Below, one piece after another: positions 1 through 64,000 of a DNA stretch of 64,000 bases; the first letter of the stretch is position 1; each line of letters starts with the position of its first letter. Origin of the DNA: Streptomyces aquilus (lineage in GTDB: Bacteria; Actinomycetota; Actinomycetes; Streptomycetales; Streptomycetaceae); the NCBI RefSeq assembly GCF_003955715.1, contig NZ_CP034463.1, forward strand, positions 6,510,001-6,574,000. The letters are read 5' to 3'. The notes beneath the pieces are model-generated. The model did not search any database and had not been told where the DNA came from. It saw only the letters and a program-made list of their open reading frames with translations. The translations under genes and the position numbers were made by a program.

Positions 1-59
1 GTCAGCTTCGCGCGCAGCGAGTGGATGCCGCGTTTGCAGCCCAGCCTGCGGAGCCTCAT
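1..59 (-). CDS. Sensor histidine kinase, N-terminal fragment cut by window edge
   Basis: An ATG at 59-57 overlaps the stop of the upstream response regulator by four bases (ATGA), and the frame stays open to the window edge, giving 19 residues that start MRLRRLGCKRGIHSLRAKL. The short basic stretch ending in SLRAKL is typical of the cytoplasmic N-terminus just before the first membrane segment of actinobacterial sensor kinases. Position directly downstream of an OmpR-type regulator supports a two-component pair. Only the start is visible, so the kinase identity is inferred from context. Confidence 0.6.
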   Translation of the reverse strand, partial: MRLRRLGCKRGIHSLRAKL

Positions 60-745
60 GCCAGTCCGTATCCGACGCCGCGCCGCGTGGTGATCACCGG
101 CGGTCCCAGGGTGTCCAGCTTGCGCCGCAGATAGCTGATGTAGGTCTCCACGACGGTCGACTCGGTCGGCGTGTGCTCGTACTGCCAGACATGGCGCAGG
201 AGTTGCTCCTTGGGGACGATCCGGCCGCCGTTGCGCACCAGGAAGCGCAGCAGTGCGTACTCGGTGGGGGTGAGCTCGACCGAGCGGCCCGCGCGGTGCA
301 CCGAATACGTCGTCTCGTCCAGCTCCAGGTCGCCGTAGCGCAGCAGCGGCCGCTGCGGCAGCACGTCGGCGGAGCGGGTCCGGCGCAGGACGGCGGTGAT
401 CCGGGCGACGACCTCGTCGATGTTGAACGGCTTGGTGATGTAGTCGTCGCCGAAGCCGAGGGCGCCGACGACCTCGGCGGGCGAGTCGCGGGCGGTGAGG
501 AACACCAACGCCAGGTCGGGCCGCTCGGCGCGCAGTTGCCTGCCGAGGGCGCGGCCGTCGCCGTCGGGCAGCATCACGTCGAGCAGCGCCGCGTCGGGCC
601 GGGTGCGCTCGGCGAGCGCCAGGGCCTCGCGGACGGTGCCCGCGACCATCACCTCGAACCGGTGGTAGCGCAGCGCGATGGCGAGGACGTCCGCGATGCT
701 CTCCTCGTCCTCCACGACCAGCACGGTGCCTGGAGCCGTCGTCAT
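56..745 (-). CDS. OmpR-family two-component response regulator
   Basis: 229 residues, the usual length for an OmpR/PhoB regulator. Receiver domain at about 8-122: acidic pocket E12/D13, phospho-acceptor D56 in LLDVMLP, switch T84 in FLTARD and invariant K105 in ITKPF. Winged-helix DNA-binding domain at about 133-229 with the ELTPTEYALLRFL recognition region and a C-terminal TTRRGVGYGL hairpin. The start is the ATG at 745, which puts the receiver at the expected distance from the N-terminus. It is cotranscribed with the overlapping kinase fragment at the window edge and divergent from the MMPL exporter at 905, which is a plausible but unproven target. Confidence 0.93.
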   Translation of the reverse strand: MTTAPGTVLVVEDEESIADVLAIALRYHRFEVMVAGTVREALALAERTRPDAALLDVMLPDGDGRALGRQLRAERPDLALVFLTARDSPAEVVGALGFGDDYITKPFNIDEVVARITAVLRRTRSADVLPQRPLLRYGDLELDETTYSVHRAGRSVELTPTEYALLRFLVRNGGRIVPKEQLLRHVWQYEHTPTESTVVETYISYLRRKLDTLGPPVITTRRGVGYGLA

Positions 746-904
746 GCCCCCAGTATCGGCGGCCCCACTGACAGCCGGGTGGTTCGGTGCTTTGGAGTTC
801 CTTGAGAGTCGGTGGGCTTCGGTGTCCCCCGCGCGTGCGGCGCCGCCAGTCTTGTTGCCCAGGACCTGGGGGACCGACCGACAACCGACTGGGGAGTGTT
901 GAGC

Positions 905-3322
905 GTGGCGGCATTGGCACGATGGTGCTATCGGCATCGGCTGGTGGTCCTGTTCTTGTGGGTGGGGGCGTTGTTCGGTCTGGGCTTCTCGGCCTCGACG
1001 GCGGGCACGAACTACGCGAACGTCTTCTCCCTCCCGGACACGGACTCCAAGAGCGCGTACGACCTGATGGAGAAGGCCTTCCCGAACACCTCGGGCGACA
1101 CCGACACCGTGGTGTGGAAGGTCGACGGGGGCTCGGTGAAGGACCGGGCGGTCCAGGACCGGATCGAGCCGGCCCTCGAAAAGATCGCGAAGATGCCCGG
1201 CGTCGGCGCGGTGACCAGCCCCTACGACACTCAAGGGGCCGCGCAGATCAGCAAGGACGGCAAGATCGCGTACGCGCAGCTGACCTTCGCCAAGCGCGCG
1301 AACGAGGTGCCCAAGGAGCTCGTCGAGGACGTCGTCGACACCGCGCAGGCTGCTGAACGGGACGGCCTTCAGGTCGAGTTGGGCGGTCAGGCCATCCAGC
1401 GGGTGCAGGAGCCGCCGCAGGGCCTGTCGGAGATGGTCGGCATCGTCGCGGCGGCCGTCGTGCTGTTCCTGGCCTTCGGCTCGCTCTTCGCGATGCTGCT
1501 GCCGATCGCGATCGCCGTGTTCGGCGTGGGCATGGGCCTGTTCTCCACCCAACTGCTCAGCCACGCCACCGACATCCCGGACATCGCCCCGCTGCTCGCC
1601 TCCCTGATCGGCCTCGGCGTCGGCATCGACTACGCCCTGTTCATCGTCACCCGGCACCGGCGCGGCATCCTGCGTGGCATGGACCCGGAGGAGTCGGCGG
1701 TCACCGCCCTCAACACCTCCGGCCGCGCGGTGCTGTTCGCGGGCGGCACGGTCTGTATCGCGCTCGCCGGCATGCTCGTGACGCGGCTGCGTTTCCTGGA
1801 CGGCGTGGTCGTCGGCACCTCGCTGACGGTCGTCCTGAGCGTGCTGGCGGCCACCACGCTGCTGCCGGCCCTGCTCGGGCTGCTCGGCCCGCGCGTCCTC
1901 AGTCGCCGCCAGCGCCGGAAGCTGGCAGCGAACGGACCCGAGCAGGAGAAGGCGAGCGGCCTCGCCGCCCGCTGGTCGGTGAACGTCCAGAAGCGCCCCC
2001 GCAGGATCGCCGCGCTCGCCCTCGTCGTCATGGCCGTCCTCGCCATACCGGTCCTCTCGCTCCGCCTCGGCGCGACCGACCAGGGCAACGACGACGCCTC
2101 CACGACCACCAGGAAGGCCTACGACCTGCTCGCCGAGGGCTTCGGCCCGGGCTTCAACGGCCCGCTCCAGGTGGTCACCGACGGCGGGGACACGACCGCG
2201 CTGGTCAAGGGCCTCGATTCGGCCCCCGGTGTCGCCCGGGTCGCGGCGCTGCCGCCCGCGAAGGGCGTCACGGTGATCCAGGTCGTGCCGACGACGTCAC
2301 CGCAGTCCAAGGAGACCGACGACCTGATCGACACCCTGCGGGACGACGTGATCCCGCAGGCGGGCGCCCAGGCCCACGTGGGCGGCGTGACCGCCGTCTC
2401 CAAGGACTTCGCGTCGGTCACCGGCGACCGCCTGCCGCTGTTCATCGCGACGATCATCGGCCTCGGCTTCCTGCTCCTGCTGGTCGCCTTTCGCTCCCTG
2501 GTCGTCCCGCTGACGGCCGCCCTGATGAACCTGATCGCCGCGGCGGCCTCCTTCGGTGTCCTCGTGGCGGTCTTCCAGTGGGGCTGGGGCCTGGAGATGC
2601 TGGGCCTCGGCAAGGAGGGCCCGATCAACGCCTTCCTGCCGGTCATCATGCTGTCGCTGCTCTTCGGCCTCTCCATGGACTACCAGGTGTTCCTGGTGAG
2701 CCGGATGCACGAGGAGTGGGTCCACACCAAGGACAACGCGCGCGCGGTGCGGGTCGGTCTGGCGGAGACCAGCCGGGTCATCAACAGCGCGGCCCTGATC
2801 ATGGTCTGTGTGTTCCTCGCCTTCGTCCTGAGCGGCGACTCGGGCGCGGCGATGGCGGGTGTCGGGCTGGCGGCCGCGGTGGCCCTGGACGCGTTCGTCC
2901 TGCGTACGGCGCTGGTGCCGGCCGCGATGCATCTGCTCGGGAACTCCAACTGGTGGCTGCCGGGGTGGCTGGAGAAGCGGCTGCCGCACCTCGCGGTGGA
3001 GCCCAAGGAGGACGAGCCCGACCCGGTGGCGGCGACCCCGGACGGCCCGGCTTCGGCCGTCCACGGCTTCGTCCGCGACGAGGACGGCGCGCCCGTCGAG
3101 GGCGCGGCGGTCACGCTGCTCACGCGCGGCGGCCGCCAGCTGGACCGGGTGGTGTCGCTGGCCGACGGCTCCTACATCGTGTCGGTCCCGGCGCCGGGGA
3201 CGTATCTCCTGGCGGCGACGGCGGCTTCGTACGGCTCACGCGCGGGGCACGTCGTCGTCGGGGAAGGACCGCTGGTGTACGACGTGGAGCTGGCCGACGG
3301 TGAGGTCGACGCCGTCAACTGA
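905..3322 (+). CDS. MMPL/RND-family membrane transporter with C-terminal carboxypeptidase-regulatory-like domain
   Basis: 805 residues. It has the two-fold MMPL layout: TM1 at about 13-30, an extracytoplasmic loop, a helix bundle containing G-IDYALFIVTR (D242-Y243), then a second half with GLSMDYQVFLVSR (D592-Y593). The paired Asp-Tyr residues in TM4 and TM10 are the proton-relay signature of mycobacterial MmpL proteins. Residues of about 719-805 form a beta-sandwich like the carboxypeptidase regulatory domain, beginning VHGFVRDEDGAPVEGAAVTL. The GTG at 905 is chosen because GGGGAG lies at 891-896 with 8-nt spacing; an upstream in-frame GTG at 896 sits on that site. Family members export lipids or hydrophobic compounds; the substrate is unknown. 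Confidence 0.9.
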   Translation: MAALARWCYRHRLVVLFLWVGALFGLGFSASTAGTNYANVFSLPDTDSKSAYDLMEKAFPNTSGDTDTVVWKVDGGSVKDRAVQDRIEPALEKIAKMPGVGAVTSPYDTQGAAQISKDGKIAYAQLTFAKRANEVPKELVEDVVDTAQAAERDGLQVELGGQAIQRVQEPPQGLSEMVGIVAAAVVLFLAFGSLFAMLLPIAIAVFGVGMGLFSTQLLSHATDIPDIAPLLASLIGLGVGIDYALFIVTRHRRGILRGMDPEESAVTALNTSGRAVLFAGGTVCIALAGMLVTRLRFLDGVVVGTSLTVVLSVLAATTLLPALLGLLGPRVLSRRQRRKLAANGPEQEKASGLAARWSVNVQKRPRRIAALALVVMAVLAIPVLSLRLGATDQGNDDASTTTRKAYDLLAEGFGPGFNGPLQVVTDGGDTTALVKGLDSAPGVARVAALPPAKGVTVIQVVPTTSPQSKETDDLIDTLRDDVIPQAGAQAHVGGVTAVSKDFASVTGDRLPLFIATIIGLGFLLLLVAFRSLVVPLTAALMNLIAAAASFGVLVAVFQWGWGLEMLGLGKEGPINAFLPVIMLSLLFGLSMDYQVFLVSRMHEEWVHTKDNARAVRVGLAETSRVINSAALIMVCVFLAFVLSGDSGAAMAGVGLAAAVALDAFVLRTALVPAAMHLLGNSNWWLPGWLEKRLPHLAVEPKEDEPDPVAATPDGPASAVHGFVRDEDGAPVEGAAVTLLTRGGRQLDRVVSLADGSYIVSVPAPGTYLLAATAASYGSRAGHVVVGEGPLVYDVELADGEVDAVN

Positions 3323-3328
3323 GGTGGA

Positions 3329-4075
3329 CTACTCGGGCCTCCTGCCGGGGTCGGGCATCATCTTCGTCATCCCCGGCAGGAAGTCCGTGAACAGCTCGTG
3401 CACCTCCCGCACGAGCGGCCGCAGCACCCGGAACCGGGCCAGCGCGACCCCGCGCGCGGTGAGCCGGGCCCCGCGCTCGGCGAGCCGGTAACTCCGCTCC
3501 CGCCCCGGCGTCCGGTCGAAGATCCAGTACAGCACGAGCCCCATCTGGGACAGCCACATCAGCTCGGGCAGCACGTCCCGCAGTTCCTCGGGCACCTTGG
3601 TCCTCGTCCCGGCGAGCACCTGGCGGTGGACGGAGATCGCCTCCACGCGCGCGTGCTCCGACTCCTCGGAGAACGGGCTGAGCGGGCTGTCGGGGTCGGC
3701 GGCGTTCTTGAAGAACTGCACCGCGAACTCGTGGTACGGCGTGGCGATGTCCAGCCACGCCCGCAGCACGCCCGCCAGCCGCGCCTCCAGGTCGGTCTCC
3801 CGCGCCAGGACCTCCCGGACCGCCACCTGGTGCTCGGCGGCGATCCGGTCGTAGAAGCCCTGGATCAGGTGTTCCTTGCCCTCGAAGTAGTAGTACGCGT
3901 TGCCGACGGAGACCCCGGCCTCCTTGGCGATGGCCCGCATGGTCGTCTTGTCGTAGCCGCGCTCCTGGAACAGCCGCATGGCGGTCTCCAGGATGAGGGC
4001 ACGGGTCTGCTCGGACTTGCTGGACGGCGCGGCGCCGTCGTCGTCTTCTGCGTTCTCTACGTTCTTCGCGGGCAC
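3329..4075 (-). CDS. TetR/AcrR-family transcriptional regulator
   Basis: 248 residues from the GTG at 4075. Helix-turn-helix at about 22-68: ALILETAMRLFQERGYDKTT, then MRAIAKEAGVSVGNAYYYFEGKEHL, a textbook TetR DNA-binding domain. The C-terminal ligand/dimer domain has no recognisable subfamily. The start has no strong ribosome-binding site. It ends 6 bp from the convergent MMPL gene and is followed upstream by the VOC gene on the same strand with a 26-bp gap. It could regulate the MMPL exporter, but there is no divergent arrangement or visible operator to support that. Confidence 0.88.
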   Translation of the reverse strand: MPAKNVENAEDDDGAAPSSKSEQTRALILETAMRLFQERGYDKTTMRAIAKEAGVSVGNAYYYFEGKEHLIQGFYDRIAAEHQVAVREVLARETDLEARLAGVLRAWLDIATPYHEFAVQFFKNAADPDSPLSPFSEESEHARVEAISVHRQVLAGTRTKVPEELRDVLPELMWLSQMGLVLYWIFDRTPGRERSYRLAERGARLTARGVALARFRVLRPLVREVHELFTDFLPGMTKMMPDPGRRPE

Positions 4076-4101
4076 GGTACGAGAGCCTAAAGGCACCCGT
4101 G

Positions 4102-4512
4102 TCACGACCTGCGACCGAGCTCCGGACGCTTGGTGTAGTCGGTGAACCCGAGGACGTTGCCCCAGGGGTCGGCGACCTCCACGGTCCAGCCGGTGGCCAC
4201 GGAGAACGGCTCGTCCAGCAGCGCGATCCCGGCGCCGCGCAGCGTGCGCGCGGCCACGCGCGCGTCCGGCACCTCCAGCCACACGCGCGGGGACGGCCAC
4301 GGCGGCGGACGGTGCCCCACCGCCTCCTCCTGCCGGAGCAGGATCCCGGGCATCTCCCCGCCGACCTTGAGCCCCGCGATCCCGGCCTCGTCGAGCCGGA
4401 ACCCCACCGTGAACCCCGCGCGTTCATAGAACCCGACGGCCTCGCCGAGATCGCCGACGGGCAGCAGCACGTTGTCGAAACCGAGCAGTTCGTACGACTC
4501 GTCATCTGACAT
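4102..4512 (-). CDS. VOC (glyoxalase/bleomycin-resistance fold) protein
   Basis: 136 residues in a single vicinal-oxygen-chelate module: NVLLPVGDLGEAVGFYERAGF at the start (beta-alpha-beta) and ARTLRGAGIALLDEPF...VADPWGNVLGFTDYT at the end. The DPWGN..GF segment is the usual position of the C-terminal metal-ligand strand, but the canonical Glu/His ligands are not clear, so catalytic activity is uncertain. It probably shares a transcript with the TetR gene downstream. Substrate is unknown. Confidence 0.82.
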   Translation of the reverse strand: MSDDESYELLGFDNVLLPVGDLGEAVGFYERAGFTVGFRLDEAGIAGLKVGGEMPGILLRQEEAVGHRPPPWPSPRVWLEVPDARVAARTLRGAGIALLDEPFSVATGWTVEVADPWGNVLGFTDYTKRPELGRRS

Positions 4513-4643
4513 GCGATCAGATTAGGTGCGGGGATGACGGTTGCCGGGCGGACCGCCCACGAGGTCACTCATTGGGCCGAGAAACCACGCCCCGCGTCGG
4601 TACGCTGAGCCCTCGCCGGCGGCGTACGACGGAGGGGACGGGG

Positions 4644-5054
4644 ATGGTTCCGGGAGCAGAGGCCTTCTTCGGCGAGGTACGGGCGGCGTTCGCCGGGACC
4701 GCGCGCAGACTGGCACTGGAGGGTCCGTCGCAGACCGCGGACCGGCATCTCGCGGTGGTGACGTACACCGGCGCCGACGTGCGCTACAAGGCCGTCCTCG
4801 GGCTGTGGGCGGGCGACGTCGAGATCCACGTCTGCCGGGACGCCGAGGCCACCGAGTGCAAGGTCGGCGTCGAGAAGCTGGCGCGGGCCGCGGGGGTCGG
4901 GGGCGCGGCCACGTTCGGCGCCCGCAGCATGCGCCAGCTGCGGAAGTCCCTGACCAGCCAGGTCCGTTACGTCGAACTCGTCCATCCGCTGGTCACCGTC
5001 GAGCTGATGCGGGCGGCCGGGGCGCGGGAGTGGAGCCGGCCGCTGGTGCGGTGA
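4644..5054 (+). CDS. Conserved hypothetical protein
   Basis: 136 residues, no signal peptide or membrane segment. The start ATG at 4644 has GGAGGGGA at 4631-4638. It contains a mixed alpha/beta core (LAVVTYTGADVRYKAVLGLWAGDVEIHVC) and a basic C-terminal half. I do not recognise the family. Codon use is normal for the genome, supporting a real gene. It stands as a single gene with about 45 bp before the next start. Confidence 0.7.
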   Translation: MVPGAEAFFGEVRAAFAGTARRLALEGPSQTADRHLAVVTYTGADVRYKAVLGLWAGDVEIHVCRDAEATECKVGVEKLARAAGVGGAATFGARSMRQLRKSLTSQVRYVELVHPLVTVELMRAAGAREWSRPLVR

Positions 5055-5100
5055 GCCTGCGGGACCGGCGTTGTCAGTGGCGGGCCGTACTGTCGGCGGC

Positions 5101-5493
5101 ATGGGATTCGTGACGTTCGTCGACGAGACGACAAGCGGGGGCCGCAGCGACGGCTGGGGGCTGGACATCGCCGAGGAGCGGCTCAGCGTGCGGGAGTTGA
5201 TCCGCCGCCGGGTCGTCCAGGAGGTCGCCGAGTACAACGCGCGCACGCCCGAGGTCTTCCAGGGCCTGGTCCAGCCCGAGGACACCGAGCGCGTGCTCAA
5301 CGGCTACGCGCTGCGCACGCCCCGCCGCATAGACCCGGAGAAGCAGACGGCCCTGGCGCTGAAGGCGTTCGCGGGCAACGGCTTCCTGGTGCTCGTCGGC
5401 GACCGTCAGGTGACCGAGCTCGACGAGGAGATCGAGCTGGGCCTGTCGACCGAGGTCACGTTCCTCAAGCTCGTGGCACTGGTGGGTGGCTGA
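5101..5493 (+). CDS. Conserved hypothetical protein paired with the DUF4132 gene
   Basis: 130 residues from the ATG at 5101. The sequence is soluble and acidic, with a short helix rich in charged residues (LSVRELIRRRVVQEVAEYNA) and a C-terminal strand-rich region ending VTFLKLVALVGG. Its TGA overlaps the next ATG by one base (TGATG at 5491-5495), so translation is coupled to the DUF4132 protein and the two probably act together. No known domain recognised. Confidence 0.75.
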   Translation: MGFVTFVDETTSGGRSDGWGLDIAEERLSVRELIRRRVVQEVAEYNARTPEVFQGLVQPEDTERVLNGYALRTPRRIDPEKQTALALKAFAGNGFLVLVGDRQVTELDEEIELGLSTEVTFLKLVALVGG

Positions 5494-7976
5494 TGACCGA
5501 GCCGACCGAGGGCCGCGCCGAGCTGATCCAGGACGTTCTCGCACTCCTCGCGGCTGAGGACGCCGAGCGTGTCGTGCCGCGGCTGCTGGAGCTCGCCGAG
5601 CTGGTCGCAGGCCCGTGGGGCGGGCCCGAACAGGCGGTCCTCAAGGAGCTGCGCCTGGTCGAAGCCCCGTTCCGGCCCGCGCTGCTGCACCGCCTGGCCC
5701 GGCGCTACTTCGAGCTGGAGCCGGGCGCGGACGGCCGTCGGCACATCATGCACATGCTGGCCAACCTGCGGGACCGGACAGACGACGACCATCCGCGCGA
5801 CCTGCGACCCGCTCTGATCGCGGTGCTGTCCGAGCAGGAGGCGCATCACGACGTGACTCAACTCCTGCGGCTCACCGAGCTGGAGCGCGCCGACGGCCAT
5901 GAACTCCCGGGCGACTTCGTCGCGTTGCTCCGCCGTACGCGACTGACGACGTGGAGCGGGAAGGGGAGGCTGGGCCCCCTGGTCGCGACGCTCACCCACC
6001 CCGTGGTGAACCCGGGAGAGGCCTGGTCCGACCAGGCCCTCGCCGACCTGGCGGAACGGGACGAGAGCTGGTCGCGGCTCGTCGCCCACGCGGCCACGGC
6101 CACGGCCGCCCGCCCCTCCGCCCCGTGGGAGAAGACCGGGCGGGCGCTCGTCGAGGCCGTCGGCGCGGAGCCGGTGCGGGAACGCCTGACGGACTGGCTG
6201 CGCCTGGTCGGGCGCCCCCGCACCCGCCCCCTGCTCGTGCCGGCGTACGGCACGGACCCCAACGCCACCTTCGACCCGTACAACGCCGACGTGCTGCGCG
6301 GACTGACCTGGCTCCTCTCCTTCCTGCCCCCGCACCCCGAGACCGCCCGCACCCTGGGCGCCCTCGTCGAGACCTCGCTCAAGAAGGTCTCCGGCCTCGG
6401 CCCGGTCAACCCCAAGGTCGCCAACGCCGCTGTCACCGCCCTCGCCCGCGTCGACAGCGAGCCGGCCCTCGCCGAACTCGCCCGCCTCGCCACCCGGGTC
6501 ACCTACAAGGGCACGCTCAAGCTGCTCGACACCTCACTCGACGCGCGCGCCGAGGCCATGGGGCTCAGCCGCGAGGAGACCGAGGAACTGGCCGTCCCCG
6601 CCTACGGGCTGACGGAGGTCGGCCGTGCCGAGCACCACCTCGGCGAGAGCACGGCACTCATCGGGATCAGCGGCACCAAGGCGACGCTGAGCTGGCGCAA
6701 CGCCACCGGAAAGGCCGTGAAGAGCGTCCCCGCCGACGTCCGCCGCGACCACCCCGACGAGCTCAAGGACCTCAAGGCGGCCGTCAAGGACATCGACAAG
6801 ATGCTCTCGGCCCAGAGCGAGCGCCTGGACCGCCAGTTCGTGGCCCGCCGCACCTGGACCTACGCCGCCTGGCGCGAGCGCTACCTCGACCACCCCCTCG
6901 TCGGCACCCTCGCCCGCCGCCTCCTGTGGACCGTCGACGGCACCACGGCCGGCTACGCCGACGGCGCCCTGCGCACCCTCACCGACGCCCCCGTGGACAG
7001 CGGCACCGAGGTCACGCTCTGGCACCCCGTCGACCACGAACCCGCCGAGATCGTCGCCTGGCGCGACTGGCTGGAGAGGCACGGCATCACCCAGCCGTTC
7101 AAGCAGGCCCACCGCGAGGTGTATCTGCTGACGGACGCGGAACGCGCGACGGGCACCTACTCCAACCGCTTCGCCGCGCACTACCTCCGCCAGCACCAGT
7201 TCCACGCCCTCGCGGCGGTCCGCGGCTGGCGCAACAAGCTGCGCCTGAACGTGGACGACGAGGCGCCGCCCGCCACCCGCGAACTGCCCGCGTGGGGCCT
7301 GCGCGCCGAGTACTGGATCGAGGGCGACGGCGGCGAGCACCACGACGACCTCACGGACTCCGGCAGCTTCCTGCGCCTGCGCACCGACCAGGTCCGCTTC
7401 TACCCGATCGACGCGGCGGAGAACTCCGCGCACTGCTGCGGCGGCGAGTACCGCATGCGGATGCACGGCGGGGCAGCCCTGGCCGACCCGCTGCCCCTGA
7501 CCGACATCCCGCCCCTGGTCCTGTCCGAAGTCCTGCGCGACGTGGACCTGTTCGTCGGCGTGGCCAGCGTCGGCAACGACCCGACCTGGCAGGACGGCGG
7601 CCCCGGCGGCCGCTTCCAGGAGTACTGGACGGCGTACGGCTTCGGCGAACTCGGCGAGAGCGCCGAGACCCGCCGCGCCCTGCTGGAACGCCTCATACCC
7701 CGCCTGGCGATAGCCGACCGCTGCACGCTGGAGGGCCGCTTCCTCCAGGTCAAGGGCGACCGCCACACGTACAGGATCCACCTGGGCTCGGGCAACATCC
7801 TGCGCACCCCGAACGACCAGTACGTGTGCATCGTCCCCCGGTCCAACCCCGCGGCCCCGCAGGCCGGCTACCTCCCCTACGAGGGTGACCGGATGCTCGC
7901 GGTCATCCTCAGCAAGGCGATGATGCTGGCCGCCGACACGAAGATCACGGACCGGACGATCCTGAGCCAGCTGTAG
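5493..7976 (+). CDS. DUF4132 domain-containing protein (MolR/YehI-like)
   Basis: 827 residues, soluble. The N-terminal two-thirds is helical and repeat-like. The middle holds a DUF4132-type core (KSVPADVRRDHPDELKDLK, then WTYAAWRERYLDHPLVGTL and LLWTVDG), followed by the C-terminal region with WRDWLERHGITQPFKQAHRE and a final nucleic-acid-like beta domain. The family includes E. coli YehI/MolR and is uncharacterised biochemically. Translation is coupled to the 130-residue protein upstream. A strong hairpin follows at 8041. Confidence 0.8.
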   Translation: MTEPTEGRAELIQDVLALLAAEDAERVVPRLLELAELVAGPWGGPEQAVLKELRLVEAPFRPALLHRLARRYFELEPGADGRRHIMHMLANLRDRTDDDHPRDLRPALIAVLSEQEAHHDVTQLLRLTELERADGHELPGDFVALLRRTRLTTWSGKGRLGPLVATLTHPVVNPGEAWSDQALADLAERDESWSRLVAHAATATAARPSAPWEKTGRALVEAVGAEPVRERLTDWLRLVGRPRTRPLLVPAYGTDPNATFDPYNADVLRGLTWLLSFLPPHPETARTLGALVETSLKKVSGLGPVNPKVANAAVTALARVDSEPALAELARLATRVTYKGTLKLLDTSLDARAEAMGLSREETEELAVPAYGLTEVGRAEHHLGESTALIGISGTKATLSWRNATGKAVKSVPADVRRDHPDELKDLKAAVKDIDKMLSAQSERLDRQFVARRTWTYAAWRERYLDHPLVGTLARRLLWTVDGTTAGYADGALRTLTDAPVDSGTEVTLWHPVDHEPAEIVAWRDWLERHGITQPFKQAHREVYLLTDAERATGTYSNRFAAHYLRQHQFHALAAVRGWRNKLRLNVDDEAPPATRELPAWGLRAEYWIEGDGGEHHDDLTDSGSFLRLRTDQVRFYPIDAAENSAHCCGGEYRMRMHGGAALADPLPLTDIPPLVLSEVLRDVDLFVGVASVGNDPTWQDGGPGGRFQEYWTAYGFGELGESAETRRALLERLIPRLAIADRCTLEGRFLQVKGDRHTYRIHLGSGNILRTPNDQYVCIVPRSNPAAPQAGYLPYEGDRMLAVILSKAMMLAADTKITDRTILSQL

Positions 7977-8040
7977 TCACTGCCGGTCGACACCGCCGCG
8001 GACGAGCTCCAGTGCGACGGCGGCGTGTGGCGTCGACGCC

Positions 8041-8071
8041 AGGGCCCCGTTCCCAACGGGAACGGGGCCCT
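8041..8071. terminator. Bidirectional transcription terminator hairpin
   Basis: Perfect 14-bp inverted repeat AGGGCCCCGTTCCC (8041-8054) with AAC loop and complement at 8058-8071. It lies between the convergent ends of the DUF4132 gene and sdhB and can serve both. Confidence 0.85.
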
Positions 8072-8105
8072 CACGGCCGTACGGAAAGCCGTACCGCGAA
8101 CGACC

Positions 8106-8867
8106 TCAGAACCGGCGCGTGATCAGCGCCTTCTTGACCTCGGCGATCGCCTTCGTGACCTCGATGCCACGGGGGCAGGCGTCCGTGCAGTTGAACGTGG
8201 TGCGGCAGCGCCACACGCCGTCGCGGTCGTTGAGGATCTCCAGGCGCTGCTCGCCCGCCTCGTCACGGCTGTCGAAGATGAAGCGGTGCGCGTTCACGAT
8301 CGCCGCCGGGCCGAAGTACTGGCCGTCGTTCCAGAAGACCGGGCACGAGGACGTGCAGGCGGCGCACAGGATGCACTTCGTCGTGTCGTCGAAGCGCTCG
8401 CGGTCCTCGGCGGACTGCAGACGCTCGCGCGTCGGCTCGTTCGTCTCCTTCGTGATGAGGAAGGGCATCACGTCGCGGTACGCCTGGAAGAACGGCTCCA
8501 TGTCGACGACCAGGTCCTTCAGGACCGTCAGACCCTTGATCGGCTCGACCGTGATCGGCTTCTCGGGGTTGATGTCCTTGATGAGGGTCTTGCAGGCAAG
8601 ACGGTTCTTGCCGTTGATCCTCATGGCGTCCGAGCCGCAGATGCCGTGGGCGCAGGAGCGGCGGAACGTCAGCGTGCCGTCCAGGTCCCACTTGATCTTG
8701 TGGAGGCCGTCGAGGACACGCTCCTTGGGGTCGATCTCCAGCTGGAAGTCTTCCCAGGTCGCCTCGGCCGAGACCTCCGGGTTGAAGCGGCGGACCCGGA
8801 AGGTGACGGTGATGTAGGGAGAGGCCGCGGACTCCGCCTCGACCTTGTCCAGAACAGGGGTAGCCAT
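8106..8867 (-). CDS. sdhB: Succinate dehydrogenase iron-sulfur subunit
   Basis: 253 residues. The N-terminal ferredoxin domain carries the [2Fe-2S] ligands C72, C77, D80 and C92 (CAHGICGSD...LAC). The C-terminal helical domain carries two cluster motifs: C165/C168/C171 with C231, and C175 with C221/C227, for the [4Fe-4S] and [3Fe-4S] centres. It passes electrons from the flavoprotein to quinone in the membrane-bound complex II. Last gene of the sdhCDAB operon; its ATG overlaps the sdhA stop (TGATG), so the two subunits are translationally coupled. Confidence 0.98.
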   Translation of the reverse strand: MATPVLDKVEAESAASPYITVTFRVRRFNPEVSAEATWEDFQLEIDPKERVLDGLHKIKWDLDGTLTFRRSCAHGICGSDAMRINGKNRLACKTLIKDINPEKPITVEPIKGLTVLKDLVVDMEPFFQAYRDVMPFLITKETNEPTRERLQSAEDRERFDDTTKCILCAACTSSCPVFWNDGQYFGPAAIVNAHRFIFDSRDEAGEQRLEILNDRDGVWRCRTTFNCTDACPRGIEVTKAIAEVKKALITRRF

Positions 8868-10621
8868 CAGTACTTACGCTCCATCGGCTGGTAGCGGGTC
8901 TGGACGACCGGCTTGTAGTCGAGACGGATGGACTCGGTGCCGTCGTCGCCGACCTCGCGGTACGCCATGGTGTGGCGCATGAAGTTGACGTCGTCGCGGT
9001 TGGGGTAGTCCTCGCGGTAGTGACCGCCGCGGGACTCCTTGCGGGCGAGGGCCGACACCGCCATGACCTCGGCGAGGTCCAGCAGGTTGCCGAGCTCGAT
9101 CGCCTCCAGCAGGTCCGTGTTGAAGCGACGGCCCTTGTCCTGGATCGCGACGTTCCGGTAGCGCTCGCGCAGCTCCGCGATCTTCTCGACCGCCGTCTTG
9201 ATCGTCTGCTCGGTGCGGAACACCATGACGTTGGCGTCCATGGTCTCCTGAAGCTCGCGCCGGATGACCGACACGCGCTCCGTGCCCGTCGAGTTGCGCA
9301 GCCGCTCGACCTGCTCGACCACGAACTCCGCCGGGTTCTCCGGCAGCTCGACGTACTCGGCGCTCTGGCTGTACTCGGCGGCGGCGATGCCCGCACGGCG
9401 GCCGAACACGTTGATGTCCAGGAGCGAGTTGGTGCCGAGACGGTTGGCGCCGTGCACCGAGACGCAGGCCACCTCGCCGGCCGCGTACAGGCCCGGGACG
9501 ACCGTGGTGTTGTCCGCCAGGACCTCACCCTCGACGTTGGTCGGGATGCCGCCCATGGCGTAGTGCGCGGTGGGCTGGATCGGGATCGGGTCCGTGTACG
9601 GCTCGATACCGAGGTAGGTGCGCGCGAACTCCGTGATGTCGGGCAGCTTCGCGTCCAGCTGCTCCGGGGGAAGGTGCGTCAGGTCCAGGTAGACGTGGTC
9701 GCCCTCGGGACCGCAACCCCGGCCCTCGCGGATCTCCGTGTAGATGGAGCGGGACACGACGTCACGGGACGCGAGGTCCTTCATGACCGGCGCGTACTTC
9801 TCCATGAAGCGCTCGCCGTCCTTGTTGCGGAGGATGCCGCCCTCACCACGGGCGCCCTCCGTCAGCAGGATGCCCATGCGCCAGATGCCGGTCGGGTGGA
9901 ACTGGAAGAACTCCATGTCCTCCAGCGGCAGCCCACGGCGGTACACCGCGGCCTGGCCGTCACCGGTCAGCGTGTGCGCGTTCGACGTCACCTTGAAGAA
10001 CTTGCCGGTGCCGCCGGAGGCGTAGATCACGGCCTTCGCCTGGAAGACGTGGATCTCGCCGGTCGCGAGCTCGTACGCCACCACACCGGCCGACTTCTTG
10101 ACGCCGTCGACCTCGGTGATCAGCTGGTCGAGGACGTAGAACTCGTTGAAGAACTCCACGCCCTCCTTCACGCAGTTCTGGTACAGCGTCTGGAGGATCA
10201 TGTGGCCGGTGCGGTCGGCCGCGTAGCAGGACCGGCGGACCGGCGCCTCACCGTGGTTGCGGGAGTGACCGCCGAAACGGCGCTGGTCGATCGTCCCGTC
10301 GGGCGTCCGGTTGAACGGCAGGCCCATCTTCTCCAGGTCGAGGACGGCGTCGATGGCCTCCTTCGCCAGGATCTCGGCGGCGTCCTGGTCGACCAGGTAG
10401 TCACCGCCCTTGACCGTGTCGAAGGTGTGCCACTCCCAGTTGTCCTCCTCCACGTTGGCCAGCGCGGCGGCCATGCCGCCCTGCGCGGCGCCCGTGTGGG
10501 AGCGGGTGGGGTACAGCTTGGTCAGCACGGCGGTGCGGCTGCGCTTCGTCGACTCGATGGCGGCGCGCATACCGGCGCCACCGGCGCCGACGATGACGGT
10601 GTCGTACTTGTGGATCTTCAT
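8867..10621 (-). CDS. sdhA: Succinate dehydrogenase flavoprotein subunit
   Basis: 584 residues, standard length for the actinobacterial enzyme. FAD-binding [10 protein letters not shown] near the N-terminus, the flavinylation region [14 protein letters not shown], and active-site segments [11 protein letters not shown] and the later [13 protein letters not shown]. It oxidises succinate to fumarate in the TCA cycle and donates electrons to SdhB. The ATG at 10621 starts directly on [18 protein letters not shown]. An in-frame extension upstream has no family match and was excluded. Confidence 0.98.
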
Positions 10622-10644
10622 GAGTGGTTGCCTCAGCCCCGTGC

Positions 10645-11133
10645 CTAGCGGATGTTCGGGTCGAAGGTGAAGATCACCAGCGTGCCCAGCAGGATGGTGA
10701 ACACCGTGGCGGTGTAGAGCAGGCCCTTGAGCCACAGCCGGGTGTTCGCGCGCTCCGCGTAGTCGTTGATGACCGTGCGCAGGCCGTTGGCGCCGTGCAG
10801 CATCGCCAGCCACAGCATCAACAGGTCCCAGACCTGCCAGAACGGCGAGGCCCAGCGGCCCGCGACGAACGCGAAGCCGATCTTCGACACGCCGCCGTCC
10901 AGCACGAGCTGGATCAGCAGGTGGCCGATGACGAGGACGACCAGCACGACGCCGGACAGGCGCATGAACAGCCAGGCCGCCATCTCGAAGTTGCCCCGCG
11001 TGGACTTCGGGGTCTTCTTGGTGCGCTTGCGCGGCGCCTCGATGAGGGGGGCCGGGTTGTCGACGCTGTAGACGTCGGCGCCCTCGACGGGGCCGATGCC
11101 CGAGACGTCAGCGGTCTTCTCGGTGGTGGACAT
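10645..11133 (-). CDS. sdhD: Succinate dehydrogenase hydrophobic membrane anchor subunit
   Basis: 162 residues: a hydrophilic N-terminal 50 residues, then three membrane helices (about 53-79, 98-122 and 133-155). H71 and H113 (in [11 protein letters not shown]) are positioned to bind haem or quinone, as in the SdhC/SdhD anchor families. It lies between sdhC (5-bp gap) and sdhA (23-bp gap) and anchors the catalytic SdhAB pair to the membrane. Confidence 0.95.
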
Positions 11134-11138
11134 ACGCG

Positions 11139-11519
11139 TCAGCTCCCGAACAGTTCACGAGCGGCGTGGCCGAGGACGGGGTAGATCGCCCCGATCATCA
11201 GCACGACCCACAGGCCGACGACGGACCACAGCATCTGCTTCTGGTAGCGGGGGCCCTTCGACCAGAAGTCGACGGCGATGACACGCAGGCCGTTGAGCGC
11301 GTGGAAGAGGATGGCGGCGACGAGGCCGTACTCCAGCACGGCGACGATCGGCGTCTTGTACGTGGCCACGACCCTGTCGTAGTCCTCAGGGGAGACACGG
11401 ACGAGAGCGGTGTCCAGCACGTGAACGAACAGGAAGAAGAAGATGAGGACGCCGGTGACTCGGTGAGCCACCCAGGACCACATTCCTTCCCGGCCGCGGT
11501 ACAGCGTTCCAGCCGGCAC
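11139..11519 (-). CDS. sdhC: Succinate dehydrogenase cytochrome b556 subunit
   Basis: 126 residues with three membrane helices. It carries the SdhC signatures HRVTGV (H19), FVHVLD (H33) and LFHALNGLRV (H73), the last a haem b ligand region. The GTG start at 11519 has GGAGGG about 8 nt upstream. First gene of the operon, so the promoter must lie in the 190-bp gap up to 11711; I could not fix its -35/-10 with confidence. Confidence 0.96.
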   Translation of the reverse strand: MPAGTLYRGREGMWSWVAHRVTGVLIFFFLFVHVLDTALVRVSPEDYDRVVATYKTPIVAVLEYGLVAAILFHALNGLRVIAVDFWSKGPRYQKQMLWSVVGLWVVLMIGAIYPVLGHAARELFGS

Positions 11520-11711
11520 GGAAGTCCCTCCGGGAGCGGGGATTGGGGCCGCGCCGGCTTGTGCTGTCGGTCGGGCCCGGCCGGGTACGGTCCACCGGCC
11601 CCCAGCATCGTAGCGACGGTTGCCTGCGGGGCTTACGTCGGGCCTACCGGTGTGATCAAAGTGGCATGCGTATGGGTGAGAGCGGTGCGGCTAATGGGGT
11701 GGGGTGTCCGG

Positions 11712-12260
11712 TTATTTGCCGGGTGCGGCGCCGTTGGGGCTGGTCGCGCGGTTCCCCGCGCCCCTAAGGACCTCCAGCAAACGTGCCTTTGCCAGTTGCC
11801 GTAGCTCTTCCCAAGCCACTACCCGCTCCTCCTCCGGATCGTTTGTCAATCGTGACCGGATTCCTGCCAGTACGTGGTCCAAGGCCTCGTCCGGCTTCAA
11901 GCCCTCCAGGCAGATCACGAACGCATGTCCGAACTTCGCCTCGTATGCCGCGTGTGCCGCGTCAAGTGCCATATGGGCGATGTCGTACGTCTCGTCCGGC
12001 AATGTCGTCAACGTCTCGCCCGCCAGCGCCTCCGACAGGTCCGCCGGGGTCAGGTCGTACGCCGCCTCGTCGGACGCGGCGAGTAGGGCCGGGGCGTCCG
12101 GGTAGGGGCGGTGGGCGGTGATGCGGTCGGCCCAGCGGAGGCTGCGGAGGCAGGTGAGGAGGAGGGTGCGGGCCTCGTCGGCGGGGGCGATGTTGAAGGC
12201 GTCGAGGACGGTGGGCAGCGCCGGTATGGCGACTCGGCCGGGAAGGTGTGTGGGCGTCAC
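11712..12260 (-). CDS. OHCU-decarboxylase-like protein (UraD fold), possibly inactive
   Basis: 182 residues. The C-terminal half matches the 2-oxo-4-hydroxy-4-carboxy-5-ureidoimidazoline decarboxylase fold: AAHAAYEAKFGHAFVICLEG, then GIRSRLTNDPEEERVVAWEEL. UraD finishes uric acid breakdown to S-allantoin. The HPxxG-type segment that carries the catalytic histidine in characterised UraD enzymes is absent; the equivalent stretch reads EALAGETLTTLPDETYD. The last 15 or so residues (GAGNRATSPNGAAPGK) are encoded by a dispersed intergenic repeat. No other purine-ring catabolism gene is adjacent. Start GTG at 12260, weak ribosome-binding site. Confidence 0.75.
   Translation of the reverse strand: MTPTHLPGRVAIPALPTVLDAFNIAPADEARTLLLTCLRSLRWADRITAHRPYPDAPALLAASDEAAYDLTPADLSEALAGETLTTLPDETYDIAHMALDAAHAAYEAKFGHAFVICLEGLKPDEALDHVLAGIRSRLTNDPEEERVVAWEELRQLAKARLLEVLRGAGNRATSPNGAAPGK
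11720..11765. repeat. Dispersed 46-bp GC-rich repeat, copy A
   Basis: 46 bp ending TTCCCCGCGCCCCT. It aligns without gaps to 41215-41260 with two differences seen by eye, and to inverted copies at 29701-29746 and 61794-61864. It supplies the C-terminal codons of the OHCU-like gene. Confidence 0.8.
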
Positions 12261-12415
12261 GTGTGTTTCGGCAGGGGATGCTGGGAGAGGTGTGACGTCA
12301 CGCTATCGAGAGTGGACGTGACGTGTCCGACGGATGCCCGAATTTCACTCGCACGGGAGAGTTTCGGAACGTGTGGTGGACAGCTACGACCACCCCTACG
12401 CCCTAGGTTGGGTTC

Positions 12416-14083
12416 GTGAGTCAGCACAGGCGTCGGGCGCCGGCACGGAAGGCGCGGCAGGTGAGGACACGGGTCGTGGTCGTCGCGGCGGTGGCCGTGA
12501 CGGTTGCCGCCGGAGTGGGGATCGGGGTGTGGGCCTCGGGCGACGGGGACCGCAGCGGGCCCACGGGGGCGGTGACGCGGCAGCCCTCCGACGGGAAGTC
12601 GGCGCCTTCCGCCGGCGCGTCCTCCCGGGCGGCCACTCCCAGTCCCACCCGCAGTTACCCGCTCTCGCGGACCCCGCGCACGATTCCCGCCGTGGCGGCG
12701 CACACCCCGGAGCGTGGGCCGGGGTGGCGGCCGCGGCAGGGGGAGCGGGTCGTCGTGAGCGACGCGGAACTCGCCGACGAGGGGCAGTTGGTCGCCGGTG
12801 AGCTGGGGCTGACGTACGCGGGGCAGAAGAGCGACACGCGGGACGGGGATCTGCGGCTCGTGCTGAACGACGACGCGGGCGGCGACCCGGAGTCGTACAC
12901 CATGACCGTGCGCGGCGGGCGGGTCACCATCGGCGGGCCCGCCGACGCCGGGGTGTTCTACGGGACCCGGACGCTGAAGCAGACCGTGCACGGCGGGGGT
13001 ACGGCGCCCGAGGGGGTCGTCAAGGACGCGCCCGCCAAGCCGGTGCGCGGGTTCATGCTGGACATCGCGCGCAAGCACTACACCGCCGGGTGGATCGAGG
13101 ACCGGGTGCGGGAGCTCGGGGATCTCAAGTTCAACGAGCTGGGGCTGCACTTCTCCGACGACCAGGGGTTCCGGATCGAGTCGCGGTCGCATCCCGAGGT
13201 GGTGTCGGATCAGCATCTGACCCGGGCCGAGGTCGATCGGATCATCGACCTCGCCGCCGAGCGGCACATCACGGTCGTCCCCGAGATCGACTCGCCCGGA
13301 CATCTCGGCGCCGTCATCGCCGCGCACCCCAGCCTCCAACTCCGCAACGCCTCGGGCGTCGCGGCGCGCGGCGCGGTCGACATCTCGCAGGACGCGGCCG
13401 CGACGATCGTCGACGAGCTGCTGGACGAGTACGCCGAGCTGTTCCCCGGGGACCGCTGGAACCTGGGCGGCGACGAGTACCGGGCGCTGATGGCCTCGAA
13501 CCCGGAGGCGTCCTACCCGCAGCTCGCCACCGCCGCGCGGGAGGCCTACGGCACCGGCGGCACCGTCGCCGACCTCACCACCGGCTGGCTGAACGACCGT
13601 GCCGACACAGTCCGCAAGCACGGCAAGACGATGCGGGTCTGGAACGACGGGTTCTTCCCCGGTACGTCCGTGCAGCCGGCCAAGGATCTCCAGGTGGCCT
13701 ACTGGACGGGCAAGGAGATCGGGGCGCGGCAGCCGGTCGAGTACCTGAGTGCGGGGCGCGACCTCGTCAACTACAACGACCTGTTCCTCTACTACGTCCT
13801 CGGGCAGCCCAACCAGTTCTGGTACCCGACGGGACAGCGCATCTACGAGCAGTGGACGCCACGGGTGGTGCGGGGCACCCAGGCGGTCGACGCCAAGTAC
13901 GACGACCAGATCCTCGGCGGCTCCTTCGCGGTGTGGGGCGACTATCCGAACGCCCAGACCCAGGACCAGGTCGCGGCCGGCATCCGGCTGCCGCTGCGGG
14001 CGGTCGTCCAGAAGCTGTGGGACGCCGACAAGCCGTCCCTGACCTGGGCGGAGTTCAAGTCGCTGGCGGATCGCCTGGGTTGA
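12416..14083 (+). CDS. Secreted/membrane-anchored beta-N-acetylhexosaminidase, GH20
   Basis: 555 residues. An N-terminal basic stretch and hydrophobic segment (about 19-40) form a signal anchor, followed by a Ser/Thr/Pro linker. A GH20 N-terminal alpha+beta domain (about 110-215) precedes the TIM barrel (about 220-550). The catalytic Asp-Glu pair is D353-E354 in WNLGGDEYR; substrate-binding segments include MLDIARKHY, HFSDDQGFRIE, PEIDSPGH and WNDGFF. It hydrolyses terminal GlcNAc/GalNAc from chitin oligomers or wall fragments outside the cell. GTG start at 12416; transcribed alone. A 155-bp gap separates it from the divergent OHCU-like gene. Confidence 0.93.
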   Translation: MSQHRRRAPARKARQVRTRVVVVAAVAVTVAAGVGIGVWASGDGDRSGPTGAVTRQPSDGKSAPSAGASSRAATPSPTRSYPLSRTPRTIPAVAAHTPERGPGWRPRQGERVVVSDAELADEGQLVAGELGLTYAGQKSDTRDGDLRLVLNDDAGGDPESYTMTVRGGRVTIGGPADAGVFYGTRTLKQTVHGGGTAPEGVVKDAPAKPVRGFMLDIARKHYTAGWIEDRVRELGDLKFNELGLHFSDDQGFRIESRSHPEVVSDQHLTRAEVDRIIDLAAERHITVVPEIDSPGHLGAVIAAHPSLQLRNASGVAARGAVDISQDAAATIVDELLDEYAELFPGDRWNLGGDEYRALMASNPEASYPQLATAAREAYGTGGTVADLTTGWLNDRADTVRKHGKTMRVWNDGFFPGTSVQPAKDLQVAYWTGKEIGARQPVEYLSAGRDLVNYNDLFLYYVLGQPNQFWYPTGQRIYEQWTPRVVRGTQAVDAKYDDQILGGSFAVWGDYPNAQTQDQVAAGIRLPLRAVVQKLWDADKPSLTWAEFKSLADRLG

Positions 14084-14129
14084 GGAAGGGGCTGGACTTA
14101 CCGGGTTGGCGAACGTATGTTCCCCCCTC

Positions 14130-14819
14130 GTGACCGACAATCGCCATGACCACTTCATCGCCCCGGCCGCCTGGCTCCAGTCGCCGGTCGGCCTCGGGCG
14201 GGCCGCCGTCGCGGGGCTCGGTGTGGCCATCGCCGCCGACCTGTTCGCCCTCGGGGCGGGCCTCTACGTGCGCGACGTCAGCGACGACCTGGCGAACGGT
14301 GCCCTCCGCGACGGGCGGGTCGAGCTCGCCGACCGGCTCTACTCCGCGGCCGGCATCGCCCAGACCGTCGTGCTGCTGACGACCGCCGTCCTCTTCCTGT
14401 GCTGGTTCCACCGAGTGCGGGTCAACGCCGAGGTGTTCGACCCGTACGGGCACGAGAAGAAGCGCGGCTGGGTGGTCTGGGGCTGGCTCCTGCCGATCGT
14501 CAACCTCTGGTTCCCGCGCCGGATGACGGTGGACATCTGGAACGCCAGCAGCCCCTGGAGCGCGCCCCGGACGCACGGCCTGGTCAACACCTGGTGGACG
14601 TTCTGGGTCATCTCGCTGCTCTCCGGCCGGGCCGCGTCCAGCGCGTACCGCAAGGCCGAGAGCCCTGACGAGATCCACGATGCCGTGGGGCAGCTGATGT
14701 TCTCGGACCTCATCGACGTCGTGGCCGCGGCCCTCGCCATCGCCGTCGTGCTGCGGCTGAACCGGATGCAGTACGAGAAGGCCCTTGCCGGCCCCGGCCC
14801 GGTCCCCGTGTCCGCCTGA
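14130..14819 (+). CDS. DUF4328 family membrane protein
   Basis: 229 residues with about four to five predicted membrane helices (starting AAVAGLGVAIAADLFALGAGL). It shows the DUF4328 pattern: a cytoplasmic FHRVRVNAEVFDPYGHEKKRGW loop, then WGWLLPIVNLWFPRRMTVDIWNAS and NTWWTFWVISLL. Function unknown. The GTG at 14130 is preferred over a TTG at 14106 because it removes an unmatched N-terminal tail. No Shine-Dalgarno sequence precedes it, so the mRNA could be leaderless. It follows the hexosaminidase by 46 bp. Confidence 0.8.
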   Translation: MTDNRHDHFIAPAAWLQSPVGLGRAAVAGLGVAIAADLFALGAGLYVRDVSDDLANGALRDGRVELADRLYSAAGIAQTVVLLTTAVLFLCWFHRVRVNAEVFDPYGHEKKRGWVVWGWLLPIVNLWFPRRMTVDIWNASSPWSAPRTHGLVNTWWTFWVISLLSGRAASSAYRKAESPDEIHDAVGQLMFSDLIDVVAAALAIAVVLRLNRMQYEKALAGPGPVPVSA

Positions 14820-14910
14820 GTCGCGGCGGATTGCCCGATACGGCTGCGAACGGCCGTACGACTGTGGTGTATTCGGCCCGAGCCGCAGCCGAGAGCCGGG
14901 GGGAGCCGGA

Positions 14911-15417
14911 ATGGGCTACTGGGGGTACTTCGTCGTGGGCCGCAGCGAGCGGCCGCTGAAGGAGCTGGACGCGCTGGCCGGGGTCGCCGGGGGACTGGGT
15001 CTCAGGGCTGAGGCGGCCGGCGGGTGGCAGGTGTGGGAGTACCCGAGCGGGGACGGGGACGTCGGCAGCATGAACGCGCTGGCCCGGGAGACCGGGGCGC
15101 CCGCCCTGTTCGGGTACGTGATGGACAGCGACTGCGTGGTCGTCGAGGCGGCCGGGCCGGAGAGCGGGGCCTGGACGACCTGCCTGGCCCGGACGGCCAT
15201 GGCCGGGTACATCGGCGCCGGTCAGGAGGGCCTCGCCCTGGAGGACTACTTCCTGGAACCGCCCGACGCGGCCGAACGGGCCGTCGCCTGGGCCGAGGAG
15301 GCGGGGCGGACGGCGGACCCCGAGCGGCTGCTCGAGGTGCTCACCGCCGAACCCGATTCGCTGGCCGAAAACCTGTTCTTCCGGCTGCTCGACCGGTTGT
15401 CCGTGGTGCCCCTGTGA
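14911..15417 (+). CDS. Conserved hypothetical protein
   Basis: 168 residues from the ATG at 14911, preceded by GGGGGGAG at 14899. Soluble and acidic, opening MGYWGYFVVGRSERPLKELDALAG, with alternating small strands and a helical C-terminus. Composition and length recall other streptomycete single-domain unknowns. I do not recognise a domain. It is one of a run of small unknown genes between the hexosaminidase and the amidase. Confidence 0.75.
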   Translation: MGYWGYFVVGRSERPLKELDALAGVAGGLGLRAEAAGGWQVWEYPSGDGDVGSMNALARETGAPALFGYVMDSDCVVVEAAGPESGAWTTCLARTAMAGYIGAGQEGLALEDYFLEPPDAAERAVAWAEEAGRTADPERLLEVLTAEPDSLAENLFFRLLDRLSVVPL

Positions 15418-15535
15418 CACTCCCGGGCCGTCGCACGCAGTAAGGGGAAGTGCGGGCTCCGTTAGGGAGCATCGCAGGCGAAGAGGTGTCGTCGGGCTCC
15501 GGAGCGGTCGGGCGGCACTCCTCAGGGAGGCGTGG

Positions 15536-16084
15536 ATGAGTCTGGTGGAGCTGATCGCTCAGGCCGACGAGCGCGGACTGGCCGCCAGCGGCTTGGCTTG
15601 TTTGGATCGGTGCGTACCGCTGCTCGGCGGCGACGACGAGATCCTGCGCCCCCTCTGGGCGAGCCTCGCCGACACCGGCGACTGGGAGACGGGACTGAAG
15701 GCGGCACGCGACAAGCTCGCCGGGTCCGCCGACGCGGCCGAGGACGAGGCCGCCGCCCTCGCCCGCCGGATGCTCGACGCCGCCCCGGACACGCGGGACG
15801 CCGACGGGGTGCGCGCCTGGGCCGACGCCTGCTCCGTCGCCTCGCTGCAGATCCACCGGCTGCTCGATCCGGCTTCGGGCGACGGCCCGCTCGACGCCTG
15901 CCGCGAAGGCCGTACGGAGGGCATGCCGCCGCTCGTCGCCGCCGAACTGCGGCGCCAGGTCACCGTCCTGGAGGTGCTCGCCGGGCACGGCACGGCCGGG
16001 CTGCGCCGGGCGCTGGAGGTGTCCGTCGAGGGGCGGCGCGTGCTGCGCGCGGTGGTGTCCCGCCGGGCCCGCGGCAAGCGCTGA
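15536..16084 (+). CDS. Conserved hypothetical helical protein
   Basis: 182 residues from the ATG at 15536, with GGGAGG at 15525-15530. Almost wholly alpha-helical and Ala/Leu/Arg-rich, with no membrane segment or signal. The alternating helix pairs (ADERGLAASGLACLDRCVPLL; DWETGLKAARDKLAG) look TPR- or HEAT-like, but I cannot assign a family. It ends 20 bp from the convergent DUF1877 gene. Confidence 0.7.
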   Translation: MSLVELIAQADERGLAASGLACLDRCVPLLGGDDEILRPLWASLADTGDWETGLKAARDKLAGSADAAEDEAAALARRMLDAAPDTRDADGVRAWADACSVASLQIHRLLDPASGDGPLDACREGRTEGMPPLVAAELRRQVTVLEVLAGHGTAGLRRALEVSVEGRRVLRAVVSRRARGKR

Positions 16085-16103
16085 CCGGACCGCCCCAACT
16101 CCC

Positions 16104-16589
16104 TCACGTCACGAGCCACTTCACCACCGCGTCGCCGTACTGCGCCGTCTGACCGTAGAACGCGGTGAGGTCGCGGTGGGCCGCCGCGAACACGCCGTGC
16201 ACCTCGGGTTCGGTGTCCGTGCCGCCGTACGACGGCAACAGCAGGTCGCGCGCGTCCAGCCACAGGTCGTCGAACACCGCCTCGGCGAGATAGGAGGCGA
16301 CCCGGCCCGTCTGCGCGGCGGTGAGCAGCAGGAACGGCGGGAGCGTGGGGTCGGGGTGCGGGATCGGGCGGCCGCCGAGCACCACATGGGTGCGCGGGCC
16401 GTCCTCGCCGTGCGTGCCGGCGTACAGGAGTTCGTTGTCGAGGTAGCCCTTGTCCAGCACCTCTTCGCGATGCCAGCCGATCCGCTCGCGTACGGCGTTC
16501 CAGTCGTCCTCGAAGAGCTTCTCCAGCCAGGCCGGGCTGTTGCGCAGGGCCGCGGGCGGAATGGCGCGGAAGTGGAAGTACATGCTCAT
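16104..16589 (-). CDS. DUF1877 (YfbM-like) protein
   Basis: 161 residues. It opens MSMYFHFRAIPPAALRNSPAW and continues LEKLFEDDW, the N-terminal signature of the DUF1877/YfbM family, and ends with the usual helical segment HRDLTAFYGQTAQYGDAVVKWL. Function is unknown. The first ATG of MSM (16589) matches the family start; a 12-codon upstream extension from a GTG was excluded. Confidence 0.82.
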   Translation of the reverse strand: MSMYFHFRAIPPAALRNSPAWLEKLFEDDWNAVRERIGWHREEVLDKGYLDNELLYAGTHGEDGPRTHVVLGGRPIPHPDPTLPPFLLLTAAQTGRVASYLAEAVFDDLWLDARDLLLPSYGGTDTEPEVHGVFAAAHRDLTAFYGQTAQYGDAVVKWLVT

Positions 16590-16700
16590 CAGTGACTGGA
16601 GCGCACGGGAACCGTGAAGCGTCACTCACGCCCGGACCACACATGTGAGAGGTGTCCGGATCCGGGTGACGAACGACACTCCCGGAACGCTCTTGAGGGT

Positions 16701-17090
16701 GTGACGACACAGTACGAAACCAGGCCCTCGGCCGCGGCGAAGCCCGTGCGGTGGGCGGCGGACGCGGTGGCGACGATGCGGGAGGGCGCGCGGGTGCGGC
16801 TCGACTACTCGGCACAGAGCCTGTGGCGCGTCGACCGGATGATCGACGAGCTGCGCCGCGAGGACACTCCGTACGCCGCCGTCGACGCGGTGCTGCGCGG
16901 ATTCGGCGCGTACGCCGGTGAGGTGATCGTCCGTCAGACCGGTGCCGAGTGGTGGGCGAGCGGCGGCGACCACTGGATCCGCACACCCGACGGGCGGTTG
17001 TGGGACCCGATCGACGAGGCGCGGCGGTGTTTCGCGGGGCACGGGTCGCTGCGGCTGCTGTGCCGGGACGCGACGGTCGCCGGCCGCTAG
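16701..17090 (+). CDS. Conserved hypothetical protein, paralogue of 20103-20534
   Basis: 129 residues from the GTG at 16701. It shares with the gene at 20103 a core of LDYS-x-x-SL-x-x-VD-x-xID-x-LR, then GAY-GEV-VR and a final DGR-W-P segment. The two genes face the same way and bracket the amidase gene, which lies on the opposite strand. The order of an LDYS helix, a G-AY-GEV strand and an aromatic-rich end suggests a small alpha/beta domain of unknown role. Confidence 0.72.
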   Translation: MTTQYETRPSAAAKPVRWAADAVATMREGARVRLDYSAQSLWRVDRMIDELRREDTPYAAVDAVLRGFGAYAGEVIVRQTGAEWWASGGDHWIRTPDGRLWDPIDEARRCFAGHGSLRLLCRDATVAGR

Positions 17091-17133
17091 GACCGGACAG
17101 GCCTCAGGGCTCAAAGCGAGCGAGCACGAGGAG

Positions 17134-17174
17134 AACGGCCGGGATCCCGCTCATGGGTGGGGACCCCGGCCGTT
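17134..17174. terminator. Terminator between convergent genes
   Basis: 15-bp inverted repeat AACGGCCGGGATCCC (17134-17148) pairing with 17160-17174 with one mismatched position, 11-nt loop. It sits between the ends of the genes at 16701 (+) and 17187 (-). Confidence 0.8.
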
Positions 17175-17186
17175 GCCTTCAGGGGC

Positions 17187-19886
17187 TTACGGCGTCAGGC
17201 TCTGGCCCAGCCTCGCGTCCGTCGGCGTCGCCAGCGTCGTCTTGCTGTAGATCGTCGCCTCCGACCAGCCGAGGCCCGTGCTGTTGCTCGGGAGGTGGAG
17301 GAGGATGCCGTCGCCGCCGTCCTCGTTGTCCGCGCCGAAGGTGAGGTCGGCGCGGCCGTAGCCGGAGAGGTCGGACAGGGAGACCGCGGAGCCGAAGCGG
17401 TCGTCGGTCTCCGTGGAGCCGGGGATGCCCGAGGTGTCCTGGGAGACGGCGATCGAACCCGTGCCCGTCAGGCCCGCCGAACCGCCCTTCACCAGGATCG
17501 CGTTGCCCGCGTTCGTGCGGTTCGCGCCGTCACGCACCAGGTCCTCGCCCGGCGCGCCCGCGAGCGCGTCGGCGTAACCGTCGGCGTCGTAGTCGCCGAC
17601 CGAGACCGAGCTGCCGAACGCGTCGCCGGACTCGTCGCCGCCGGGGACGCCGGAGGTGTCCTGGTGGATCGTCGTCATGCCGGTCGTCGTGAAGCCCGTC
17701 GAGGTGCCCGGCACCATGGTGATCTGCCCGCCCGGCCTGCCGCCGGACTCGGACGCCACCGGCTGGCCGATGACGATGTCGTCGTAGCCGTTGCCGTTGA
17801 CGTCACCGGCCGCGATGGACCGGCCGCCCTTGACCGAGATCACGCCGGCCTTGGTCAGCCCCGTCGCCGAGCCCGCGAAGCGGACGACGCGGCCGATGCC
17901 GCCGGTGTCGCGGTAGTTGAGGGCGACGTCCGCGTAGCCGTCCTGGTTGAAGTCGCCGGTCGCGGCGTCCAGGTAGGCCACCGCACCGGTGGCGGCGGTG
18001 AGCGTGCCGTAGGTCGTCTTGCCGCCGGTCAGACGGACGTTCCAGTTGCCGCCCTTGCCCGCGCCCGCCGCGAACACGTCCGCCTTGCCGTCACCGTTGA
18101 AGTCGCCCGCGGTCACGGCCGAGCCGAGCTTCGCGCCCGCCGCCGTGACGCCCGACGTGGTGTACGAGAAGCCGGTGTCGAGCGCCGGGCCGTACATCAC
18201 CGTGACCTGGCCGCGGTCGGCGTTGCCGCTGGTGTCGTCCTCGCCGGGCGCGCCGATCGCGAGGTCGGCGTAACCGTCGCCGTTCACGTCGCCCCACGCG
18301 GTGGAGGTACCGAAGGCGTCGCCGGACTCGGAGGAGCCGGGGACCCCGGGGCTGGACTGGGTGAGCGTCACCTTCGCCGCCGTCACCGGCCCGTTGACGC
18401 TGCCCGGCACGATCTTCACCGCGTTCGCCTTCGGCACGCCCGCGACCAGGTCGGTCACGCCGTCCCGGTTGTAGTCGGAGGTGGCGAGGGCGTGCGAGAT
18501 GCCCGGCGTCTTCGCGAGCGCCGCGATCCGCGACAGCTTGGAGTAGAGGTGGGCGCCGGGGCAGGCCGTGGCGTTGGTGTCCCGGTGGCCGAAGACGCGC
18601 GGCAGGGTGATCGAGCTGCCCTTGGCGACCTTGTTGCCGTCGACGCCCGCGTCGCTGCCGGAGACCAGGGTGACCTTGCCGGTCGGGTCGATGCCGTACA
18701 TCCCGAACTTCCAGGCCACGATCCGCGCGATGGAGTCCAGTGCGGCCCTGCTGGGCTTGGCCGACTCGTAGTTGCCGATGTACGAGATGCCGACCGTGTT
18801 GGTGTTGAACCCGATGTCGTGCGCGCCGATCACCGGCAGGTCCATGCCGCCGCTGCGGCCCTCGAAGATCTGGCCGCACTTGTCGACGACGAAGTTGTAG
18901 CCGATGTCGTAGTAGCCGCGCGCGAAGTGCTCCTGCTGGATGGAGCGCATCCGGGCCCGGGACTCCGCGCAGGACAGGGTGTTGTCGCTGTCCATGCCGG
19001 TGTGGTGGATGACGGCGGCCTTGATCTCGGTGCCGTAGCCGGGTGTGCCGTCGTAGTCCGTGGACGCGCCCCACTCCGCCTGCGTGATGACCGGCGGCTT
19101 CACGACCGTGGAGGGGCGGGGAGCCGGGACGGTGGAGGTGGGGGAGGGGGACGCCGTGACGGTCTGCGTCGGAGTCGGAGAAGGAGACGCCGAGGCCGAC
19201 TCGGAAGCCGAAGCCGAAGGCGGCACGGACTCACTCGGCGAAGCCGAAGCCGAAGCTGATGCCGATGCCGATGCCGATGCCGATGCCGACGCCGACGCTG
19301 ACGCCTCCGGCGTCGTCGTCCCGGCCACGAACGCCGCCGGTTCCACCCCGCTGCCCTTCGGATCCGTCCCCGGGTCCAGCAGCTTGACATCCATTCCGGC
19401 CGGCTGCCCGCCCGCCGCGGTGCCGTCCGCGTTCACGACCCGCACCTCGACGCCGTCCGAGTCACCGGTCCACAGCGACTCCGTACCGCCGCGCAGCGCG
19501 GCCCGCTCGCCTTCGGCGCCGTCCGCCTGGCTGGGGTCGACGGTCAGCTTCTGCCACCCGGACCACGTGCCGGTCTCCAGGTCCCGGGTGCGCACCTCGG
19601 GCGTGCCCTTGGCCTTGGCGTCGGCGTCGTCCCAGGTCACCAGCAGCGCGCTGAAGCGGTCCGTGTCCCGCTTGGCGAGGCTCTTGCGGCCGGCGCCCGC
19701 GCTCTGGAGCTTCAACGTGTGGATCGCGGCCTTACGGGCCGTGGCCCTGCCGTCCGACTGCGCGCCCTGGTCGGCCATCGCGTACGTCACGATGCCCGCG
19801 CCGCTCAGCACGACGGCCCCGGCGGTCAGCCAGGCCCGTCTCCTGAGACTGAGCGGTCTGTACGCACGGCTGCTGCGAGGACTCAA
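17187..19886 (-). CDS. Secreted N-acetylmuramoyl-L-alanine amidase (PGRP) with FG-GAP repeats
   Basis: 899 residues. A basic N-terminus and hydrophobic segment at about 18-37 form a signal peptide. An Ala-Ser/Pro-rich linker (about 190-260) is followed by a peptidoglycan-recognition amidase domain (about 265-460) with zinc ligands H294 (VIHHTGMDSDN), H434 (FGHRDTNATACPG) and C442, and YDIGYNFVVDKCGQIFEGR between. The C-terminal 440 residues hold about six FG-GAP/integrin-like repeats (GDVNGDGYADLAIGAPGE; GDFNGDGKADVFAAG), likely a calcium-binding beta-propeller. It cleaves the MurNAc-L-Ala bond in wall peptidoglycan. TTG start at 19886 behind GGGGTGGGG; a start further in would lose the signal. 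Confidence 0.93.
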   Translation of the reverse strand: MSPRSSRAYRPLSLRRRAWLTAGAVVLSGAGIVTYAMADQGAQSDGRATARKAAIHTLKLQSAGAGRKSLAKRDTDRFSALLVTWDDADAKAKGTPEVRTRDLETGTWSGWQKLTVDPSQADGAEGERAALRGGTESLWTGDSDGVEVRVVNADGTAAGGQPAGMDVKLLDPGTDPKGSGVEPAAFVAGTTTPEASASASASASASASASASASASPSESVPPSASASESASASPSPTPTQTVTASPSPTSTVPAPRPSTVVKPPVITQAEWGASTDYDGTPGYGTEIKAAVIHHTGMDSDNTLSCAESRARMRSIQQEHFARGYYDIGYNFVVDKCGQIFEGRSGGMDLPVIGAHDIGFNTNTVGISYIGNYESAKPSRAALDSIARIVAWKFGMYGIDPTGKVTLVSGSDAGVDGNKVAKGSSITLPRVFGHRDTNATACPGAHLYSKLSRIAALAKTPGISHALATSDYNRDGVTDLVAGVPKANAVKIVPGSVNGPVTAAKVTLTQSSPGVPGSSESGDAFGTSTAWGDVNGDGYADLAIGAPGEDDTSGNADRGQVTVMYGPALDTGFSYTTSGVTAAGAKLGSAVTAGDFNGDGKADVFAAGAGKGGNWNVRLTGGKTTYGTLTAATGAVAYLDAATGDFNQDGYADVALNYRDTGGIGRVVRFAGSATGLTKAGVISVKGGRSIAAGDVNGNGYDDIVIGQPVASESGGRPGGQITMVPGTSTGFTTTGMTTIHQDTSGVPGGDESGDAFGSSVSVGDYDADGYADALAGAPGEDLVRDGANRTNAGNAILVKGGSAGLTGTGSIAVSQDTSGIPGSTETDDRFGSAVSLSDLSGYGRADLTFGADNEDGGDGILLHLPSNSTGLGWSEATIYSKTTLATPTDARLGQSLTP
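19255..19310. repeat. Hexanucleotide tandem repeat in amidase gene
   Basis: The 6-bp unit GCCGAT (with GCCGAC and GCTGAC variants) repeats about nine times; read on the minus strand it encodes alternating Ala-Ser of the amidase linker. Such arrays can change copy number by slippage in whole codons. Confidence 0.85.
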
Positions 19887-20102
19887 CTACCCCACCCCTG
19901 TGAAATGAACTCGTTGGTAGCGCCTGCCACTTGGGCGGCCCATACACAGAGCGCTCAGCTCTGGCCAAACATCACTGGCCCGAAGGGTTGTACGGCGGCT
20001 GTGGTTTTTCCGTGTGGGAATCGCCACGCCCGGGACCCGTGATGTTCGCGGGACGGCATCCGCTGGAACAGCGGGAGAGCCGAGCGAATGGGGTGGGGGC
20101 TC

Positions 20103-20534
20103 ATGGGGAAGCAGGCCGGGAGCGTGACGTGTGCGGCCGGGATGCGGGGGCGGGCCGCGGAGTTCGTCACGGGGATCACCGCGCGCAGCCGGCTGCCGCT
20201 GGACTACTCGGTGGCCAGTCTGCGGGTCGTCGACTTCCTGATCGACGGCCTGCGCAAGGGCGGCGCCGACCAGGACCGGGTCCGCGAACCGCTCACGGGC
20301 CTGGGCGCCTACGTCGGTGAGGTACTGGTGCGCCGGGCGGGCGCGGTGTGGGTCGACCTCGACGACACGCAGCGCGCGTACTTCGGCCAGGAGGTCGGCG
20401 TCCGGATGCCCGACGGCCGGGTCTGGAACCCGCTCGGCAAGGTCCTCAACCGCTTCGGGTCGAGCGGCCCCGAGGACTCCCTCCAGACCTTCTACCTGAC
20501 CCTGCACGGCCGGCCCCGGCGGACCGCCGCCTGA
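20103..20534 (+). CDS. Conserved hypothetical protein, paralogue of 16701-17090
   Basis: 143 residues from the ATG at 20103. The alternative ATG at 20088 is in frame, but the internal one makes the distance to the LDYS motif equal to that in the paralogue. Shared blocks are LDYS-ASL-VVD-LID-LR and GLGAYVGEVLVRRAGA, then VRMPDGRVWNPLGKV. There is no signal peptide, so it is probably cytoplasmic. It lies divergently from the amidase across a 216-bp gap. Confidence 0.75.
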   Translation: MGKQAGSVTCAAGMRGRAAEFVTGITARSRLPLDYSVASLRVVDFLIDGLRKGGADQDRVREPLTGLGAYVGEVLVRRAGAVWVDLDDTQRAYFGQEVGVRMPDGRVWNPLGKVLNRFGSSGPEDSLQTFYLTLHGRPRRTAA

Positions 20535-20702
20535 CGGACGGCCGGGCCGAGGACAGTGACACTTCCGTGCGGCCCGGCGCTGATGTGCGTGGAGGGCTGA
20601 GCACCCCGCTCAGCGCAAGGGCGACCGCACCCGCGGTGCGACATCGCCGCGAACCGGCATGAACGAGGACAGTTCTTGGGTCGAGGAGGCGAACCCCGCC
20701 GC

Positions 20703-21293
20703 GTGCAGACGTACGACGTCGAGCTCGGCGCGGCTGTCGCGCGGGCCCAGGACGGTGACGAGGCCGCCTTCGCGGTCGCGTACCGGATCGTGCAGCCCGG
20801 ACTGCTCGGCTACCTCCGCGGCATCGTCGGCGACGACGCCGAGGACGTGGCCTCCGACGCCTGGCTGGAGATCGCCCGCGACCTCGGCCGGTTCAAGGGC
20901 GACGGGGCGGGCTTCCGCGGCTGGTCGGCGACCATCGCCCGGCACCGGGCGCTGGACCACCTGCGGCGGCAGAAGGTACGGCCCCGGTCGGCCGCGCTCG
21001 AACAGGACGTACTGGATCTGCCCGGCCCGCACAGCACCCACGACCAGGCGCTGGAGTCGCTCTCCACCGAGTACGCCCTGGAGCTGGTGCGCGGGTTGCC
21101 GCGGGACCAGGCGGAGGCCGTGCTGCTGCGGGTGGTCGTCGGGCTCGACGGTCCCGCCGCCGCCCGCGTCCTCGGCAAGCGCCCCGGCGCCGTGCGCACC
21201 GCCGCGTACCGGGGGCTCAAGCGCCTCGCCCAGCAGCTGGGCGTCGAGAGTGTGACGGATGACGACCCCCGCACGCTGGGGGAGTCGAAGTGA
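20703..21293 (+). CDS. ECF-type sigma-70 factor (module 1)
   Basis: 196 residues. Region 2: DAEDVASDAWLEIARDLGRF and FRGWSATIARHRALDHLRRQ (core binding and -10 recognition). Region 4: LPRDQAEAVLLRVVVGLDGP and AARVLGKRPGAVRTAAYRGL (helix-turn-helix for -35). The GTG at 20703 is chosen because it aligns with the start of the paralogue at 22453; GAGGAGG lies at 20683-20689. A TTG at 20676 with a closer Shine-Dalgarno sequence is the alternative. It precedes the membrane protein at 21327, a likely regulator. The target promoter is unknown. Confidence 0.9.
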   Translation: MQTYDVELGAAVARAQDGDEAAFAVAYRIVQPGLLGYLRGIVGDDAEDVASDAWLEIARDLGRFKGDGAGFRGWSATIARHRALDHLRRQKVRPRSAALEQDVLDLPGPHSTHDQALESLSTEYALELVRGLPRDQAEAVLLRVVVGLDGPAAARVLGKRPGAVRTAAYRGLKRLAQQLGVESVTDDDPRTLGESK

Positions 21294-21326
21294 ACGACGA
21301 CGGGCCGGACAGAGACGGGAACGGAC

Positions 21327-22100
21327 ATGGGTGAAAGGCAGAGCGGCGGGGGCCACGGCCGTCGGCGCGTGCACCCAGCCGCCGGCGTCCCCGGCCGGCA
21401 GGGCAATGACGGCACCGGCGGAACGGCTGGTGCACACGGCACCGACGGCCTTGAGCAGTTCCTGGCCGACGCCATGCGCGTCCTCCCCGGAGACGACGGT
21501 GAGCAGCGGGCCGTCGCCGCGTTCCGGGCCGCCCGGGACGGCGGCGCGCACCGCGCCCGCACCCGCCGCCGGGACGACTGGCGGCCCCGGGAGCAGCGCA
21601 GGCTCGGCCGCTCGCTGAAGACCACCCTCTCCGTGCTCGTGGCGAGCCTCACCATCGGCGGCGTCGCGTTCGCCGCGATCGGCACCTCCGGCTCGTCCTC
21701 CGACGACACCGCCGACCGGGCCCGGGAACGGCAGCCGCACAGCACCGCCTCCGCCTCCGAGCGGGCGGGCACCACCCCGGACACCGGCGCCTCCGTCCCC
21801 CCGGACCGTCCGGTCACCGCCCGGGGCACCGAGGCGCACTGCCGCGCCTACGAGAACGTCCGGGGCCGCGGCAACGCGCTGGACTCGACGGCCTGGCAGC
21901 GGCTGATCGAGGCGGCGGGCGGCGAGGAGAAGGTCGCGGCGTACTGCGCACGGCAGTTGGGGCAGGGCCGGCCGAACAAGCAGAACGGCCAGGGCAAGAC
22001 GCCGGACAAGGGCAACGCGGCGACGAGCGCGCCGACCACGGGCGCCCCGGGCAACAGTGAGAAGCAGCCCGACAAGGCCAAGGGCAAGAAGAACCAGTAA
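21327..22100 (+). CDS. One-pass membrane protein with two-Cys extracytoplasmic domain, putative sigma regulator (module 1)
   Basis: 257 residues. A cytoplasmic part with the conserved block GEQRAVAAFRAA (58-69), one membrane helix at about 98-119, a Ser/Thr-rich stalk, then an outer domain with C172 (HCRAYENVRGRGNALD) and C207 (VAAYCARQL), ending in a Lys/Gln/Pro-rich tail. The equivalent gene at 23115 shares the cytoplasmic block and the two Cys. The genetic link to a sigma factor suggests an anti-sigma or sensor role, but no ZAS motif is present. Weak ribosome-binding site; a 14-codon reading frame overlapping the sigma stop (21290-21334) has a much better one, so the true N-terminus is uncertain. 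Confidence 0.75.
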   Translation: MGERQSGGGHGRRRVHPAAGVPGRQGNDGTGGTAGAHGTDGLEQFLADAMRVLPGDDGEQRAVAAFRAARDGGAHRARTRRRDDWRPREQRRLGRSLKTTLSVLVASLTIGGVAFAAIGTSGSSSDDTADRARERQPHSTASASERAGTTPDTGASVPPDRPVTARGTEAHCRAYENVRGRGNALDSTAWQRLIEAAGGEEKVAAYCARQLGQGRPNKQNGQGKTPDKGNAATSAPTTGAPGNSEKQPDKAKGKKNQ

Positions 22101-22170
22101 TCCCCGGGAAACCGAGACGCGGAGGCGGCGACGCCGCTCCGCCCTGCGTCCTGCCCGGGCCGCACGCGGA

Positions 22171-22214
22171 GACGGCCGGGGCCGCCACCCCCCACAGGAG
22201 AGGCCCCGGCCGTC
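22171..22214 (+). terminator. Terminator after module 1
   Basis: Perfect 13-bp inverted repeat GACGGCCGGGGCC (22171-22183) and its complement at 22202-22214. It separates the first sigma module from the second, so they are probably separate transcripts. Confidence 0.8.
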
Positions 22215-22452
22215 GCGCGGCACGGGCCGCGCGGCGGCCCGTACTTCCTACAGCGCCATGAGTGCGTTTTCTGTCACACCCCGGGCCGCCACCGGCTCCC
22301 GTCCACCCCGTCATGAGGTGGTTGCATCTTGTACGGACATGGACGAGCAGCGGTTTCAGGTCGTAACGTGCCTTTCGCGCCGAGCGGGAGGCGAGGAACC
22401 ACCGCAATCGCAGGCGGCCCGGGGGCCGCGACCATCGACTGAGGAACCATGC
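22215..22452 (+). promoter_or_regulatory. Leader/promoter region of sigma module 2
   Basis: Part of a 352-bp gene-free stretch (22101-22452). After the terminator, no coding frame is supported up to the GTG at 22453. The region must hold the promoter of the second sigma gene, but I found no convincing housekeeping or ECF -35/-10 pair. GAGGA at 22441-22445 is the ribosome-binding site. Confidence 0.4.
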
Positions 22453-23115
22453 GTGCTGGGGGATGACGCGGAGCTGACCGCCGCGGTGCTCGCGGCACAG
22501 GACGGGGACGAGACCGCGTTCCGGACTGTGTACCGCGCCGTGCACCCGCGGCTGCTCGGATACGTCCGGACGCTGGTCGGCGATCCGGACGCCGAGGACG
22601 TCGCCTCCGAGGCATGGCTGCAGATCGCCCGGGACCTGGAGCGGTTCGAGGGGGACGCCGACCGGTTCCGCGGCTGGGCCGCCCGTATCGCCCGCAACCG
22701 TGCCCTGGACCACATCCGCATGCGCGGCCGTCGGCCGGCCATCGGCGGCGACGAAACGGAACTGACCGGGAAGGCCGCCGAGTCCGACACCGCGGGCGAG
22801 GCCATGGAGGCCCTGGCCACCGACACCACCCTCTCCCTGATCGCCCGACTGCCGCAGGATCAGGCCGAGGCGGTCGTGCTGCGCGTGGTGGTGGGCCTGG
22901 ACGCCAAGACCGCGGCGGAGACGCTGGGCAAGCGGCCGGGAGCCGTCCGCACGGCCGCGCACCGCGGGCTGAAGAGGCTCGCCGAACTCCTCGGCGCCGA
23001 TCCGGAATCGGCCGGCGGGCTCGACGCCCTGCCGCCCCAGCGAGAACCACGCAACCGTGCGGTGACGTCCGCGAGTGTGACGCATACGCGTCCGCGGACG
23101 CAGAAGGACATGTGA
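22453..23115 (+). CDS. ECF-type sigma-70 factor (module 2)
   Basis: 220 residues, clearly paralogous to the sigma factor at 20703. Region 2: DAEDVASEAWLQIARDLERF and FRGWAARIARNRALDHIRMRG. Region 4: LPQDQAEAVVLRVVVGLDAK and AAETLGKRPGAVRTAAHRGLKRL. The GTG at 22453 has GAGGA at 7-nt spacing. The C-terminal 40 residues beyond region 4 are hydrophilic and not shared with the paralogue. Its TGA overlaps the next ATG (TGATG), giving tight coupling to the membrane partner. Confidence 0.92.
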   Translation: MLGDDAELTAAVLAAQDGDETAFRTVYRAVHPRLLGYVRTLVGDPDAEDVASEAWLQIARDLERFEGDADRFRGWAARIARNRALDHIRMRGRRPAIGGDETELTGKAAESDTAGEAMEALATDTTLSLIARLPQDQAEAVVLRVVVGLDAKTAAETLGKRPGAVRTAAHRGLKRLAELLGADPESAGGLDALPPQREPRNRAVTSASVTHTRPRTQKDM

Positions 23116-24209
23116 TGGCCGACAAGCAGTACGAGTGGCTGAACCAAGAGCTGGCGGAGCGGCTGCTGCGCGGTGAGTCACTGGACAACGCTGTCGAGCC
23201 CACCGCCCGTGACGAGGCCGAGCGGCTCGCCAAGACCCTGGGCGCGCTGTCCGTGGACCCGCCGCCGAGCACCACCGAACTCCCCGGCGAGGAAGCCGCC
23301 CTGGCCGCGTTCCGCAAGGCGCACGCCGAGCGGGGCACCGGCACGGTGCGTACGGAGCACGGCGTCGGCGTCGGCGCGCACGCCGACGTCGGCCTCGTCC
23401 GTATCGGCGGACGGCGCGGGCGCGGACCCGCGGCCCCGCCCGGCCCCCGCCCCCGCCGCAACCGCCCCGTCCGCCTCGCGCTCGCCGCCGCGCTGGCCTT
23501 CGGCATGGCCGGCGGAGTGGCCGCCGCGGCCGGTGCCGGGCTGCTGCCGACCCCGTTCGGCGACGGCGAACCCGGCCCCAACGCCTCCGTCTCGGCCGCC
23601 GTGACCTCGGACCGCCCGCTCGGCTCGCCGTCACCCCAGGGCACCGGCGCGGACGAGCCGACGCCCGACGGCTCCAGCGCCGGGGCCGCCGAGGAGGGCG
23701 GCGGCCGTGACACCGCCCGGGACGGCGCGAGCAGCTCGCCGGGCACCGGAAAGGACGGCAAGGACGGCAAGCCCGGCTCCTGGTGGGGAGCGGCGCCCTC
23801 GGCCTGCCGCGACCTGCGTGACGGCAGGGCACTGTCCACCGACCGCCGCCGTGCTCTGGAGGGCGTGGCCGGCGGTTCGGCACGGGTGTGGAAGTTCTGC
23901 CAGGGCGTCCTGGACAGCTCCTCCGGCACCCGGTCCGACGCCCAGGCCGGTGAGGACGGGGACGGCGGCAAGGGCAAGGGCCACCACGACCGGGACGGCA
24001 ACGGCGGCGGCCGGGGCAACGGCAACGGCAAGGGCGACGACGACGGCCACCACAGAGGCTCCGGAGACGGAGACCACCGCGGCGGCAACCGCCACGACCC
24101 CGACGGCGGCTACTCCCCGCCGGAGCCCGACACGGCCGCCCCGCTGCTGCCGAAGAAGGCGGCGACCTCCCCGCAGCCGGAGCCGAGCCCGTCGTACTCG
24201 GCCCTCTGA
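23115..24209 (+). CDS. One-pass membrane protein with two-Cys extracytoplasmic domain, putative sigma regulator (module 2)
   Basis: 364 residues. A cytoplasmic half with a helix (about 5-45) and the block GEEAALAAFRKAH (58-70) shared with the module 1 protein; one membrane helix at about 119-141; a long Ser/Pro/Gly/Asp linker; an outer segment with C231 (SACRDLRDGRALSTDRR) and C262 (VWKFCQGVLD); and a low-complexity His/Gly/Asp-rich tail. Translational coupling to the sigma gene suggests it controls that sigma factor, with the outer cysteines possibly forming a disulfide. The anti-sigma role is inference; it resembles no anti-sigma family I know. Confidence 0.78.
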   Translation: MADKQYEWLNQELAERLLRGESLDNAVEPTARDEAERLAKTLGALSVDPPPSTTELPGEEAALAAFRKAHAERGTGTVRTEHGVGVGAHADVGLVRIGGRRGRGPAAPPGPRPRRNRPVRLALAAALAFGMAGGVAAAAGAGLLPTPFGDGEPGPNASVSAAVTSDRPLGSPSPQGTGADEPTPDGSSAGAAEEGGGRDTARDGASSSPGTGKDGKDGKPGSWWGAAPSACRDLRDGRALSTDRRRALEGVAGGSARVWKFCQGVLDSSSGTRSDAQAGEDGDGGKGKGHHDRDGNGGGRGNGNGKGDDDGHHRGSGDGDHRGGNRHDPDGGYSPPEPDTAAPLLPKKAATSPQPEPSPSYSAL

Positions 24210-24352
24210 GACCGGCCGCACCGGCGCCCGCGGAACTTTTTCCCGGGGGGTGTGACGTTTTCCGGCCCGGCGGCGCAGTACTGAATGAGCCGACTGGTCA
24301 TCGGCCGTCGCACAGAGCCGGGGTTCCCCCCGTACCCACGGCTCGTGCATTC

Positions 24353-24391
24353 GGCGCGGGCGGGACACGTTCCCCCGGTCCCGCCCGCGCC
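24353..24391. terminator. Bidirectional terminator
   Basis: Perfect 14-bp inverted repeat GGCGCGGGCGGGAC (24353-24366) with complement at 24378-24391 and an 11-nt loop, between the convergent module 2 and L,D-transpeptidase genes. The 24210-24352 stretch holds no supported gene. Confidence 0.82.
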
Positions 24392-24411
24392 CCACACGTC
24401 CGCCCCGCGGG

Positions 24412-25227
24412 TCACCAGTGCACGACGACCTTGTCGCCGGTGCGGACCTCGTCGAAGAGCTCCGAGATCGCCGCCTCGTCGCGGACGTTGACGCAGCCGT
24501 GCGAGCCGCCCGCGTAGCCACGGGCCGCGAAGTCCGTCGAGTAGTGCACCGCCTGGCCCCCGCTGAAGAACATCGCGTACGGCATCGGCGAGTGGTAGAG
24601 CGTCGAGTAGTGGTCGCGGGACTTCCAGTAGACGCGGAAGACGCCCTCCCGGGTGGGGGTGTACTCGGTCCCGAACCGCACCGGCAGCGTCGTGAGCGTC
24701 CTGCCGTCCACCATCCAGCGCAACGTACGGCTGGACTTGCTGATGCACAGCACCCGCCCGGTCATGCAGCGCGCGTCCGGCGCGTCGGCGGGCTGCCCGC
24801 CCATCAGGTACAGCTCCCACTTCCCCGGCTCGCGCGTCATCCGCAGCAGCCGCTGCCAGGTGACGGAGTCGGTCTCGCCGGTCTTCGGCAGCCCGCGCTT
24901 GCCCTGGAAGCCCTTGACGGCCTCCACGGTCGCGTCGTCGTACGTCCCCGTCGGCCCCTCGAAGATCCAGGCGACCTGCCGTAGCCGGGCCTGGAGCTCA
25001 CGGATGTCCCGTCCGGTGTCGCCGCGGGACCACAGAACCCTGGCCGGCGTGGCGGAGGAGGGCGTGGAGGTGGTCGCGCGCGGCGTCGGCGAGGCGCTGT
25101 CGGGCAGCTCGATGCGCACCGGCGTCCGGTTCTTCCCGTCGCCGTCCGCCGCCTGCACGGTGCAGCCGCCCACCACGGCCACGACCGCCAGTGCGGCGAG
25201 CACTCTCCTCATGTCCTCGGTACGCAT
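24412..25227 (-). CDS. L,D-transpeptidase lipoprotein with peptidoglycan-binding domain
   Basis: 271 residues. The N-terminus is a lipoprotein signal with lipobox VVGGC (Cys22). A peptidoglycan-binding domain (about 73-135: [34 protein letters not shown]) is followed by a YkuD domain (about 155-271) with the catalytic motif SHGCVNVRD (C245) and upstream [16 protein letters not shown]. Family enzymes make 3-3 crosslinks in peptidoglycan or attach proteins to it, outside the membrane. The ATG at 25227 has GGGGGG five bases upstream; an internal ATG at 25212 has poor spacing. Confidence 0.92.
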
Positions 25228-25340
25228 CGCGCCCCCCGGTCGTCTCACGCCGCCACCGAAGATGCTTTCCCGCGGATGACTCGTCGCGAACGGCGCGGCA
25301 TTGTGGGGACCAGTACCCCAGTGACGGGAGGCGGCACACC

Positions 25341-26921
25341 ATGGCGCGCGAGTCGGAATCGGGACTGCCCATCGAACCGGTGTACGGGCCGCGGTCCCTG
25401 GCAGGCTGGGACCCGGCGGAGAAGCTGGGCGAACCGGGCGCCTACCCCTACACCCGGGGCGTGTACCCGACCATGTACACCGGCCGCCCCTGGACCATGC
25501 GCCAGTACGCCGGCTTCGGCACGGCCACCGAGTCCAACGCCCGTTACCGGCAGCTCATCGCCCACGGCACCACCGGCCTCTCCGTCGCCTTCGACCTCCC
25601 TACCCAGATGGGCCACGACTCCGACGCCCCCCTCGCGCACGGCGAGGTCGGCAAGGTGGGCGTCGCGATCGACTCGGTCGACGACATGCGGGTGCTGTTC
25701 GACGGGATTCCCCTGGACCAGGTCTCCACGTCGATGACGATCAACGCCCCGGCGGCGCTGCTCCTGCTCCTCTACCAACTCGTCGCCGAGGAACAGGGCG
25801 TACCCGCCGACCGGCTCACGGGCACGATCCAGAACGACGTCCTGAAGGAGTACATCGCGCGGGGAACGTACATCTTCCCGCCGAAGCCCTCCCTCCGGCT
25901 GATCGCCGACATCTTCAGGTACTGCCGGGCCGAGATCCCGAAGTGGAACACCATCTCGATCTCCGGCTACCACATGGCCGAGGCGGGCGCGTCCCCCGTG
26001 CAGGAGATCGCGTTCACGCTCGCGGACGGCATCGAGTACGTGCGGACGGCGGTCGCGGCCGGGATGGACGTCGACGACTTCGCGCCCCGCCTCTCCTTCT
26101 TCTTCGTGGCGCGTACGACGATCCTGGAGGAGGTCGCCAAGTTCCGTGCGGCCAGGCGCATCTGGGCCCGGGTGATGCGGGACGAGTTCGGCGCCCGCGA
26201 CCCCAAGTCGATGATGCTCCGCTTCCACACCCAGACGGCCGGCGTCCAACTCACCGCCCAGCAGCCCGAGGTGAACCTCGTGCGGGTCTCGGTCCAGGCC
26301 CTGGCCGCGGTGCTGGGCGGCACCCAGTCCCTGCACACCAACTCCTTCGACGAGGCGATCGCCCTCCCCACGGACAAGAGCGCGCGGCTCGCGCTGCGGA
26401 CCCAGCAGGTGCTCGCCCACGAGACGGACGTCACCGCCACCGTGGACCCGTTCGCCGGCTCCTACGTCGTGGAGAAGATGACCGACGACGTGGAGGCGGC
26501 GGCCCTCGACCTGATGCGCCGGGTCGAGGACCTCGGCGGCGCGGTCGCGGCCATCGAGCACGGCTTCCAGAAGAACGAGATCGAACACAGCGCCTACCGG
26601 ATCGCCCAGGAGACCGACGCGGGCGAACGGATCGTCGTCGGCGTCAACCGCTTCCGGCTCGACGAGGAGGAACCGTACGAGCCGCTGCGGGTCGACCCCG
26701 CGATCGAGGCCCAGCAGGCCGAGCGGCTGGCGCGGCTGCGGGCGGAACGGGACGCGGCGGCGGTCGCCTCGGCCCTCGACGCCCTCAGGAAGGCGGCGGC
26801 GGGGGAGGACAACGTCCTGTACCCGATGAAGGAGGCGCTGCGGGCGCGGGCGACGGTCGGCGAGGTGTGCAACGCGCTGCGGGAGGTGTGGGGGACGTAC
26901 GTCCCGGCGGACGCGTTCTAG
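25341..26921 (+). CDS. Acyl-CoA mutase large subunit, methylmalonyl-CoA mutase family, no B12 domain
   Basis: 526 residues, covering only the substrate-binding TIM barrel of B12-dependent acyl-CoA mutases ([49 protein letters not shown]). The DxHxxG cobalamin-binding domain of full-length enzymes is absent, so a separate small subunit is needed, as for isobutyryl-CoA mutase. Y56 (RQYAGFG) and R174 ([11 protein letters not shown]) match the Tyr/Arg pair that binds the carboxylate in methylmalonyl-CoA mutase rather than Phe/Gln of the isobutyryl enzyme, arguing for a dicarboxylic acyl-CoA substrate (inference). Start ATG at 25341. No partner subunit nearby. Confidence 0.9.
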
Positions 26922-26971
26922 GGTGTGGACGCCTTCTCGGGACAGGGCTCTGACATGCGAAACTCGATCCC

Positions 26972-27619
26972 ATGTTCGGTGTCATAGACCTTCCCACCTA
27001 CCTGGCAGGACTCGTCCTGATCGTCCTGCTGCCCGGTCCCAACTCGCTGTACGTCCTGTCCGTCGCCGCCCGGCGCGGGGTGCGGGCCGGGTACACCGCG
27101 GCGGCGGGGGTGTGGTGCGGGGACACCGTGCTGATGACGCTGTCGGCGGCGGGGGTGGCGTCCCTGCTCCAGGCCAACGCCGTGCTGTTCGGGATCGTGA
27201 AGTACGCGGGCGCCGGGTATCTGACGTGGCTGGCGGTGGGGATGCTGCGGGCCGCGTGGGGGATGTGGCGGTCGCGGAAGGAAGCGACCACCGAGGACGC
27301 GTCCGAGGGGGCCTCCTACGAGCGGCCCTACCGCCGGGCCCTCGTCATCAGCCTGTTCAACCCCAAGGCGATCCTGTTCTTCGTCGCCTTCTTCGTGCAG
27401 TTCGTCGATCCCGGGTACGCGTATCCGGCGCTGTCCTTCGTGGTGCTGGGGGCCTTCGCGCAGGCCGCGAGCTTCCTGTACCTCACCGCGCTGATCTTCA
27501 GCGGGACGCGGCTGGCGGACGCGTTCCGGCGGCGGAAGCGGTTGTCGGCGGGGGCGACGTCGGCTGCGGGGGCGTTGTTCCTGGGGTTCGCGGTGAAGTT
27601 GTCGATGGCGAGTGCCTGA
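26972..27619 (+). CDS. LysE/RhtB-family amino-acid exporter, LeuE-like
   Basis: 215 residues with six membrane helices. It carries the LysE/RhtB signature VLLPGPNSLYVLSVAARRG and the mid-protein ALVISLFNPKAILFFVAFFVQF. As remembered, both blocks closely resemble E. coli LeuE (YeaS), suggesting efflux of leucine-type amino acids or analogues. It is a single gene 50 bp after the mutase; its stop abuts the convergent monooxygenase stop. Confidence 0.9.
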   Translation: MFGVIDLPTYLAGLVLIVLLPGPNSLYVLSVAARRGVRAGYTAAAGVWCGDTVLMTLSAAGVASLLQANAVLFGIVKYAGAGYLTWLAVGMLRAAWGMWRSRKEATTEDASEGASYERPYRRALVISLFNPKAILFFVAFFVQFVDPGYAYPALSFVVLGAFAQAASFLYLTALIFSGTRLADAFRRRKRLSAGATSAAGALFLGFAVKLSMASA

Positions 27620-29011
27620 CTAGAGCCCGACCCGTGCCGAGTAGTCCTTGAGTCCGGTGGCCGTCTCGCCTGCCCAGCCGACGTAACCGTCCGGGCGCAC
27701 CAGGAACAGGCCCTTTCCGTACGACACCTGGCCCGTACCGTGCACGACCCGCGTCGTCGCCGGTGGCCGCGGAGCCTCGACCCCCACCGCGAGCAGCGTC
27801 CAGTGCGGCCCCCGGAACGCGTCGAACAGCCGTACCCCACCCAGCATCCCGTCAGGTGCGCGGTCGCCCGCCCGCAGCGGACCCGGCAGGGTGCCCGTCT
27901 CCGCCGTCAGGGACGAGCCCCGATAGCCCAGGCCCAGCTGACGCGTCGCGTCGCCCCGGCGGGTCTCGCCCCGGTGGACGCTCGTCGTCAGGCCCAGCAT
28001 CTGGGCGGCGATCGGGCGGCGCTCCTCCTCGTACGTGTCGAGGAGGGACTCCGGCGCGCTCCCCGTGAGCACCGCGCCCAGCTTCCAGCCCAGGTTGTAG
28101 GCGTCCTGGACGCTGGTGTTGAGGCCCTGGCCGCCGGCCGGTGAGTGGATGTGGGCCGCGTCGCCGGCGAGGAAGACGCGGCCGGAGCGGAAGCGGTCGG
28201 CGAGGGCCTGGCGGGGGCGGAAGTCGGAGGACCAGCGGAGTTCCGTCACGGCGTCCGGGGTGAGGTGGGAGCGGTCGGCGACCACCTTGCGGACGCCTTC
28301 GAGGGAGACGTCCACGGCCGTGCCCTCCGGGAACTGGGCCACGACCTGGAAGTCCTCGGTCCCGGCCAGCGGGCAGATCGCCAGGAAGCCGTCGCCGTCC
28401 CCGCGCGGCGGGAACACGTGCCAGTACTCGCGGTCGAGGCCGGTCAGCCGTACGTCCGCCACCAGCATCGGGTGCGGGTCGACGGTCTCGCCGGTCATGG
28501 CGATGCCGAGGGCCCGGCGGATCGCGGAGCGGCCACCGTCCGCGGCGACGACATACCGGGCGCGGAGGTCAGGGCCGTCCGCGAAGTGCACGCTCACGCC
28601 GTCCTCGTCCTGCGTGAGACCGGTGACCTCCCGGCCGAAGGCGACCTCGCCGCCCAGCTCCGTCAGCCGCGCCGCGAGGATCTCCTGCGTCCGCCACTGC
28701 GGGACCATCCACGGCTCGTTGTACGGCGAGTCCTCCGTCGCCTCGGCCGGGTCGAACATCTGGTGCTCGCCGACGCGCTCGCCGTCCTGCCAGATCATCC
28801 CGACGGGGTAGGTGCCGCCCGCCGCGCGGATCGCGTCCCGGACGCCGAGGTCGTCGAAGACCTCCATCGTGCGCGGCTGGATGCCCTTGCCGCGCGAGCC
28901 GGGGAACAGGGCGTCGGCCTTCTCCACCACCAGCGCGGCCACCCCGCGCCGCGCGAGGTCGATGCCGAGGGCGAGGCCGGTCGGGCCGGCTCCGACGATC
29001 AGAACATCCAT
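27620..29011 (-). CDS. FAD-dependent aromatic hydroxylase (PheA/TfdB/RdmE type)
   Basis: 463 residues. The N-terminal Rossmann motif GAGPTGLALGIDLARRG, the middle motif DGGRSAIRRALGI, and the FAD-ribityl motif FLAGDAAHIHSPAGGQGLN are the three class A flavoprotein monooxygenase signatures. The C-terminal thioredoxin-like extension (LFDAFRGPHWTLLAVG, then FLVRPDGYVGWAG) is typical of polyketide and phenol hydroxylases. It hydroxylates an unknown aromatic substrate using NAD(P)H and O2. ATG at 29011 behind GGAGATAAGCG. Divergent from a TetR gene across two operators, so expression is likely derepressed by a ligand of that regulator. Confidence 0.92.
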   Translation of the reverse strand: MDVLIVGAGPTGLALGIDLARRGVAALVVEKADALFPGSRGKGIQPRTMEVFDDLGVRDAIRAAGGTYPVGMIWQDGERVGEHQMFDPAEATEDSPYNEPWMVPQWRTQEILAARLTELGGEVAFGREVTGLTQDEDGVSVHFADGPDLRARYVVAADGGRSAIRRALGIAMTGETVDPHPMLVADVRLTGLDREYWHVFPPRGDGDGFLAICPLAGTEDFQVVAQFPEGTAVDVSLEGVRKVVADRSHLTPDAVTELRWSSDFRPRQALADRFRSGRVFLAGDAAHIHSPAGGQGLNTSVQDAYNLGWKLGAVLTGSAPESLLDTYEEERRPIAAQMLGLTTSVHRGETRRGDATRQLGLGYRGSSLTAETGTLPGPLRAGDRAPDGMLGGVRLFDAFRGPHWTLLAVGVEAPRPPATTRVVHGTGQVSYGKGLFLVRPDGYVGWAGETATGLKDYSARVGL

Positions 29012-29021
29012 CGCTTATCTC

Positions 29022-29036
29022 CTTAACGCTGTTAAG
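29022..29036. promoter_or_regulatory. TetR operator copy 1
   Basis: CTTAACGCTGTTAAG, a palindrome of TTAAC-N3-GTTAA. It overlaps the ribosome-binding site region of the monooxygenase gene. The identical copy at 29059 supports a dimeric repressor site. Confidence 0.8.
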
Positions 29037-29058
29037 TGCCGTCGCCGACAAGGCTGCC

Positions 29059-29073
29059 CTTAACGCTGTTAAG
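29059..29073. promoter_or_regulatory. TetR operator copy 2
   Basis: Identical 15-bp palindrome CTTAACGCTGTTAAG, 37 bp centre to centre from copy 1 and just upstream of the TetR start. The placement fits joint autorepression and repression of the monooxygenase. Confidence 0.8.
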
Positions 29074-29082
29074 GTGTCAAGC

Positions 29083-29784
29083 GTGAGTACGGAACGCCGC
29101 ACGCCCCTCGACCGCAAACGGGTCGCCGAGACCGCCCTGAAGCTCCTGAACGAGCTGGGCCTGGAGGGCCTGACCCTGCGGGCCATCGCCAAGGAGCTCG
29201 ACGTCAAGGCCCCCGCCCTGTACTGGCACTTCAAGGACAAGCAGGCGCTGCTGGACGAGATGGCGACGGAGATGTACCGGCGGATGATCGCCGGGACCGC
29301 GCTGGATCCCGGCGATACCTGGCAGGAGCGGTTGCTGAAGTCCAACCGCGGACTGCGGGCCGCGCTGCTCGGCTACCGCGACGGCGCCAAGGTCTTCAGC
29401 GGCTCACGTTTCACGAGCCTCGTGCACGCGGAGGCGATGGAGGACAACCTGCGCCTGTTCACGTCGGCCGGCTTCACCCTCGCCCAGGCGGTCCGCGCGG
29501 CCTCGACGACGTACTTCTACACCCTCGGCTTCGTCACCGAGGAACAAGGCATGCAGCCAGGCGTCGACGTAGAGGAACGGGCACATCTGATGGCCGACTT
29601 CCCCTTGTCGGCGGCGGCGGGGAGGGAGGTCTTCGCGGACTACGACAGCCATTTCGAAGAGGGCCTGGCTTTGATCATCACCGGCATCGCCAACGCCCTA
29701 AGGGGCGCGGGGAACTGCGCGCCCAGCCACGACGAACCCGCACCTAACCGCGAACCGTCAAAGCCCTCCGCACTGCCCGAGTGA
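29083..29784 (+). CDS. TetR-family repressor of the divergent monooxygenase
   Basis: 233 residues from the GTG at 29083 (AAGG at 29071-29074). DNA-binding domain: RVAETALKLLNELGLEGLTL, then RAIAKELDVKAPALYWHFKDKQALLDEM, the class with a tetracycline-repressor-like C-terminal domain (about 75-215). Two identical palindromes precede it. The final 30 or so residues (from LRGAGNCAPSHDEPAP) are encoded by a dispersed repeat and overlap the end of the convergent methyltransferase by 41 bp, so this tail is probably not functional. Confidence 0.92.
   Translation: MSTERRTPLDRKRVAETALKLLNELGLEGLTLRAIAKELDVKAPALYWHFKDKQALLDEMATEMYRRMIAGTALDPGDTWQERLLKSNRGLRAALLGYRDGAKVFSGSRFTSLVHAEAMEDNLRLFTSAGFTLAQAVRAASTTYFYTLGFVTEEQGMQPGVDVEERAHLMADFPLSAAAGREVFADYDSHFEEGLALIITGIANALRGAGNCAPSHDEPAPNREPSKPSALPE
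29701..29746. repeat. Dispersed GC-rich repeat, copy B (inverted)
   Basis: AGGGGCGCGGGGAACTGCGC and following bases match the complement of copies at 11720 and 41215. Here it forms the last codons of the TetR gene. Confidence 0.75.
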
Positions 29785-30628
29785 CAACCGGCGGCAACAG
29801 TTCCACGGCGATACGACGCGCAGGCGACCTCCGCCGCTGGGGCGCCGCAGGCACCGGCACCGGCGCCACATAATGCCGCGACTTAGGAAACTCCACCGCC
29901 CGCATCCCCTGCGCCCGCGCCCGCACCAACCGCTGCCCCGCCGCCTCCTGCACACTCAGCCCGCAGTCCGGCCGCCCCCGGAGCATCTCCAGCAGCTCCT
30001 CCTGCACCACCCCCGGGTCCCCCCAGGTCCCGTACAGCTTCTGCGTGCTGAGGCAGACGATCCGCAGCCCCCGGTTCAGCACCGCCTCCCACACCGCCAC
30101 CGACACCCCCGGCGTGTGCTCGGAGCGGAAGTCGTCGAGGACGACGATCCCGTCCGGCACCAGCAACTCCCGCGCCGCGCCGATGTCGTCGCGGACGTGC
30201 TCGTACAGGTGCGAGGCGTCGATGTGGACGAAGCGGCAGGTCTTCGGGGCGACCTCGGAGGAGATGACGGAGCTGGGCGCCTCGATGACGCGGGGCAGCT
30301 CGTCGTGGAAAGAGAGGTAGTTGCGCTCGAAGGACTGGCGGGTGAGGGACGCGTACGACTTCGCCGTCTCGGCCTTGTTCGCCCCGTCCGGCGCCTCCCC
30401 GCCGAACAGGTCGCAGACGGTGAACTCCTCGCCCGCGCCCCGGTGCCGGCCGAGCAGGATCGCGCTCTTGCCCATGTAGGCGCCGAGTTCCAGCAGGTCG
30501 CCCTGGACGCCCAGCCGCCGTTGGCGGTCGAGGAACCAGGTGAACAGCATCTGGTCGAGCGGCGGGAACCAGCCGGGTACGTCGCTGAGTTCACCGGGGT
30601 ACGTGTACGTCTGCTGTGCGTTGGACAT
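29744..30628 (-). CDS. Class I SAM-dependent methyltransferase (Methyltransf_24 type)
   Basis: 294 residues. SAM-binding motif I is GDLLELGAYMGKSAILLG (about 44-61); CRFVHIDASHLYEHVRDDI and IVVLDDFRSEHTPGV follow, as in O-methyltransferases acting on sugars and small molecules. The basic Pro/Arg-rich C-terminus is likely flexible. It lies 64 bp downstream of the acyltransferase on the same strand and belongs to the glycopolymer locus by position, where it could methylate a sugar hydroxyl (inference). The 3-prime end overlaps the convergent TetR gene. Confidence 0.82.
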   Translation of the reverse strand: MSNAQQTYTYPGELSDVPGWFPPLDQMLFTWFLDRQRRLGVQGDLLELGAYMGKSAILLGRHRGAGEEFTVCDLFGGEAPDGANKAETAKSYASLTRQSFERNYLSFHDELPRVIEAPSSVISSEVAPKTCRFVHIDASHLYEHVRDDIGAARELLVPDGIVVLDDFRSEHTPGVSVAVWEAVLNRGLRIVCLSTQKLYGTWGDPGVVQEELLEMLRGRPDCGLSVQEAAGQRLVRARAQGMRAVEFPKSRHYVAPVPVPAAPQRRRSPARRIAVELLPPVVTRAVRRALTVRG

Positions 30629-30692
30629 GAGACATTCCTGCTCGCCCTGGACCAGGCGAACTGACCCGCAGCGGAACGTCAGATGAACAACC

Positions 30693-31811
30693 TCACCGAG
30701 CCTTGGCCAGAGCCGAACGCAGCTTCGGAGTGAGGGGCTTCTCCACGTACCGGTTCAGCAGCCAGGCCAGCAGCAGCATCGCCGCGACCGTCAGCGCGAA
30801 GGTCTCCGCCGACGGCAGGCCGAGGCCGATGTGCAGGGCGTGGATCACCACCCAGCCGAGGTGCTCGTGGACCAGGTAGAACGGGTACGTCAGCGCCCCG
30901 GCCACCGTCAGCCAGCGCCAGTTCGCCCAGTTGAGCCAGCCCAGCGCGATCGCCGCGACCGCGAGGAAGCCGAGCGCGACCACGAGGACGATCCCGGCGG
31001 AGGAGCGGTGCGCGAACGCGTTCGGGTCGCCGGCGTTCCACAGCCCGCGGACCGCGTAGTGCTGGCCGATGAGGAAGCTGACGCCGACGATGCCCCACGC
31101 GTACACGTCCCGCCGGTCGCGGTGGACGAGGTAGAGGCCGACACCGCCGATGAAGAACGGTGCGTACTCGGGCATCAGCACCACGTCGAGCAGCGGCTGG
31201 TGCGCGGCCTGCGTGATCGCCGCCGCCAGCGTCCAGCCCGCGCAGAACAGGATCACCCGGCGGCGCGAGGCACCCGGCAGGACCACGCACAGGGCGAACA
31301 GGGCGTAGAAGCGGACCTCCGCCCACAGCGTCCAGCACACACCCAGCACCCGGTCGACGCCGAGCGGCTGCTGGAGCATCGTCAGGTTCACGAGCGCGTC
31401 GCTCGGCGACACCGTTTTGTACGCCACCATGGGGAGGGCGAAGACAGCGGTGACCAGCACCACCGCCGCCCAGTACGCCGGCAGCAGCCGGGACGCGCGG
31501 GAGGCGAAGAACGACTTCAGGGGCCTGCCCCAGCCGCTCATGCAGATCACGAATCCGCTGATCACGAAAAAGACCTGGACGCCGAGACAGCCGTACGAGA
31601 AGAACTGGTGCAGCGTCGGGAACTGGGCTTTCGGGGAACTTCCCCAGGCCGCCGTGACATCGCCGCCCCGGCCGCCGTAGTGGTACGCAGCCACCATCAG
31701 CGCGGCCACCAGACGCAGTCCGTCCAGGGCGCGCAGCCGGGTCTCGCGGGGTGCCGTCCGGTCCGGCCGCGGGGGTGTCTCCGTCACCTCGCCGACGGTG
31801 ATCGTGGTCAC
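30693..31811 (-). CDS. Membrane O-acyltransferase (acyltransferase 3 family, OafA-like)
   Basis: 372 residues with about ten membrane helices. The N-terminal signature RLRALDGLRLVAALMVAAYHY contains the conserved histidine, and SYGCLGVQVFFVISGFVICM follows. Family members acetylate or acylate cell-surface glycans at the membrane. The GTG at 31811 has GAGGGG 7-8 bases upstream. Divergent from the sialyltransferase-like gene across a 218-bp, comparatively AT-rich gap, which probably holds promoters for both sides of the glycopolymer locus. Modification of the polymer by O-acylation is inferred. Confidence 0.9.
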   Translation of the reverse strand: MTTITVGEVTETPPRPDRTAPRETRLRALDGLRLVAALMVAAYHYGGRGGDVTAAWGSSPKAQFPTLHQFFSYGCLGVQVFFVISGFVICMSGWGRPLKSFFASRASRLLPAYWAAVVLVTAVFALPMVAYKTVSPSDALVNLTMLQQPLGVDRVLGVCWTLWAEVRFYALFALCVVLPGASRRRVILFCAGWTLAAAITQAAHQPLLDVVLMPEYAPFFIGGVGLYLVHRDRRDVYAWGIVGVSFLIGQHYAVRGLWNAGDPNAFAHRSSAGIVLVVALGFLAVAAIALGWLNWANWRWLTVAGALTYPFYLVHEHLGWVVIHALHIGLGLPSAETFALTVAAMLLLAWLLNRYVEKPLTPKLRSALAKAR

Positions 31812-32029
31812 GGATATCCCCTCGACAGCTGTTCCTACGGGTGTACACAGGGACATTAGTCCGAATCACAGGGATGTCTTGACCGGCGAGCCAACGATTG
31901 GCCGCCCGGTCCCGGTGAGTTCACCTGGATGTCGTTTTGACTTCCTAAATTCCCTCGGAATCCCCCCACGCAAGCGGTAAAGCACAAGAACTCGTCTCAG
32001 CTTTGGTAAGAAGACAAAACGGGAGTGCC

Positions 32030-33493
32030 ATGACGACGGTCCAGAAGAGACGTGCACGTGCGCGTGGAGGGGAGCTGGACGACTGCCTGCGCGCCTGCGC
32101 GGTACACAGCGGAAAGGTCGTCGGCAGCGTCGACCGGCGCCGCGTCGAACTCGCCGAGCAGCTGCGCAAGCTGCTCGTGGTGTGGGGCACGACCGCCACG
32201 TCCGCCGCCGCGCCCGCCCCGGCGGGCGGCGCCACCGCCCTGCTCAAGCGGGCCGTGAAGGGTGCCGCCGCCCCCTCGGGCGGCATTCCCAACGAACTGC
32301 TCGACGCCCTGCTCGCCGTCGCCAACAAGGCCCTGGAGTGCGGCTACGACGACGAGTTGAACCTCGCCCTCGTCATCTCCGACACCGTCCTCGCCCAGCG
32401 CAAGAACTCCCGCGCCGGCTGGCGGCTGCGCGCCCGGCTGCTGGAGACGCTCGGCGAGGAGGCGGAGGCCGTCGAGGCGTACGACAAGTACCTCGCCCTC
32501 ACCGACGACGACGGCTTCGGCGTCCGCGCCCGGATCGCCGGGCTGCGGGTCGCCGCCGAGAAGGAGCGCGAACTGCTCGCGCTGCTGCGGCGGCAGAACC
32601 CGCGCGCCGAGGAATTCACCCGGCGGGCCGCCACCGACGTGTGGGCCGAGGGCCTCGCCGCCCAGGCCGTAGGAGACTGGACCGAGGCCGAGCCGCGCCT
32701 CGTGGGAGCGCTCCTCACCCTGGCCGCCGAGGACGCCCCGGTCGCCGACCGGCAGGAACTCCTCAGCCAGTACCTCGACCTGCGCATGACGCGGGAGACG
32801 AACCTCCCCGCCCTCACCGAGGCCCTCGCCCTCTACGCCGAGCAGCGCCGCAACCGCATGCGCGGCCCCGTCGCCGACCCCACCATCGGCGGCGTGCAGT
32901 GGATCAGCCTCGGCGAGTTCCGCAACCGCATCGCCGGCAAGTCGATCTGCCTGATCGCCAACTCCGGGCGCGTCGGCGCCAGTTCGATGGGCGCCGAGAT
33001 CGACGCGTACGACATCGTCGTCCGCTTCAACTCGTACAAGATCGACCCGAAGCACACCGGCAGCCGCACCGACATCCACGCCACCATCCACAAGCACGGC
33101 TTCAACTGGGACCAGCGGGTCGACACCCGGCTGGTGTTCGGCGGGATCTCCGGCGACTGGAAGTACTCGCTGCGCAACCGGCTGGTCCCCGGCGCCCAGA
33201 CCTTCCTCGGCGACGAGTCGCTGCGCTGGCCGGTACGCAACATCGGCAAGCTCGGCACCGACGTCTGGTCCGGCATCCCGACCACCGGCTTCAACATGCT
33301 CTACCTGCTGGACTTCCTGGACGTCAGCCCCACCCTCGACCTGATCGGCTTCGACTTCTACGAGAGCGGCGCCTACCGCGTCCCGGAGGCCATGAAGCTC
33401 GCGATCACGTCCGTGCACGAATACACCAGCGAGAAGGCATGGGTCATGCAGCGGGCCCAGAGCGTGACCGACATGAGGATCTCCCTGCGATGA
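32030..33493 (+). CDS. GT29-like sialyltransferase-fold protein with helical N-terminal region
   Basis: 487 residues. The first 270 are helical and TPR-like (GWRLRARLLETLGEEAEAVE). The C-terminal domain carries, in order, the motifs of eukaryotic-type GT29 sialyltransferases: L-motif SICLIANSGRVG (305-316, N311) with IVVRFNSYKI (N334) and GSRTDIH; S-motif PTTGFNMLYLLDFL (417-430); a GFDFYE segment; and VS-motif HEYTSE (H463 to E468, HxxxxE). These bind CMP-sugar donors. Neighbouring CMP-sugar synthetase and NeuB genes make a CMP-nonulosonic-acid donor likely. The ATG at 32030 follows GGGAG. The stop overlaps the next start (ATGA). Confidence 0.8.
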   Translation: MTTVQKRRARARGGELDDCLRACAVHSGKVVGSVDRRRVELAEQLRKLLVVWGTTATSAAAPAPAGGATALLKRAVKGAAAPSGGIPNELLDALLAVANKALECGYDDELNLALVISDTVLAQRKNSRAGWRLRARLLETLGEEAEAVEAYDKYLALTDDDGFGVRARIAGLRVAAEKERELLALLRRQNPRAEEFTRRAATDVWAEGLAAQAVGDWTEAEPRLVGALLTLAAEDAPVADRQELLSQYLDLRMTRETNLPALTEALALYAEQRRNRMRGPVADPTIGGVQWISLGEFRNRIAGKSICLIANSGRVGASSMGAEIDAYDIVVRFNSYKIDPKHTGSRTDIHATIHKHGFNWDQRVDTRLVFGGISGDWKYSLRNRLVPGAQTFLGDESLRWPVRNIGKLGTDVWSGIPTTGFNMLYLLDFLDVSPTLDLIGFDFYESGAYRVPEAMKLAITSVHEYTSEKAWVMQRAQSVTDMRISLR

Positions 33494-35808
33494 CCACGAA
33501 CACCCTGACCGCGGCGCCCGTCACCGACGCGGCGGCCCTCACCGGCAAGCGCCGCATCGCCTTCGCGTCGTACGTCGACGAGAACTACCTGCCCGGCTTC
33601 CTGACCCTCCTCAGGAGCCTCGCGCTGTCCAACCCGAGCGTGTGCGAGGACTTCGTCGTCCTCTACGACGACCTGCGCCCCGGCTCGATAGCCAGGATCC
33701 GCGCCCTGCACCCGCGGATCGTCCTCAAGCGCGTCAACGACACGCACTACGACGCGTACAAGAAGGGCGACCAGGACAACTACCTCGTCCGCAAGGCCTA
33801 CTTCATCCTCGACGTGTTCCGCATCCGGGAGTACGACACCGTCATCACCCTCGACACCGACATGGTGGTACTGGGCGATCTGCGCGAACTCCTGGAGCTG
33901 CGCGAGGGGTTGGCGGCCGTCCCGCAGTTCTTCTACGGGCAGCACAAGCTCAACTCGGGGCTCCTGGTCATCCAGCGCGAGTACCTGAGCGACGCGTTCT
34001 GCGCCAAGCTCGACAAGTGCGGCCGCTCCGGTGACTACGAGCTCGACAAGCACGACCAGGGCATCCTCAACGCCGTCCTCGACGGCGACTTCGTGCGCCT
34101 CGACCCGCGCTTCAACTTCGTCAAGCGGCGGCTCTCCGGCGACCTGCCCGTCCCGGACGACACCGCGATCCTGCACTTCACCGGCCGCCACAAGCCGTGG
34201 CAGGGCGGCGAGGCCGGGTACAGCCAGGCCGAGGACAAGTGGCGCGAGTACGAGCTGTCCGACGCCGCGTTCCAGGCGGCCTACCTGGAGTCCGGCGGCG
34301 GCCTCCACCACGACCTGGTCGTCCACTTCGGCATCCCGCACGTCCAGCGCACCGGCGACGTCGAGGTGGCCCGCAAGGTCGCCGCCGCGCACATCGCGAA
34401 CGGCGACTACCAGGACGCGGTCGACATCCTGAGCGGGGTCCGCATCCCGCTGGACGAGGCCTGGCCGCACGAGGTGCTCGGGCACGCCCTGATGAGCGTC
34501 TCCCGCTACGAGGAGGCCAAGGCCCAGCTGCTGCTGGCCACCGCCGCCCCGAACCGGGCCGCCACCGCCTACGCCCGGCTCGCACAGATGGCGTGGGTGC
34601 AGGGCGACCACACCGAGGCGCTGCGGTACGCCACCGCCGGTATCACCGTCGACCCGACGCACCGGCCGAGCCGGCTGTGGGCCCAGCGGGCCGCCGCCGT
34701 GCCCTCGCAGGAGCGGGGCAGTGCCGAGGACCAACTGGCCCACGTGGCCTTCTACATGGACCGGCAGGGCAACGCGGGCGACAAGCTCCTCCCGGAGACC
34801 GTCCGCCTCGCCTTCGGCCCCGACACCACGTCCCGCCGCTGGCACTCCGTCCACGCCCACCGCCTCTTCGACGAGGCGGCGCTGGAGCGCGTCAACGCCC
34901 GCCGGGGCCTGGTCATCGGCGGGGGCGGCCTGTTCATCCCGGACACCATGCCGAACGGCAACAGTGCCTGGCAGTGGAACGTCCCGGATGCCCTGCTCAA
35001 CCGCATCGACGTCCCGATCGCGGTCTTCGCCGTCGGCTTCAACGCCTTCGACGGCCAGTCCTACCGGGCCAACCGCTTCCGCGAGTCACTGCTCCACCTC
35101 GTCGAGCGCTCCGCCTTCTTCGGCCTGCGCAACCACGGTTCCATCGAGAAGGTCCGGGCCATGCTGCCCGCGCACCTGCACGACAAGGTCCGCTTCCAGC
35201 CCTGCCCCACCACGGTCATGCGCCAGCTGGTGGCGGGCTGGCAGGACCCGGCCGAGCGGGACGACACGATCCTGATCAACGCCGCCTACGACCGCGCGGG
35301 CCTGCGCTTCGGCCACGACTACGCCTACTTCCTCGCCCAAATGGCCCAGGCCGTACGGGACTTGGGGAAGTTCGGCGAGGTGAAGTGCGTGGCGCACTCG
35401 CTCGACGACGAGAAGATCGCCTTCGACCTGCGCCGCGAGCACGGCATCTCGATGCCCGTCATCCCGATGTACGACTTCGAGAACGACGAGATCCGCGACC
35501 TGTACGCCCGCACCAAGCTGGTCATCGGCATGCGCGGCCACGCCGGCATGATCCCGTTCGGTGTCGGCACGCCGATCATCAGCCTGATCTCGCACCCGAA
35601 GATGGCGTACTTCCTGCGGGACATCGAGCGCCCGGAGTGGGGCGTCTCGGTCCACGACCGCCACCTCGCCGCGAGGCTCGTGGAACGGGCGAAGGACCTC
35701 CTCGCCGACCACGCCAAGACGGTCGCCGACGTCCACGGCCGCCAGCAGGAGCTGTGGAAGGTCACCGAGGCGAACGCGGCCGACCTGCGGGTGATCCTGG
35801 GCTCGTGA
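33490..35808 (+). CDS. GT8 glycosyltransferase - TPR - polysaccharide pyruvyltransferase fusion
   Basis: 772 residues. N-terminal GT8-type domain (about 20-270): FASYVDENYLPGFLTLLRSL, metal-binding DTD (122-124) in TLDTDMVVLG, LNSGLLVIQ, and ILHFTGRHKPW. The middle (about 285-400) looks TPR-like (AAAHIANGDYQDAVDIL). The C-terminal domain (about 420-770) is polysaccharide-pyruvyltransferase-like: GNAGDKLLPE at 427, VIGGGGLFIPDT, FFGLRNHGS and VIGMRGHAGMIPFGVGTPII. It probably adds a hexose and a pyruvyl ketal to a surface polymer. Four-base overlap with the sialyltransferase-like gene; a terminator follows. Confidence 0.85.
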   Translation: MTTNTLTAAPVTDAAALTGKRRIAFASYVDENYLPGFLTLLRSLALSNPSVCEDFVVLYDDLRPGSIARIRALHPRIVLKRVNDTHYDAYKKGDQDNYLVRKAYFILDVFRIREYDTVITLDTDMVVLGDLRELLELREGLAAVPQFFYGQHKLNSGLLVIQREYLSDAFCAKLDKCGRSGDYELDKHDQGILNAVLDGDFVRLDPRFNFVKRRLSGDLPVPDDTAILHFTGRHKPWQGGEAGYSQAEDKWREYELSDAAFQAAYLESGGGLHHDLVVHFGIPHVQRTGDVEVARKVAAAHIANGDYQDAVDILSGVRIPLDEAWPHEVLGHALMSVSRYEEAKAQLLLATAAPNRAATAYARLAQMAWVQGDHTEALRYATAGITVDPTHRPSRLWAQRAAAVPSQERGSAEDQLAHVAFYMDRQGNAGDKLLPETVRLAFGPDTTSRRWHSVHAHRLFDEAALERVNARRGLVIGGGGLFIPDTMPNGNSAWQWNVPDALLNRIDVPIAVFAVGFNAFDGQSYRANRFRESLLHLVERSAFFGLRNHGSIEKVRAMLPAHLHDKVRFQPCPTTVMRQLVAGWQDPAERDDTILINAAYDRAGLRFGHDYAYFLAQMAQAVRDLGKFGEVKCVAHSLDDEKIAFDLRREHGISMPVIPMYDFENDEIRDLYARTKLVIGMRGHAGMIPFGVGTPIISLISHPKMAYFLRDIERPEWGVSVHDRHLAARLVERAKDLLADHAKTVADVHGRQQELWKVTEANAADLRVILGS

Positions 35809-35828
35809 CCCGGGGGAGCTGAGAGACC

Positions 35829-35856
35829 GCGGGCCCCCACGGCACAGGGGGCCCGC
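35829..35856 (+). terminator. Terminator
   Basis: Perfect 10-bp stem GCGGGCCCCC (35829-35838) / GGGGGCCCGC (35847-35856), 8-nt loop, 20 bp after the fusion glycosyltransferase gene. Confidence 0.75.
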
Positions 35857-35872
35857 ACCTCGCCCGGGCGGC

Positions 35873-36181
35873 TCAGTCCTCCGGGAGGGTTTCCAGCACC
35901 AGGTCGACGGCCTCCCGCGCCGTCGTCACCCGGCCCACCGCGTCCTGCCGGGTCGGGCCCATCACGAAGTACGTGCCGCCGTACTCGGACAGCACGAAGC
36001 GGGCGTCCCAGGTCCACGGGTACTCGGGCGTGCGGCTGAAGTGCAGCTCGCCCATCCCGATCCAGGGAAACCGGCGCCGCAGTCGGGGCTCCGCCCAGGC
36101 CAGGTCCAGCAACTCCGCCCGTACGCGCCCGTCGGCCCGTGCCCTGCGCCAGCCCTCCGCCACCGCCGCATTCGTGTCCAC
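35873..36181 (-). CDS. Small DUF6193-like protein
   Basis: 102 residues from a GTG at 36181. The core AWAEPRLRRRFPWIGMGELH and FSRTPEYPWTWDARFVLS resembles the C-terminal part of DUF6193 proteins as I remember them; the family is larger, so this may be a short or truncated member. Function unknown. It abuts the methyltransferase gene (7-bp gap) on the same strand and may ride on that transcript without a role in the polymer. Confidence 0.6.
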   Translation of the reverse strand: MDTNAAVAEGWRRARADGRVRAELLDLAWAEPRLRRRFPWIGMGELHFSRTPEYPWTWDARFVLSEYGGTYFVMGPTRQDAVGRVTTAREAVDLVLETLPED

Positions 36182-36188
36182 GGGGCCA

Positions 36189-37160
36189 TCATCGGCGGCC
36201 GACGGTCCTGCGCACCAGCTTGTCCAGGAACGACGGCTCCTTGGCGTAGGCCTTCTTCAGCTGCTCGAAGTGATCCGCCCGGGTGCGGCTCAGATACTCG
36301 TCCGACTGGAGCGGCTTGGCTATGGACCAGGCCCGCCGGTGCTGGCCGTCGTAGTGGGCGACGTACGCCTTCGACAGCTCCAGGACGGACTTGAAGGGGA
36401 TGCCGCCGGTGTGGTCGCGGTCGATCCTGTCCTGGACGGCGGAGATGAGCGCGAGCTTCTCGTCGACCGTGTAGTCGTCCTCGGTGATCCGCTTGAGGAC
36501 GTCCGCCGGGACCGGCTTCGTCACCTCGAAGGCGAGCGTGGAGCGGATCGGCGGCCCGGCGATCTCGATGTACGGCAGCAGCGCGCCGGTGCTGTGGTGC
36601 AGCCACGGCAGCCGGGGACCGGCGAAGTCCTGGTGCAGGACGACCGTGCCGACCTGCATCCGGCTCAGGAACCGCTCCGAGACGCAGCGGAAGACCCGGG
36701 CCGTCTTGGCGATGTCGATGTGCAGGAACTCCACCGGGGTGGTGTCCTCCGGGTCCGAGGTCTGCCACAGGTCACCGGCGTGGATCTCGATGAAGGGCAG
36801 GAACGGGCCGAGGCGGCGCTCGAAGTCGGCCAGGAAGGAGTTGTCGTCGTCCGGCTTGTGACCGGAGTCGAAGAACTTCTCCGAGGCGAACGTGCCCTTG
36901 CCGACGCGGAAGAAGTCGTACGCGTGCAGCCGGCTCTTCCGCGTGTCGAACACGGGGCTCTCGCTCAGCCCCAGCGCGAGGGCGTACGTCGAGCCGCCGC
37001 CCCCGGAACCGAGTTCGACGATCTGCCCCTGGCCCGTGAGGTGGTGGCGCCCCAGCAGGTACAGGAATTCCAGCTCCCAGGTGCTGCACTGGGTGTACGG
37101 GAGGTTCTCCGGCAGCTCGACGCTGTCGAAGAGGGAGTAGAGCCGGCCGAGCTTCGTCAT
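36189..37160 (-). CDS. Class I SAM-dependent methyltransferase in the glycopolymer locus
   Basis: 323 residues from the ATG at 37160. SAM motif I is GQIVELGSGGGGSTYALALG (about 45-64), followed by RLHAYDFFRVGKGTFASEKF and an acidic strand EFLHIDIAKTARVF, then VGTVVLHQDF. The C-terminal 120 residues are helical and may hold an acceptor-binding domain. The start was set past an in-frame 22-codon extension with no matching features. It lies 138 bp downstream of the polysialyltransferase-like gene; the gap is relatively AT-rich and could carry its own promoter. Confidence 0.8.
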   Translation of the reverse strand: MTKLGRLYSLFDSVELPENLPYTQCSTWELEFLYLLGRHHLTGQGQIVELGSGGGGSTYALALGLSESPVFDTRKSRLHAYDFFRVGKGTFASEKFFDSGHKPDDDNSFLADFERRLGPFLPFIEIHAGDLWQTSDPEDTTPVEFLHIDIAKTARVFRCVSERFLSRMQVGTVVLHQDFAGPRLPWLHHSTGALLPYIEIAGPPIRSTLAFEVTKPVPADVLKRITEDDYTVDEKLALISAVQDRIDRDHTGGIPFKSVLELSKAYVAHYDGQHRRAWSIAKPLQSDEYLSRTRADHFEQLKKAYAKEPSFLDKLVRRTVGRR

Positions 37161-37298
37161 GAGGGCCTCACGGGATTCGGAGAGCGGTGCCCGTGATCCT
37201 AGGGACCTCGAACACCGCTTCACCATTGAATCAACGGAGTAACTCGATCATTGGGCTGTATTTCCATGCCCTTTCCGGGGAGTTCATGTCCGATTCGC

Positions 37299-38627
37299 TC
37301 AGCGCTTCACGGCCTTCTTCAGCGCCCGGGCCTGACGGACGACCCGGCGGGCCGTCGAGTTGTGCGGCAGGAACGCCAGCCGCTCCGGGATACCGCCGGG
37401 CAGGCCCAGCGAGGTGAGGCGCTTCTTCCTGAAGTAGCGCTGGGTGCGCGGGCGCAGCCGCTTGGCGAGGTACTTCTCCGCCGTCGCGCGCCGCGCGGGG
37501 TAGATGCGGTCCTGCTGGGTGAATCCGACCGCGGCGATCAGCTCGGTCAACTCCTCGGCGGGCAAGGGCTCCTCGCCCTTGCGCTGCTCCAGGTCCGGCA
37601 GCACCGCGTCGGCCAGCACCACCGGGACGCGGTTGCTGTTCTGGTACGGGGTCAGCCGGTCCAGCAGCGTCTCGGTGCCGATGCGGGCGACCGGGAGGTC
37701 GTAGAACTCGGCGGCCGTGAACAGGGCCGTGGAGAAGCAGCCGACGACCAGTCCGGGGCGGGCCTTCTCGAAGAGCACCTCGGCGAGGACGGGAGTGTCG
37801 AGGACGGTGAGGTCGACGCCCAGCTTCTCCGCCTCCGTCTCCAGGGCCCGGCTGAAGCGGGCCGGTGCGGTGGGGTGCGGTTTGAACACGACGGACCGGT
37901 GCCCGCGGTCGACCGCGCCGCGCAGCATCCGCACGTGCAGGTTCTCCTCCTGGTCCGCGGAGAGGATGTTCAGCGCGGACAGGTACTGGCCCAGCAGCAG
38001 CGCCGAGTTGTCGGGCAGTACCGGCAAGTCCTCGACGGTGTCGGCGAGTTCGCGGAGGACCTTCAGGAAGGCGCCCGTCGGGACGATCTGGGCGGGCACG
38101 TCGAACTCGGTGAGCAGCAGGGGCGTGAGGCCCGGCACCAGGTCCAGGTGGAGCAGGCGGCGGACGCGCGTGCCGACCAGCGGGTCGAGCTTGTTGCGGG
38201 TCGGGCCGTAGCTCATCAGGCCGTCCGCGTAGACGTGCACGGGGGCGCCGGTGAACAGCTGGGCCACGGTCAGTGCCGGGGTGACCTGGATGGACTCCAG
38301 GACCAGCTCCACCCGGTCGTCCCCGAGCCCCCACAGCAGCCGCAGATAACGCTCGAAGAGCGGGATGTCGTCGGCGCGCGGCGTCCAGGCACCGGGGTGG
38401 AAGGGGCGGATGGCCTCGTTCCAGGACAGCACCGCGTCGAAGTGGGCGCGCAGCGGCTCGAAGCCGGGCATCCGGTCGAGCGGGAGCGTGGTCTCGGGGG
38501 TCGCCGAGTTGTTGAACACCAGCAGCACCCGGCGCTCGGCCTCGTCGAAGAGGTCGGAGTCGACGGCGGCGGCCAGCGTGGCCGCCCCGTACAGCGTGGA
38601 GGCGCAGAAGATCTGGGTCGTGGGCAT
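37299..38627 (-). CDS. Polysialyltransferase-family glycosyltransferase (alpha-2,8-polyST-like)
   Basis: 442 residues from the ATG at 38627. It opens TTQIFCASTLYGAATLAAAV, then RVLLVFNNSATPETTLPLDR, the pattern of actinobacterial proteins assigned to the bacterial polysialyltransferase family. Family donor-site elements are present: an ADG acidic-Gly motif (VHVYADGLMSYGPT), the HP motif (SVVFKPHPTAPARFS) and a Ser/Thr pair in VVGCFSTALFTAAEF. It is expected to transfer a CMP-activated nonulosonic acid to a growing chain in the cytoplasm. It starts one base after the GT2 stop (TGAGATG), so the two are coupled. Confidence 0.82.
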   Translation of the reverse strand: MPTTQIFCASTLYGAATLAAAVDSDLFDEAERRVLLVFNNSATPETTLPLDRMPGFEPLRAHFDAVLSWNEAIRPFHPGAWTPRADDIPLFERYLRLLWGLGDDRVELVLESIQVTPALTVAQLFTGAPVHVYADGLMSYGPTRNKLDPLVGTRVRRLLHLDLVPGLTPLLLTEFDVPAQIVPTGAFLKVLRELADTVEDLPVLPDNSALLLGQYLSALNILSADQEENLHVRMLRGAVDRGHRSVVFKPHPTAPARFSRALETEAEKLGVDLTVLDTPVLAEVLFEKARPGLVVGCFSTALFTAAEFYDLPVARIGTETLLDRLTPYQNSNRVPVVLADAVLPDLEQRKGEEPLPAEELTELIAAVGFTQQDRIYPARRATAEKYLAKRLRPRTQRYFRKKRLTSLGLPGGIPERLAFLPHNSTARRVVRQARALKKAVKR

Positions 38628-38628
38628 C

Positions 38629-39615
38629 TCAGGCAGCCGCCTTCGCTGTGCTGATCCTGCGCCGCAGCCGCCGCAGCTTGGCGGAGCGGCGCAGGTCCAT
38701 CGTGTCGAGTACCTCGCCGAGCATGTCCTGCGGCATCCGCTTGATCGCCGCCGCACTGCGCGTGCGCAGCTCCTTGGCGACGGCCGGCTCCCACTTGGCC
38801 TCGTCGGAGAGATGGTGGGCGATGATCGCGCAGTAGGTGCGCACGGCCTTGGGGAGCAGCTTGTCCGCGTCCCGGTCGGCGGCCGTCTCCTCGATGACCT
38901 GGTCGAAGGCCCGGATGAAGTCCAGCTGGCGGGCGTCGCCGATCTGCGTGAGCGAGGACGCCACCCCGCGCCGGTAGAACACGCCCAGCAGGCTCACCAC
39001 GGCGAACGACTCGGCCTCGCGGTGCAGCTTCCAGATCCAGGGCCGGTCCTCGGCGGTCCGCAGCCCGTCCGTGAAGTGCAGCAGCCCCTTGTCGAGGAGC
39101 CGGCGGTGATACACCCCCGCCCACGCGTACGCGTAGTCCACGGACGTCGTCCGGTCGGCGGGCAGGATCGCGTCGCGCGGGTTGAGCACCGCACCGCGCA
39201 GCCCGACCGGGGCGCGGTGCACGGACCGCGCGCGGGCGGTCGCCTGCACATGGTCGGTCCGTACGAAGTCGCAGCCCATCCCCTCGATGGCGGCCACCAG
39301 CTCGGCGAAGTAGCCCGGCGCGAGCCAGTCGTCGCCGTCCAGGAAGGTCAGGTACTCGCCGGTCGCCGCGTCGAGGCCGGTGTTGCGGGCGGTGGCGAGA
39401 CCCCCGTTCGTCTCATGGCGGATATATCTCACCCGCGCGACATCCGAAAGCGACTCGGCCGCCCGTTCGAGAATGGCGGGCGTTTCATCCTTCGATTTGT
39501 CGTCGACGAGGATGAACTCGAAGTCGCTCCGGGCGTTGAGCCGCAGACTTCTGAGGGTTTCCGGGGCGTATTGCTGCACGTTGTAGAACGGCACGATCAC
39601 GGAGAGCTTTGGCAC
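38629..39615 (-). CDS. GT2-family glycosyltransferase
   Basis: 328 residues from the GTG at 39615. A GT-A fold with the standard series KLSVIVPFYNVQQYAPETLR, FILVDDKSKDETP, NGGLATARNTGLDAATGEYL and FLDGDDWLAPGYF (DxD-type metal site). It transfers a sugar from an NDP donor; the C-terminal helical 120 residues may bind acceptor or membrane. First gene of the leftward unit followed by the polysialyltransferase-like gene and a methyltransferase. A long upstream in-frame extension lacks family features and was excluded; no strong ribosome-binding site precedes the chosen start. Confidence 0.9.
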   Translation of the reverse strand: MPKLSVIVPFYNVQQYAPETLRSLRLNARSDFEFILVDDKSKDETPAILERAAESLSDVARVRYIRHETNGGLATARNTGLDAATGEYLTFLDGDDWLAPGYFAELVAAIEGMGCDFVRTDHVQATARARSVHRAPVGLRGAVLNPRDAILPADRTTSVDYAYAWAGVYHRRLLDKGLLHFTDGLRTAEDRPWIWKLHREAESFAVVSLLGVFYRRGVASSLTQIGDARQLDFIRAFDQVIEETAADRDADKLLPKAVRTYCAIIAHHLSDEAKWEPAVAKELRTRSAAAIKRMPQDMLGEVLDTMDLRRSAKLRRLRRRISTAKAAA

Positions 39616-39813
39616 CCGAGAAACGCTAGAAGGCCGTCCGGCAGGGCAACTTGACGCCGATGGTACGGAGGGTGAACTCGATGTGTCGGAATGGTGCATC
39701 CCATGTACTTCCGGGGCTTTGACGGGCCAGTTCGGTTCTCGGTGGGCTGTTGTTAACTTTTCGTTGATTCGCGGTTGGGCCACACCTAGGAATTGCTTCC
39801 TAGCGTCTTCGAC
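39616..39813. promoter_or_regulatory. Divergent promoter region of the glycopolymer locus
   Basis: 198 bp between the divergent GT2 and DUF6716-type genes, with an AT-richer core around 39745-39800 (TGTTAACTTTTCGTTGATTC). It must supply promoters for both flanking operons, but I cannot assign precise -35/-10 boxes. Confidence 0.45.
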
Positions 39814-41181
39814 GTGCCAGCAAGTACGCCAGCAACTTCAACGACGCCGCTGCGAATCGCGGTCCTCGCGGACTCCGACACCCGCTGGAAATGGGGTGCG
39901 CTGACCGCCCATCGCATCGCACCGCGTGACGACGCGCAAGAGGCCCTCAGTCTGAGCGGCTTCCTGCTGCGCGGCCGCGCCACCCCCACCCCGCGCCAGC
40001 TCGCGGAGGTCGGGGTCGAGGCCGAGTCGCTGCGCGAGGTGACGTCGGTGGAGTTCCTGCGGGCGATGGCCGAGGAGTCGTACGACATCGTCGTGCTCGC
40101 CCTCGTGGGCGGGGGCGTGCAGGCGATGCTGCACGGTCTGAAGCGGGTGTGGGAGGGGCGGGCGGATCGCCCCGTCGTCGTCACCGGCTATGTCGGCGTC
40201 GTCTACGAGAAGCTCGCGGACGGACTGCTGCTGCGGCACGGCGCGGATCTGGTGCTGGCCAACTCCCGTCAGGACGCGGAGCGTTTCCGGTCCGTGTACG
40301 AGGGGGTCGGCGCCGACGCCTCGGCGGTGACCGAAGTGGCGCTGCCGTTCCTGGGCGGTGCGGCCTACGAGGGCGCTGCATCGTCCCGGGGGACAACCCC
40401 CGGACCCCCGGCCGAACGCCGCCCGTACACCGTGGTGTTCGCCGTCCAGCCGTCCGTGCCGGACAGCCGCAAGGACCGTACGTATCTGCTCAACCGGCTG
40501 ATCAAGCATGCCCGGTTGCACCCCGAGCGCGAGGTGCTGCTGAAGCTGCGCTCCAAGCCGGGGGAGCACACCACGCACATCGAGGAGCAGCCGTACCAGA
40601 AGCTCGTCCAGCGGCTGGCTCCGCCGCCCAACTTCCGTCTCGTGTACGGGAACATGGGCGAGGTCCTGGACCGCACGGACCTGCTGGTGACCATCAGCTC
40701 GACGGCGGCTCTCGAATCCCTGCACCGGCGCATCCCGACGGTCGTCCTGACCGACCTGGGCGTGCGCGAGGTCCTCGGCAACCACCACTTCGTCGGCTCG
40801 GGGTGCCTCGCCTCCTGGGACCAGCTCGACGACGGGCACCGGCCGTCGCCGGACCCGGAGTGGGTGGCGCGGCAGGGGGTCGTGGCGGACGGTTCGTACG
40901 CCACCGCCTTCGACGCGGCGCGGGAGCGGATCGCGAAGCTGCTGGCCGGCGCGCTGCCGCCGCTGACGCCGTACTACACGCCGGCGACCGCGCCCGGCTA
41001 TCTGCCCGGGATTCTGGCCCGTCATCACCTCGGCCCCGACGGCAGTCCGCTGCCGGGGGCTCCCGCCGCGGACAAGGAGCCCGGCGCCGTCCGGCAGATC
41101 GTGCGGCGGGCTGCGCGGGGCGCGTATCGGCACGGGGTGCAGCGGGTGGCTCCCGTCATCCGGCGGATGGGGGAGCTGTGA
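39814..41181 (+). CDS. Putative glycosyltransferase (DUF6716-like, GT-B/polyST style)
   Basis: 455 residues from the GTG at 39814. The N-terminal half opens IAVLADSDTRWKWGALTAHR and has VVVTGYVGVVYEKLADGLLL and LVLANSRQDAERF; the second half has VVFAVQPSVPDSRKDR, EVLLKLRSKPGEHTTHIEEQ, RLVYGNMGEVLDRTDLLVTI and a SSTAALESL motif, the layout of a two-domain GT-B transferase. I recall such proteins annotated as DUF6716 putative glycosyltransferases. It heads the rightward operon with the nonulosonic acid synthesis genes. Substrates unknown. Confidence 0.75.
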   Translation: MPASTPATSTTPLRIAVLADSDTRWKWGALTAHRIAPRDDAQEALSLSGFLLRGRATPTPRQLAEVGVEAESLREVTSVEFLRAMAEESYDIVVLALVGGGVQAMLHGLKRVWEGRADRPVVVTGYVGVVYEKLADGLLLRHGADLVLANSRQDAERFRSVYEGVGADASAVTEVALPFLGGAAYEGAASSRGTTPGPPAERRPYTVVFAVQPSVPDSRKDRTYLLNRLIKHARLHPEREVLLKLRSKPGEHTTHIEEQPYQKLVQRLAPPPNFRLVYGNMGEVLDRTDLLVTISSTAALESLHRRIPTVVLTDLGVREVLGNHHFVGSGCLASWDQLDDGHRPSPDPEWVARQGVVADGSYATAFDAARERIAKLLAGALPPLTPYYTPATAPGYLPGILARHHLGPDGSPLPGAPAADKEPGAVRQIVRRAARGAYRHGVQRVAPVIRRMGEL

Positions 41182-41214
41182 GCACCTACGAGAGTGCCGG
41201 GGCCGGCCGTGTTG

Positions 41215-41260
41215 CGGGTGCGGCGCCGTCGGGGCTTGTCGCGCGGTTCCCCGCGCCCCT
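41215..41260. repeat. Dispersed GC-rich repeat, copy C
   Basis: Same 46-bp unit as at 11720, in the same orientation, in the 131-bp gap before the CMP-sugar synthetase gene. It is followed by a short GGCGGCTCCGCCGCC hairpin at about 41266-41280. Confidence 0.8.
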
Positions 41261-41312
41261 TGAAGGCGGCTCCGCCGCCCCCTTCCAGAACCCTGCGCTA
41301 GGAGTGCAAGCC

Positions 41313-42530
41313 ATGTCCAACCCGTCGGTACGCCGCGTTCTTGCGGTCATCCCCGCGCGCGGCGGCTCCAAGGGCGTGCCCGCGAAGAACCTCGCCCCCG
41401 TCGGTGGCGTGCCGCTCGTGGCGCGGGCCGTGCGGGAGTGCCGGGCGACCCGGCTCGTGACCGACGTCGTCGTCTCCACCGACGACCAGGCCATCGCCAC
41501 CGCGGCCCGTGAGGCCGGCGCCGAGGTCGTGCTGCGGCCCGCCGCCATCGCCGGGGACACGGCGACCTCCGAGGCGGCCGTGCTGCACGCCATGGACACC
41601 CACGAGGCGCTGCACGGCGCGGCCGTCGACGTGGTGATGCTCGTGCAGTGCACCAGCCCCTTCATCGTCCGTGAGGACGTCGAAGCGGTCGCCGCGGCGG
41701 TCGTCGAGGGCGGGGCCGACACCGCGGTGACCGTCGCGCCCTTCCACGGCTTCATCTGGCGCGACGAGGTCGACTCCACGCAGGAGACCGGGGGTTACGG
41801 CGTCAATCACGACAAGGCCTACCGCCCGCGCCGCCAGGAGCGCCCCCAGGACCTGCTGGAGACCGGCGCCGCCTACGCGATGGACGCGGCCGGCTTCCGC
41901 AAGCACCAGCACCGCTTCTTCGGTCGCACCGAGCTCGTACGGACCGACCCCGCACGGGTGCTGGAGATCGACGACCCGCACGACCTCGCCCGGGCACGGG
42001 CCCTCGCGCCCCTGTTCGACGCCGACCGCCCCGGCGCGCTGCCGTCCTTCGCGGACGTCGACGCGGTCGTACTGGACTTCGACGGCACCCAGACAGACGA
42101 CCGGGTGCTGATCGACGCCGATGGAAAGGAGTTCGTCTCCGTGCACCGCGGCGACGGACTCGGCATCGCGGCCCTGCGCAAGTCGGGCCTGAAGATGCTG
42201 ATCCTCTCCACGGAGCAGAACCCGGTCGTCGCCGCCCGCGCACGGAAACTCAAGATCCCCGTGCTGCACGGCATCGACCGGAAGGACCTCGCCCTCAAGC
42301 AGTGGTGCGAGGAGCAGGGCATCGCGCCCGAGCGCGTGCTCTACGTCGGCAACGACGTCAACGACCTCCCGTGCTTCGCCCTCGTGGGCTGGCCCGTGGC
42401 GGTCGCGAGCGCCCACGACGTGGTACGCGGCGCCGCCCGTGCGGTCACCACCGTCCCCGGTGGCGACGGCGCGATCCGAGAGATCGCCAGCTGGATCCTC
42501 GGCCCCTCTCTCGACTCCCTCGACAAGTAA
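41313..42530 (+). CDS. neuA: CMP-nonulosonate cytidylyltransferase fused to HAD phosphatase
   Basis: 405 residues. Domain 1 (about 5-230) is an acylneuraminate cytidylyltransferase: IPARGGSKGVPAKNL nucleotide-binding loop, VVVSTDDQAIA and LVQCTSPFIVREDVE. Domain 2 (about 245-405) is a KdsC-like HAD phosphatase: nucleophile in LDFDGTQTDDRV, LSTEQNPVVAARA, and the metal-binding VGNDVNDLPCF. It activates the nine-carbon acid as the CMP-sugar, and the second domain can remove the 9-phosphate left by a phosphate-dependent synthase. The ATG at 41313 follows GGAG. It precedes neuB by 15 bp. Confidence 0.9.
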   Translation: MSNPSVRRVLAVIPARGGSKGVPAKNLAPVGGVPLVARAVRECRATRLVTDVVVSTDDQAIATAAREAGAEVVLRPAAIAGDTATSEAAVLHAMDTHEALHGAAVDVVMLVQCTSPFIVREDVEAVAAAVVEGGADTAVTVAPFHGFIWRDEVDSTQETGGYGVNHDKAYRPRRQERPQDLLETGAAYAMDAAGFRKHQHRFFGRTELVRTDPARVLEIDDPHDLARARALAPLFDADRPGALPSFADVDAVVLDFDGTQTDDRVLIDADGKEFVSVHRGDGLGIAALRKSGLKMLILSTEQNPVVAARARKLKIPVLHGIDRKDLALKQWCEEQGIAPERVLYVGNDVNDLPCFALVGWPVAVASAHDVVRGAARAVTTVPGGDGAIREIASWILGPSLDSLDK

Positions 42531-42545
42531 GGAACGTCTGTAGCC

Positions 42546-43487
42546 ATGTCTGCCAACTCCCGTCTCCGCACCTTCGGTACCGAGCGCATCGCCGGACCCG
42601 GCCAGCCCGTCTACATCTGCGGCGAGATCGGCATCAACCACAACGGTGAGCTGGAGAACGCCTTCAAGCTCATCGACGTGGCCGCCGAGGCCGGCTGTGA
42701 CGCCGTGAAGTTCCAGAAGCGGACCCCCGAGATCTGCACCCCGCGCGACCAGTGGGACATCGAGCGCGACACCCCCTGGGGCCGGATGACCTACATCGAC
42801 TACCGCCACCGCGTGGAGTTCGGCGAGGACGAGTACCGCCAGATCGACGAGTACTGCAAGGAGAAGGGCATCGCCTGGTTCGCCTCCCCGTGGGACACCG
42901 AGGCCGTCGCCTTCCTGGAGAAGTTCGACGTCCCCGCCCACAAGGTGGCCTCCGCCTCCCTGACGGACGACGAGCTGCTCCGCGCCCTGCGCGCCACGGG
43001 CCGCACCATCATCCTCTCCACCGGCATGTCGACCCCGAAGCAGATCCGCCACGCGGTCGAGGTCCTCGGCTCGGACAACATCCTGCTCTGCCACGCCACG
43101 TCGACCTACCCGGCGAAGGCCGAGGAGCTCAACCTGCGGGTGATCAACACCCTCCAGGCCGAGTACCCGAACGTCCCGATCGGCTACTCCGGCCACGAGA
43201 CGGGCCTCCAGACCACCCTCGCCGCGGTCGCCCTGGGCGCCACCTTCGTCGAGCGTCACATCACCCTCGACCGCGCGATGTGGGGTTCCGACCAGGCCGC
43301 CTCCGTCGAGCCGCAGGGCCTCACGCGCCTCGTCCGCGACATCCGCACCATCGAGGCCTCCCTCGGCGACGGCGTCAAGAAGGTCTACGACTCCGAGCTC
43401 GGCCCGATGAAGAAGCTGCGCCGCGTCACCGGTGTCGTGGCCGAGGCGGAGATCGCCGCGGCGGCGGGCGAGCCGGTCGGCGTCTGA
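42546..43487 (+). CDS. neuB: N-acetylneuraminate/Kdn synthase, lacking the antifreeze-like domain
   Basis: 313 residues covering only the NeuB TIM barrel: CGEIGINHNGELENAFKLI, DAVKFQKRTPE, FASPWDTEAVAFLEKFDV, ILSTGMSTPKQIRHAV, LLCHATSTYPAKAEELNLR and GYSGHETG. It condenses phosphoenolpyruvate with a mannose-type sugar to give a nine-carbon acid. Most NeuB proteins are about 340-360 residues with a C-terminal SAF (antifreeze-like) domain that helps bind substrate; here the chain stops at the end of the barrel. With no NeuC gene in sight and a phosphatase fused to NeuA, Kdn (from mannose-6-phosphate) is the likeliest product. Confidence 0.92.
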   Translation: MSANSRLRTFGTERIAGPGQPVYICGEIGINHNGELENAFKLIDVAAEAGCDAVKFQKRTPEICTPRDQWDIERDTPWGRMTYIDYRHRVEFGEDEYRQIDEYCKEKGIAWFASPWDTEAVAFLEKFDVPAHKVASASLTDDELLRALRATGRTIILSTGMSTPKQIRHAVEVLGSDNILLCHATSTYPAKAEELNLRVINTLQAEYPNVPIGYSGHETGLQTTLAAVALGATFVERHITLDRAMWGSDQAASVEPQGLTRLVRDIRTIEASLGDGVKKVYDSELGPMKKLRRVTGVVAEAEIAAAAGEPVGV

Positions 43488-43533
43488 AACCGAGTCTGGT
43501 CCATTGAGTCGCTTAGGGGACGGTAGTACGCCG

Positions 43534-44625
43534 ATGAGCCGCCGCGCCGGATCCGCCGGCACCTCCACTCTCGCGTTCGTCGAGAGCCCGGTACAGCTGC
43601 TGAACGTGCTGGAGTGGGCGCACACGCAGGGAGTGTCCGGCACGGCGCCCGGCGCGGCCTCCGGCGGGGGGCTCACCCTCGTCGTCCTGTCCCCGACGGA
43701 CCCGATGACCCGGGGCCAGCTGCGCCGCATGGCGGAGCTGGCCCGCGAAGAGGGGCACGAGGTCCGCTGGGAGGAGGCCCGGGGCGGTCCCGCGGCCCCC
43801 TTCCAGACGATCGGCGGCCTCGCGGGCATGCTCCGCAAGGCCGGCCGGGTCGTGCTCGGCGACCCGTTCTCGCGCTACGTACAACTGCTGCTGACGATCA
43901 CCCGGGCCGGCGAGCTGGTGGTGGTCGACGACGGCACGGCCACGATGGAGTTCGTGGCCCAACTGGCCCGCGGCGAACGCCTGGTGCGCTGGCACCGCAA
44001 GGGCGGCCGCCCGGGCCCCCGCGACCTGGTCTTCGCCCCGGTGTCGTCGGTGGCCCGCAAACGCCTGACGCCGTCCGGCGACCGCCGGGTCGAGATCTTC
44101 TCCTCGATGCCGATGGGGGAGAAGCCGGAGGGCGTGACGGTGGTCGCCAACACCTTCGCCTGGACCCGCTCCCGCTTCGGCCCGCCCCGCATCACCAAGG
44201 GCGCCGACATGGTCGGTACGTCGCTGGTGGAGACCGGGGTGGTGGACGGTGACGCGTATCTGGAGGCGGTGAAGCTGCTGTCCAAGACGCACGGCACCAC
44301 CCGCTACTTCGCCCACCGCCGCGAGAGCGCGGAGAAACTGCACCGGCTGGCGGTGGAGACAGGGCTTGAGGTGGTCCGCCCCGACCTCCCCCTGGAGCTG
44401 ATCGCCCGCAGGGGCCCGATCGGCCGTACGATCCTCAGCTTCCCGTCCACGGTGGTCCACACCCTGCCGCTCGCCCTCGCCGGCACGGAGGTCAAGGTCG
44501 CGGTCTGCGACATCGACCCGGCGTGGCTGACGGAGAACGCGTCACCGCGGGCGCAGGGGTTCCTGTCCGGGGTGACGGGAACGGCGAGGGACGTGACGAG
44601 ACTGTCGGCGGTGGCGGCGGTGTGA
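43534..44625 (+). CDS. Putative sialyl/polysialyltransferase-like glycosyltransferase
   Basis: 363 residues. It opens TLAFVESPVQLLNVLEWAHT, the N-terminal pattern (SP-QLLN-LE) of bacterial GT52/polysialyltransferase-like proteins. The acidic VVVDDGTATMEF supplies a DDG motif, RYFAHRRESAEKLHRLA stands where the HP motif lies, and LSFPSTVVHTLPLAL gives the Ser/Thr pair. Position right after neuB strongly suggests a CMP-nonulosonate-using enzyme. The ATG at 43534 has AGGGGA about 13 bases upstream. Family assignment rests on short motifs. Confidence 0.7.
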   Translation: MSRRAGSAGTSTLAFVESPVQLLNVLEWAHTQGVSGTAPGAASGGGLTLVVLSPTDPMTRGQLRRMAELAREEGHEVRWEEARGGPAAPFQTIGGLAGMLRKAGRVVLGDPFSRYVQLLLTITRAGELVVVDDGTATMEFVAQLARGERLVRWHRKGGRPGPRDLVFAPVSSVARKRLTPSGDRRVEIFSSMPMGEKPEGVTVVANTFAWTRSRFGPPRITKGADMVGTSLVETGVVDGDAYLEAVKLLSKTHGTTRYFAHRRESAEKLHRLAVETGLEVVRPDLPLELIARRGPIGRTILSFPSTVVHTLPLALAGTEVKVAVCDIDPAWLTENASPRAQGFLSGVTGTARDVTRLSAVAAV

Positions 44626-44641
44626 CGCCCGCGTCCGCGGG

Positions 44642-45301
44642 TCACCCGTCCTTGCGGGCGAGGACGTAGGCCTTCCGGTACTTCTCCTGCCCCTGCGGCT
44701 CGCGCACGGTACGGCTGTGCAGCTGCATCCCGGCGGCGGTGAGCAGCTCGACGACGTCCTCCGGCCTGCGCCAGTAGTAGTCGAGCGAGATGGCATGCCC
44801 GAACCGCTCGTCGAGATGCAGGTGATCGCTCTCCTCGTCGTACTGGAAGGCGAGCAGCAGATAGCCGCCGGGCGCGAGGACGCGCCGGAACTCCTGGAAC
44901 ACGCCGGGGAGTTGATCGTCCGGCACATGAATGGTCGAGTACAGCGCGGCGATCCCACCGAGTGTGCCGTCCGGCAGGTCGAGGGCGGTCATGGACCCGA
45001 GATGAAACCGGAGTTCGGGATAGGTCTGCCGGGCTTTCGCCACCATCCGCGACGAGACATCGACCCCGAACACGGGCACCCCGAGCGCATGCAACCGCGC
45101 GGTGACGACCCCCGGCCCACTCCCCACATCGGCGACCGGCTCCCGCCCCCGCTCCTTCACCAACTCCGCGAACCCGCTGATCAGGGCCCGGTCGAAGGTA
45201 TGGACCCCGGCCCAGTCCGCGCACTGCTCGGCGTAGTCGTCGGCGATCGTGTCGTAGGCGGCACTGGTGGCCCGTATGAAAGCGGGGATCTCGGCGGTCA
45301 T
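44642..45301 (-). CDS. Class I SAM-dependent methyltransferase
   Basis: 219 residues from the ATG at 45301. SAM motif I VADVGSGPGVVTARL, motif II VFGVDVSSRMVAKARQTYP, then STIHVPDDQLPGVFQEFRRV and LAPGGYLLLAFQ: the Methyltransf_11/25 fold. A YYWRRPEDVVELLTAAG segment follows. It converges on the last gene of the glycopolymer locus with a 16-bp gap, so membership of that pathway is doubtful. Acceptor unknown. Confidence 0.85.
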   Translation of the reverse strand: MTAEIPAFIRATSAAYDTIADDYAEQCADWAGVHTFDRALISGFAELVKERGREPVADVGSGPGVVTARLHALGVPVFGVDVSSRMVAKARQTYPELRFHLGSMTALDLPDGTLGGIAALYSTIHVPDDQLPGVFQEFRRVLAPGGYLLLAFQYDEESDHLHLDERFGHAISLDYYWRRPEDVVELLTAAGMQLHSRTVREPQGQEKYRKAYVLARKDG

Positions 45302-45391
45302 GGGGGCACCCTAGCGAGGGGCCACGACAGCGGGGTGAAGATGATGGGGCCTGTTCGGGAAGGATGATGCGGTGGGGGAGAGACGGCGCGG

Positions 45392-45712
45392 ATGGATGAC
45401 TTCAGCGAGCTGCGCTCCCGCGGTCAGGGACATCTGGAAGTGGACCTGCCGGGTGGCACGTACCCCTACCTGACCTTGAGCTTTCGCGCCGAGCACGCGG
45501 TCGTTCACCTGTTCACCGACGAGGAGACCGTGTCCCTGCTGGTCGGGGACGGCACCGTGGCGTGGGACGAGACGGTCGAGGTTCCGGTCATGGAGGAACT
45601 GGCGATCTTCACGGGGTACTTCGTCATGGGCGTCGACCGCGCGTGGGACGTCGTGCACAGCTTCCTCCGGACGGGGTCGTTCACCGGGCTGGGGGAGTGG
45701 GTGGAGCTGTGA
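45392..45712 (+). CDS. Conserved hypothetical protein
   Basis: 106 residues from the ATG at 45392. Mostly beta (YLTLSFRAEHAVVHLFTDEE, VSLLVGDGTVAWDETVEVPV) with a short C-terminal helix. The composition recalls small immunity-type proteins, but nothing around it is a toxin, so no role is claimed. Its last 32 bp overlap the convergent membrane-protein gene. Confidence 0.65.
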   Translation: MDDFSELRSRGQGHLEVDLPGGTYPYLTLSFRAEHAVVHLFTDEETVSLLVGDGTVAWDETVEVPVMEELAIFTGYFVMGVDRAWDVVHSFLRTGSFTGLGEWVEL

Positions 45713-45995
45713 CCGAGGTCGGTCGCTCCTCGTCCGCCGTCCAGGTGAACCCCGCCAGCCCGCCCGGGCCGCTCTCCTCTTCCGGCACCGACCGGTCCCG
45801 CCTCCGTCGCACCAGCCACACCACCGCCCCCAGCGCCCACCCCGCCGCGATCATCAGGACCAGCGTCGCCAGGCCCAGGCCCACCGTGCCGTAGAAGCCG
45901 ACCCTCGCCAGCAGGCCCGGGACCTTCTCCTCGCCGCAGCCGCACGCCTGCCAGCCGTCTGCCAAGGGGGTCGTCGGGGCCGTCGTGATCGTCAT
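45681..45995 (-). CDS. Small single-pass membrane protein with CGCG motif
   Basis: 104 residues from the ATG at 45995. A short N-terminal part with CGCGEEK (Cys18, Cys20), one membrane helix at about 35-62 (GTVGLGLATLVLMIAAGWAL), an RRRRD stop-transfer patch, and a Pro/Thr-rich tail. The two close cysteines just outside the helix are the only notable feature. Not recognised. Convergent overlap with the gene at 45392. Confidence 0.6.
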   Translation of the reverse strand: MTITTAPTTPLADGWQACGCGEEKVPGLLARVGFYGTVGLGLATLVLMIAAGWALGAVVWLVRRRRDRSVPEEESGPGGLAGFTWTADEERPTSVTAPPTPPAR

Positions 45996-46438
45996 GCCGG
46001 GAATCTGCCCCGCCCTCTCACCTCCGTCACCCCGCGTGGCGGAATCGTCGCGCGGCGGTGATGATTCCGGGACCGGAACAAGCGTCTCAGTGGAGGCAGG
46101 GTGGATTCCCGGCGTGGCGCGGTCCCGACAGGTGAACAAGGCCGACGGGACGGCGGCGCGACGTGGTATCCCAGGAGGAGTGGGTGAGTGACGGATGGGG
46201 CCGGAGGCCTTCGATCAAGGCAGTCGCAGGTCAGCCGGCGCTCAGCCGAGGGTCACTCTCCGTGGATCGACGTGAAGCACAAGATCCATCCGGCCGGAAA
46301 GCCGGGCGAGTTTACCCATCCAAGCCGATACGTATGCGCCCAGCGGCCAGATTTTCTTCCCCTAACGGGTTGAACTTTTGTTGATCGAGGGTCAGTTGGC
46401 CACTCGGGCGTCCTACCCTTCAGAGGGTGAAGCAATTG
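45996..46438. other. 443-bp gap with possible small reading frames
   Basis: No gene is firmly supported. AGGAGGAG at 46173-46180 is a near-perfect ribosome-binding site, followed by two in-range GTG codons. GTG 46184 opens a 66-codon frame to 46384 and GTG 46188 a 61-codon frame to 46373. Neither product resembles a family I know and their codon bias is weak. The last 80 bp, around 46355-46385, are clearly AT-richer and likely hold the promoter of the M20 gene. Confidence 0.35.
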
Positions 46439-47659
46439 ATGTCCCAAGAGCCTGAGGCCGAGCCAGTCGGGGAAGCCGTGCTTCCCGGCACGCTGCCCGA
46501 GAATCTGCGTGCCGAACTCGTCGCGTTCCGACGCGACTTGCACATGCACCCCGAACTCGGCAACCAGGAGTTCCGCACGACCGCGGCCATCAAGGCGCGG
46601 CTCGAGAAGGCCGGGCTGCACCCCCGCGTCCTCCCCGTAGGCACCGGGCTCATCTGTGACATCGGTGAGTGGGACGGCGGCAAGCCGATGCTCGCGCTCC
46701 GTGCCGACATCGACGCCCTGCCCATTCCGGACACGAAGAGTGAGTGCGCGTACCGCTCCACCGTGCCCGACCGGGCGCACGCGTGCGGACACGACGTGCA
46801 CACGACCGTGGTGCTCGGCGCCGGACTCGTCCTCGCCGACCTGCACCGGCAGGGCCGGCTGCCCCGCCCCGTGCGGCTGCTCTTCCAGCCCGCCGAGGAG
46901 GTCCTCCCCGGCGGCGCCGCCGACGCCATCGAGTGCGGCGTGCTGGACGGGGTCGGGAAGATCATCGCCGTGCACTGCGACCCGAGGGTCGACGCCGGGC
47001 GGATCGGCCTGCGCACCGGCGCCATCACCTCCGCCTGCGACCGGCTGGAGGTCTCCCTGGACGGCCCCGGCGGCCACACCGCCCGGCCGCACCTCACCAC
47101 CGACCTCGTCACCGCCGCCGCCCGCGTCGTCGTCGACGTGCCGGCCGTGGTCGCCCGGCGCGTGGACAGCCGCAGCGGACTCGCCCTGACCTGGGGACGC
47201 ATCGAATCCGGCCACGCGCCCAACGTCATCCCGCAGCACGCCGAGCTGTCCGGAACCGTGCGCTGCCTGGACCTGGACGCCTGGCGTCAGGCGCCCGACA
47301 TCGTCGTCGCCGCGATCGACGAGATCGCCAATCTGCACCGCGCCAAGTCCGAGATCAACTACGTGCGGGGCGTCCCGCCCGTCGTCAACGACCCCGAGGT
47401 CACCGAGCTGCTGCGGGACGCCATGACCGCGCGGCGCGGCGCGCAGTCCGTCGAGGGCACCGAGCAGAGCCTCGGCGGCGAGGACTTCTCCTGGTACCTG
47501 GAGCATGTGCCGGGCGCCATGGCCCGCCTCGGCGTCCGCACCCCCGGTGAGCGGACCGTCCGCGACCTCCACCAGGGCGACTTCGACGCCGACGAGTCGG
47601 CCATCACCGTGGGCGTGGAGATGTTCACCGCGGCCGCGCTGCTGGACGGCGCCTCCTGA
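46439..47659 (+). CDS. M20-family metallohydrolase (amidohydrolase/aminoacylase type)
   Basis: 406 residues from the ATG at 46439 (GAGGG 11 bases upstream; a GTG at 46427 is the alternative). Zinc-ligand motifs of the M20D group: FRRDLHMHPELGNQEFRTTA, CGHDVHTTVVLGA and FQPAEEVLPGGAADAIECG, and the dimer domain has RLEVSLDGPGGHTARPH; EDFSWYL lies near the end. Members hydrolyse N-acyl amino acids or peptides. It lies immediately upstream of the nucleoside lipoproteins, but a strong terminator separates them, so functional linkage is unproven. Confidence 0.9.
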   Translation: MSQEPEAEPVGEAVLPGTLPENLRAELVAFRRDLHMHPELGNQEFRTTAAIKARLEKAGLHPRVLPVGTGLICDIGEWDGGKPMLALRADIDALPIPDTKSECAYRSTVPDRAHACGHDVHTTVVLGAGLVLADLHRQGRLPRPVRLLFQPAEEVLPGGAADAIECGVLDGVGKIIAVHCDPRVDAGRIGLRTGAITSACDRLEVSLDGPGGHTARPHLTTDLVTAAARVVVDVPAVVARRVDSRSGLALTWGRIESGHAPNVIPQHAELSGTVRCLDLDAWRQAPDIVVAAIDEIANLHRAKSEINYVRGVPPVVNDPEVTELLRDAMTARRGAQSVEGTEQSLGGEDFSWYLEHVPGAMARLGVRTPGERTVRDLHQGDFDADESAITVGVEMFTAAALLDGAS

Positions 47660-47681
47660 GGCCGTAGCGGAGAGATCGTGT

Positions 47682-47720
47682 GAAGGGGCACCGGTCCGAG
47701 ATCACCTTTGGTGCCCCTTC
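47682..47720 (+). terminator. Terminator after the M20 gene
   Basis: Perfect 11-bp stem GAAGGGGCACC (47682-47692) / GGTGCCCCTTC (47710-47720). It ends the M20 transcript ahead of the bmp promoter. Confidence 0.82.
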
Positions 47721-47820
47721 GTCCCCTTGTGTCACCCGCGCGTAACCGGGTTCTCGCGAACGTAACCCGCTGTCGGCACGGTTCGATAACGGCCACGAGA
47801 AACCCCGTTCCCCTCCCCTT

Positions 47821-47833
47821 CTACGCGCGTTAC
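47821..47833. promoter_or_regulatory. Nucleoside-regulon motif at first BMP promoter
   Basis: CTACGCGCGTTAC, overlapping a candidate -10 (TACTGT, 47831-47836). TCGATAACGG lies 38 bp upstream (47783), with the same spacing as at the second BMP gene. One of four related sites in the window. Confidence 0.7.
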
Positions 47834-47918
47834 TGTGCGCCGAAATCGCCACCGTTGGCGGCACATTGGGGTTTGCGGGGCCGTTCGACGGTGCCGTGGG
47901 GATGAAGGGGTGCTTGCT

Positions 47919-49001
47919 GTGCGTCGGATATCTCGGAGGACCAGGTTCTCCCAAGCAGTAGTAGCCGTGTCGGTCATCGCCCTCGCGGCCGTCGGGTGCG
48001 GTGAGTCCAGCACCAAGGCCGACAGTGACAAGGCGTCCACCTCGGCGGACGGCAAGTACTCGGGCAAGGGCATCGGGCTCGCGTACGACATCGGCGGCAA
48101 GGGCGACCAGTCCTTCAACGACGCCGCCTACGCCGGCTTCCAGAAGGCCGAGAAGGAATTCGGCATGGGCGGCAGGGACATCGAGCCGCAGGACGGCGAG
48201 TCCGACGCGGACAAGATCCAGCGCCTGGAGCAGCTCGCCAAGGCCGGCTACAACCCCATCATCGGCGTCGGCTACATCTACGCGCCGGCGGTGAAGGAGG
48301 TCGCCGCGAAGTACCCGAAGATCACGTTCGGCGTCATCGACGACGAGCAGGTGAAGGCCGCCAACGTCGCCGACATGGTCTTCTCCGAGGAGCAGGCCTC
48401 CTACCTCGCGGGTGTCGCCGCCGCCAAGGCCTCCAAGGCCAAGCACGTCGGCTTCATCGGCGGTGTGGACATCCCCCTGATCCACAAGTTCGGCGCGGGC
48501 TTCAAGCAGGGCGTCCAGTCCGTCGACCCGAAGATCAAGATCGAGTCGCAGTACCTGACCGAGACCCCGGCCGAGGGCGGCTTCTCCAGCCCCGACAAGG
48601 GCAAGGAGGCGGCCAGCGGCCAGATCGAGAAGGGCGCCGACGTCATCTACCACGCCGCCGGTCTCTCCGGTCAGGGCGTGATCTCCGAGGCCGCCGCCAA
48701 GAAGGTGTGGGCCATCGGCGTGGACTCCGACCAGTACAACCAGAGCGCGCTGAAGAACTACAAGGACTACATCCTCGGCTCGGCACTGAAGAACGTCGGC
48801 GGCGCGGTCTACGACCTCGCCAAGTCCGTCTACGAGGGCAAGCCCCTCACCGGCGTCCAGCGCGGCGACCTGAAGTCCGGCGGCGTCGGCTTCGCCGACT
48901 CCAACCCGAAGTACAAGGCCATGACGGACGTCGTCGCGGCCGTCGAGAAGGCCAAGCAGGACATCATCGACGGCAAGGTCACGGTCAAGACCACCGACTA
49001 A
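47919..49001 (+). CDS. BMP-family nucleoside-binding lipoprotein 1
   Basis: 360 residues. Signal peptide with lipobox AAVGC (Cys27). BMP/PnrA family body: GLAYDIGGKGDQSFNDAAYA, DKIQRLEQLAKAGYNPIIGV, VIDDEQVKAANVADMVFSEE, QASYLAGVAAAKASK and VGFIGGVDIPLIHKFGAGF. Family members capture purine nucleosides outside the membrane for an ABC importer. The GTG at 47919 has GAAGGGG 8 bases upstream; an upstream GTG at 47910 lies inside that site. It shares a tandem duplicate 220 bp downstream and an importer further on. Confidence 0.93.
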   Translation: MRRISRRTRFSQAVVAVSVIALAAVGCGESSTKADSDKASTSADGKYSGKGIGLAYDIGGKGDQSFNDAAYAGFQKAEKEFGMGGRDIEPQDGESDADKIQRLEQLAKAGYNPIIGVGYIYAPAVKEVAAKYPKITFGVIDDEQVKAANVADMVFSEEQASYLAGVAAAKASKAKHVGFIGGVDIPLIHKFGAGFKQGVQSVDPKIKIESQYLTETPAEGGFSSPDKGKEAASGQIEKGADVIYHAAGLSGQGVISEAAAKKVWAIGVDSDQYNQSALKNYKDYILGSALKNVGGAVYDLAKSVYEGKPLTGVQRGDLKSGGVGFADSNPKYKAMTDVVAAVEKAKQDIIDGKVTVKTTD

Positions 49002-49050
49002 GCCCCGCAGGGACCCCCGGATACGCCCGCCCGGGCCCCATTGCAGCTCA

Positions 49051-49079
49051 TACGCCCCTTGCCTCCCGCAAGGGGCGTA
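49051..49079 (+). terminator. Terminator between the two BMP genes
   Basis: Perfect 12-bp stem TACGCCCCTTGC (49051-49062) / GCAAGGGGCGTA (49068-49079) with a 5-nt loop. Confidence 0.85.
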
Positions 49080-49155
49080 CTGCTGTCCGTAATCTGTGTT
49101 GCATCTGCGGCCACAGCTCGATAACGGACCGGACAGAAGGGGTTTTCCGTCTGGT

Positions 49156-49168
49156 CTACGCGCGTTAC
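49156..49168. promoter_or_regulatory. Nucleoside-regulon motif at second BMP promoter
   Basis: CTACGCGCGTTAC again, preceded 38 bp upstream by TCGATAACGG (49118-49127) exactly as at the first BMP gene; candidate -10 TACGCT follows. Confidence 0.7.
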
Positions 49169-49222
49169 GCTGCGGCGGAACCAGCGCCTGGTTTGGGCGC
49201 TTGCACAAAGGAGTCTCGTTCC

Positions 49223-50269
49223 ATGCGCCGGGTGTCCCGTATCACGGTTGCAGGCGTTGCAACCGCAGCCCTCGCTCTGACCGCGTCCGCGTGCGGCAGC
49301 TCGTCCAGCGAGTCGTCGAACAGCGACAGCAAGAACCTGGGCCTCGCCCTGGCCTACGACGTCGGCGGCAAGGGCGACCAGTCCTTCAACGACGCCGCGA
49401 CCGCCGGCATGGAGAAGGCCGACAAGGAGTTCGGTTACAAGTCCAACGCCGTCGAGCCGCAGGACGGCGAGTCGGACGCGGACAAGGTGCAGCGCCTGGA
49501 GAACCTGGCCAAGCAGGGCTACAACCCGGTCATCGGTGTCGGCTTCGCCTACGCGCCCGCCGTCAAGGAGGTCGCGGCCAAGTACCCGAAGACCACCTTC
49601 GGTGTCGTCGACGACGAGCAGATCAAGGCCGACAACGTCGCCGACCTCGTCTTCTCCGAGGAGCAGGCCTCCTACCTGGCCGGCGTCGCCGCCGCCAAGA
49701 CCACCAAGACCAACGTGGTCGGCTTCATCGGCGGTGTGGACGTGCCGCTGATCCACAAGTTCGAGGCCGGCTTCAAGCAGGGCGTCGCCGACACCAAGAA
49801 GGGGGTCACGGTCAAGTCGCAGTACCTGACCGAGACCGCCGCCGAGGGTGGCTTCTCCAGCCCGGACAAGGGTGAGGCCGCCGCCGAGGGCCAGATCGAC
49901 GACAAGGCGGACGTCGTCTACGCCGCCGCCGGTCTGTCCGGCCAGGGCGTCATCAAGGCCGCCAACGCGCACAAGGTCTGGGCGATCGGCGTCGACTCCG
50001 ACCAGTACAAGCAGGACGCGCTCAAGGCGTACAAGGACTCGATCCTGACCTCCGCCATGAAGAACGTCGAGGGCGCGGTCTACGACCTGGCCAAGTCGGT
50101 CAAGGACGGCAAGCCCGAGACCGGCGTCATCCGCGGCAGCCTCTCCAACGGCGGCGTGAGCCTGTCCAACTCCAACCCGGTGTTCGCGGACAACAAGGAC
50201 ACCCAGGCCGCGATCGAGAAGGCCGTCACGGGCATCAAGGACGGCTCCATCAAGGTGAAGACCTCCTGA
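49223..50269 (+). CDS. BMP-family nucleoside-binding lipoprotein 2
   Basis: 348 residues, tandem paralogue of the protein at 47919, with long identical blocks (SDADK-QRLE, APAVKEVAAKYPK, EEQASYLAGVAAAK, VWAIGVDSDQY). Lipobox TASAC (Cys24). The ATG at 49223 has AAAGGAG at 49207-49213. The linker after the Cys is Ser-rich. It likely feeds the importer encoded just downstream; the two lipoproteins may differ in nucleoside preference or expression (inference). Confidence 0.94.
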   Translation: MRRVSRITVAGVATAALALTASACGSSSSESSNSDSKNLGLALAYDVGGKGDQSFNDAATAGMEKADKEFGYKSNAVEPQDGESDADKVQRLENLAKQGYNPVIGVGFAYAPAVKEVAAKYPKTTFGVVDDEQIKADNVADLVFSEEQASYLAGVAAAKTTKTNVVGFIGGVDVPLIHKFEAGFKQGVADTKKGVTVKSQYLTETAAEGGFSSPDKGEAAAEGQIDDKADVVYAAAGLSGQGVIKAANAHKVWAIGVDSDQYKQDALKAYKDSILTSAMKNVEGAVYDLAKSVKDGKPETGVIRGSLSNGGVSLSNSNPVFADNKDTQAAIEKAVTGIKDGSIKVKTS

Positions 50270-50329
50270 CCCCACCCGGTCACAGGCCTTGGCCAAATAA
50301 GCGCTGTAATGGCAGCGTTACGGCCGCGG

Positions 50330-50365
50330 AACGGGGTGCGGAGACGATGCTCTTCGCGCCCCGTT
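50330..50365 (+). terminator. Possible terminator after BMP gene 2
   Basis: Imperfect 11-bp stem AACGGGGTGCG (50330-50340) / CGCGCCCCGTT (50355-50365) with one T-G pair and a 14-nt loop. Weaker than the others here. Confidence 0.5.
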
Positions 50366-50442
50366 CGCGCGGCAGAATGCTCGGAACGGATCGTTGGCCG
50401 AAAATGGACGATCAGGTCCGGGCACTATTTAAAGCAGGGGCG

Positions 50443-50454
50443 CTACGCGCGTAG
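50443..50454. promoter_or_regulatory. Nucleoside-regulon palindrome at ABC importer promoter
   Basis: CTACGCGCGTAG, a perfect 12-bp palindrome, overlapping the candidate -10 TAGAGT (50452-50457). Thirty bases upstream of the proposed ATC start of the ATPase gene. Confidence 0.75.
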
Positions 50455-50483
50455 AGTGGCCCCTTCCACAAGGAGAGTGCGCC

Positions 50484-52160
50484 ATCGACGCGACCAGCAG
50501 CCCGCCTCCGCCGCACATCGACCATTCGACGATCGCGGTCGAGCTGGCGGGGATCACCAAGCGGTTCCCGGGTGTCGTCGCCAACCACGACATCCACCTG
50601 ACGGTACGAAAGGGCACCGTCCATGCCCTCGTCGGCGAGAACGGCGCCGGCAAGTCGACCCTGATGAAGATCCTCTACGGCATGCAGAAGCCGGACGAGG
50701 GCACCATCGCGGTCGCCGGCGCACAGGTGACCTTCGGCAGCCCCGCCGACGCCATCGCCCGCGGCATCGGCATGGTCCACCAGCACTTCATGCTCGCCGA
50801 CAACCTCACCGTCCTGGAGAACGTGGTCCTGGGCAGCGAGAAGCTGTACGGCATCGGCGGCGGCGCCCGTAAGAAGATCAAGGAGATCTCCGACCGCTAC
50901 GGGCTCAACGTGCGCCCCGACGTCCTCGTCGAGGACCTCGGTGTCGCCGAGCGCCAGCGCGTCGAGATCCTCAAGGTCCTCTACCGCGGCGCCAGCACCC
51001 TCATCCTCGACGAGCCCACCGCCGTCCTCGTGCCGCAGGAGGTCGACGCGCTCTTCGACAACCTGCGCGAGCTCAAGTCCGAGGGCCTGTCGGTCATCTT
51101 CATCTCCCACAAGCTGGGCGAGGTGCTGTCCGTCGCCGACGACATCACCGTCATCCGGCGCGGTACGACCGTCGGTACGGCCGTCCCCGCCGAGACCACC
51201 CCGCGCCAGCTCGCCGAGATGATGGTCGGCAGCGAGCTGCCCACCCCGGAGACCGCCGAGTCGACCGTCACCGACCGGGCCGTCATCGAGGTCGCGGGCC
51301 TCACCGTCTACGCCAGCGGCGGCGCCTCCCTGGGCGTCGACGCCGAGCCGTCCGGCGGCGTCGGCCTGGCCGCCGAGGGCGGCGAGGTCAAGAAGGTCCT
51401 CGACGACGTCACCTTCACCATCCACGCCGGTGAGGTCATGGGCATCGCCGGTGTCGAGGGCAACGGCCAGACCGAGCTCATCGACGCGCTGATCGGCACC
51501 AAGAACGCCGACTCCGGCACCATCGCCTTCCTCGGCGAGGACATCACCCCCTGGCCCACCCGGAAGCGCCGCGAGTCCGGCGTCGGCTACATCCCCGAGG
51601 ACCGCCACCGCCAGGGCCTGCTCCTGGAGTCCCCCCTCTGGGAGAACCGCATCCTCGGCCATGTCACCGAGGCCCCCAACGCCAAGGGCGTCTGGCTCAA
51701 CCCCAAGGGCGCCCAGGCCGACACCCGCCGGATCGTCGAGGAGTACGACGTCCGCACCCCCGGCATCGACGTCACCGCCGCCTCCCTGTCCGGCGGCAAC
51801 CAGCAGAAGCTGATCGTCGGCCGCGAGATGAGCCACAGTCCGAAGTTCCTGATCGCCGCCCACCCCACCCGCGGTGTGGACGTCGGCGCGCAGGCCCAGA
51901 TCTGGGACCGCATCCGCGACGCCCGCCGCGAGGGCCTGGCGGTGCTGCTGATCTCCGCCGACCTGGACGAGCTCATCGGCCTGTCGGACACCCTGCGGGT
52001 GATCTACGACGGCAGGCTGGTCGCCGACGCCAACCCCGCGACGATCACCCCCGAGGAGCTCGGCTCCGCGATGACCGGTGCCGCGTCCGGACACCTTGAG
52101 CACGTAGAGAACGGCGCGGAAGCAGCCGCCGAATCCGCCCCGGAGGACGAGGCCCGATGA
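50484..52160 (+). CDS. BMP-type nucleoside ABC importer, ATP-binding protein, apparent ATC start
   Basis: 558 residues if read from ATC 50484. Two fused ABC domains (RbsA/YufO style): NBD1 Walker A GENGAGKST (51-59) and Walker B TLILDEPTAV; NBD2 degenerate Walker A GVEGNGQTE and signature LSGGNQQKLIVG. The frame is closed by TAA at 50430, and no ATG, GTG or TTG occurs until ATG 50664, which would delete Walker A. AAGGAG at 50470-50475 is ideally spaced (8 nt) from ATC 50484, and the protein from there (IDATSSPPPPHIDHSTIAVE) runs smoothly into the domain. An indel in the sequence is the alternative. The stop overlaps the next ATG. Confidence 0.85.
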   Translation: MDATSSPPPPHIDHSTIAVELAGITKRFPGVVANHDIHLTVRKGTVHALVGENGAGKSTLMKILYGMQKPDEGTIAVAGAQVTFGSPADAIARGIGMVHQHFMLADNLTVLENVVLGSEKLYGIGGGARKKIKEISDRYGLNVRPDVLVEDLGVAERQRVEILKVLYRGASTLILDEPTAVLVPQEVDALFDNLRELKSEGLSVIFISHKLGEVLSVADDITVIRRGTTVGTAVPAETTPRQLAEMMVGSELPTPETAESTVTDRAVIEVAGLTVYASGGASLGVDAEPSGGVGLAAEGGEVKKVLDDVTFTIHAGEVMGIAGVEGNGQTELIDALIGTKNADSGTIAFLGEDITPWPTRKRRESGVGYIPEDRHRQGLLLESPLWENRILGHVTEAPNAKGVWLNPKGAQADTRRIVEEYDVRTPGIDVTAASLSGGNQQKLIVGREMSHSPKFLIAAHPTRGVDVGAQAQIWDRIRDARREGLAVLLISADLDELIGLSDTLRVIYDGRLVADANPATITPEELGSAMTGAASGHLEHVENGAEAAAESAPEDEAR

Positions 52161-53278
52161 AGAAGTTCGACAAGGAGCGCCTGCTCCTCGCCGTGGCCGG
52201 TCCGGCCCTGGCGCTCGTCGCGGCGATCCTGCTGACCTCGGTCGTGCTGATCGCCTCCGGCAAGAGCCCGATCGAGCCCTACCGGCTGATGATCGAGCAG
52301 GCCGGCTACTCCGACGTCCAGGTTCTGATCATCAACCAGGCGTCGATGTACTACATCGCCGCCCTCGCGGTCGCCCTCGGCTTCCGCATGAACCTCTTCA
52401 ACATCGGCGTCGACGGCCAGTACCGCCTCGGCGCCATGATGACCGCCGTCGTCGGCGCCCACGTCGCTCTGCCGGCCGCCCTCCAGGTGCCCCTGCTGCT
52501 CCTGGTCGGCGCGCTCACCGGCGCCATGTGGGCCGGTATCGCGGGCGTCCTGAAGGTGACCCGGGGCGTCAGCGAGGTCGTCGCGACGATCATGCTGAAC
52601 TCGATTGCCACCAGCCTCATCGGCTACCTCACCCTCACCGACAACTGGGGCGTCCCGCTCGGCGACAACGTCACCACCGGTGTGATGAAGGAGTCCGGCT
52701 GGGTCCCCGGCATCGACCTCGGCTCCGACGTCGGCGAGATCTACGGCCTGGTCTTCCTCGCCATCGCCATGGGCATCGGCTACTGGTTCGTCCTCAACCG
52801 CACCCGCTTCGGCTTCGACCTGCGCGCCACCGGTGCCTCCGAGACCGCCGCCGCGGCCTCGGGCGTCAACGCCAAGCGCATGGTCCTCACCGCGATGCTG
52901 ATCTCCGGCGCCGTCGCCGGCATCTCCGGCCTGCCGCTGCTGCTCGGCGACGCCCACACGTACAGCCTCAGCTTCCCGGCCGGTCTCGGCTTCACCGCCA
53001 TCGGCATCGCCCTGCTGGGCCGCAACAACCCCGGCGGCATCGCACTCGCCGCCCTGCTGTGGGCCTTCCTCGACAAGGCGTCCCCCGCGCTCGACTACGC
53101 GACTCCCGAGCCGTACGAGAAGGAGATCGCCACGATCATGCAGGGCCTGATCGTGTTCGCGGTCGTCATCTCCTACGAGGTCGTCCGCACCTGGGGCCTG
53201 CGCCGGCAGCAGAAGCGCGTCGGTGAGGAACTCGCCGCGGCCGCCGCCCAGAACACCAAGAAGGAGGTGGCGGTCTGA
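52157..53278 (+). CDS. Nucleoside ABC importer permease 1
   Basis: 373 residues with about nine to ten membrane helices, of the branched-chain-type permease family used by BMP importers: MYYIAALAVALGFRMNLFNI, GVDGQYRLGAM, VTRGVSEVVATIMLNSIA and a C-terminal GLGFTAIGIALLGRNNPGGI. The ATG overlaps the ATPase stop by four bases and its stop overlaps the next start, so ATPase and both permeases are translated as a chain. It forms half of the membrane channel. Confidence 0.95.
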   Translation: MKKFDKERLLLAVAGPALALVAAILLTSVVLIASGKSPIEPYRLMIEQAGYSDVQVLIINQASMYYIAALAVALGFRMNLFNIGVDGQYRLGAMMTAVVGAHVALPAALQVPLLLLVGALTGAMWAGIAGVLKVTRGVSEVVATIMLNSIATSLIGYLTLTDNWGVPLGDNVTTGVMKESGWVPGIDLGSDVGEIYGLVFLAIAMGIGYWFVLNRTRFGFDLRATGASETAAAASGVNAKRMVLTAMLISGAVAGISGLPLLLGDAHTYSLSFPAGLGFTAIGIALLGRNNPGGIALAALLWAFLDKASPALDYATPEPYEKEIATIMQGLIVFAVVISYEVVRTWGLRRQQKRVGEELAAAAAQNTKKEVAV

Positions 53279-54540
53279 TGAGCACCGCGACCATCGCCAA
53301 GGCACCGGCGAAGCAGCCCGGCAAGGGCGGCCGCCGCATGTCGCTGCCCGTCCTCCTCCTGATCATCTCGGGCGTCCTGATCCTGACGTCGATCGTCCGC
53401 CTCATCACCGGCGCGGACGGCATCACCTCCACCGGCCAGATGTCCACCGCCCTGCGCGCGGCCGTCCCGATCGGCCTCGCCGGCCTCGGCGGTCTGTGGG
53501 CCGAGCGGGCGGGCGTCGTCAACATCGGCCTCGAAGGCATGATGATCCTCGGCACCTGGTTCGGCGCCTGGGCCGGCTACCAGTGGGGCCCGTGGACCGG
53601 CGTCGTCGTCGGCATCATCGGCGGCGCGCTCGGCGCCGTCCTGCACGCCATCGCCACGGTCACCTTCAACGTCAACCACATCGTCTCCGGTGTGGCCCTG
53701 AACATCCTGGCCCTCGGCACCACCCGCTATCTGTCGAAGTTCACCTTCGAGGACGCCCCGCAGGGCTCCTCCAAGCAGTCCCCGCCGATCGACTCGCTCG
53801 GCACCTTCGACGTGCCCGGGCTGTCCAGCTGGCTGGAGACCCTCAACCAGAAGCACTGGTTCCTGATCTCCGACATCGCCGGCCTCGTCGGCGGTCTGAT
53901 CACCGACCTGTCGCCGCTCACCGTCGTCGCCGTCGCCCTCGTACCCGCCACCTGGTACGTGCTGTGGCGCACCTCGTTCGGTCTGCGGCTGCGCTCCTGC
54001 GGCGAGAACCCGATCGCGGCCGAGTCCCTCGGCGTCAACGTCTACAAGTACAAGTACATCGCCGTGATCATCTCCGGCGGCTTCGCCGGCCTCGGCGGTG
54101 CCTTCCTGTCGATCGTGTCGTCCAACGTGTACCTCGACGGCCAGACGGCCGGCCGCGGCTACATCGGTCTCGCCGCGATGATCTTCGGCAACTGGATGCC
54201 GGGCGGACTCGCCCTCGGCGCGGGCCTGTTCGGCTACACCGACAGCCTCAAGCTGCGCGGCGGCACCACCAACGTCCACGCGCTGATCCTGCTGCTCGCG
54301 ATCCTGCTGGTGTTCGGCGTCGCGTACCTCGTCTGGAAGAAGAAGTACGTCCCCGCCGCCATCACCGCCGCGATCTCGGCCCTGATGTTCGTCTGGTACG
54401 CCACCACGGACGACGTCCCGAACCAGGTCGTGACCGCCAGCCCGTACGTCATCACCCTCCTCGTCCTGTCGCTGTCCGCGCAGCGCCTGAGGATGCCGAA
54501 GGCGGACGGCCTGCCGTACCGGAAGGGCCAGGGCAAGTGA
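53278..54540 (+). CDS. Nucleoside ABC importer permease 2
   Basis: 420 residues with about nine to ten membrane helices. Permease core: RAAVPIGLAGLGGLWAERAG, VVNIGLEGMMILGTWFGAWA, NVNHIVSGVALNILALGTTR and SCGENPIAAESLGVNVYKYK, with the late GRGYIGLAAMIFGNWMPGG. The segment at about 140-190 is a long hydrophilic loop. It partners permease 1. TGATG overlap upstream and GTGA overlap with cytidine deaminase downstream couple uptake to salvage. Confidence 0.95.
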   Translation: MSTATIAKAPAKQPGKGGRRMSLPVLLLIISGVLILTSIVRLITGADGITSTGQMSTALRAAVPIGLAGLGGLWAERAGVVNIGLEGMMILGTWFGAWAGYQWGPWTGVVVGIIGGALGAVLHAIATVTFNVNHIVSGVALNILALGTTRYLSKFTFEDAPQGSSKQSPPIDSLGTFDVPGLSSWLETLNQKHWFLISDIAGLVGGLITDLSPLTVVAVALVPATWYVLWRTSFGLRLRSCGENPIAAESLGVNVYKYKYIAVIISGGFAGLGGAFLSIVSSNVYLDGQTAGRGYIGLAAMIFGNWMPGGLALGAGLFGYTDSLKLRGGTTNVHALILLLAILLVFGVAYLVWKKKYVPAAITAAISALMFVWYATTDDVPNQVVTASPYVITLLVLSLSAQRLRMPKADGLPYRKGQGK

Positions 54541-54926
54541 CCGCCGATTGGGAGGCCCTCAGGGAGCTGGCGCGCGAGGCGATGAGCCACGCGTACGCCC
54601 CCTACTCGGGCTATCCGGTCGGCGTCGCGGCCCTCGTCGACGACGGCCGCACGGTCTCCGGCTGCAACGTCGAGAACGCCAGCTACGGCCTCGGCCTGTG
54701 CGCCGAGTGCGGGCTGGTCTCGGAGTTGCAGCGCACCGGAGGCGGCCGCCTGACGCACTTCACCTGCGTCGACGGCCGGGGCGAGATCCTCGTCCCCTGC
54801 GGCCGCTGCCGGCAGCTGCTGTACGAGTTCGGCGGCCCCGACCTGCTGCTGGAGACACCGGCGGGCATCCTCCCGCTGTCGGAGATGCTGCCGCAGGCCT
54901 TCGGGCCGGGGCATCTCACCAAGTAA
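54537..54926 (+). CDS. cdd: Cytidine deaminase
   Basis: 129 residues, normal length for the tetrameric enzyme. Zinc site: C-x-VENASYGLGLCAECG (catalytic Glu in CAE) and PCGRCRQLLYEF, plus the N-terminal SHAYAPYSGYPVGVAAL. It deaminates cytidine and deoxycytidine to uridine and deoxyuridine. The GTG start at 54537 overlaps the permease stop (GTGA). It acts on nucleosides brought in by the importer, ahead of thymidine phosphorylase. Confidence 0.97.
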   Translation: MTADWEALRELAREAMSHAYAPYSGYPVGVAALVDDGRTVSGCNVENASYGLGLCAECGLVSELQRTGGGRLTHFTCVDGRGEILVPCGRCRQLLYEFGGPDLLLETPAGILPLSEMLPQAFGPGHLTK

Positions 54927-54934
54927 CTCCCGTG

Positions 54935-54963
54935 CGGCCCCTCTGAATCGCTCAGGGGGGCCG
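54935..54963 (+). terminator. Intra-operon hairpin between cdd and deoA
   Basis: 12-bp stem CGGCCCCTCTGA (54935-54946) / TCAGGGGGGCCG (54952-54963) with one G-U pair and a 5-nt loop. It could partly attenuate deoA. Confidence 0.6.
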
Positions 54964-54995
54964 TGCGATTTCCCTGTACGTCCGGAAGGAAATCC

Positions 54996-56279
54996 ATGGC
55001 CATGGACGCCATCTCCGTCATCCGCACCAAGCGGGACCGCGGTGAGCTCAGCGACGAGCAGATCGACTGGGTCATCGACGCGTACACCCGCGGCGAGGTC
55101 GCCGACTACCAGATGGCCGCGCTGAACATGGCCATCCTCCTCAACGGCATGAACCGCCGCGAGATCTCCCGCTGGACCGCCGCGATGATCGCGTCCGGCG
55201 AGCGCATGAACTTCTCGTCCCTCTCCCTCCCGACGGCGGACAAGCACTCCACGGGCGGCGTCGGCGACAAGATCACGCTCCCGCTGGCCCCCCTGGTGGC
55301 GGCCTGCGGCGCGGCCGTGCCCCAGCTCTCCGGCCGCGGCCTCGGCCACACCGGCGGCACCCTGGACAAGCTGGAGTCGATCCCCGGCTGGCGCGCGCTG
55401 CTCTCCAACGAGGAGATGCTGCACGTCCTCGACACCACCGGCGCGGTCATCTGCGCGGCGGGCGACGGCCTGGCCCCCGCCGACAAGAAGCTCTACGCCC
55501 TGCGGGACGTGACCGGCACGGTGGAGGCGATCCCCCTGATCGCCTCGTCCATCATGTCGAAGAAGATCGCCGAGGGCACCGGCTCCCTCGTCCTGGACGT
55601 GAAGGTCGGCTCCGGCGCCTTCATGAAGACGATCGAGGACGCGCGTGAGCTGGCGTCGACGATGGTCGGCCTGGGCACCGACCACGGCGTGAAGACGGTC
55701 GCGCTCCTGACGGACATGTCGACCCCGCTCGGCCTCACGGCGGGCAACGCGCTGGAGGTCCGCGAGTCGGTGGAGGTCCTGGCCGGCGGCGGCCCGGCCG
55801 ACGTCGTCGAGCTGACGATCGCCCTGGCCCGCGAAATGCTGGACGCGGCCGGCGTCCGCGACGCCGACCCGGCGAAGGCCCTGGCCGACGGCTCCGCGAT
55901 GGACGTCTGGCGCCGGATGATCGCGGCCCAGGGCGGCGACCCGGACGCGGAGCTGCCGGTGGCGAAGGAGCAGCACGTGGTGAAGGCGTCCGCCGCGGGC
56001 GTCCTGACCCGCCTCGACGCCTACGACATCGGCGTCGCCGCCTGGCGCCTCGGCGCGGGCCGCGCCCGCAAGGAGGACCCGGTGCAGGCGGGCGCGGGCA
56101 TCGAGATGCACGCCAAGCCCGGCGACACGGTGACGGCGGGCCAGCCCCTCCTGACCCTCCACACGGACACGCCGGAACGCTTCGAGTACGCGCTCCAGGC
56201 GATCGAGGGTTCCTACGACATCGCCGCCGCGGGCACGGACTTCACGGCGTCGCCCGTCGTGCTGGAACGTATCGCCTGA
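54996..56279 (+). CDS. deoA: Thymidine/pyrimidine-nucleoside phosphorylase
   Basis: 427 residues from the ATG at 54996 behind GGAAGGAA. Family signature SGRGLGHTGGTLDKLESIPG (phosphate and nucleoside binding), KHSTGGVGDKITLPLAPLVA, SKKIAEGTGSLVLDVKVGSG and SAAGVLTRLDAYDIGVAAWR. It converts thymidine, deoxyuridine or uridine plus phosphate to base and (deoxy)ribose-1-phosphate. Last enzyme of the importer-cdd-deoA operon, ended by the hairpin at 56302. Confidence 0.97.
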   Translation: MAMDAISVIRTKRDRGELSDEQIDWVIDAYTRGEVADYQMAALNMAILLNGMNRREISRWTAAMIASGERMNFSSLSLPTADKHSTGGVGDKITLPLAPLVAACGAAVPQLSGRGLGHTGGTLDKLESIPGWRALLSNEEMLHVLDTTGAVICAAGDGLAPADKKLYALRDVTGTVEAIPLIASSIMSKKIAEGTGSLVLDVKVGSGAFMKTIEDARELASTMVGLGTDHGVKTVALLTDMSTPLGLTAGNALEVRESVEVLAGGGPADVVELTIALAREMLDAAGVRDADPAKALADGSAMDVWRRMIAAQGGDPDAELPVAKEQHVVKASAAGVLTRLDAYDIGVAAWRLGAGRARKEDPVQAGAGIEMHAKPGDTVTAGQPLLTLHTDTPERFEYALQAIEGSYDIAAAGTDFTASPVVLERIA

Positions 56280-56301
56280 GCTGCGGTTTCCTCTTTCCGG
56301 T

Positions 56302-56335
56302 GAACGGGATCGGTGGACTGCCGCCGGTCCCGTTC
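56302..56335 (+). terminator. Terminator of the nucleoside operon
   Basis: 12-bp stem GAACGGGATCGG (56302-56313) / CCGGTCCCGTTC (56324-56335), one mismatch. It overlaps an in-frame GTG at 56300, supporting the later Uma2 start. Confidence 0.65.
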
Positions 56336-56353
56336 GGCGTGTTGGATGTGGGC

Positions 56354-56941
56354 ATGAGGGCATGCGAAGGCGACTACATCCTGACGGACAGTGAGTGGGA
56401 CGAACTCGTCTGGGTATGGGGGCAGACCGACGTCCCCAAGGGCTGCAAGGTGGAGATCATCGATGGGCTGATCACGGTGACGCCCTACTCCGCCCAGGCT
56501 CACCACGGCACCGTCGAGCCGGTGCAGCGGCGCCTCTACGGGGTGATCCCCGAGGACTGGGGGGTCTTCCAGACCCAGGCCATCGCCGTCCCGTCGCGGC
56601 TGGGCATGTTCATCCCGGACATCCTGGTGGCGCCGGTCCAGGAGTGCACCGAGGCGGACAGCTGCCTTCCGGCCGCCCTCGCGGAACTCGTAGTAGAGAT
56701 CACCTCCAGGAAGAACGCCCGCCACGACCGCGTGAGCAAGCCGGCCGCCTATGCCTCCGCGGGCATCCCGCTCTACCTCCTGGTCGACCGCTGGGCCCCC
56801 GAAGGCCCCACCGCGACGCTCTACGGCGAACCGCGGGGCGATGTCTACCGGCCCCTGGCCGTCGCCAAGTTCGGCGAGCTCCTGACGGTTCCGGCCCCCT
56901 TCGACCTCGTCATCGACACCGGCGAGTTCCCGGAGACGTGA
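56354..56941 (+). CDS. Uma2-family (PD-(D/E)XK-fold) putative nuclease
   Basis: 195 residues from the ATG at 56354. Uma2 elements in order: YEI-like KVEIIDGLITVTPYSAQAH, the active-site Asp in FIPDILVAP, and the ELVVEITSRKN strand (Glu and the Lys/Asn end of the PD-(D/E)XK core), then RKPAAYASAGIPLYLLVD. These genes are very numerous in Streptomyces; a nuclease role is predicted from fold only. Its stop lies 1 bp from the convergent AEC transporter gene with no terminator between. Confidence 0.85.
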   Translation: MRACEGDYILTDSEWDELVWVWGQTDVPKGCKVEIIDGLITVTPYSAQAHHGTVEPVQRRLYGVIPEDWGVFQTQAIAVPSRLGMFIPDILVAPVQECTEADSCLPAALAELVVEITSRKNARHDRVSKPAAYASAGIPLYLLVDRWAPEGPTATLYGEPRGDVYRPLAVAKFGELLTVPAPFDLVIDTGEFPET

Positions 56942-56942
56942 G

Positions 56943-57863
56943 TCAGCCGAGCAACGCCGCCACCACCACCAGCACCGGTACCGACAACACCGTCGACACC
57001 AGGATCGAGTCCCGCGCCAGCCGCTCGCCGACCCCGTACTGGGACGCGTACGTGTAGAGGTTCTGCGCCGCCGGGAGTGCCGAGGTGACCACCACGTCGA
57101 GGAGTTGGTGGCCGCGCAGGCCGAAGACGCCCGCCGCCAGCACCCAGGCGAGCGCGGGCTGGCCGAACGACTTCAGGGCGACCGACAGCAGGACCGGAGC
57201 GCGGTCGGGGCCCTTGCCCGGCATCGTGCTGCCGCACAGGGAGATGCCGAAGGCGAGCAGGACCGCCGGGACGGACATGCCGCCGATCAGGGTCAGCGGG
57301 TCCATCACCGGGCTCGGCACGTGCACGCCGGTCGCCGCCGCCAGCACGCCTGCCAGGGAACCCACGGCGATCGGATTGCGCAGCGGCGTCAGCAGCCGGC
57401 GGCCGAGCGGCCCCTTGTCACCGTCACCGGACAGATCCAGGACCGTCACCGCGATCGGCGCGACGAGGACCAGCTGGAACAGCAGCACCGGAGCCACCAG
57501 CGAGGCGTCGCCGAGGACGTACACGGCGATCGGGATGCCCAGATTCCCGGAGTTGACGTAACTGGAGCAGAGCGCGCCGATCGTCGTCCGGCCCACCCCC
57601 CAGTGCCGTACGACACCCACCGCGACGAAGACGCCCGCCGCCGCTGCCGTGCTGAGCGCCGTCACCAGCAGGCGGCTGGAGAAGACCACCGACAGGTCGG
57701 CCTTCGCCAGGGTGGTGAACAGCAGGGCGGGGGAGGCGACATGGAAGGCGAGCTTGGTCAGCACCTCACGCCCCTGGTCGCCCAAGTAGCCGCGCAGACC
57801 GATGACATAGCCGACGCCGATCACGACCGCGATCACGGCGAAGCCCGTCAGCACTCCCTGCAC
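56943..57863 (-). CDS. AEC (auxin efflux carrier) family transporter
   Basis: 306 residues, ten predicted membrane helices in two inverted halves. Typical features: LAFHVASPALLFTTLAKADL in helix 2, SSYVNSGNLGIPIAVYVLG in helix 4, PLTLIGGMSVPAVLLAFGISL in the second half, and SALPAAQNLYTYASQYG near the end. Bacterial members export or import small carboxylic acids. GTG start at 57863 with GAGGAGG upstream. Single gene; substrate unknown. Confidence 0.9.
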   Translation of the reverse strand: MQGVLTGFAVIAVVIGVGYVIGLRGYLGDQGREVLTKLAFHVASPALLFTTLAKADLSVVFSSRLLVTALSTAAAAGVFVAVGVVRHWGVGRTTIGALCSSYVNSGNLGIPIAVYVLGDASLVAPVLLFQLVLVAPIAVTVLDLSGDGDKGPLGRRLLTPLRNPIAVGSLAGVLAAATGVHVPSPVMDPLTLIGGMSVPAVLLAFGISLCGSTMPGKGPDRAPVLLSVALKSFGQPALAWVLAAGVFGLRGHQLLDVVVTSALPAAQNLYTYASQYGVGERLARDSILVSTVLSVPVLVVVAALLG

Positions 57864-58027
57864 GGAGCCTCCTCACCGGTGAGAAGGGCGTGCGAGATCA
57901 GGGGCGGTGCCGATATGTGGGGCATGCACCTAACCCTCCGGGGCAGAAGGGTCGCAGGTCAATGTGATCCCGATCGGCGGACACCGCCGCGACGGCCCGG
58001 CAGCGACGACCTTGAGGACGCCCCGCG

Positions 58028-58426
58028 ATGAGTTCCGCCCTTCCGCCCGGTCTACCGCTCGTGGACGCTTCCCTGACACCCGCCGTACTCGTGCTCACCC
58101 GCCCCGTCACCCGGGACGAGGTGGCGGGGCTGTGCGACGACGTGCGGGGCCTGCTGGAGGCCACCGGGGCGGGGGTCGTGATCTGTGACGTAGGCGGTCT
58201 GGGGCCGCCGGGGCTCGGTGTCGTGGACCTGCTCGCGCGGCTCCAGCTGACCGCCCGGCGGGCCGGGGGACGGATCAGACTGCGCGATCCCGACCCGGCC
58301 CTACACGCCCTCCTCGACCTGGTCGGACTCCGCTTCGAGAGCGTCGAGATGGAGGGGGAGGCCGAACAGCGGGAACCACCGCTGGGTGTCGAGGAAGAAG
58401 TGGAACCCGGTGAGCCGACCGTCTGA
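58028..58426 (+). CDS. STAS-domain protein
   Basis: 132 residues with one STAS domain (about 18-108): VLVLTRPVTRDEVAGLCDDV, VVICDVGGLGPPGLGVVDLL and RLQLTARRAGGRIRLRD. The usual phosphorylatable Ser of anti-sigma antagonists (DxSG) is replaced by DVGGL, so regulation by phosphorylation is unlikely. The last 126 bp overlap the 3-prime end of the convergent sigma factor gene, and the acidic tail (QREPPLGVEEEVEPGEPTV) comes from that overlap. Confidence 0.78.
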   Translation: MSSALPPGLPLVDASLTPAVLVLTRPVTRDEVAGLCDDVRGLLEATGAGVVICDVGGLGPPGLGVVDLLARLQLTARRAGGRIRLRDPDPALHALLDLVGLRFESVEMEGEAEQREPPLGVEEEVEPGEPTV

Positions 58427-59323
58427 GATCTCCAGCACCTGCACCGCCCAGGGGGTCCAGCCGCCCTCCTCGGGGTCCGGCTTGTACTGCGCGAAGCCCG
58501 GCAGACCGTTGACCTGCACCGGCACCAGCCGCGAGCCCTCGCAGGCCGAGCCGAGCGTCGTCATGAAGCCCGTGATGTCGTCGTGGCCCGTCAGCCACAG
58601 GTCGAACGGCGGCATCGTCATGATGGCGTCCTCGTGCAGCAACGCCGTCAGGGCCGTCATGTCGTACCCCTCGAAGGCCGCCACATAGCGGTCCAGGAGC
58701 TTCTGCTGCTCCTCGTCGAGGGGGTTGGAGACGGCCGCCTCCGCGCCCTGCTTGCCGTCGCTCTCGGCGAGGGTCGCGCGGGCCCGCTGGAGGGCGCTGT
58801 TCACCGACGCGACCGTGGTGCCGAGCAACTCGGCGACCTCGCTGGCCTTCCACGCCAGCACCTCGCGCAGGATCAGCACCGCCCGCTGCTTCGGCGGCAG
58901 TTGTTGCAGGGCGGCCATGAAGGCGAGCCGCACGGATTCCTTGGCCACGGCAGCCTCCGCCGGGTCCTCGACGGTGGGCAGGATGCGGGCGTCCGGCATC
59001 GGCTCCAGCCAGGTGTGGTCCGGGCGGGGGGAGAGGGCGGCCTGGGCGAGGGGGGTGGACTCGGTGAGATCCATGGGCCGGGCGCGTTTGTTGCCCGCGG
59101 ACAACATGTCCAGACAGACGTTCGTCGCGATGCGGTACAGCCACGAGCGCAGACTCGACCGGCCCTCGAACTTCTCGTAGCTCCGCCAGGCCCGGACCAT
59201 CGTGTCCTGCACCGCGTCCTCGGCCTCGAAGGAGGAACCGAGCATCCGGTAGCAGTACCCGGTCAGCTCGACCCGGTGTTTCTCCAGCCTGATGTCGAGA
59301 TCCGCCGTAGTCGTGTCCGTCAT
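58301..59323 (-). CDS. SigG-type ECF sigma factor with SnoaL-like C-terminal domain
   Basis: 340 residues from the ATG at 59323. Sigma region 2: GYCYRMLGSSFEAEDAVQDT, then RSSLRSWLYRIATNVCLDML. Region 4: QLPPKQRAVLILREVLAWKA and VAELLGTTVASVNSALQRAR. About residues 205-330 form a SnoaL/NTF2-like domain (LLDRYVAAFEGYDMTALTAL, LHEDAIMTMPPF), as in the TIGR02960/SigG group, where the extra domain may control the sigma factor without a separate anti-sigma. No anti-sigma gene is adjacent, which fits. The start follows GGTGGA. Confidence 0.9.
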   Translation of the reverse strand: MTDTTTADLDIRLEKHRVELTGYCYRMLGSSFEAEDAVQDTMVRAWRSYEKFEGRSSLRSWLYRIATNVCLDMLSAGNKRARPMDLTESTPLAQAALSPRPDHTWLEPMPDARILPTVEDPAEAAVAKESVRLAFMAALQQLPPKQRAVLILREVLAWKASEVAELLGTTVASVNSALQRARATLAESDGKQGAEAAVSNPLDEEQQKLLDRYVAAFEGYDMTALTALLHEDAIMTMPPFDLWLTGHDDITGFMTTLGSACEGSRLVPVQVNGLPGFAQYKPDPEEGGWTPWAVQVLEISDGRLTGFHFFLDTQRWFPLFGLPLHLDALEAESDQVEEGV

Positions 59324-59444
59324 CGTCGTCCACCCACCCCTGTGGCCGTTCTGTGTCGCGCCTTCGCGCCCAGCACGTTCGAAGCTATCGCAGGGCACTG
59401 ACAATGGCCCCCGGAGCAGGCAAACACGCAGGTCAGAAAGCCAA

Positions 59445-59476
59445 TCCCCCTGGCCGACCGACCTCGACCAGGGGGA
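59445..59476 (-). terminator. Terminator of the MFS gene
   Basis: 9-bp stem TCCCCCTGG (59445-59453) / CCAGGGGGA (59468-59476), 14-nt loop, 25 bp beyond the MFS stop. The rest of the 178-bp gap holds the sigma gene promoter region. Confidence 0.65.
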
Positions 59477-59501
59477 AGACAGGGGGGAGCGGACGTGCGG
59501 C

Positions 59502-60770
59502 TCAGGCAGTCAGGAGCCGCTGCTGAACCCGAGCCGCACGCGTACCCAGGAGCGTGATCGTGACCACGCCGAACACCGCCAGCAGACCAACCCCCACCGT
59601 CCCGGCCCAGCCGCCCGCGTGGAAAGCGAGCGCGCCGACCGTGGAACCGGCACTCGACCCGATGTAGTACGCCGACTGGTAGAGCGCGGACGCCTGCGCG
59701 CGGCCCTCCGTCGCCGTCTTGCTCACCGCCGACGACGCCACCGCGTGCCCCGCGAAGAAGCCGCCGGTGATCAGGACCAGGCCGAGCAGGACCAGTACGA
59801 GGGAGTCGGCCAGGGACAGGACCAGCCCCGTCGCCGTCGTCGCGCCCGCCGCGTACAGCGCGCCCCGGCGTCCGAGACGCCCGACCAGCCGACCGGCCGT
59901 CGACGCCGACACCGTGCCCACCAGGTAGATCAGGAAGATCGACCCGATGATGCCCTGCGGAAGCCCGAACGGCGCCTCCGTCAGCCGGTAGCCGATCACC
60001 GTGTACACGCCGCCGAAGACGGTCATGAACAGCGCGCCGATCGCGTACAGCCGACGCAGCAGCGGGTTGGCGAGGTGGTCGCGGACCGTCCCCACCAGCA
60101 CCCGGGGCCGCAGCGACCCGGCGACGAAGTGCTTCGGCGCCGGAAGCAGCAGCCGGAACGCCACCGCGCAGCCGACGGCGATGACCCCGATGACGGCCAG
60201 CGCGACCCGCCAGCCCCACTCCTGGGCCACCCATCCGGTGATGACCCGGCCGCTCATCCCGCCGACGCTGTTGCCCGCGACGAAGAGACCGATAGCGGTG
60301 ATCAGCGCCTTGGGGCGGACCTCCTCCGCCAGATACGCGGTCGCGGAGGCCGGCAGCCCGGCCAGCGCCGCACCCTGCACCGCCCGCAGCGCGACCAGCG
60401 CCGGCAGCGAGGGCGCGAGCGGGACGAGGAGCCCGACCGTCACCGCCACGGCCAGCGAGGCCGTCATGACCGTACGCCGTCCGAACCGCTCGGACAGGGC
60501 GCTCATGGGAAGCACGAACAGGGCCAGCCCGCCCGTCGCCGCCGCCACCGTCCAGCTCGCGTCGCTCGCCGCCACCCCGAACTCGTCGGAGATCAGCGGC
60601 AGAAGGGCCTGCGTGGAGTAGAGGAGGGCGAAGGTCGCGACACCGGCGAGGAAGAGGGCGAAGCTCATCCGGCGGTAACCGGGGCCGCCCGGGGACAGAC
60701 GGGAGTCGACGACAGGAACGACGGGGTCGGCGCCCACGCGGGTGGTGGACGCCTCGGTACTGGCAGGCAT
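59502..60770 (-). CDS. MFS transporter (YnfM-like)
   Basis: 422 residues, twelve predicted helices. MFS signatures: LSERFGRRTVMTASLAVAVT in the loop 2-3 region, VALRAVQGAALAGLPASATA, and GRLVGRLGRRGALYAAGATT in the second half. The QALLPLISDEFGVAASDASW opening is typical of the YnfM/YdeR subgroup of putative effluxers. It is divergent from a LysR gene across a 63-bp gap, so it is probably the regulator's target. Substrate unknown. Confidence 0.9.
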   Translation of the reverse strand: MPASTEASTTRVGADPVVPVVDSRLSPGGPGYRRMSFALFLAGVATFALLYSTQALLPLISDEFGVAASDASWTVAAATGGLALFVLPMSALSERFGRRTVMTASLAVAVTVGLLVPLAPSLPALVALRAVQGAALAGLPASATAYLAEEVRPKALITAIGLFVAGNSVGGMSGRVITGWVAQEWGWRVALAVIGVIAVGCAVAFRLLLPAPKHFVAGSLRPRVLVGTVRDHLANPLLRRLYAIGALFMTVFGGVYTVIGYRLTEAPFGLPQGIIGSIFLIYLVGTVSASTAGRLVGRLGRRGALYAAGATTATGLVLSLADSLVLVLLGLVLITGGFFAGHAVASSAVSKTATEGRAQASALYQSAYYIGSSAGSTVGALAFHAGGWAGTVGVGLLAVFGVVTITLLGTRAARVQQRLLTA

Positions 60771-60833
60771 GACTCGAAGCTACGACCACCTGCGTTGATG
60801 CGTCCAATGCATGAACTCGCCATAATCGTTCCC
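60771..60833. promoter_or_regulatory. Divergent LysR/MFS control region
   Basis: Contains ATGC-N7-GCAT (60799-60813 approx.), a LysR-type T-N11-A inverted repeat, and CATAAT at 60821-60826 as a candidate -10 only 7 bases before the LysR ATG. Confidence 0.55.
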
Positions 60834-61793
60834 ATGGTGCATCAACCCAGCTCACAGCCCCGCCTGTCACCGTCCAGTGACACAGAAGACACGTCGGAGA
60901 TGTCGATGCTGCTGGCCCCGCGGCTCGCCTACTTCGCCGGCGTCGCCCGCACCGAGCACGTCACCCGGGCCGCCCTGGAGATGAACGTCCCCCAGTCCAC
61001 GCTCTCCCGCGCGATGGTCCGCCTCGAACAGGACCTGGGCGTCGACCTGTTCGCCCGCATCGGCCGCACGGTCTCCCTCACCCCGTCCGGCCGCGCCTTC
61101 CTCACACACGTCGAACGCGCCCTCGCCGAGATCGAACGCGCCGCCGAGGAGGTACGCGCCGACGCCGACCCGGCCACCGGCAAGGTCGCCTTCGGCTTCC
61201 TCCACACCATGGGCTCCGAGACCGTCCCCGGCCTGATCCGCGCCTTCCGCGCCGACCATCCCCGCGTCCGCTTCAGCCTCGTCCAGAACTACGGCGAGGC
61301 GATGATCGAACGGCTGCGCGCGGGTGAGCTGGACCTGTGTCTGACCTCGCCCGTGCCCGACGCCCCGGACCTCGTCGCCCGCCGCCTCGACGAACAGAAA
61401 CTCCGCCTGGTCGTGCCCGCCGACCACCCCCTGGCCTCCCGCAAGCGCATCCGCCTCGCCGAGGCCGCCGACGAGACCTTCGTGACCCTGGAACCGGGCT
61501 ACGGACTGCGCAGAATCACCGACGACCTGTGCAAGGAGGCGGGCTTCCGCCCGAGGGTGGCCTTCGAGGGGGAGGAGGCGGAGACGCTGAGGGGTTTGGT
61601 GGCGGCGGGGCTGGGGGTGGCCCTGCTCCCGCCTCCGGCGGTGGCCCGCCCGGGAGTTGCCGAACTGACGGTCACGGCGCCGAGAGCGGCGAGGGAAATC
61701 GGCGTCGCATGGCTCGACGGCCACCCGGACACCCCGCCAGTGGCCGCCTTCAAGAAGTTCCTGCTCTCGAAGAGGGGGAGCTTGCTGACCTGA
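60834..61793 (+). CDS. LysR-family transcriptional regulator
   Basis: 319 residues from the ATG at 60834 (other in-frame ATGs at 60807, 60900 and 60906 are possible; the last has GGAG upstream). Helix-turn-helix: RLAYFAGVARTEHVTRAALE, then MNVPQSTLSRAMVRLEQDLG and VDLFARIGRTVSLTPSGRAF. The periplasmic-binding-like effector domain follows (VAFGFLHTMGSETVPGLIRA, LVVPADHPLASRKRIRLAE). It likely controls the divergent MFS exporter in response to an unknown ligand. If 60834 is correct, the mRNA is nearly leaderless. Confidence 0.9.
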   Translation: MVHQPSSQPRLSPSSDTEDTSEMSMLLAPRLAYFAGVARTEHVTRAALEMNVPQSTLSRAMVRLEQDLGVDLFARIGRTVSLTPSGRAFLTHVERALAEIERAAEEVRADADPATGKVAFGFLHTMGSETVPGLIRAFRADHPRVRFSLVQNYGEAMIERLRAGELDLCLTSPVPDAPDLVARRLDEQKLRLVVPADHPLASRKRIRLAEAADETFVTLEPGYGLRRITDDLCKEAGFRPRVAFEGEEAETLRGLVAAGLGVALLPPPAVARPGVAELTVTAPRAAREIGVAWLDGHPDTPPVAAFKKFLLSKRGSLLT

Positions 61794-61864
61794 AGGGGCG
61801 CGGGGCTGTGTCGATGTGCGGCTCCGCTGCGTGGGCGCGACCGGCCACAGACGACCCGCACCCC
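61794..61864. repeat. Dispersed GC-rich repeat, copy D (long form, inverted)
   Basis: Begins AGGGGCGCGGGG directly after the LysR stop, then holds about 28 extra bases with a GGCTCCGCTGC core, then resumes GCGCGACC...ACCCGCACC as in the other copies. It fills most of the 96-bp gap to the hydrolase gene. Confidence 0.7.
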
Positions 61865-61889
61865 GAAGACAACCTCAGCCCACCGAGCT

Positions 61890-62651
61890 CTACCGCCGCA
61901 GACTCCGCCCGAACCCAGAAGCCAACGGCATCCGCAATCCCAGCGGCGGCGGAGCGGCCAACGCGTCCTCCACCGGTCGCGACAACGGCCTCCCGAACAA
62001 CGCCCCCATCACGAAGTCCTCGGCCAGCGCCAGGACTTCCTCCCGGTACTGCCGCAACCCGTGGCCATCGGCGTGTACTTCGAACCGGCACACATCCCGG
62101 TTCGCCTTCTTCGCCCGCGCCGCGAGGCGGAACGACAGCTCCGGGTCGGTCCGTTCGTCATGCGTGCCGTGCACGACCAGCACCCGCCGCCCCGCGAGCT
62201 GCTTCACCGGTTCGGGTGGCGCCGCCACATCCTCCTCCGGCAGCCAAGGGGCCAGCGCCACGACGGAGTTGACGGCCTCGTGGCCGCCCGCGTGGAGCGC
62301 CGCCCGGCCGCCCATCCCGACTCCGGCGAGGCACACGGAGACGTCGCCGTAACGTCGTACGACCTCGTCCGCGGCCCACGCCGCGTCGCGCGCGAGATGG
62401 GCCTCCGAGCCGTTCCAGCCGCGATAGCGGTAGTGGACGACGTGCGTGGCCAGCCCGTCCTCGCGGCCCGCGCGGGCCAGTCGGCGGCCGAGGGCGCGGA
62501 CGGCGGCGTTGGCCATCATGGGCGACGGCCTGCGTTCGGAGACCTCCTCGCCGCCGGGGAGCAGCAGCACCACGCCGCTCACCGCCGTCGGTTCCGGGCC
62601 CGGTGCCCGCCCCAGCCGGGCCGTGCGAACCGGCGTCGATTGCTGTGCCAT
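61890..62651 (-). CDS. Alpha/beta-hydrolase-fold protein with nucleophile Ser replaced by Gly
   Basis: 253 residues. Alpha/beta hydrolase fold: VVLLLPGGEEVSERRPSPMM (oxyanion region), HYRYRGWNGSEAHLARDAAW, the nucleophile elbow CLAGVGMGGRAALHAGGH, then VLVVHGTHDERTDP (acid) and VHADGHGLRQYREE (base His). The elbow reads G-V-G-M-G-G, where GxSxG would place the catalytic Ser, while the Asp and His positions are kept. It may be a non-hydrolytic or regulatory member. Soluble; no signal peptide. Confidence 0.82.
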   Translation of the reverse strand: MAQQSTPVRTARLGRAPGPEPTAVSGVVLLLPGGEEVSERRPSPMMANAAVRALGRRLARAGREDGLATHVVHYRYRGWNGSEAHLARDAAWAADEVVRRYGDVSVCLAGVGMGGRAALHAGGHEAVNSVVALAPWLPEEDVAAPPEPVKQLAGRRVLVVHGTHDERTDPELSFRLAARAKKANRDVCRFEVHADGHGLRQYREEVLALAEDFVMGALFGRPLSRPVEDALAAPPPLGLRMPLASGFGRSLRR

Positions 62652-62736
62652 GACAGAACAGTGTCAGAAGCAACGGTGTACGCCACCTGTCGGGGCGGTC
62701 ACCGTTACGTATCGGCGGTGTTGTACACCGCGCGAT

Positions 62737-62748
62737 CTACGCGCGTAG
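62737..62748. promoter_or_regulatory. Nucleoside-regulon palindrome at the add promoter
   Basis: CTACGCGCGTAG, identical to the site at 50443. A candidate -10 TAGAGT (62753-62758) lies just after it and 6 bases before the add ATG, so a near-leaderless transcript is possible. Confidence 0.75.
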
Positions 62749-62764
62749 GAGTTAGAGTGCGGAA

Positions 62765-63928
62765 ATGACGAGCCAGACTGACCGGATGGGGAAGACCCCG
62801 AGCTCGGACCAGATCCGCCGGGCGCCCAAGGTTCTGCTGCACGATCACCTCGACGGCGGGCTGCGTCCCGGCACGATCGTCGAGCTGGCCCGGGAGACCG
62901 GGTACACCCAACTCCCCGAGCACGACGCCGACAAGCTCGGCATCTGGTTCCGCGAGGCCGCCGACTCCGGTTCGCTGGAACGGTACTTGGAGACCTTCTC
63001 GCACACCGTCGGCGTGATGCAGACCCGGGACGCGCTGGTGCGGGTCGCCGCCGAGTGCGCCGAGGACCTCGCCGCGGACGGGGTCGTCTACGCCGAGGTG
63101 CGGTACGCGCCCGAACAGCACCTGGAGAAGGGGCTGACCCTCGAAGAGGTCGTCGAGGCCGTCAACGAGGGCTTCCGGGAAGGTGAGCGGCGGGCCCGCG
63201 AGGACGGGTACCGCATCCGTGTGGGCGCCCTCCTCACCGCCATGCGGCATGCCGCCCGCGCCCTGGAGATCGCCGAACTCGCCAACCGCTACCGCGACCT
63301 GGGCGTCGTCGGCTTCGACATCGCGGGTGCCGAGGCCGGCTTCCCGCCCACCCGGCACCTCGACGCCTTCGAGTACCTCAAGCGGGAGAACAACCACTTC
63401 ACCATCCACGCCGGCGAGGCCTTCGGGCTGCCGTCGATCTGGCAGGCGCTCCAGTGGTGCGGCGCCGACCGGCTCGGGCACGGGGTGCGGATCATCGACG
63501 ACATCGAGGTGCAGGGCGACGGGAGCGTCAAGCTCGGCCGGCTCGCCTCGTACGTCCGCGACAAGCGCATCCCGTTGGAGCTGTGCCCCAGCTCCAACCT
63601 CCAGACCGGGGCCGCCGCCTCCTATGCCGAGCACCCCATCGGGCTGCTGCGGCGGCTGCATTTCCGGGCCACGGTGAACACCGACAACCGGCTGATGTCC
63701 GGCACCAGCATGAGCCGGGAATTCGAGCATCTGGTCGGAGCATTCGGCTACACGCTCGACGACATGCAGTGGTTCTCCGTCAATGCGATGAAATCAGCGT
63801 TCATTCCTTTCGATGAACGACTGGCGATGATCAATGACGTCATCAAGCCCGGATATGCCGAGCTGAAGTCCGAATGGCTGTTCCAGCAGACCGCCTCCAC
63901 CAGCGGTTCTGTGGGAGATGAGGGCTGA
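62765..63928 (+). CDS. add: Adenosine deaminase
   Basis: 387 residues. Metal site HDHLDG near residue 28, [39 protein letters not shown], catalytic [15 protein letters not shown], the second histidine HGVRI, and [14 protein letters not shown] (Asp ligand in NTDN). It deaminates adenosine and deoxyadenosine to inosine in purine salvage. ATG at 62765. The palindrome at its promoter links it to the importer and lipoprotein genes at 47800-56280. Its 3-prime 200 bp are visibly less GC-biased than the rest. Confidence 0.96.
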
Positions 63929-63946
63929 TCGAGTGACAAAGGGGGG

Positions 63947-63989
63947 ATCGAAATGCGGACGGGCATTCACCAACCGTCCGCATTTCGAT
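63947..63989 (+). terminator. Terminator after add
   Basis: Perfect 16-bp stem ATCGAAATGCGGACGG (63947-63962) with complement at 63974-63989 and an 11-nt loop, 18 bp after the add stop. Confidence 0.9.
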
Positions 63990-64000
63990 GTTTGCGGCGG

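Follow-up and report, generated by a model that had tools for sequence, protein, structure and literature searches.

A palindromic operator upstream of nucleic-acid scavenging and purine genes in Streptomycetaceae and a candidate LacI-family reader

In Escherichia coli, PurR, a LacI-family protein co-repressed by hypoxanthine or guanine, controls purine synthesis through an even palindrome with a central CG and the half-site ACGCAA. Enterobacterial DeoR proteins control nucleosides and, together with CytR, the E. coli DeoR system governs deoC, PNP, deoA, cdd and the nucleoside importers jointly, with no purine-synthesis or secreted-nuclease targets known. The Bacillus subtilis PurR has a phosphoribosyltransferase fold and an operator different from the one described below. 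It combines de novo purine synthesis with purine and nucleoside uptake in one regulon (cf. PMC8789054). The Bacillus thuringiensis NupR, of the GntR/HutC family, controls nucleoside transport and is described mainly in that role in the part of PMC9430930 consulted.

The Streptomyces operator reported here resembles each of these systems in part. It shares with E. coli PurR the even palindrome with a central CG and the link to purine synthesis, but its half-site is TCTAC and its targets are mainly a secreted nuclease, secreted nucleotidases, an importer and nucleoside catabolism. The catabolic and importer genes are those of the CytR/DeoR systems, yet here one operator covers these as well as purine synthesis and a secreted nuclease, and a DeoR protein is unsupported as its reader. 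Synthesis and uptake fall together as in B. subtilis and nucleoside transport is included as for NupR, whereas the candidate reader belongs to a family different from that of NupR. No description of the motif or regulon was found among the matches listed in the full-text literature (judged by titles, abstract starts and passages), and none of the papers listed described how Streptomyces controls the breakdown and recycling of nucleic acids, including its own from dying hyphae.

Operator copies and genes in the window

The window is the whole 64-kb stretch of Streptomyces aquilus DNA analysed. The initial annotation had proposed that one palindrome marks four promoters of a nucleoside uptake and salvage regulon, and all four sites are present. 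They and the genes they precede are as follows.

47821-47833, forward strand: operator before BMP lipoprotein 1, CTACGCGCGTTAC; its right half merges into the -10 hexamer TACTGT (47831-47836)
47910-49001, forward strand: BMP-family lipoprotein 1, ABC importer substrate-binding protein (best NCBIfam model NF047927, below cut-off)
49156-49168, forward strand: operator before BMP lipoprotein 2, CTACGCGCGTTAC; overlaps the -10 TACGCT (49166-49171)
49223-50269, forward strand: BMP-family lipoprotein 2 (NCBIfam comparison)
50443-50454, forward strand: operator before the ABC importer-cdd-deoA operon, palindrome CTACGCGCGTAG; overlaps the -10 TAGAGT (50452-50457)
50484-52160, forward strand: ABC importer ATPase (NCBIfam comparison), apparent start codon ATC
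52157-53278, forward strand: ABC importer permease 1 (NCBIfam comparison)
53278-54540, forward strand: ABC importer permease 2 (NCBIfam comparison)
54537-54926, forward strand: cdd, cytidine deaminase (NF004064, above cut-off)
54996-56279, forward strand: deoA, thymidine phosphorylase (NF004490, above cut-off)
62737-62748, forward strand: operator before add, palindrome CTACGCGCGTAG; the -10 TAGAGT (62753-62758) starts 4 nt beyond
62765-63928, forward strand: add, adenosine deaminase (NF006847, above cut-off)

With -10 hexamers assigned by eye, the claim that each site overlaps or abuts a candidate -10 is a fair one, as three copies overlap and the add copy ends 4 nt upstream. The add copy had been placed 8 kb beyond the others, which is wrong: the distance is 12.3 kb to the ABC copy and 6.5 kb to the end of deoA. 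The add transcript is probably leaderless. We agree that the window contains no regulator gene for the motif; both candidate regulators considered below are located outside it.

The apparent ATC start of the ABC ATPase has an SD sequence (AAGGAG, 50470-50475), the first in-frame ATG, GTG or TTG (50664) lies past Walker A, and the start pattern matches 21 of 27 sequences scanned. The importer's closest NCBIfam models carry the name "putative B6 ABC transporter" and score below cut-off, so that assignment of a nucleoside substrate rests on linkage.

The two exact 12-mer copies in the 64 kb compare with 0.002-0.003 expected when Markov models (order 1-4) are trained on a 580-kb part of the same genome, window included. 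None of 100 dinucleotide shuffles of the window gave two matches to the 13-mer at one mismatch. At two mismatches the 12-mer is not unusual in the window (5 matches versus 4.5 expected), and thus the strength of the motif lies in its exactness, promoter position and conservation.

Conservation of the operator and extent of its targets

Across the 10.39-Mb genome there are five exact copies of the 12-mer, where about 0.5 are expected, and all five places are at nucleoside genes (the ABC operon, add, a second adenosine deaminase, deoC and PNP) rather than scattered at random. The exact motif is present in all 41 Streptomyces genomes, with 159 copies versus 27 for the reversed pattern, and in 60 of 61 Streptomycetaceae genomes, G195 being the one without it; outside the family the class survey found it in 5 of 137 other genomes. 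In these five, all of other genera (G120, G127, G144, G149 and G155), the seven regions that surround exact copies contained no relatives of the regulon genes when compared with 24 query proteins (regulon plus neighbours) at E 1e-5. For the genomes surveyed, a nucleoside regulon marked by this motif beyond the Streptomycetaceae was therefore dropped.

The expected conservation before orthologues was also found. The PNP (80/80) and deoC (65/65) sites make up 145 of the 150 10-mer copies in 1.49 Mb, and the exact 10-mer precedes add in all 19 loci in which the gene was found (20 fetched). Sites within one mismatch of TACGCGCGTA precede BMP 1 in 18 of 18 loci with the gene (20 fetched), BMP 2 gave likewise 18/18, and the reversed control gave 0/18 for each. 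Note that the BMP 1 and BMP 2 queries matched the same single gene in several genomes. The ABC operon has a site within one mismatch in 16 of 18 loci, one of the misses (L220) having a gene start that could not be placed.

Close variants of the motif also lie upstream of a secreted DNase, a UshA-like nucleotidase and a CpdB-like nucleotidase, in 30/30 loci each. These counts refer to the best 30 matches for each protein; every one of the 41 genomes had some match, the best being weak or fragmentary in G003 (nucleotidase) and in G002, G008, G010 and G021 (CpdB). A close variant precedes purS-purQ in 28 of 30 loci (reversed control, 0/30). The reversed 10-mer was absent at up to one mismatch for add, BMP, DNase and the UshA-like and CpdB-like genes. 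Amidohydrolase control loci gave no site within one mismatch in 13 loci, one of which had the 8-base core; two of the original 15 were left out, their slice having extended beyond the start of the contig and given artefact hits. Hence, the proposal of a nucleoside uptake and salvage regulon is supported in substance but too narrow in scope, because the secreted DNase, the two secreted nucleotidases and purS-purQ also carry sites. The regulon thus extends beyond the window.

Operator architecture and the LacI-family candidate

The purS variants led us to read the full operator as TCTACnCGnGTAGA, an even palindrome with central CG that often has one strong half-site. In all 28 purS sites the central CG is kept and one arm or both stay intact, with variation at neighbouring positions. 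In passages of PMC4052901 a central CG pair is given for 1173 of 1303 LacI-family regulators, and TCTACnCGnGTAGA has both the even symmetry and the central CG by which that source describes LacI-type operators. The conserved core is 14 bp, whereas most LacI proteins in those passages have operators of 16-22 nt.

A LacI-family protein encoded 1.4 Mb away (5115851-5116873; L486 8852-9874) may be the reader, an assignment that we regard as a little short of an even call. A site, TCCATCCGCGTAGA, with two mismatches, starts 22 bp before the gene and overlaps its own -10. Sites within two mismatches lie over the -10 in all 16 orthologues found, a pattern consistent with autoregulation, and two control patterns gave nothing at up to three mismatches upstream of the orthologues; no such gene turned up in 5 of the 21 loci. 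The chance of such a site is about 0.3% per 120 bp, with two LacI genes looked at and with the site partly constrained by the -10.

The protein has the PF00356 (residues 7-51) and PF13377 (171-337) domains, both above gathering score, and is thus a LacI/GalR family member. It scores 173 bits against the PurR equivalog NF007979, the cut-off of which is 501, and by sequence its nearest solved structures are those of CcpA, ahead of PurR (E 3e-41 to 2e-40). When aligned with PurR at five purine-contact residues, it has T at R190, P at T192, H at R196 and the similar Y at F221, and keeps D275. Because three of the five residues differ, the ligand may be something other than a purine base.

The regulator search covered about 0.7 Mb of the genome, and two LacI genes were recognised in that part. 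The second (L471), presumably SCO4158-like from its synteny, has no site within two mismatches upstream and was rejected as reader. It is quite possible, if not our preferred view, that the operator is real and is read by another LacI-family protein or by a regulator of another family, since the sequence searched must be set against an average of 32 LacI proteins per Streptomycetaceae genome (from passages of PMC4052901). Moreover, no regulator gene with a consensus-grade promoter site was found among 34 WACGCGCGTW places and 40 CTACGCGCGT places. Against another reader, the one LacI gene that does have a site keeps it in every orthologue found.

Proposed mechanism and alternatives

On balance, we favor a repressor operator of a Streptomycetaceae-wide regulon of nucleic-acid scavenging and purine genes, with the LacI candidate as reader and a purine co-repressor. 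Judging from the position of the sites relative to the -10, a repressor bound at or just upstream of that element would block transcription of the secreted DNase, nucleotidases, BMP/ABC nucleoside importer, cdd, deoA, add, PNP, a phosphomutase, deoC and purS-purQ. The most likely reader would be the autoregulated LacI-family protein of L486, which a purine-derived co-repressor would hold on the DNA, such that purine or nucleoside shortage would release all branches together. We infer a purine-derived co-repressor because purine synthesis appears to be controlled together with scavenging; given the site at purS, a repressor that senses purines is likelier than plain induction by nucleosides. 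Acid stress in S. albulus raises deoC but lowers an adenosine deaminase and purine-synthesis genes (passages of PMC7317143), opposite responses that a single switch does not predict.

The same operator could also work by the opposite logic, in which imported nucleosides release a catabolic repressor of CytR/DeoR type and purS-purQ is a side target. We give this scheme an appreciable but minor share of our belief. Most targets are catabolic, and the LacI candidate retains the aromatic residues and Asp of the PurR pocket without R190, T192 and R196, so that a nucleoside or ribose ligand is possible. However, the purS site is nearly as conserved as the catabolic sites and nucleoside-induced purine synthesis would be wasteful. 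Seven other-genus genomes have the exact palindrome upstream of purN, which also argues against the opposite logic; no site was found at purN of the S. aquilus genome itself.

An improbable reader is the DeoR-family protein encoded 2.2 kb from the PNP operator (L014 19045 to L015 13). Its gene adjoins the PNP-deoC part of the cluster and has orthologues of 75-99% identity in 61/61 Streptomycetaceae genomes, but in none of 80 loci do the 300 bp upstream of it contain a site within two mismatches. In two other families, 11 loci have relatives whose recognition helix is almost identical. Gene content was read in four of these loci, with sugar ABC importers in three and absent from one; three intergenic regions had GATCG/TTCG-rich repeats by eye, and weak operator matches in two loci were more than 4 kb from the DeoR gene. 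The DeoR protein was set back owing to the lack of upstream sites and the presence of its near relatives beside other genes, and the LacI-type architecture of the operator also speaks against it.

It is very unlikely that the repeat belongs to the core promoter recognised by an alternative sigma factor. Several promoters do have it touching or overlapping the -10. However, its spacing to the TAnnnT -10, assigned by eye, ranges between overlap and 12 bp, the strong half can face either way (BMP versus DNase) and no fixed partner element was seen; the variable spacing and orientation fit an operator better. Chance or shared ancestry of neighbouring DNA is scarcely credible. Orthologous sites in related species are, it is true, non-independent observations, and 3/30 nucleotidase regions contain the 8-base core of the reversed control. 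But the sites precede operons unrelated to one another at widely separate places (1.27, 2.75, 2.94, 5.12, 5.23 and 6.56-6.59 Mb), in keeping with the initial argument against shared ancestry, the reversed 10-mer control stayed empty at up to one mismatch, and the five exact 12-mers far exceed the 0.5 expected.

Our preferred reading of a purine-co-repressed operator can be extended, tentatively and with a rather low likelihood, to one autoregulated LacI repressor, kept throughout the Streptomycetaceae, that would sense purine status and govern the route from extracellular DNA and RNA digestion through import and breakdown to purine synthesis. Its extracellular arm would comprise the secreted DNase, an HNH-type nuclease, a guanyl-specific RNase, CpdB, the 5'-nucleotidase and an acid phosphatase. 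The operator, the gene list from secreted DNase to purine synthesis and a single candidate repressor make the question of control testable. If true, an identified transcriptional switch would be coupled to the supply of purines, on which (p)ppGpp and other nucleotide signals draw, and Streptomyces would have a programme devoted to reusing nucleic acids from dying mycelium, the signalling effects of which would reach into development.

Operator copies in the window and the genome

The initial annotation had placed one palindrome at four promoters of nucleoside uptake and salvage genes, and all four copies were recovered at its coordinates, with -10 hexamers assigned by eye:

47821-47833, 13-mer variant upstream of the first BMP lipoprotein gene (BMP1), overlapped by TACTGT
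49156-49168, 13-mer variant upstream of BMP2, overlapped by TACGCT
50443-50454, exact 12-mer upstream of the ABC importer-cdd-deoA operon, overlapped by TAGAGT
62737-62748, exact 12-mer upstream of add, with TAGAGT beginning 4 nt past the site

For the exact 12-mer, Markov models (order 1-4) built from 580 kb of the S. aquilus genome, with the window among the training sequence, predict 0.002-0.003 copies in 64 kb, compared with the two observed. When two mismatches were allowed the window showed no enrichment, and thus the signal rests on exactness and position. The annotation also implied a non-random distribution genome-wide, and this held: the 10.39-Mb genome contains five exact copies of the 12-mer, all at nucleoside genes, versus about 0.5 expected. 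The pattern WACGCGCGTW was found at 34 places versus 10 for the reversed pattern, 11 of the 34 being at nucleic-acid or nucleoside genes. CTACGCGCGT gave 40 places (45 rows, five double-counted; reversed pattern, 21 rows), many of which are probably due to chance.

Genes at operator copies in the S. aquilus genome
Exact 12-mer; ABC operon; inside window
Exact 12-mer; add; inside window
Exact 12-mer; deoC-aldehyde dehydrogenases; 6584402, 10 kb beyond right edge of window
Exact 12-mer; PNP-phosphomutase; 6590809, 17 kb beyond right edge
Exact 12-mer; second adenosine deaminase; 1266715, site overlaps codons 3-7
Added by WACGCGCGTW; secreted ExeM/NucH-type DNase; PF03372 above cut-off, NF033681 below
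Added by WACGCGCGTW; UshA-like 5'-nucleotidase; PF02872 above cut-off
Added by WACGCGCGTW; CpdB-like nucleotidase; PF02872 above cut-off
Added by WACGCGCGTW; purS-purQ (with purL, which we take to be in this operon); site 83 bp upstream of purS, PurQ above cut-off
Candidate added by CTACGCGCGT; secreted class-B acid phosphatase; PF03767
Candidate added by CTACGCGCGT; HNH-type secreted nuclease, GmrSD_C domain; PF07510, site within first codons
Candidate added by CTACGCGCGT; guanyl-specific RNase; PF00545

Elsewhere in the window, the ORF at 42546-43487, which belongs to a cluster around 36-43 kb, has an N-terminal sequence resembling N-acetylneuraminate synthase-like proteins (by eye).

Conservation across genomes

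Exact copies were present in 41/41 Streptomyces genomes, S. aquilus included, at 3-6 per genome (159 copies versus 27 for the reversed pattern). The motif occurred in 60 of 61 Streptomycetaceae genomes and 16 of 17 genera. A class survey gave 16 of 148 genomes, 11 of them Streptomyces, that is, every Streptomyces drawn; in the other five, the seven copy-bearing regions held no relatives of 24 query proteins.

Conservation upstream of orthologues was likewise as the annotation anticipated. Orthologous sites are non-independent observations, and with that qualification TACGCGCGTA lay 35-36 bp upstream of PNP in 80/80 loci from named Streptomyces (the best among >580) and of deoC in 65/65 loci extending that far. 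These account for 145 of the 150 TACGCGCGTA copies in 1.49 Mb; in both promoters the 12-mer is invariant and much of the flank variable. Within 350 bp upstream and with at most one mismatch, sites preceded BMP1 (18/18 loci), BMP2 (18/18; in several genomes both BMP queries gave one gene), add (19/19) and the DNase, UshA-like and CpdB-like genes (30/30 each). A reversed 10-mer control gave none in any of these sets under the same limits, its 8-base core being present in 3/30 nucleotidase regions. The ABC operon site was found in 16/18 loci and the purS site in 28/30 (control 0/30; best 30 of 61 family genomes).

The exact palindrome also precedes purN in seven genomes of two other genera, mostly within a divergent intergenic region (L408, L411, L414, L415, L417, L422, L423; NCBIfam confirms purN in L408, and the other six were identified by eye); purN of S. 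aquilus has none upstream. Other copies precede genes for a Cof-type HAD phosphatase (two genomes), an oligopeptide ABC permease (two genomes), PstS, a serine protease and secreted proteins, named mostly by eye (L393, L404, L395, L384, L394, L360, L396, L410, L412, L413), some of which may be regulon members. Inspection by eye also shows, in the BMP promoters of most loci inspected, a further conserved element that reads (C)GATAACGG or ATAACAAGG (window 47784-47792 and 49119-49127). It begins some 37 bp ahead of the operator and may be an activator site.

Start codon of the ABC ATPase gene

The pattern AGTGCG-YY-start matched 21 of 27 sequences scanned (window 50470-50486; loci L214-L217, L219, L221, L222, L225-L233, L427, L429-L431). 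The pattern would also have accepted ATG, GTG, TTG and CTG, but the start position was ATC in 19 of the 21 and ATA in the other two. An SD lies upstream of this apparent start, and the earliest in-frame ATG/GTG/TTG in S. aquilus is at 50664, past the Walker A motif. Judged from sequence, a non-standard codon seems to be used for initiation; a conserved AUC/AUA start, if true, would be rare.

Nature of the operator and its candidate regulators

The varying distance to the -10 and the occurrence of both orientations argue for an operator, not a core promoter element. All 28 purS sites have a central CG with varying neighbours, TCTAC[ACGT]CG[CA]GTAGA; both arms (CTAC/GTAG) are intact in 13 and a single arm in 15. 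Most other promoters likewise have one perfect and one relaxed arm, the latter at the BMP genes because the -10 occupies it. According to the accessible part of PMC4052901, a central CG pair occurs in 1173/1303 LacI-family regulators and most palindromes of the family span 16-22 nt, compared with 14 for the core here. It is likely that some LacI-family protein reads the operator.

Two LacI genes were recognised within the S. aquilus stretches read. One encodes a 340-aa protein and lies at 8852-9874 of locus L486, 8 kb from the 5'-nucleotidase gene measured start to start; its -10 is overlapped by TCCATCCGCGTAGA. Its orthologue was found near the nucleotidase in 15 of 20 further genomes in which that region was examined. 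All 16 promoters, its own included, carry a site within two mismatches of TCTACnCGnGTAGA starting 22-23 bp upstream of the gene; chance would give such a site in about 0.3% of 120-bp stretches, and two control patterns gave none at up to three mismatches. The protein is in the LacI family (PF00356, PF13377) and does not reach the cut-off of any NCBIfam equivalog listed; RbsR, PurR and GalS are nearest by bits, and CcpA, then RbsR and PurR, among solved structures. Relative to E. coli PurR, the protein keeps F74, an aromatic residue at 221 and D275, and lacks R190, T192 and R196. Among the best 120 of 960 relatives, the named organisms are Streptomyces, one Actinacidiphila and one Actinospica. 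We tentatively propose that this protein may read the operator.

The main named rival is the DeoR-family gene beside PNP, upstream of which the operator was found in 0/80 loci. In the accessible part of PMC3224704, the account of the S. coelicolor module around SCO4920 (DeoR) deals with regulators and sigma factors and not with nucleosides. In two other families, relatives of DeoR adjoin ABC sugar-importer-like genes (L139-L141, L146); three of the intergenic regions there (L139-L141) contain repeats rich in GATCG/TTCG (by eye) that may be the operator of these relatives.

In S. lividans producing a secreted cellulase, SCO4917 (PNP), SCO4914 (deoC) and SCO4901 (add) rise jointly (log2 3.70, 3.24 and 2.16; PMC6302529), and no BMP, ABC or purS-purQ gene was seen in Tables 1-4 of that paper. 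Two data sets count against common control, as far as the accessible text of each goes: under acid stress in S. albulus, deoC is up and an adenosine deaminase gene and phosphoribosylformylglycinamidine synthase genes are down (PMC7317143); in S. coelicolor lacking ArgR, the deoC product is reduced at the protein level, and a secreted nucleotidase and an adenosine deaminase transcript are up (PMC3293853). The accessible parts of PMC4848846, PMC9739823, PMC11538686 and PMC6344877 name no regulator for the motif. Our literature search, which covered few subscription papers and not RegPrecise, found no description of the motif or regulon, and so an earlier description is possible.

We conclude that the palindrome is almost certainly the operator of a family-wide regulon, and we lean towards control by purine co-repression rather than nucleoside induction.
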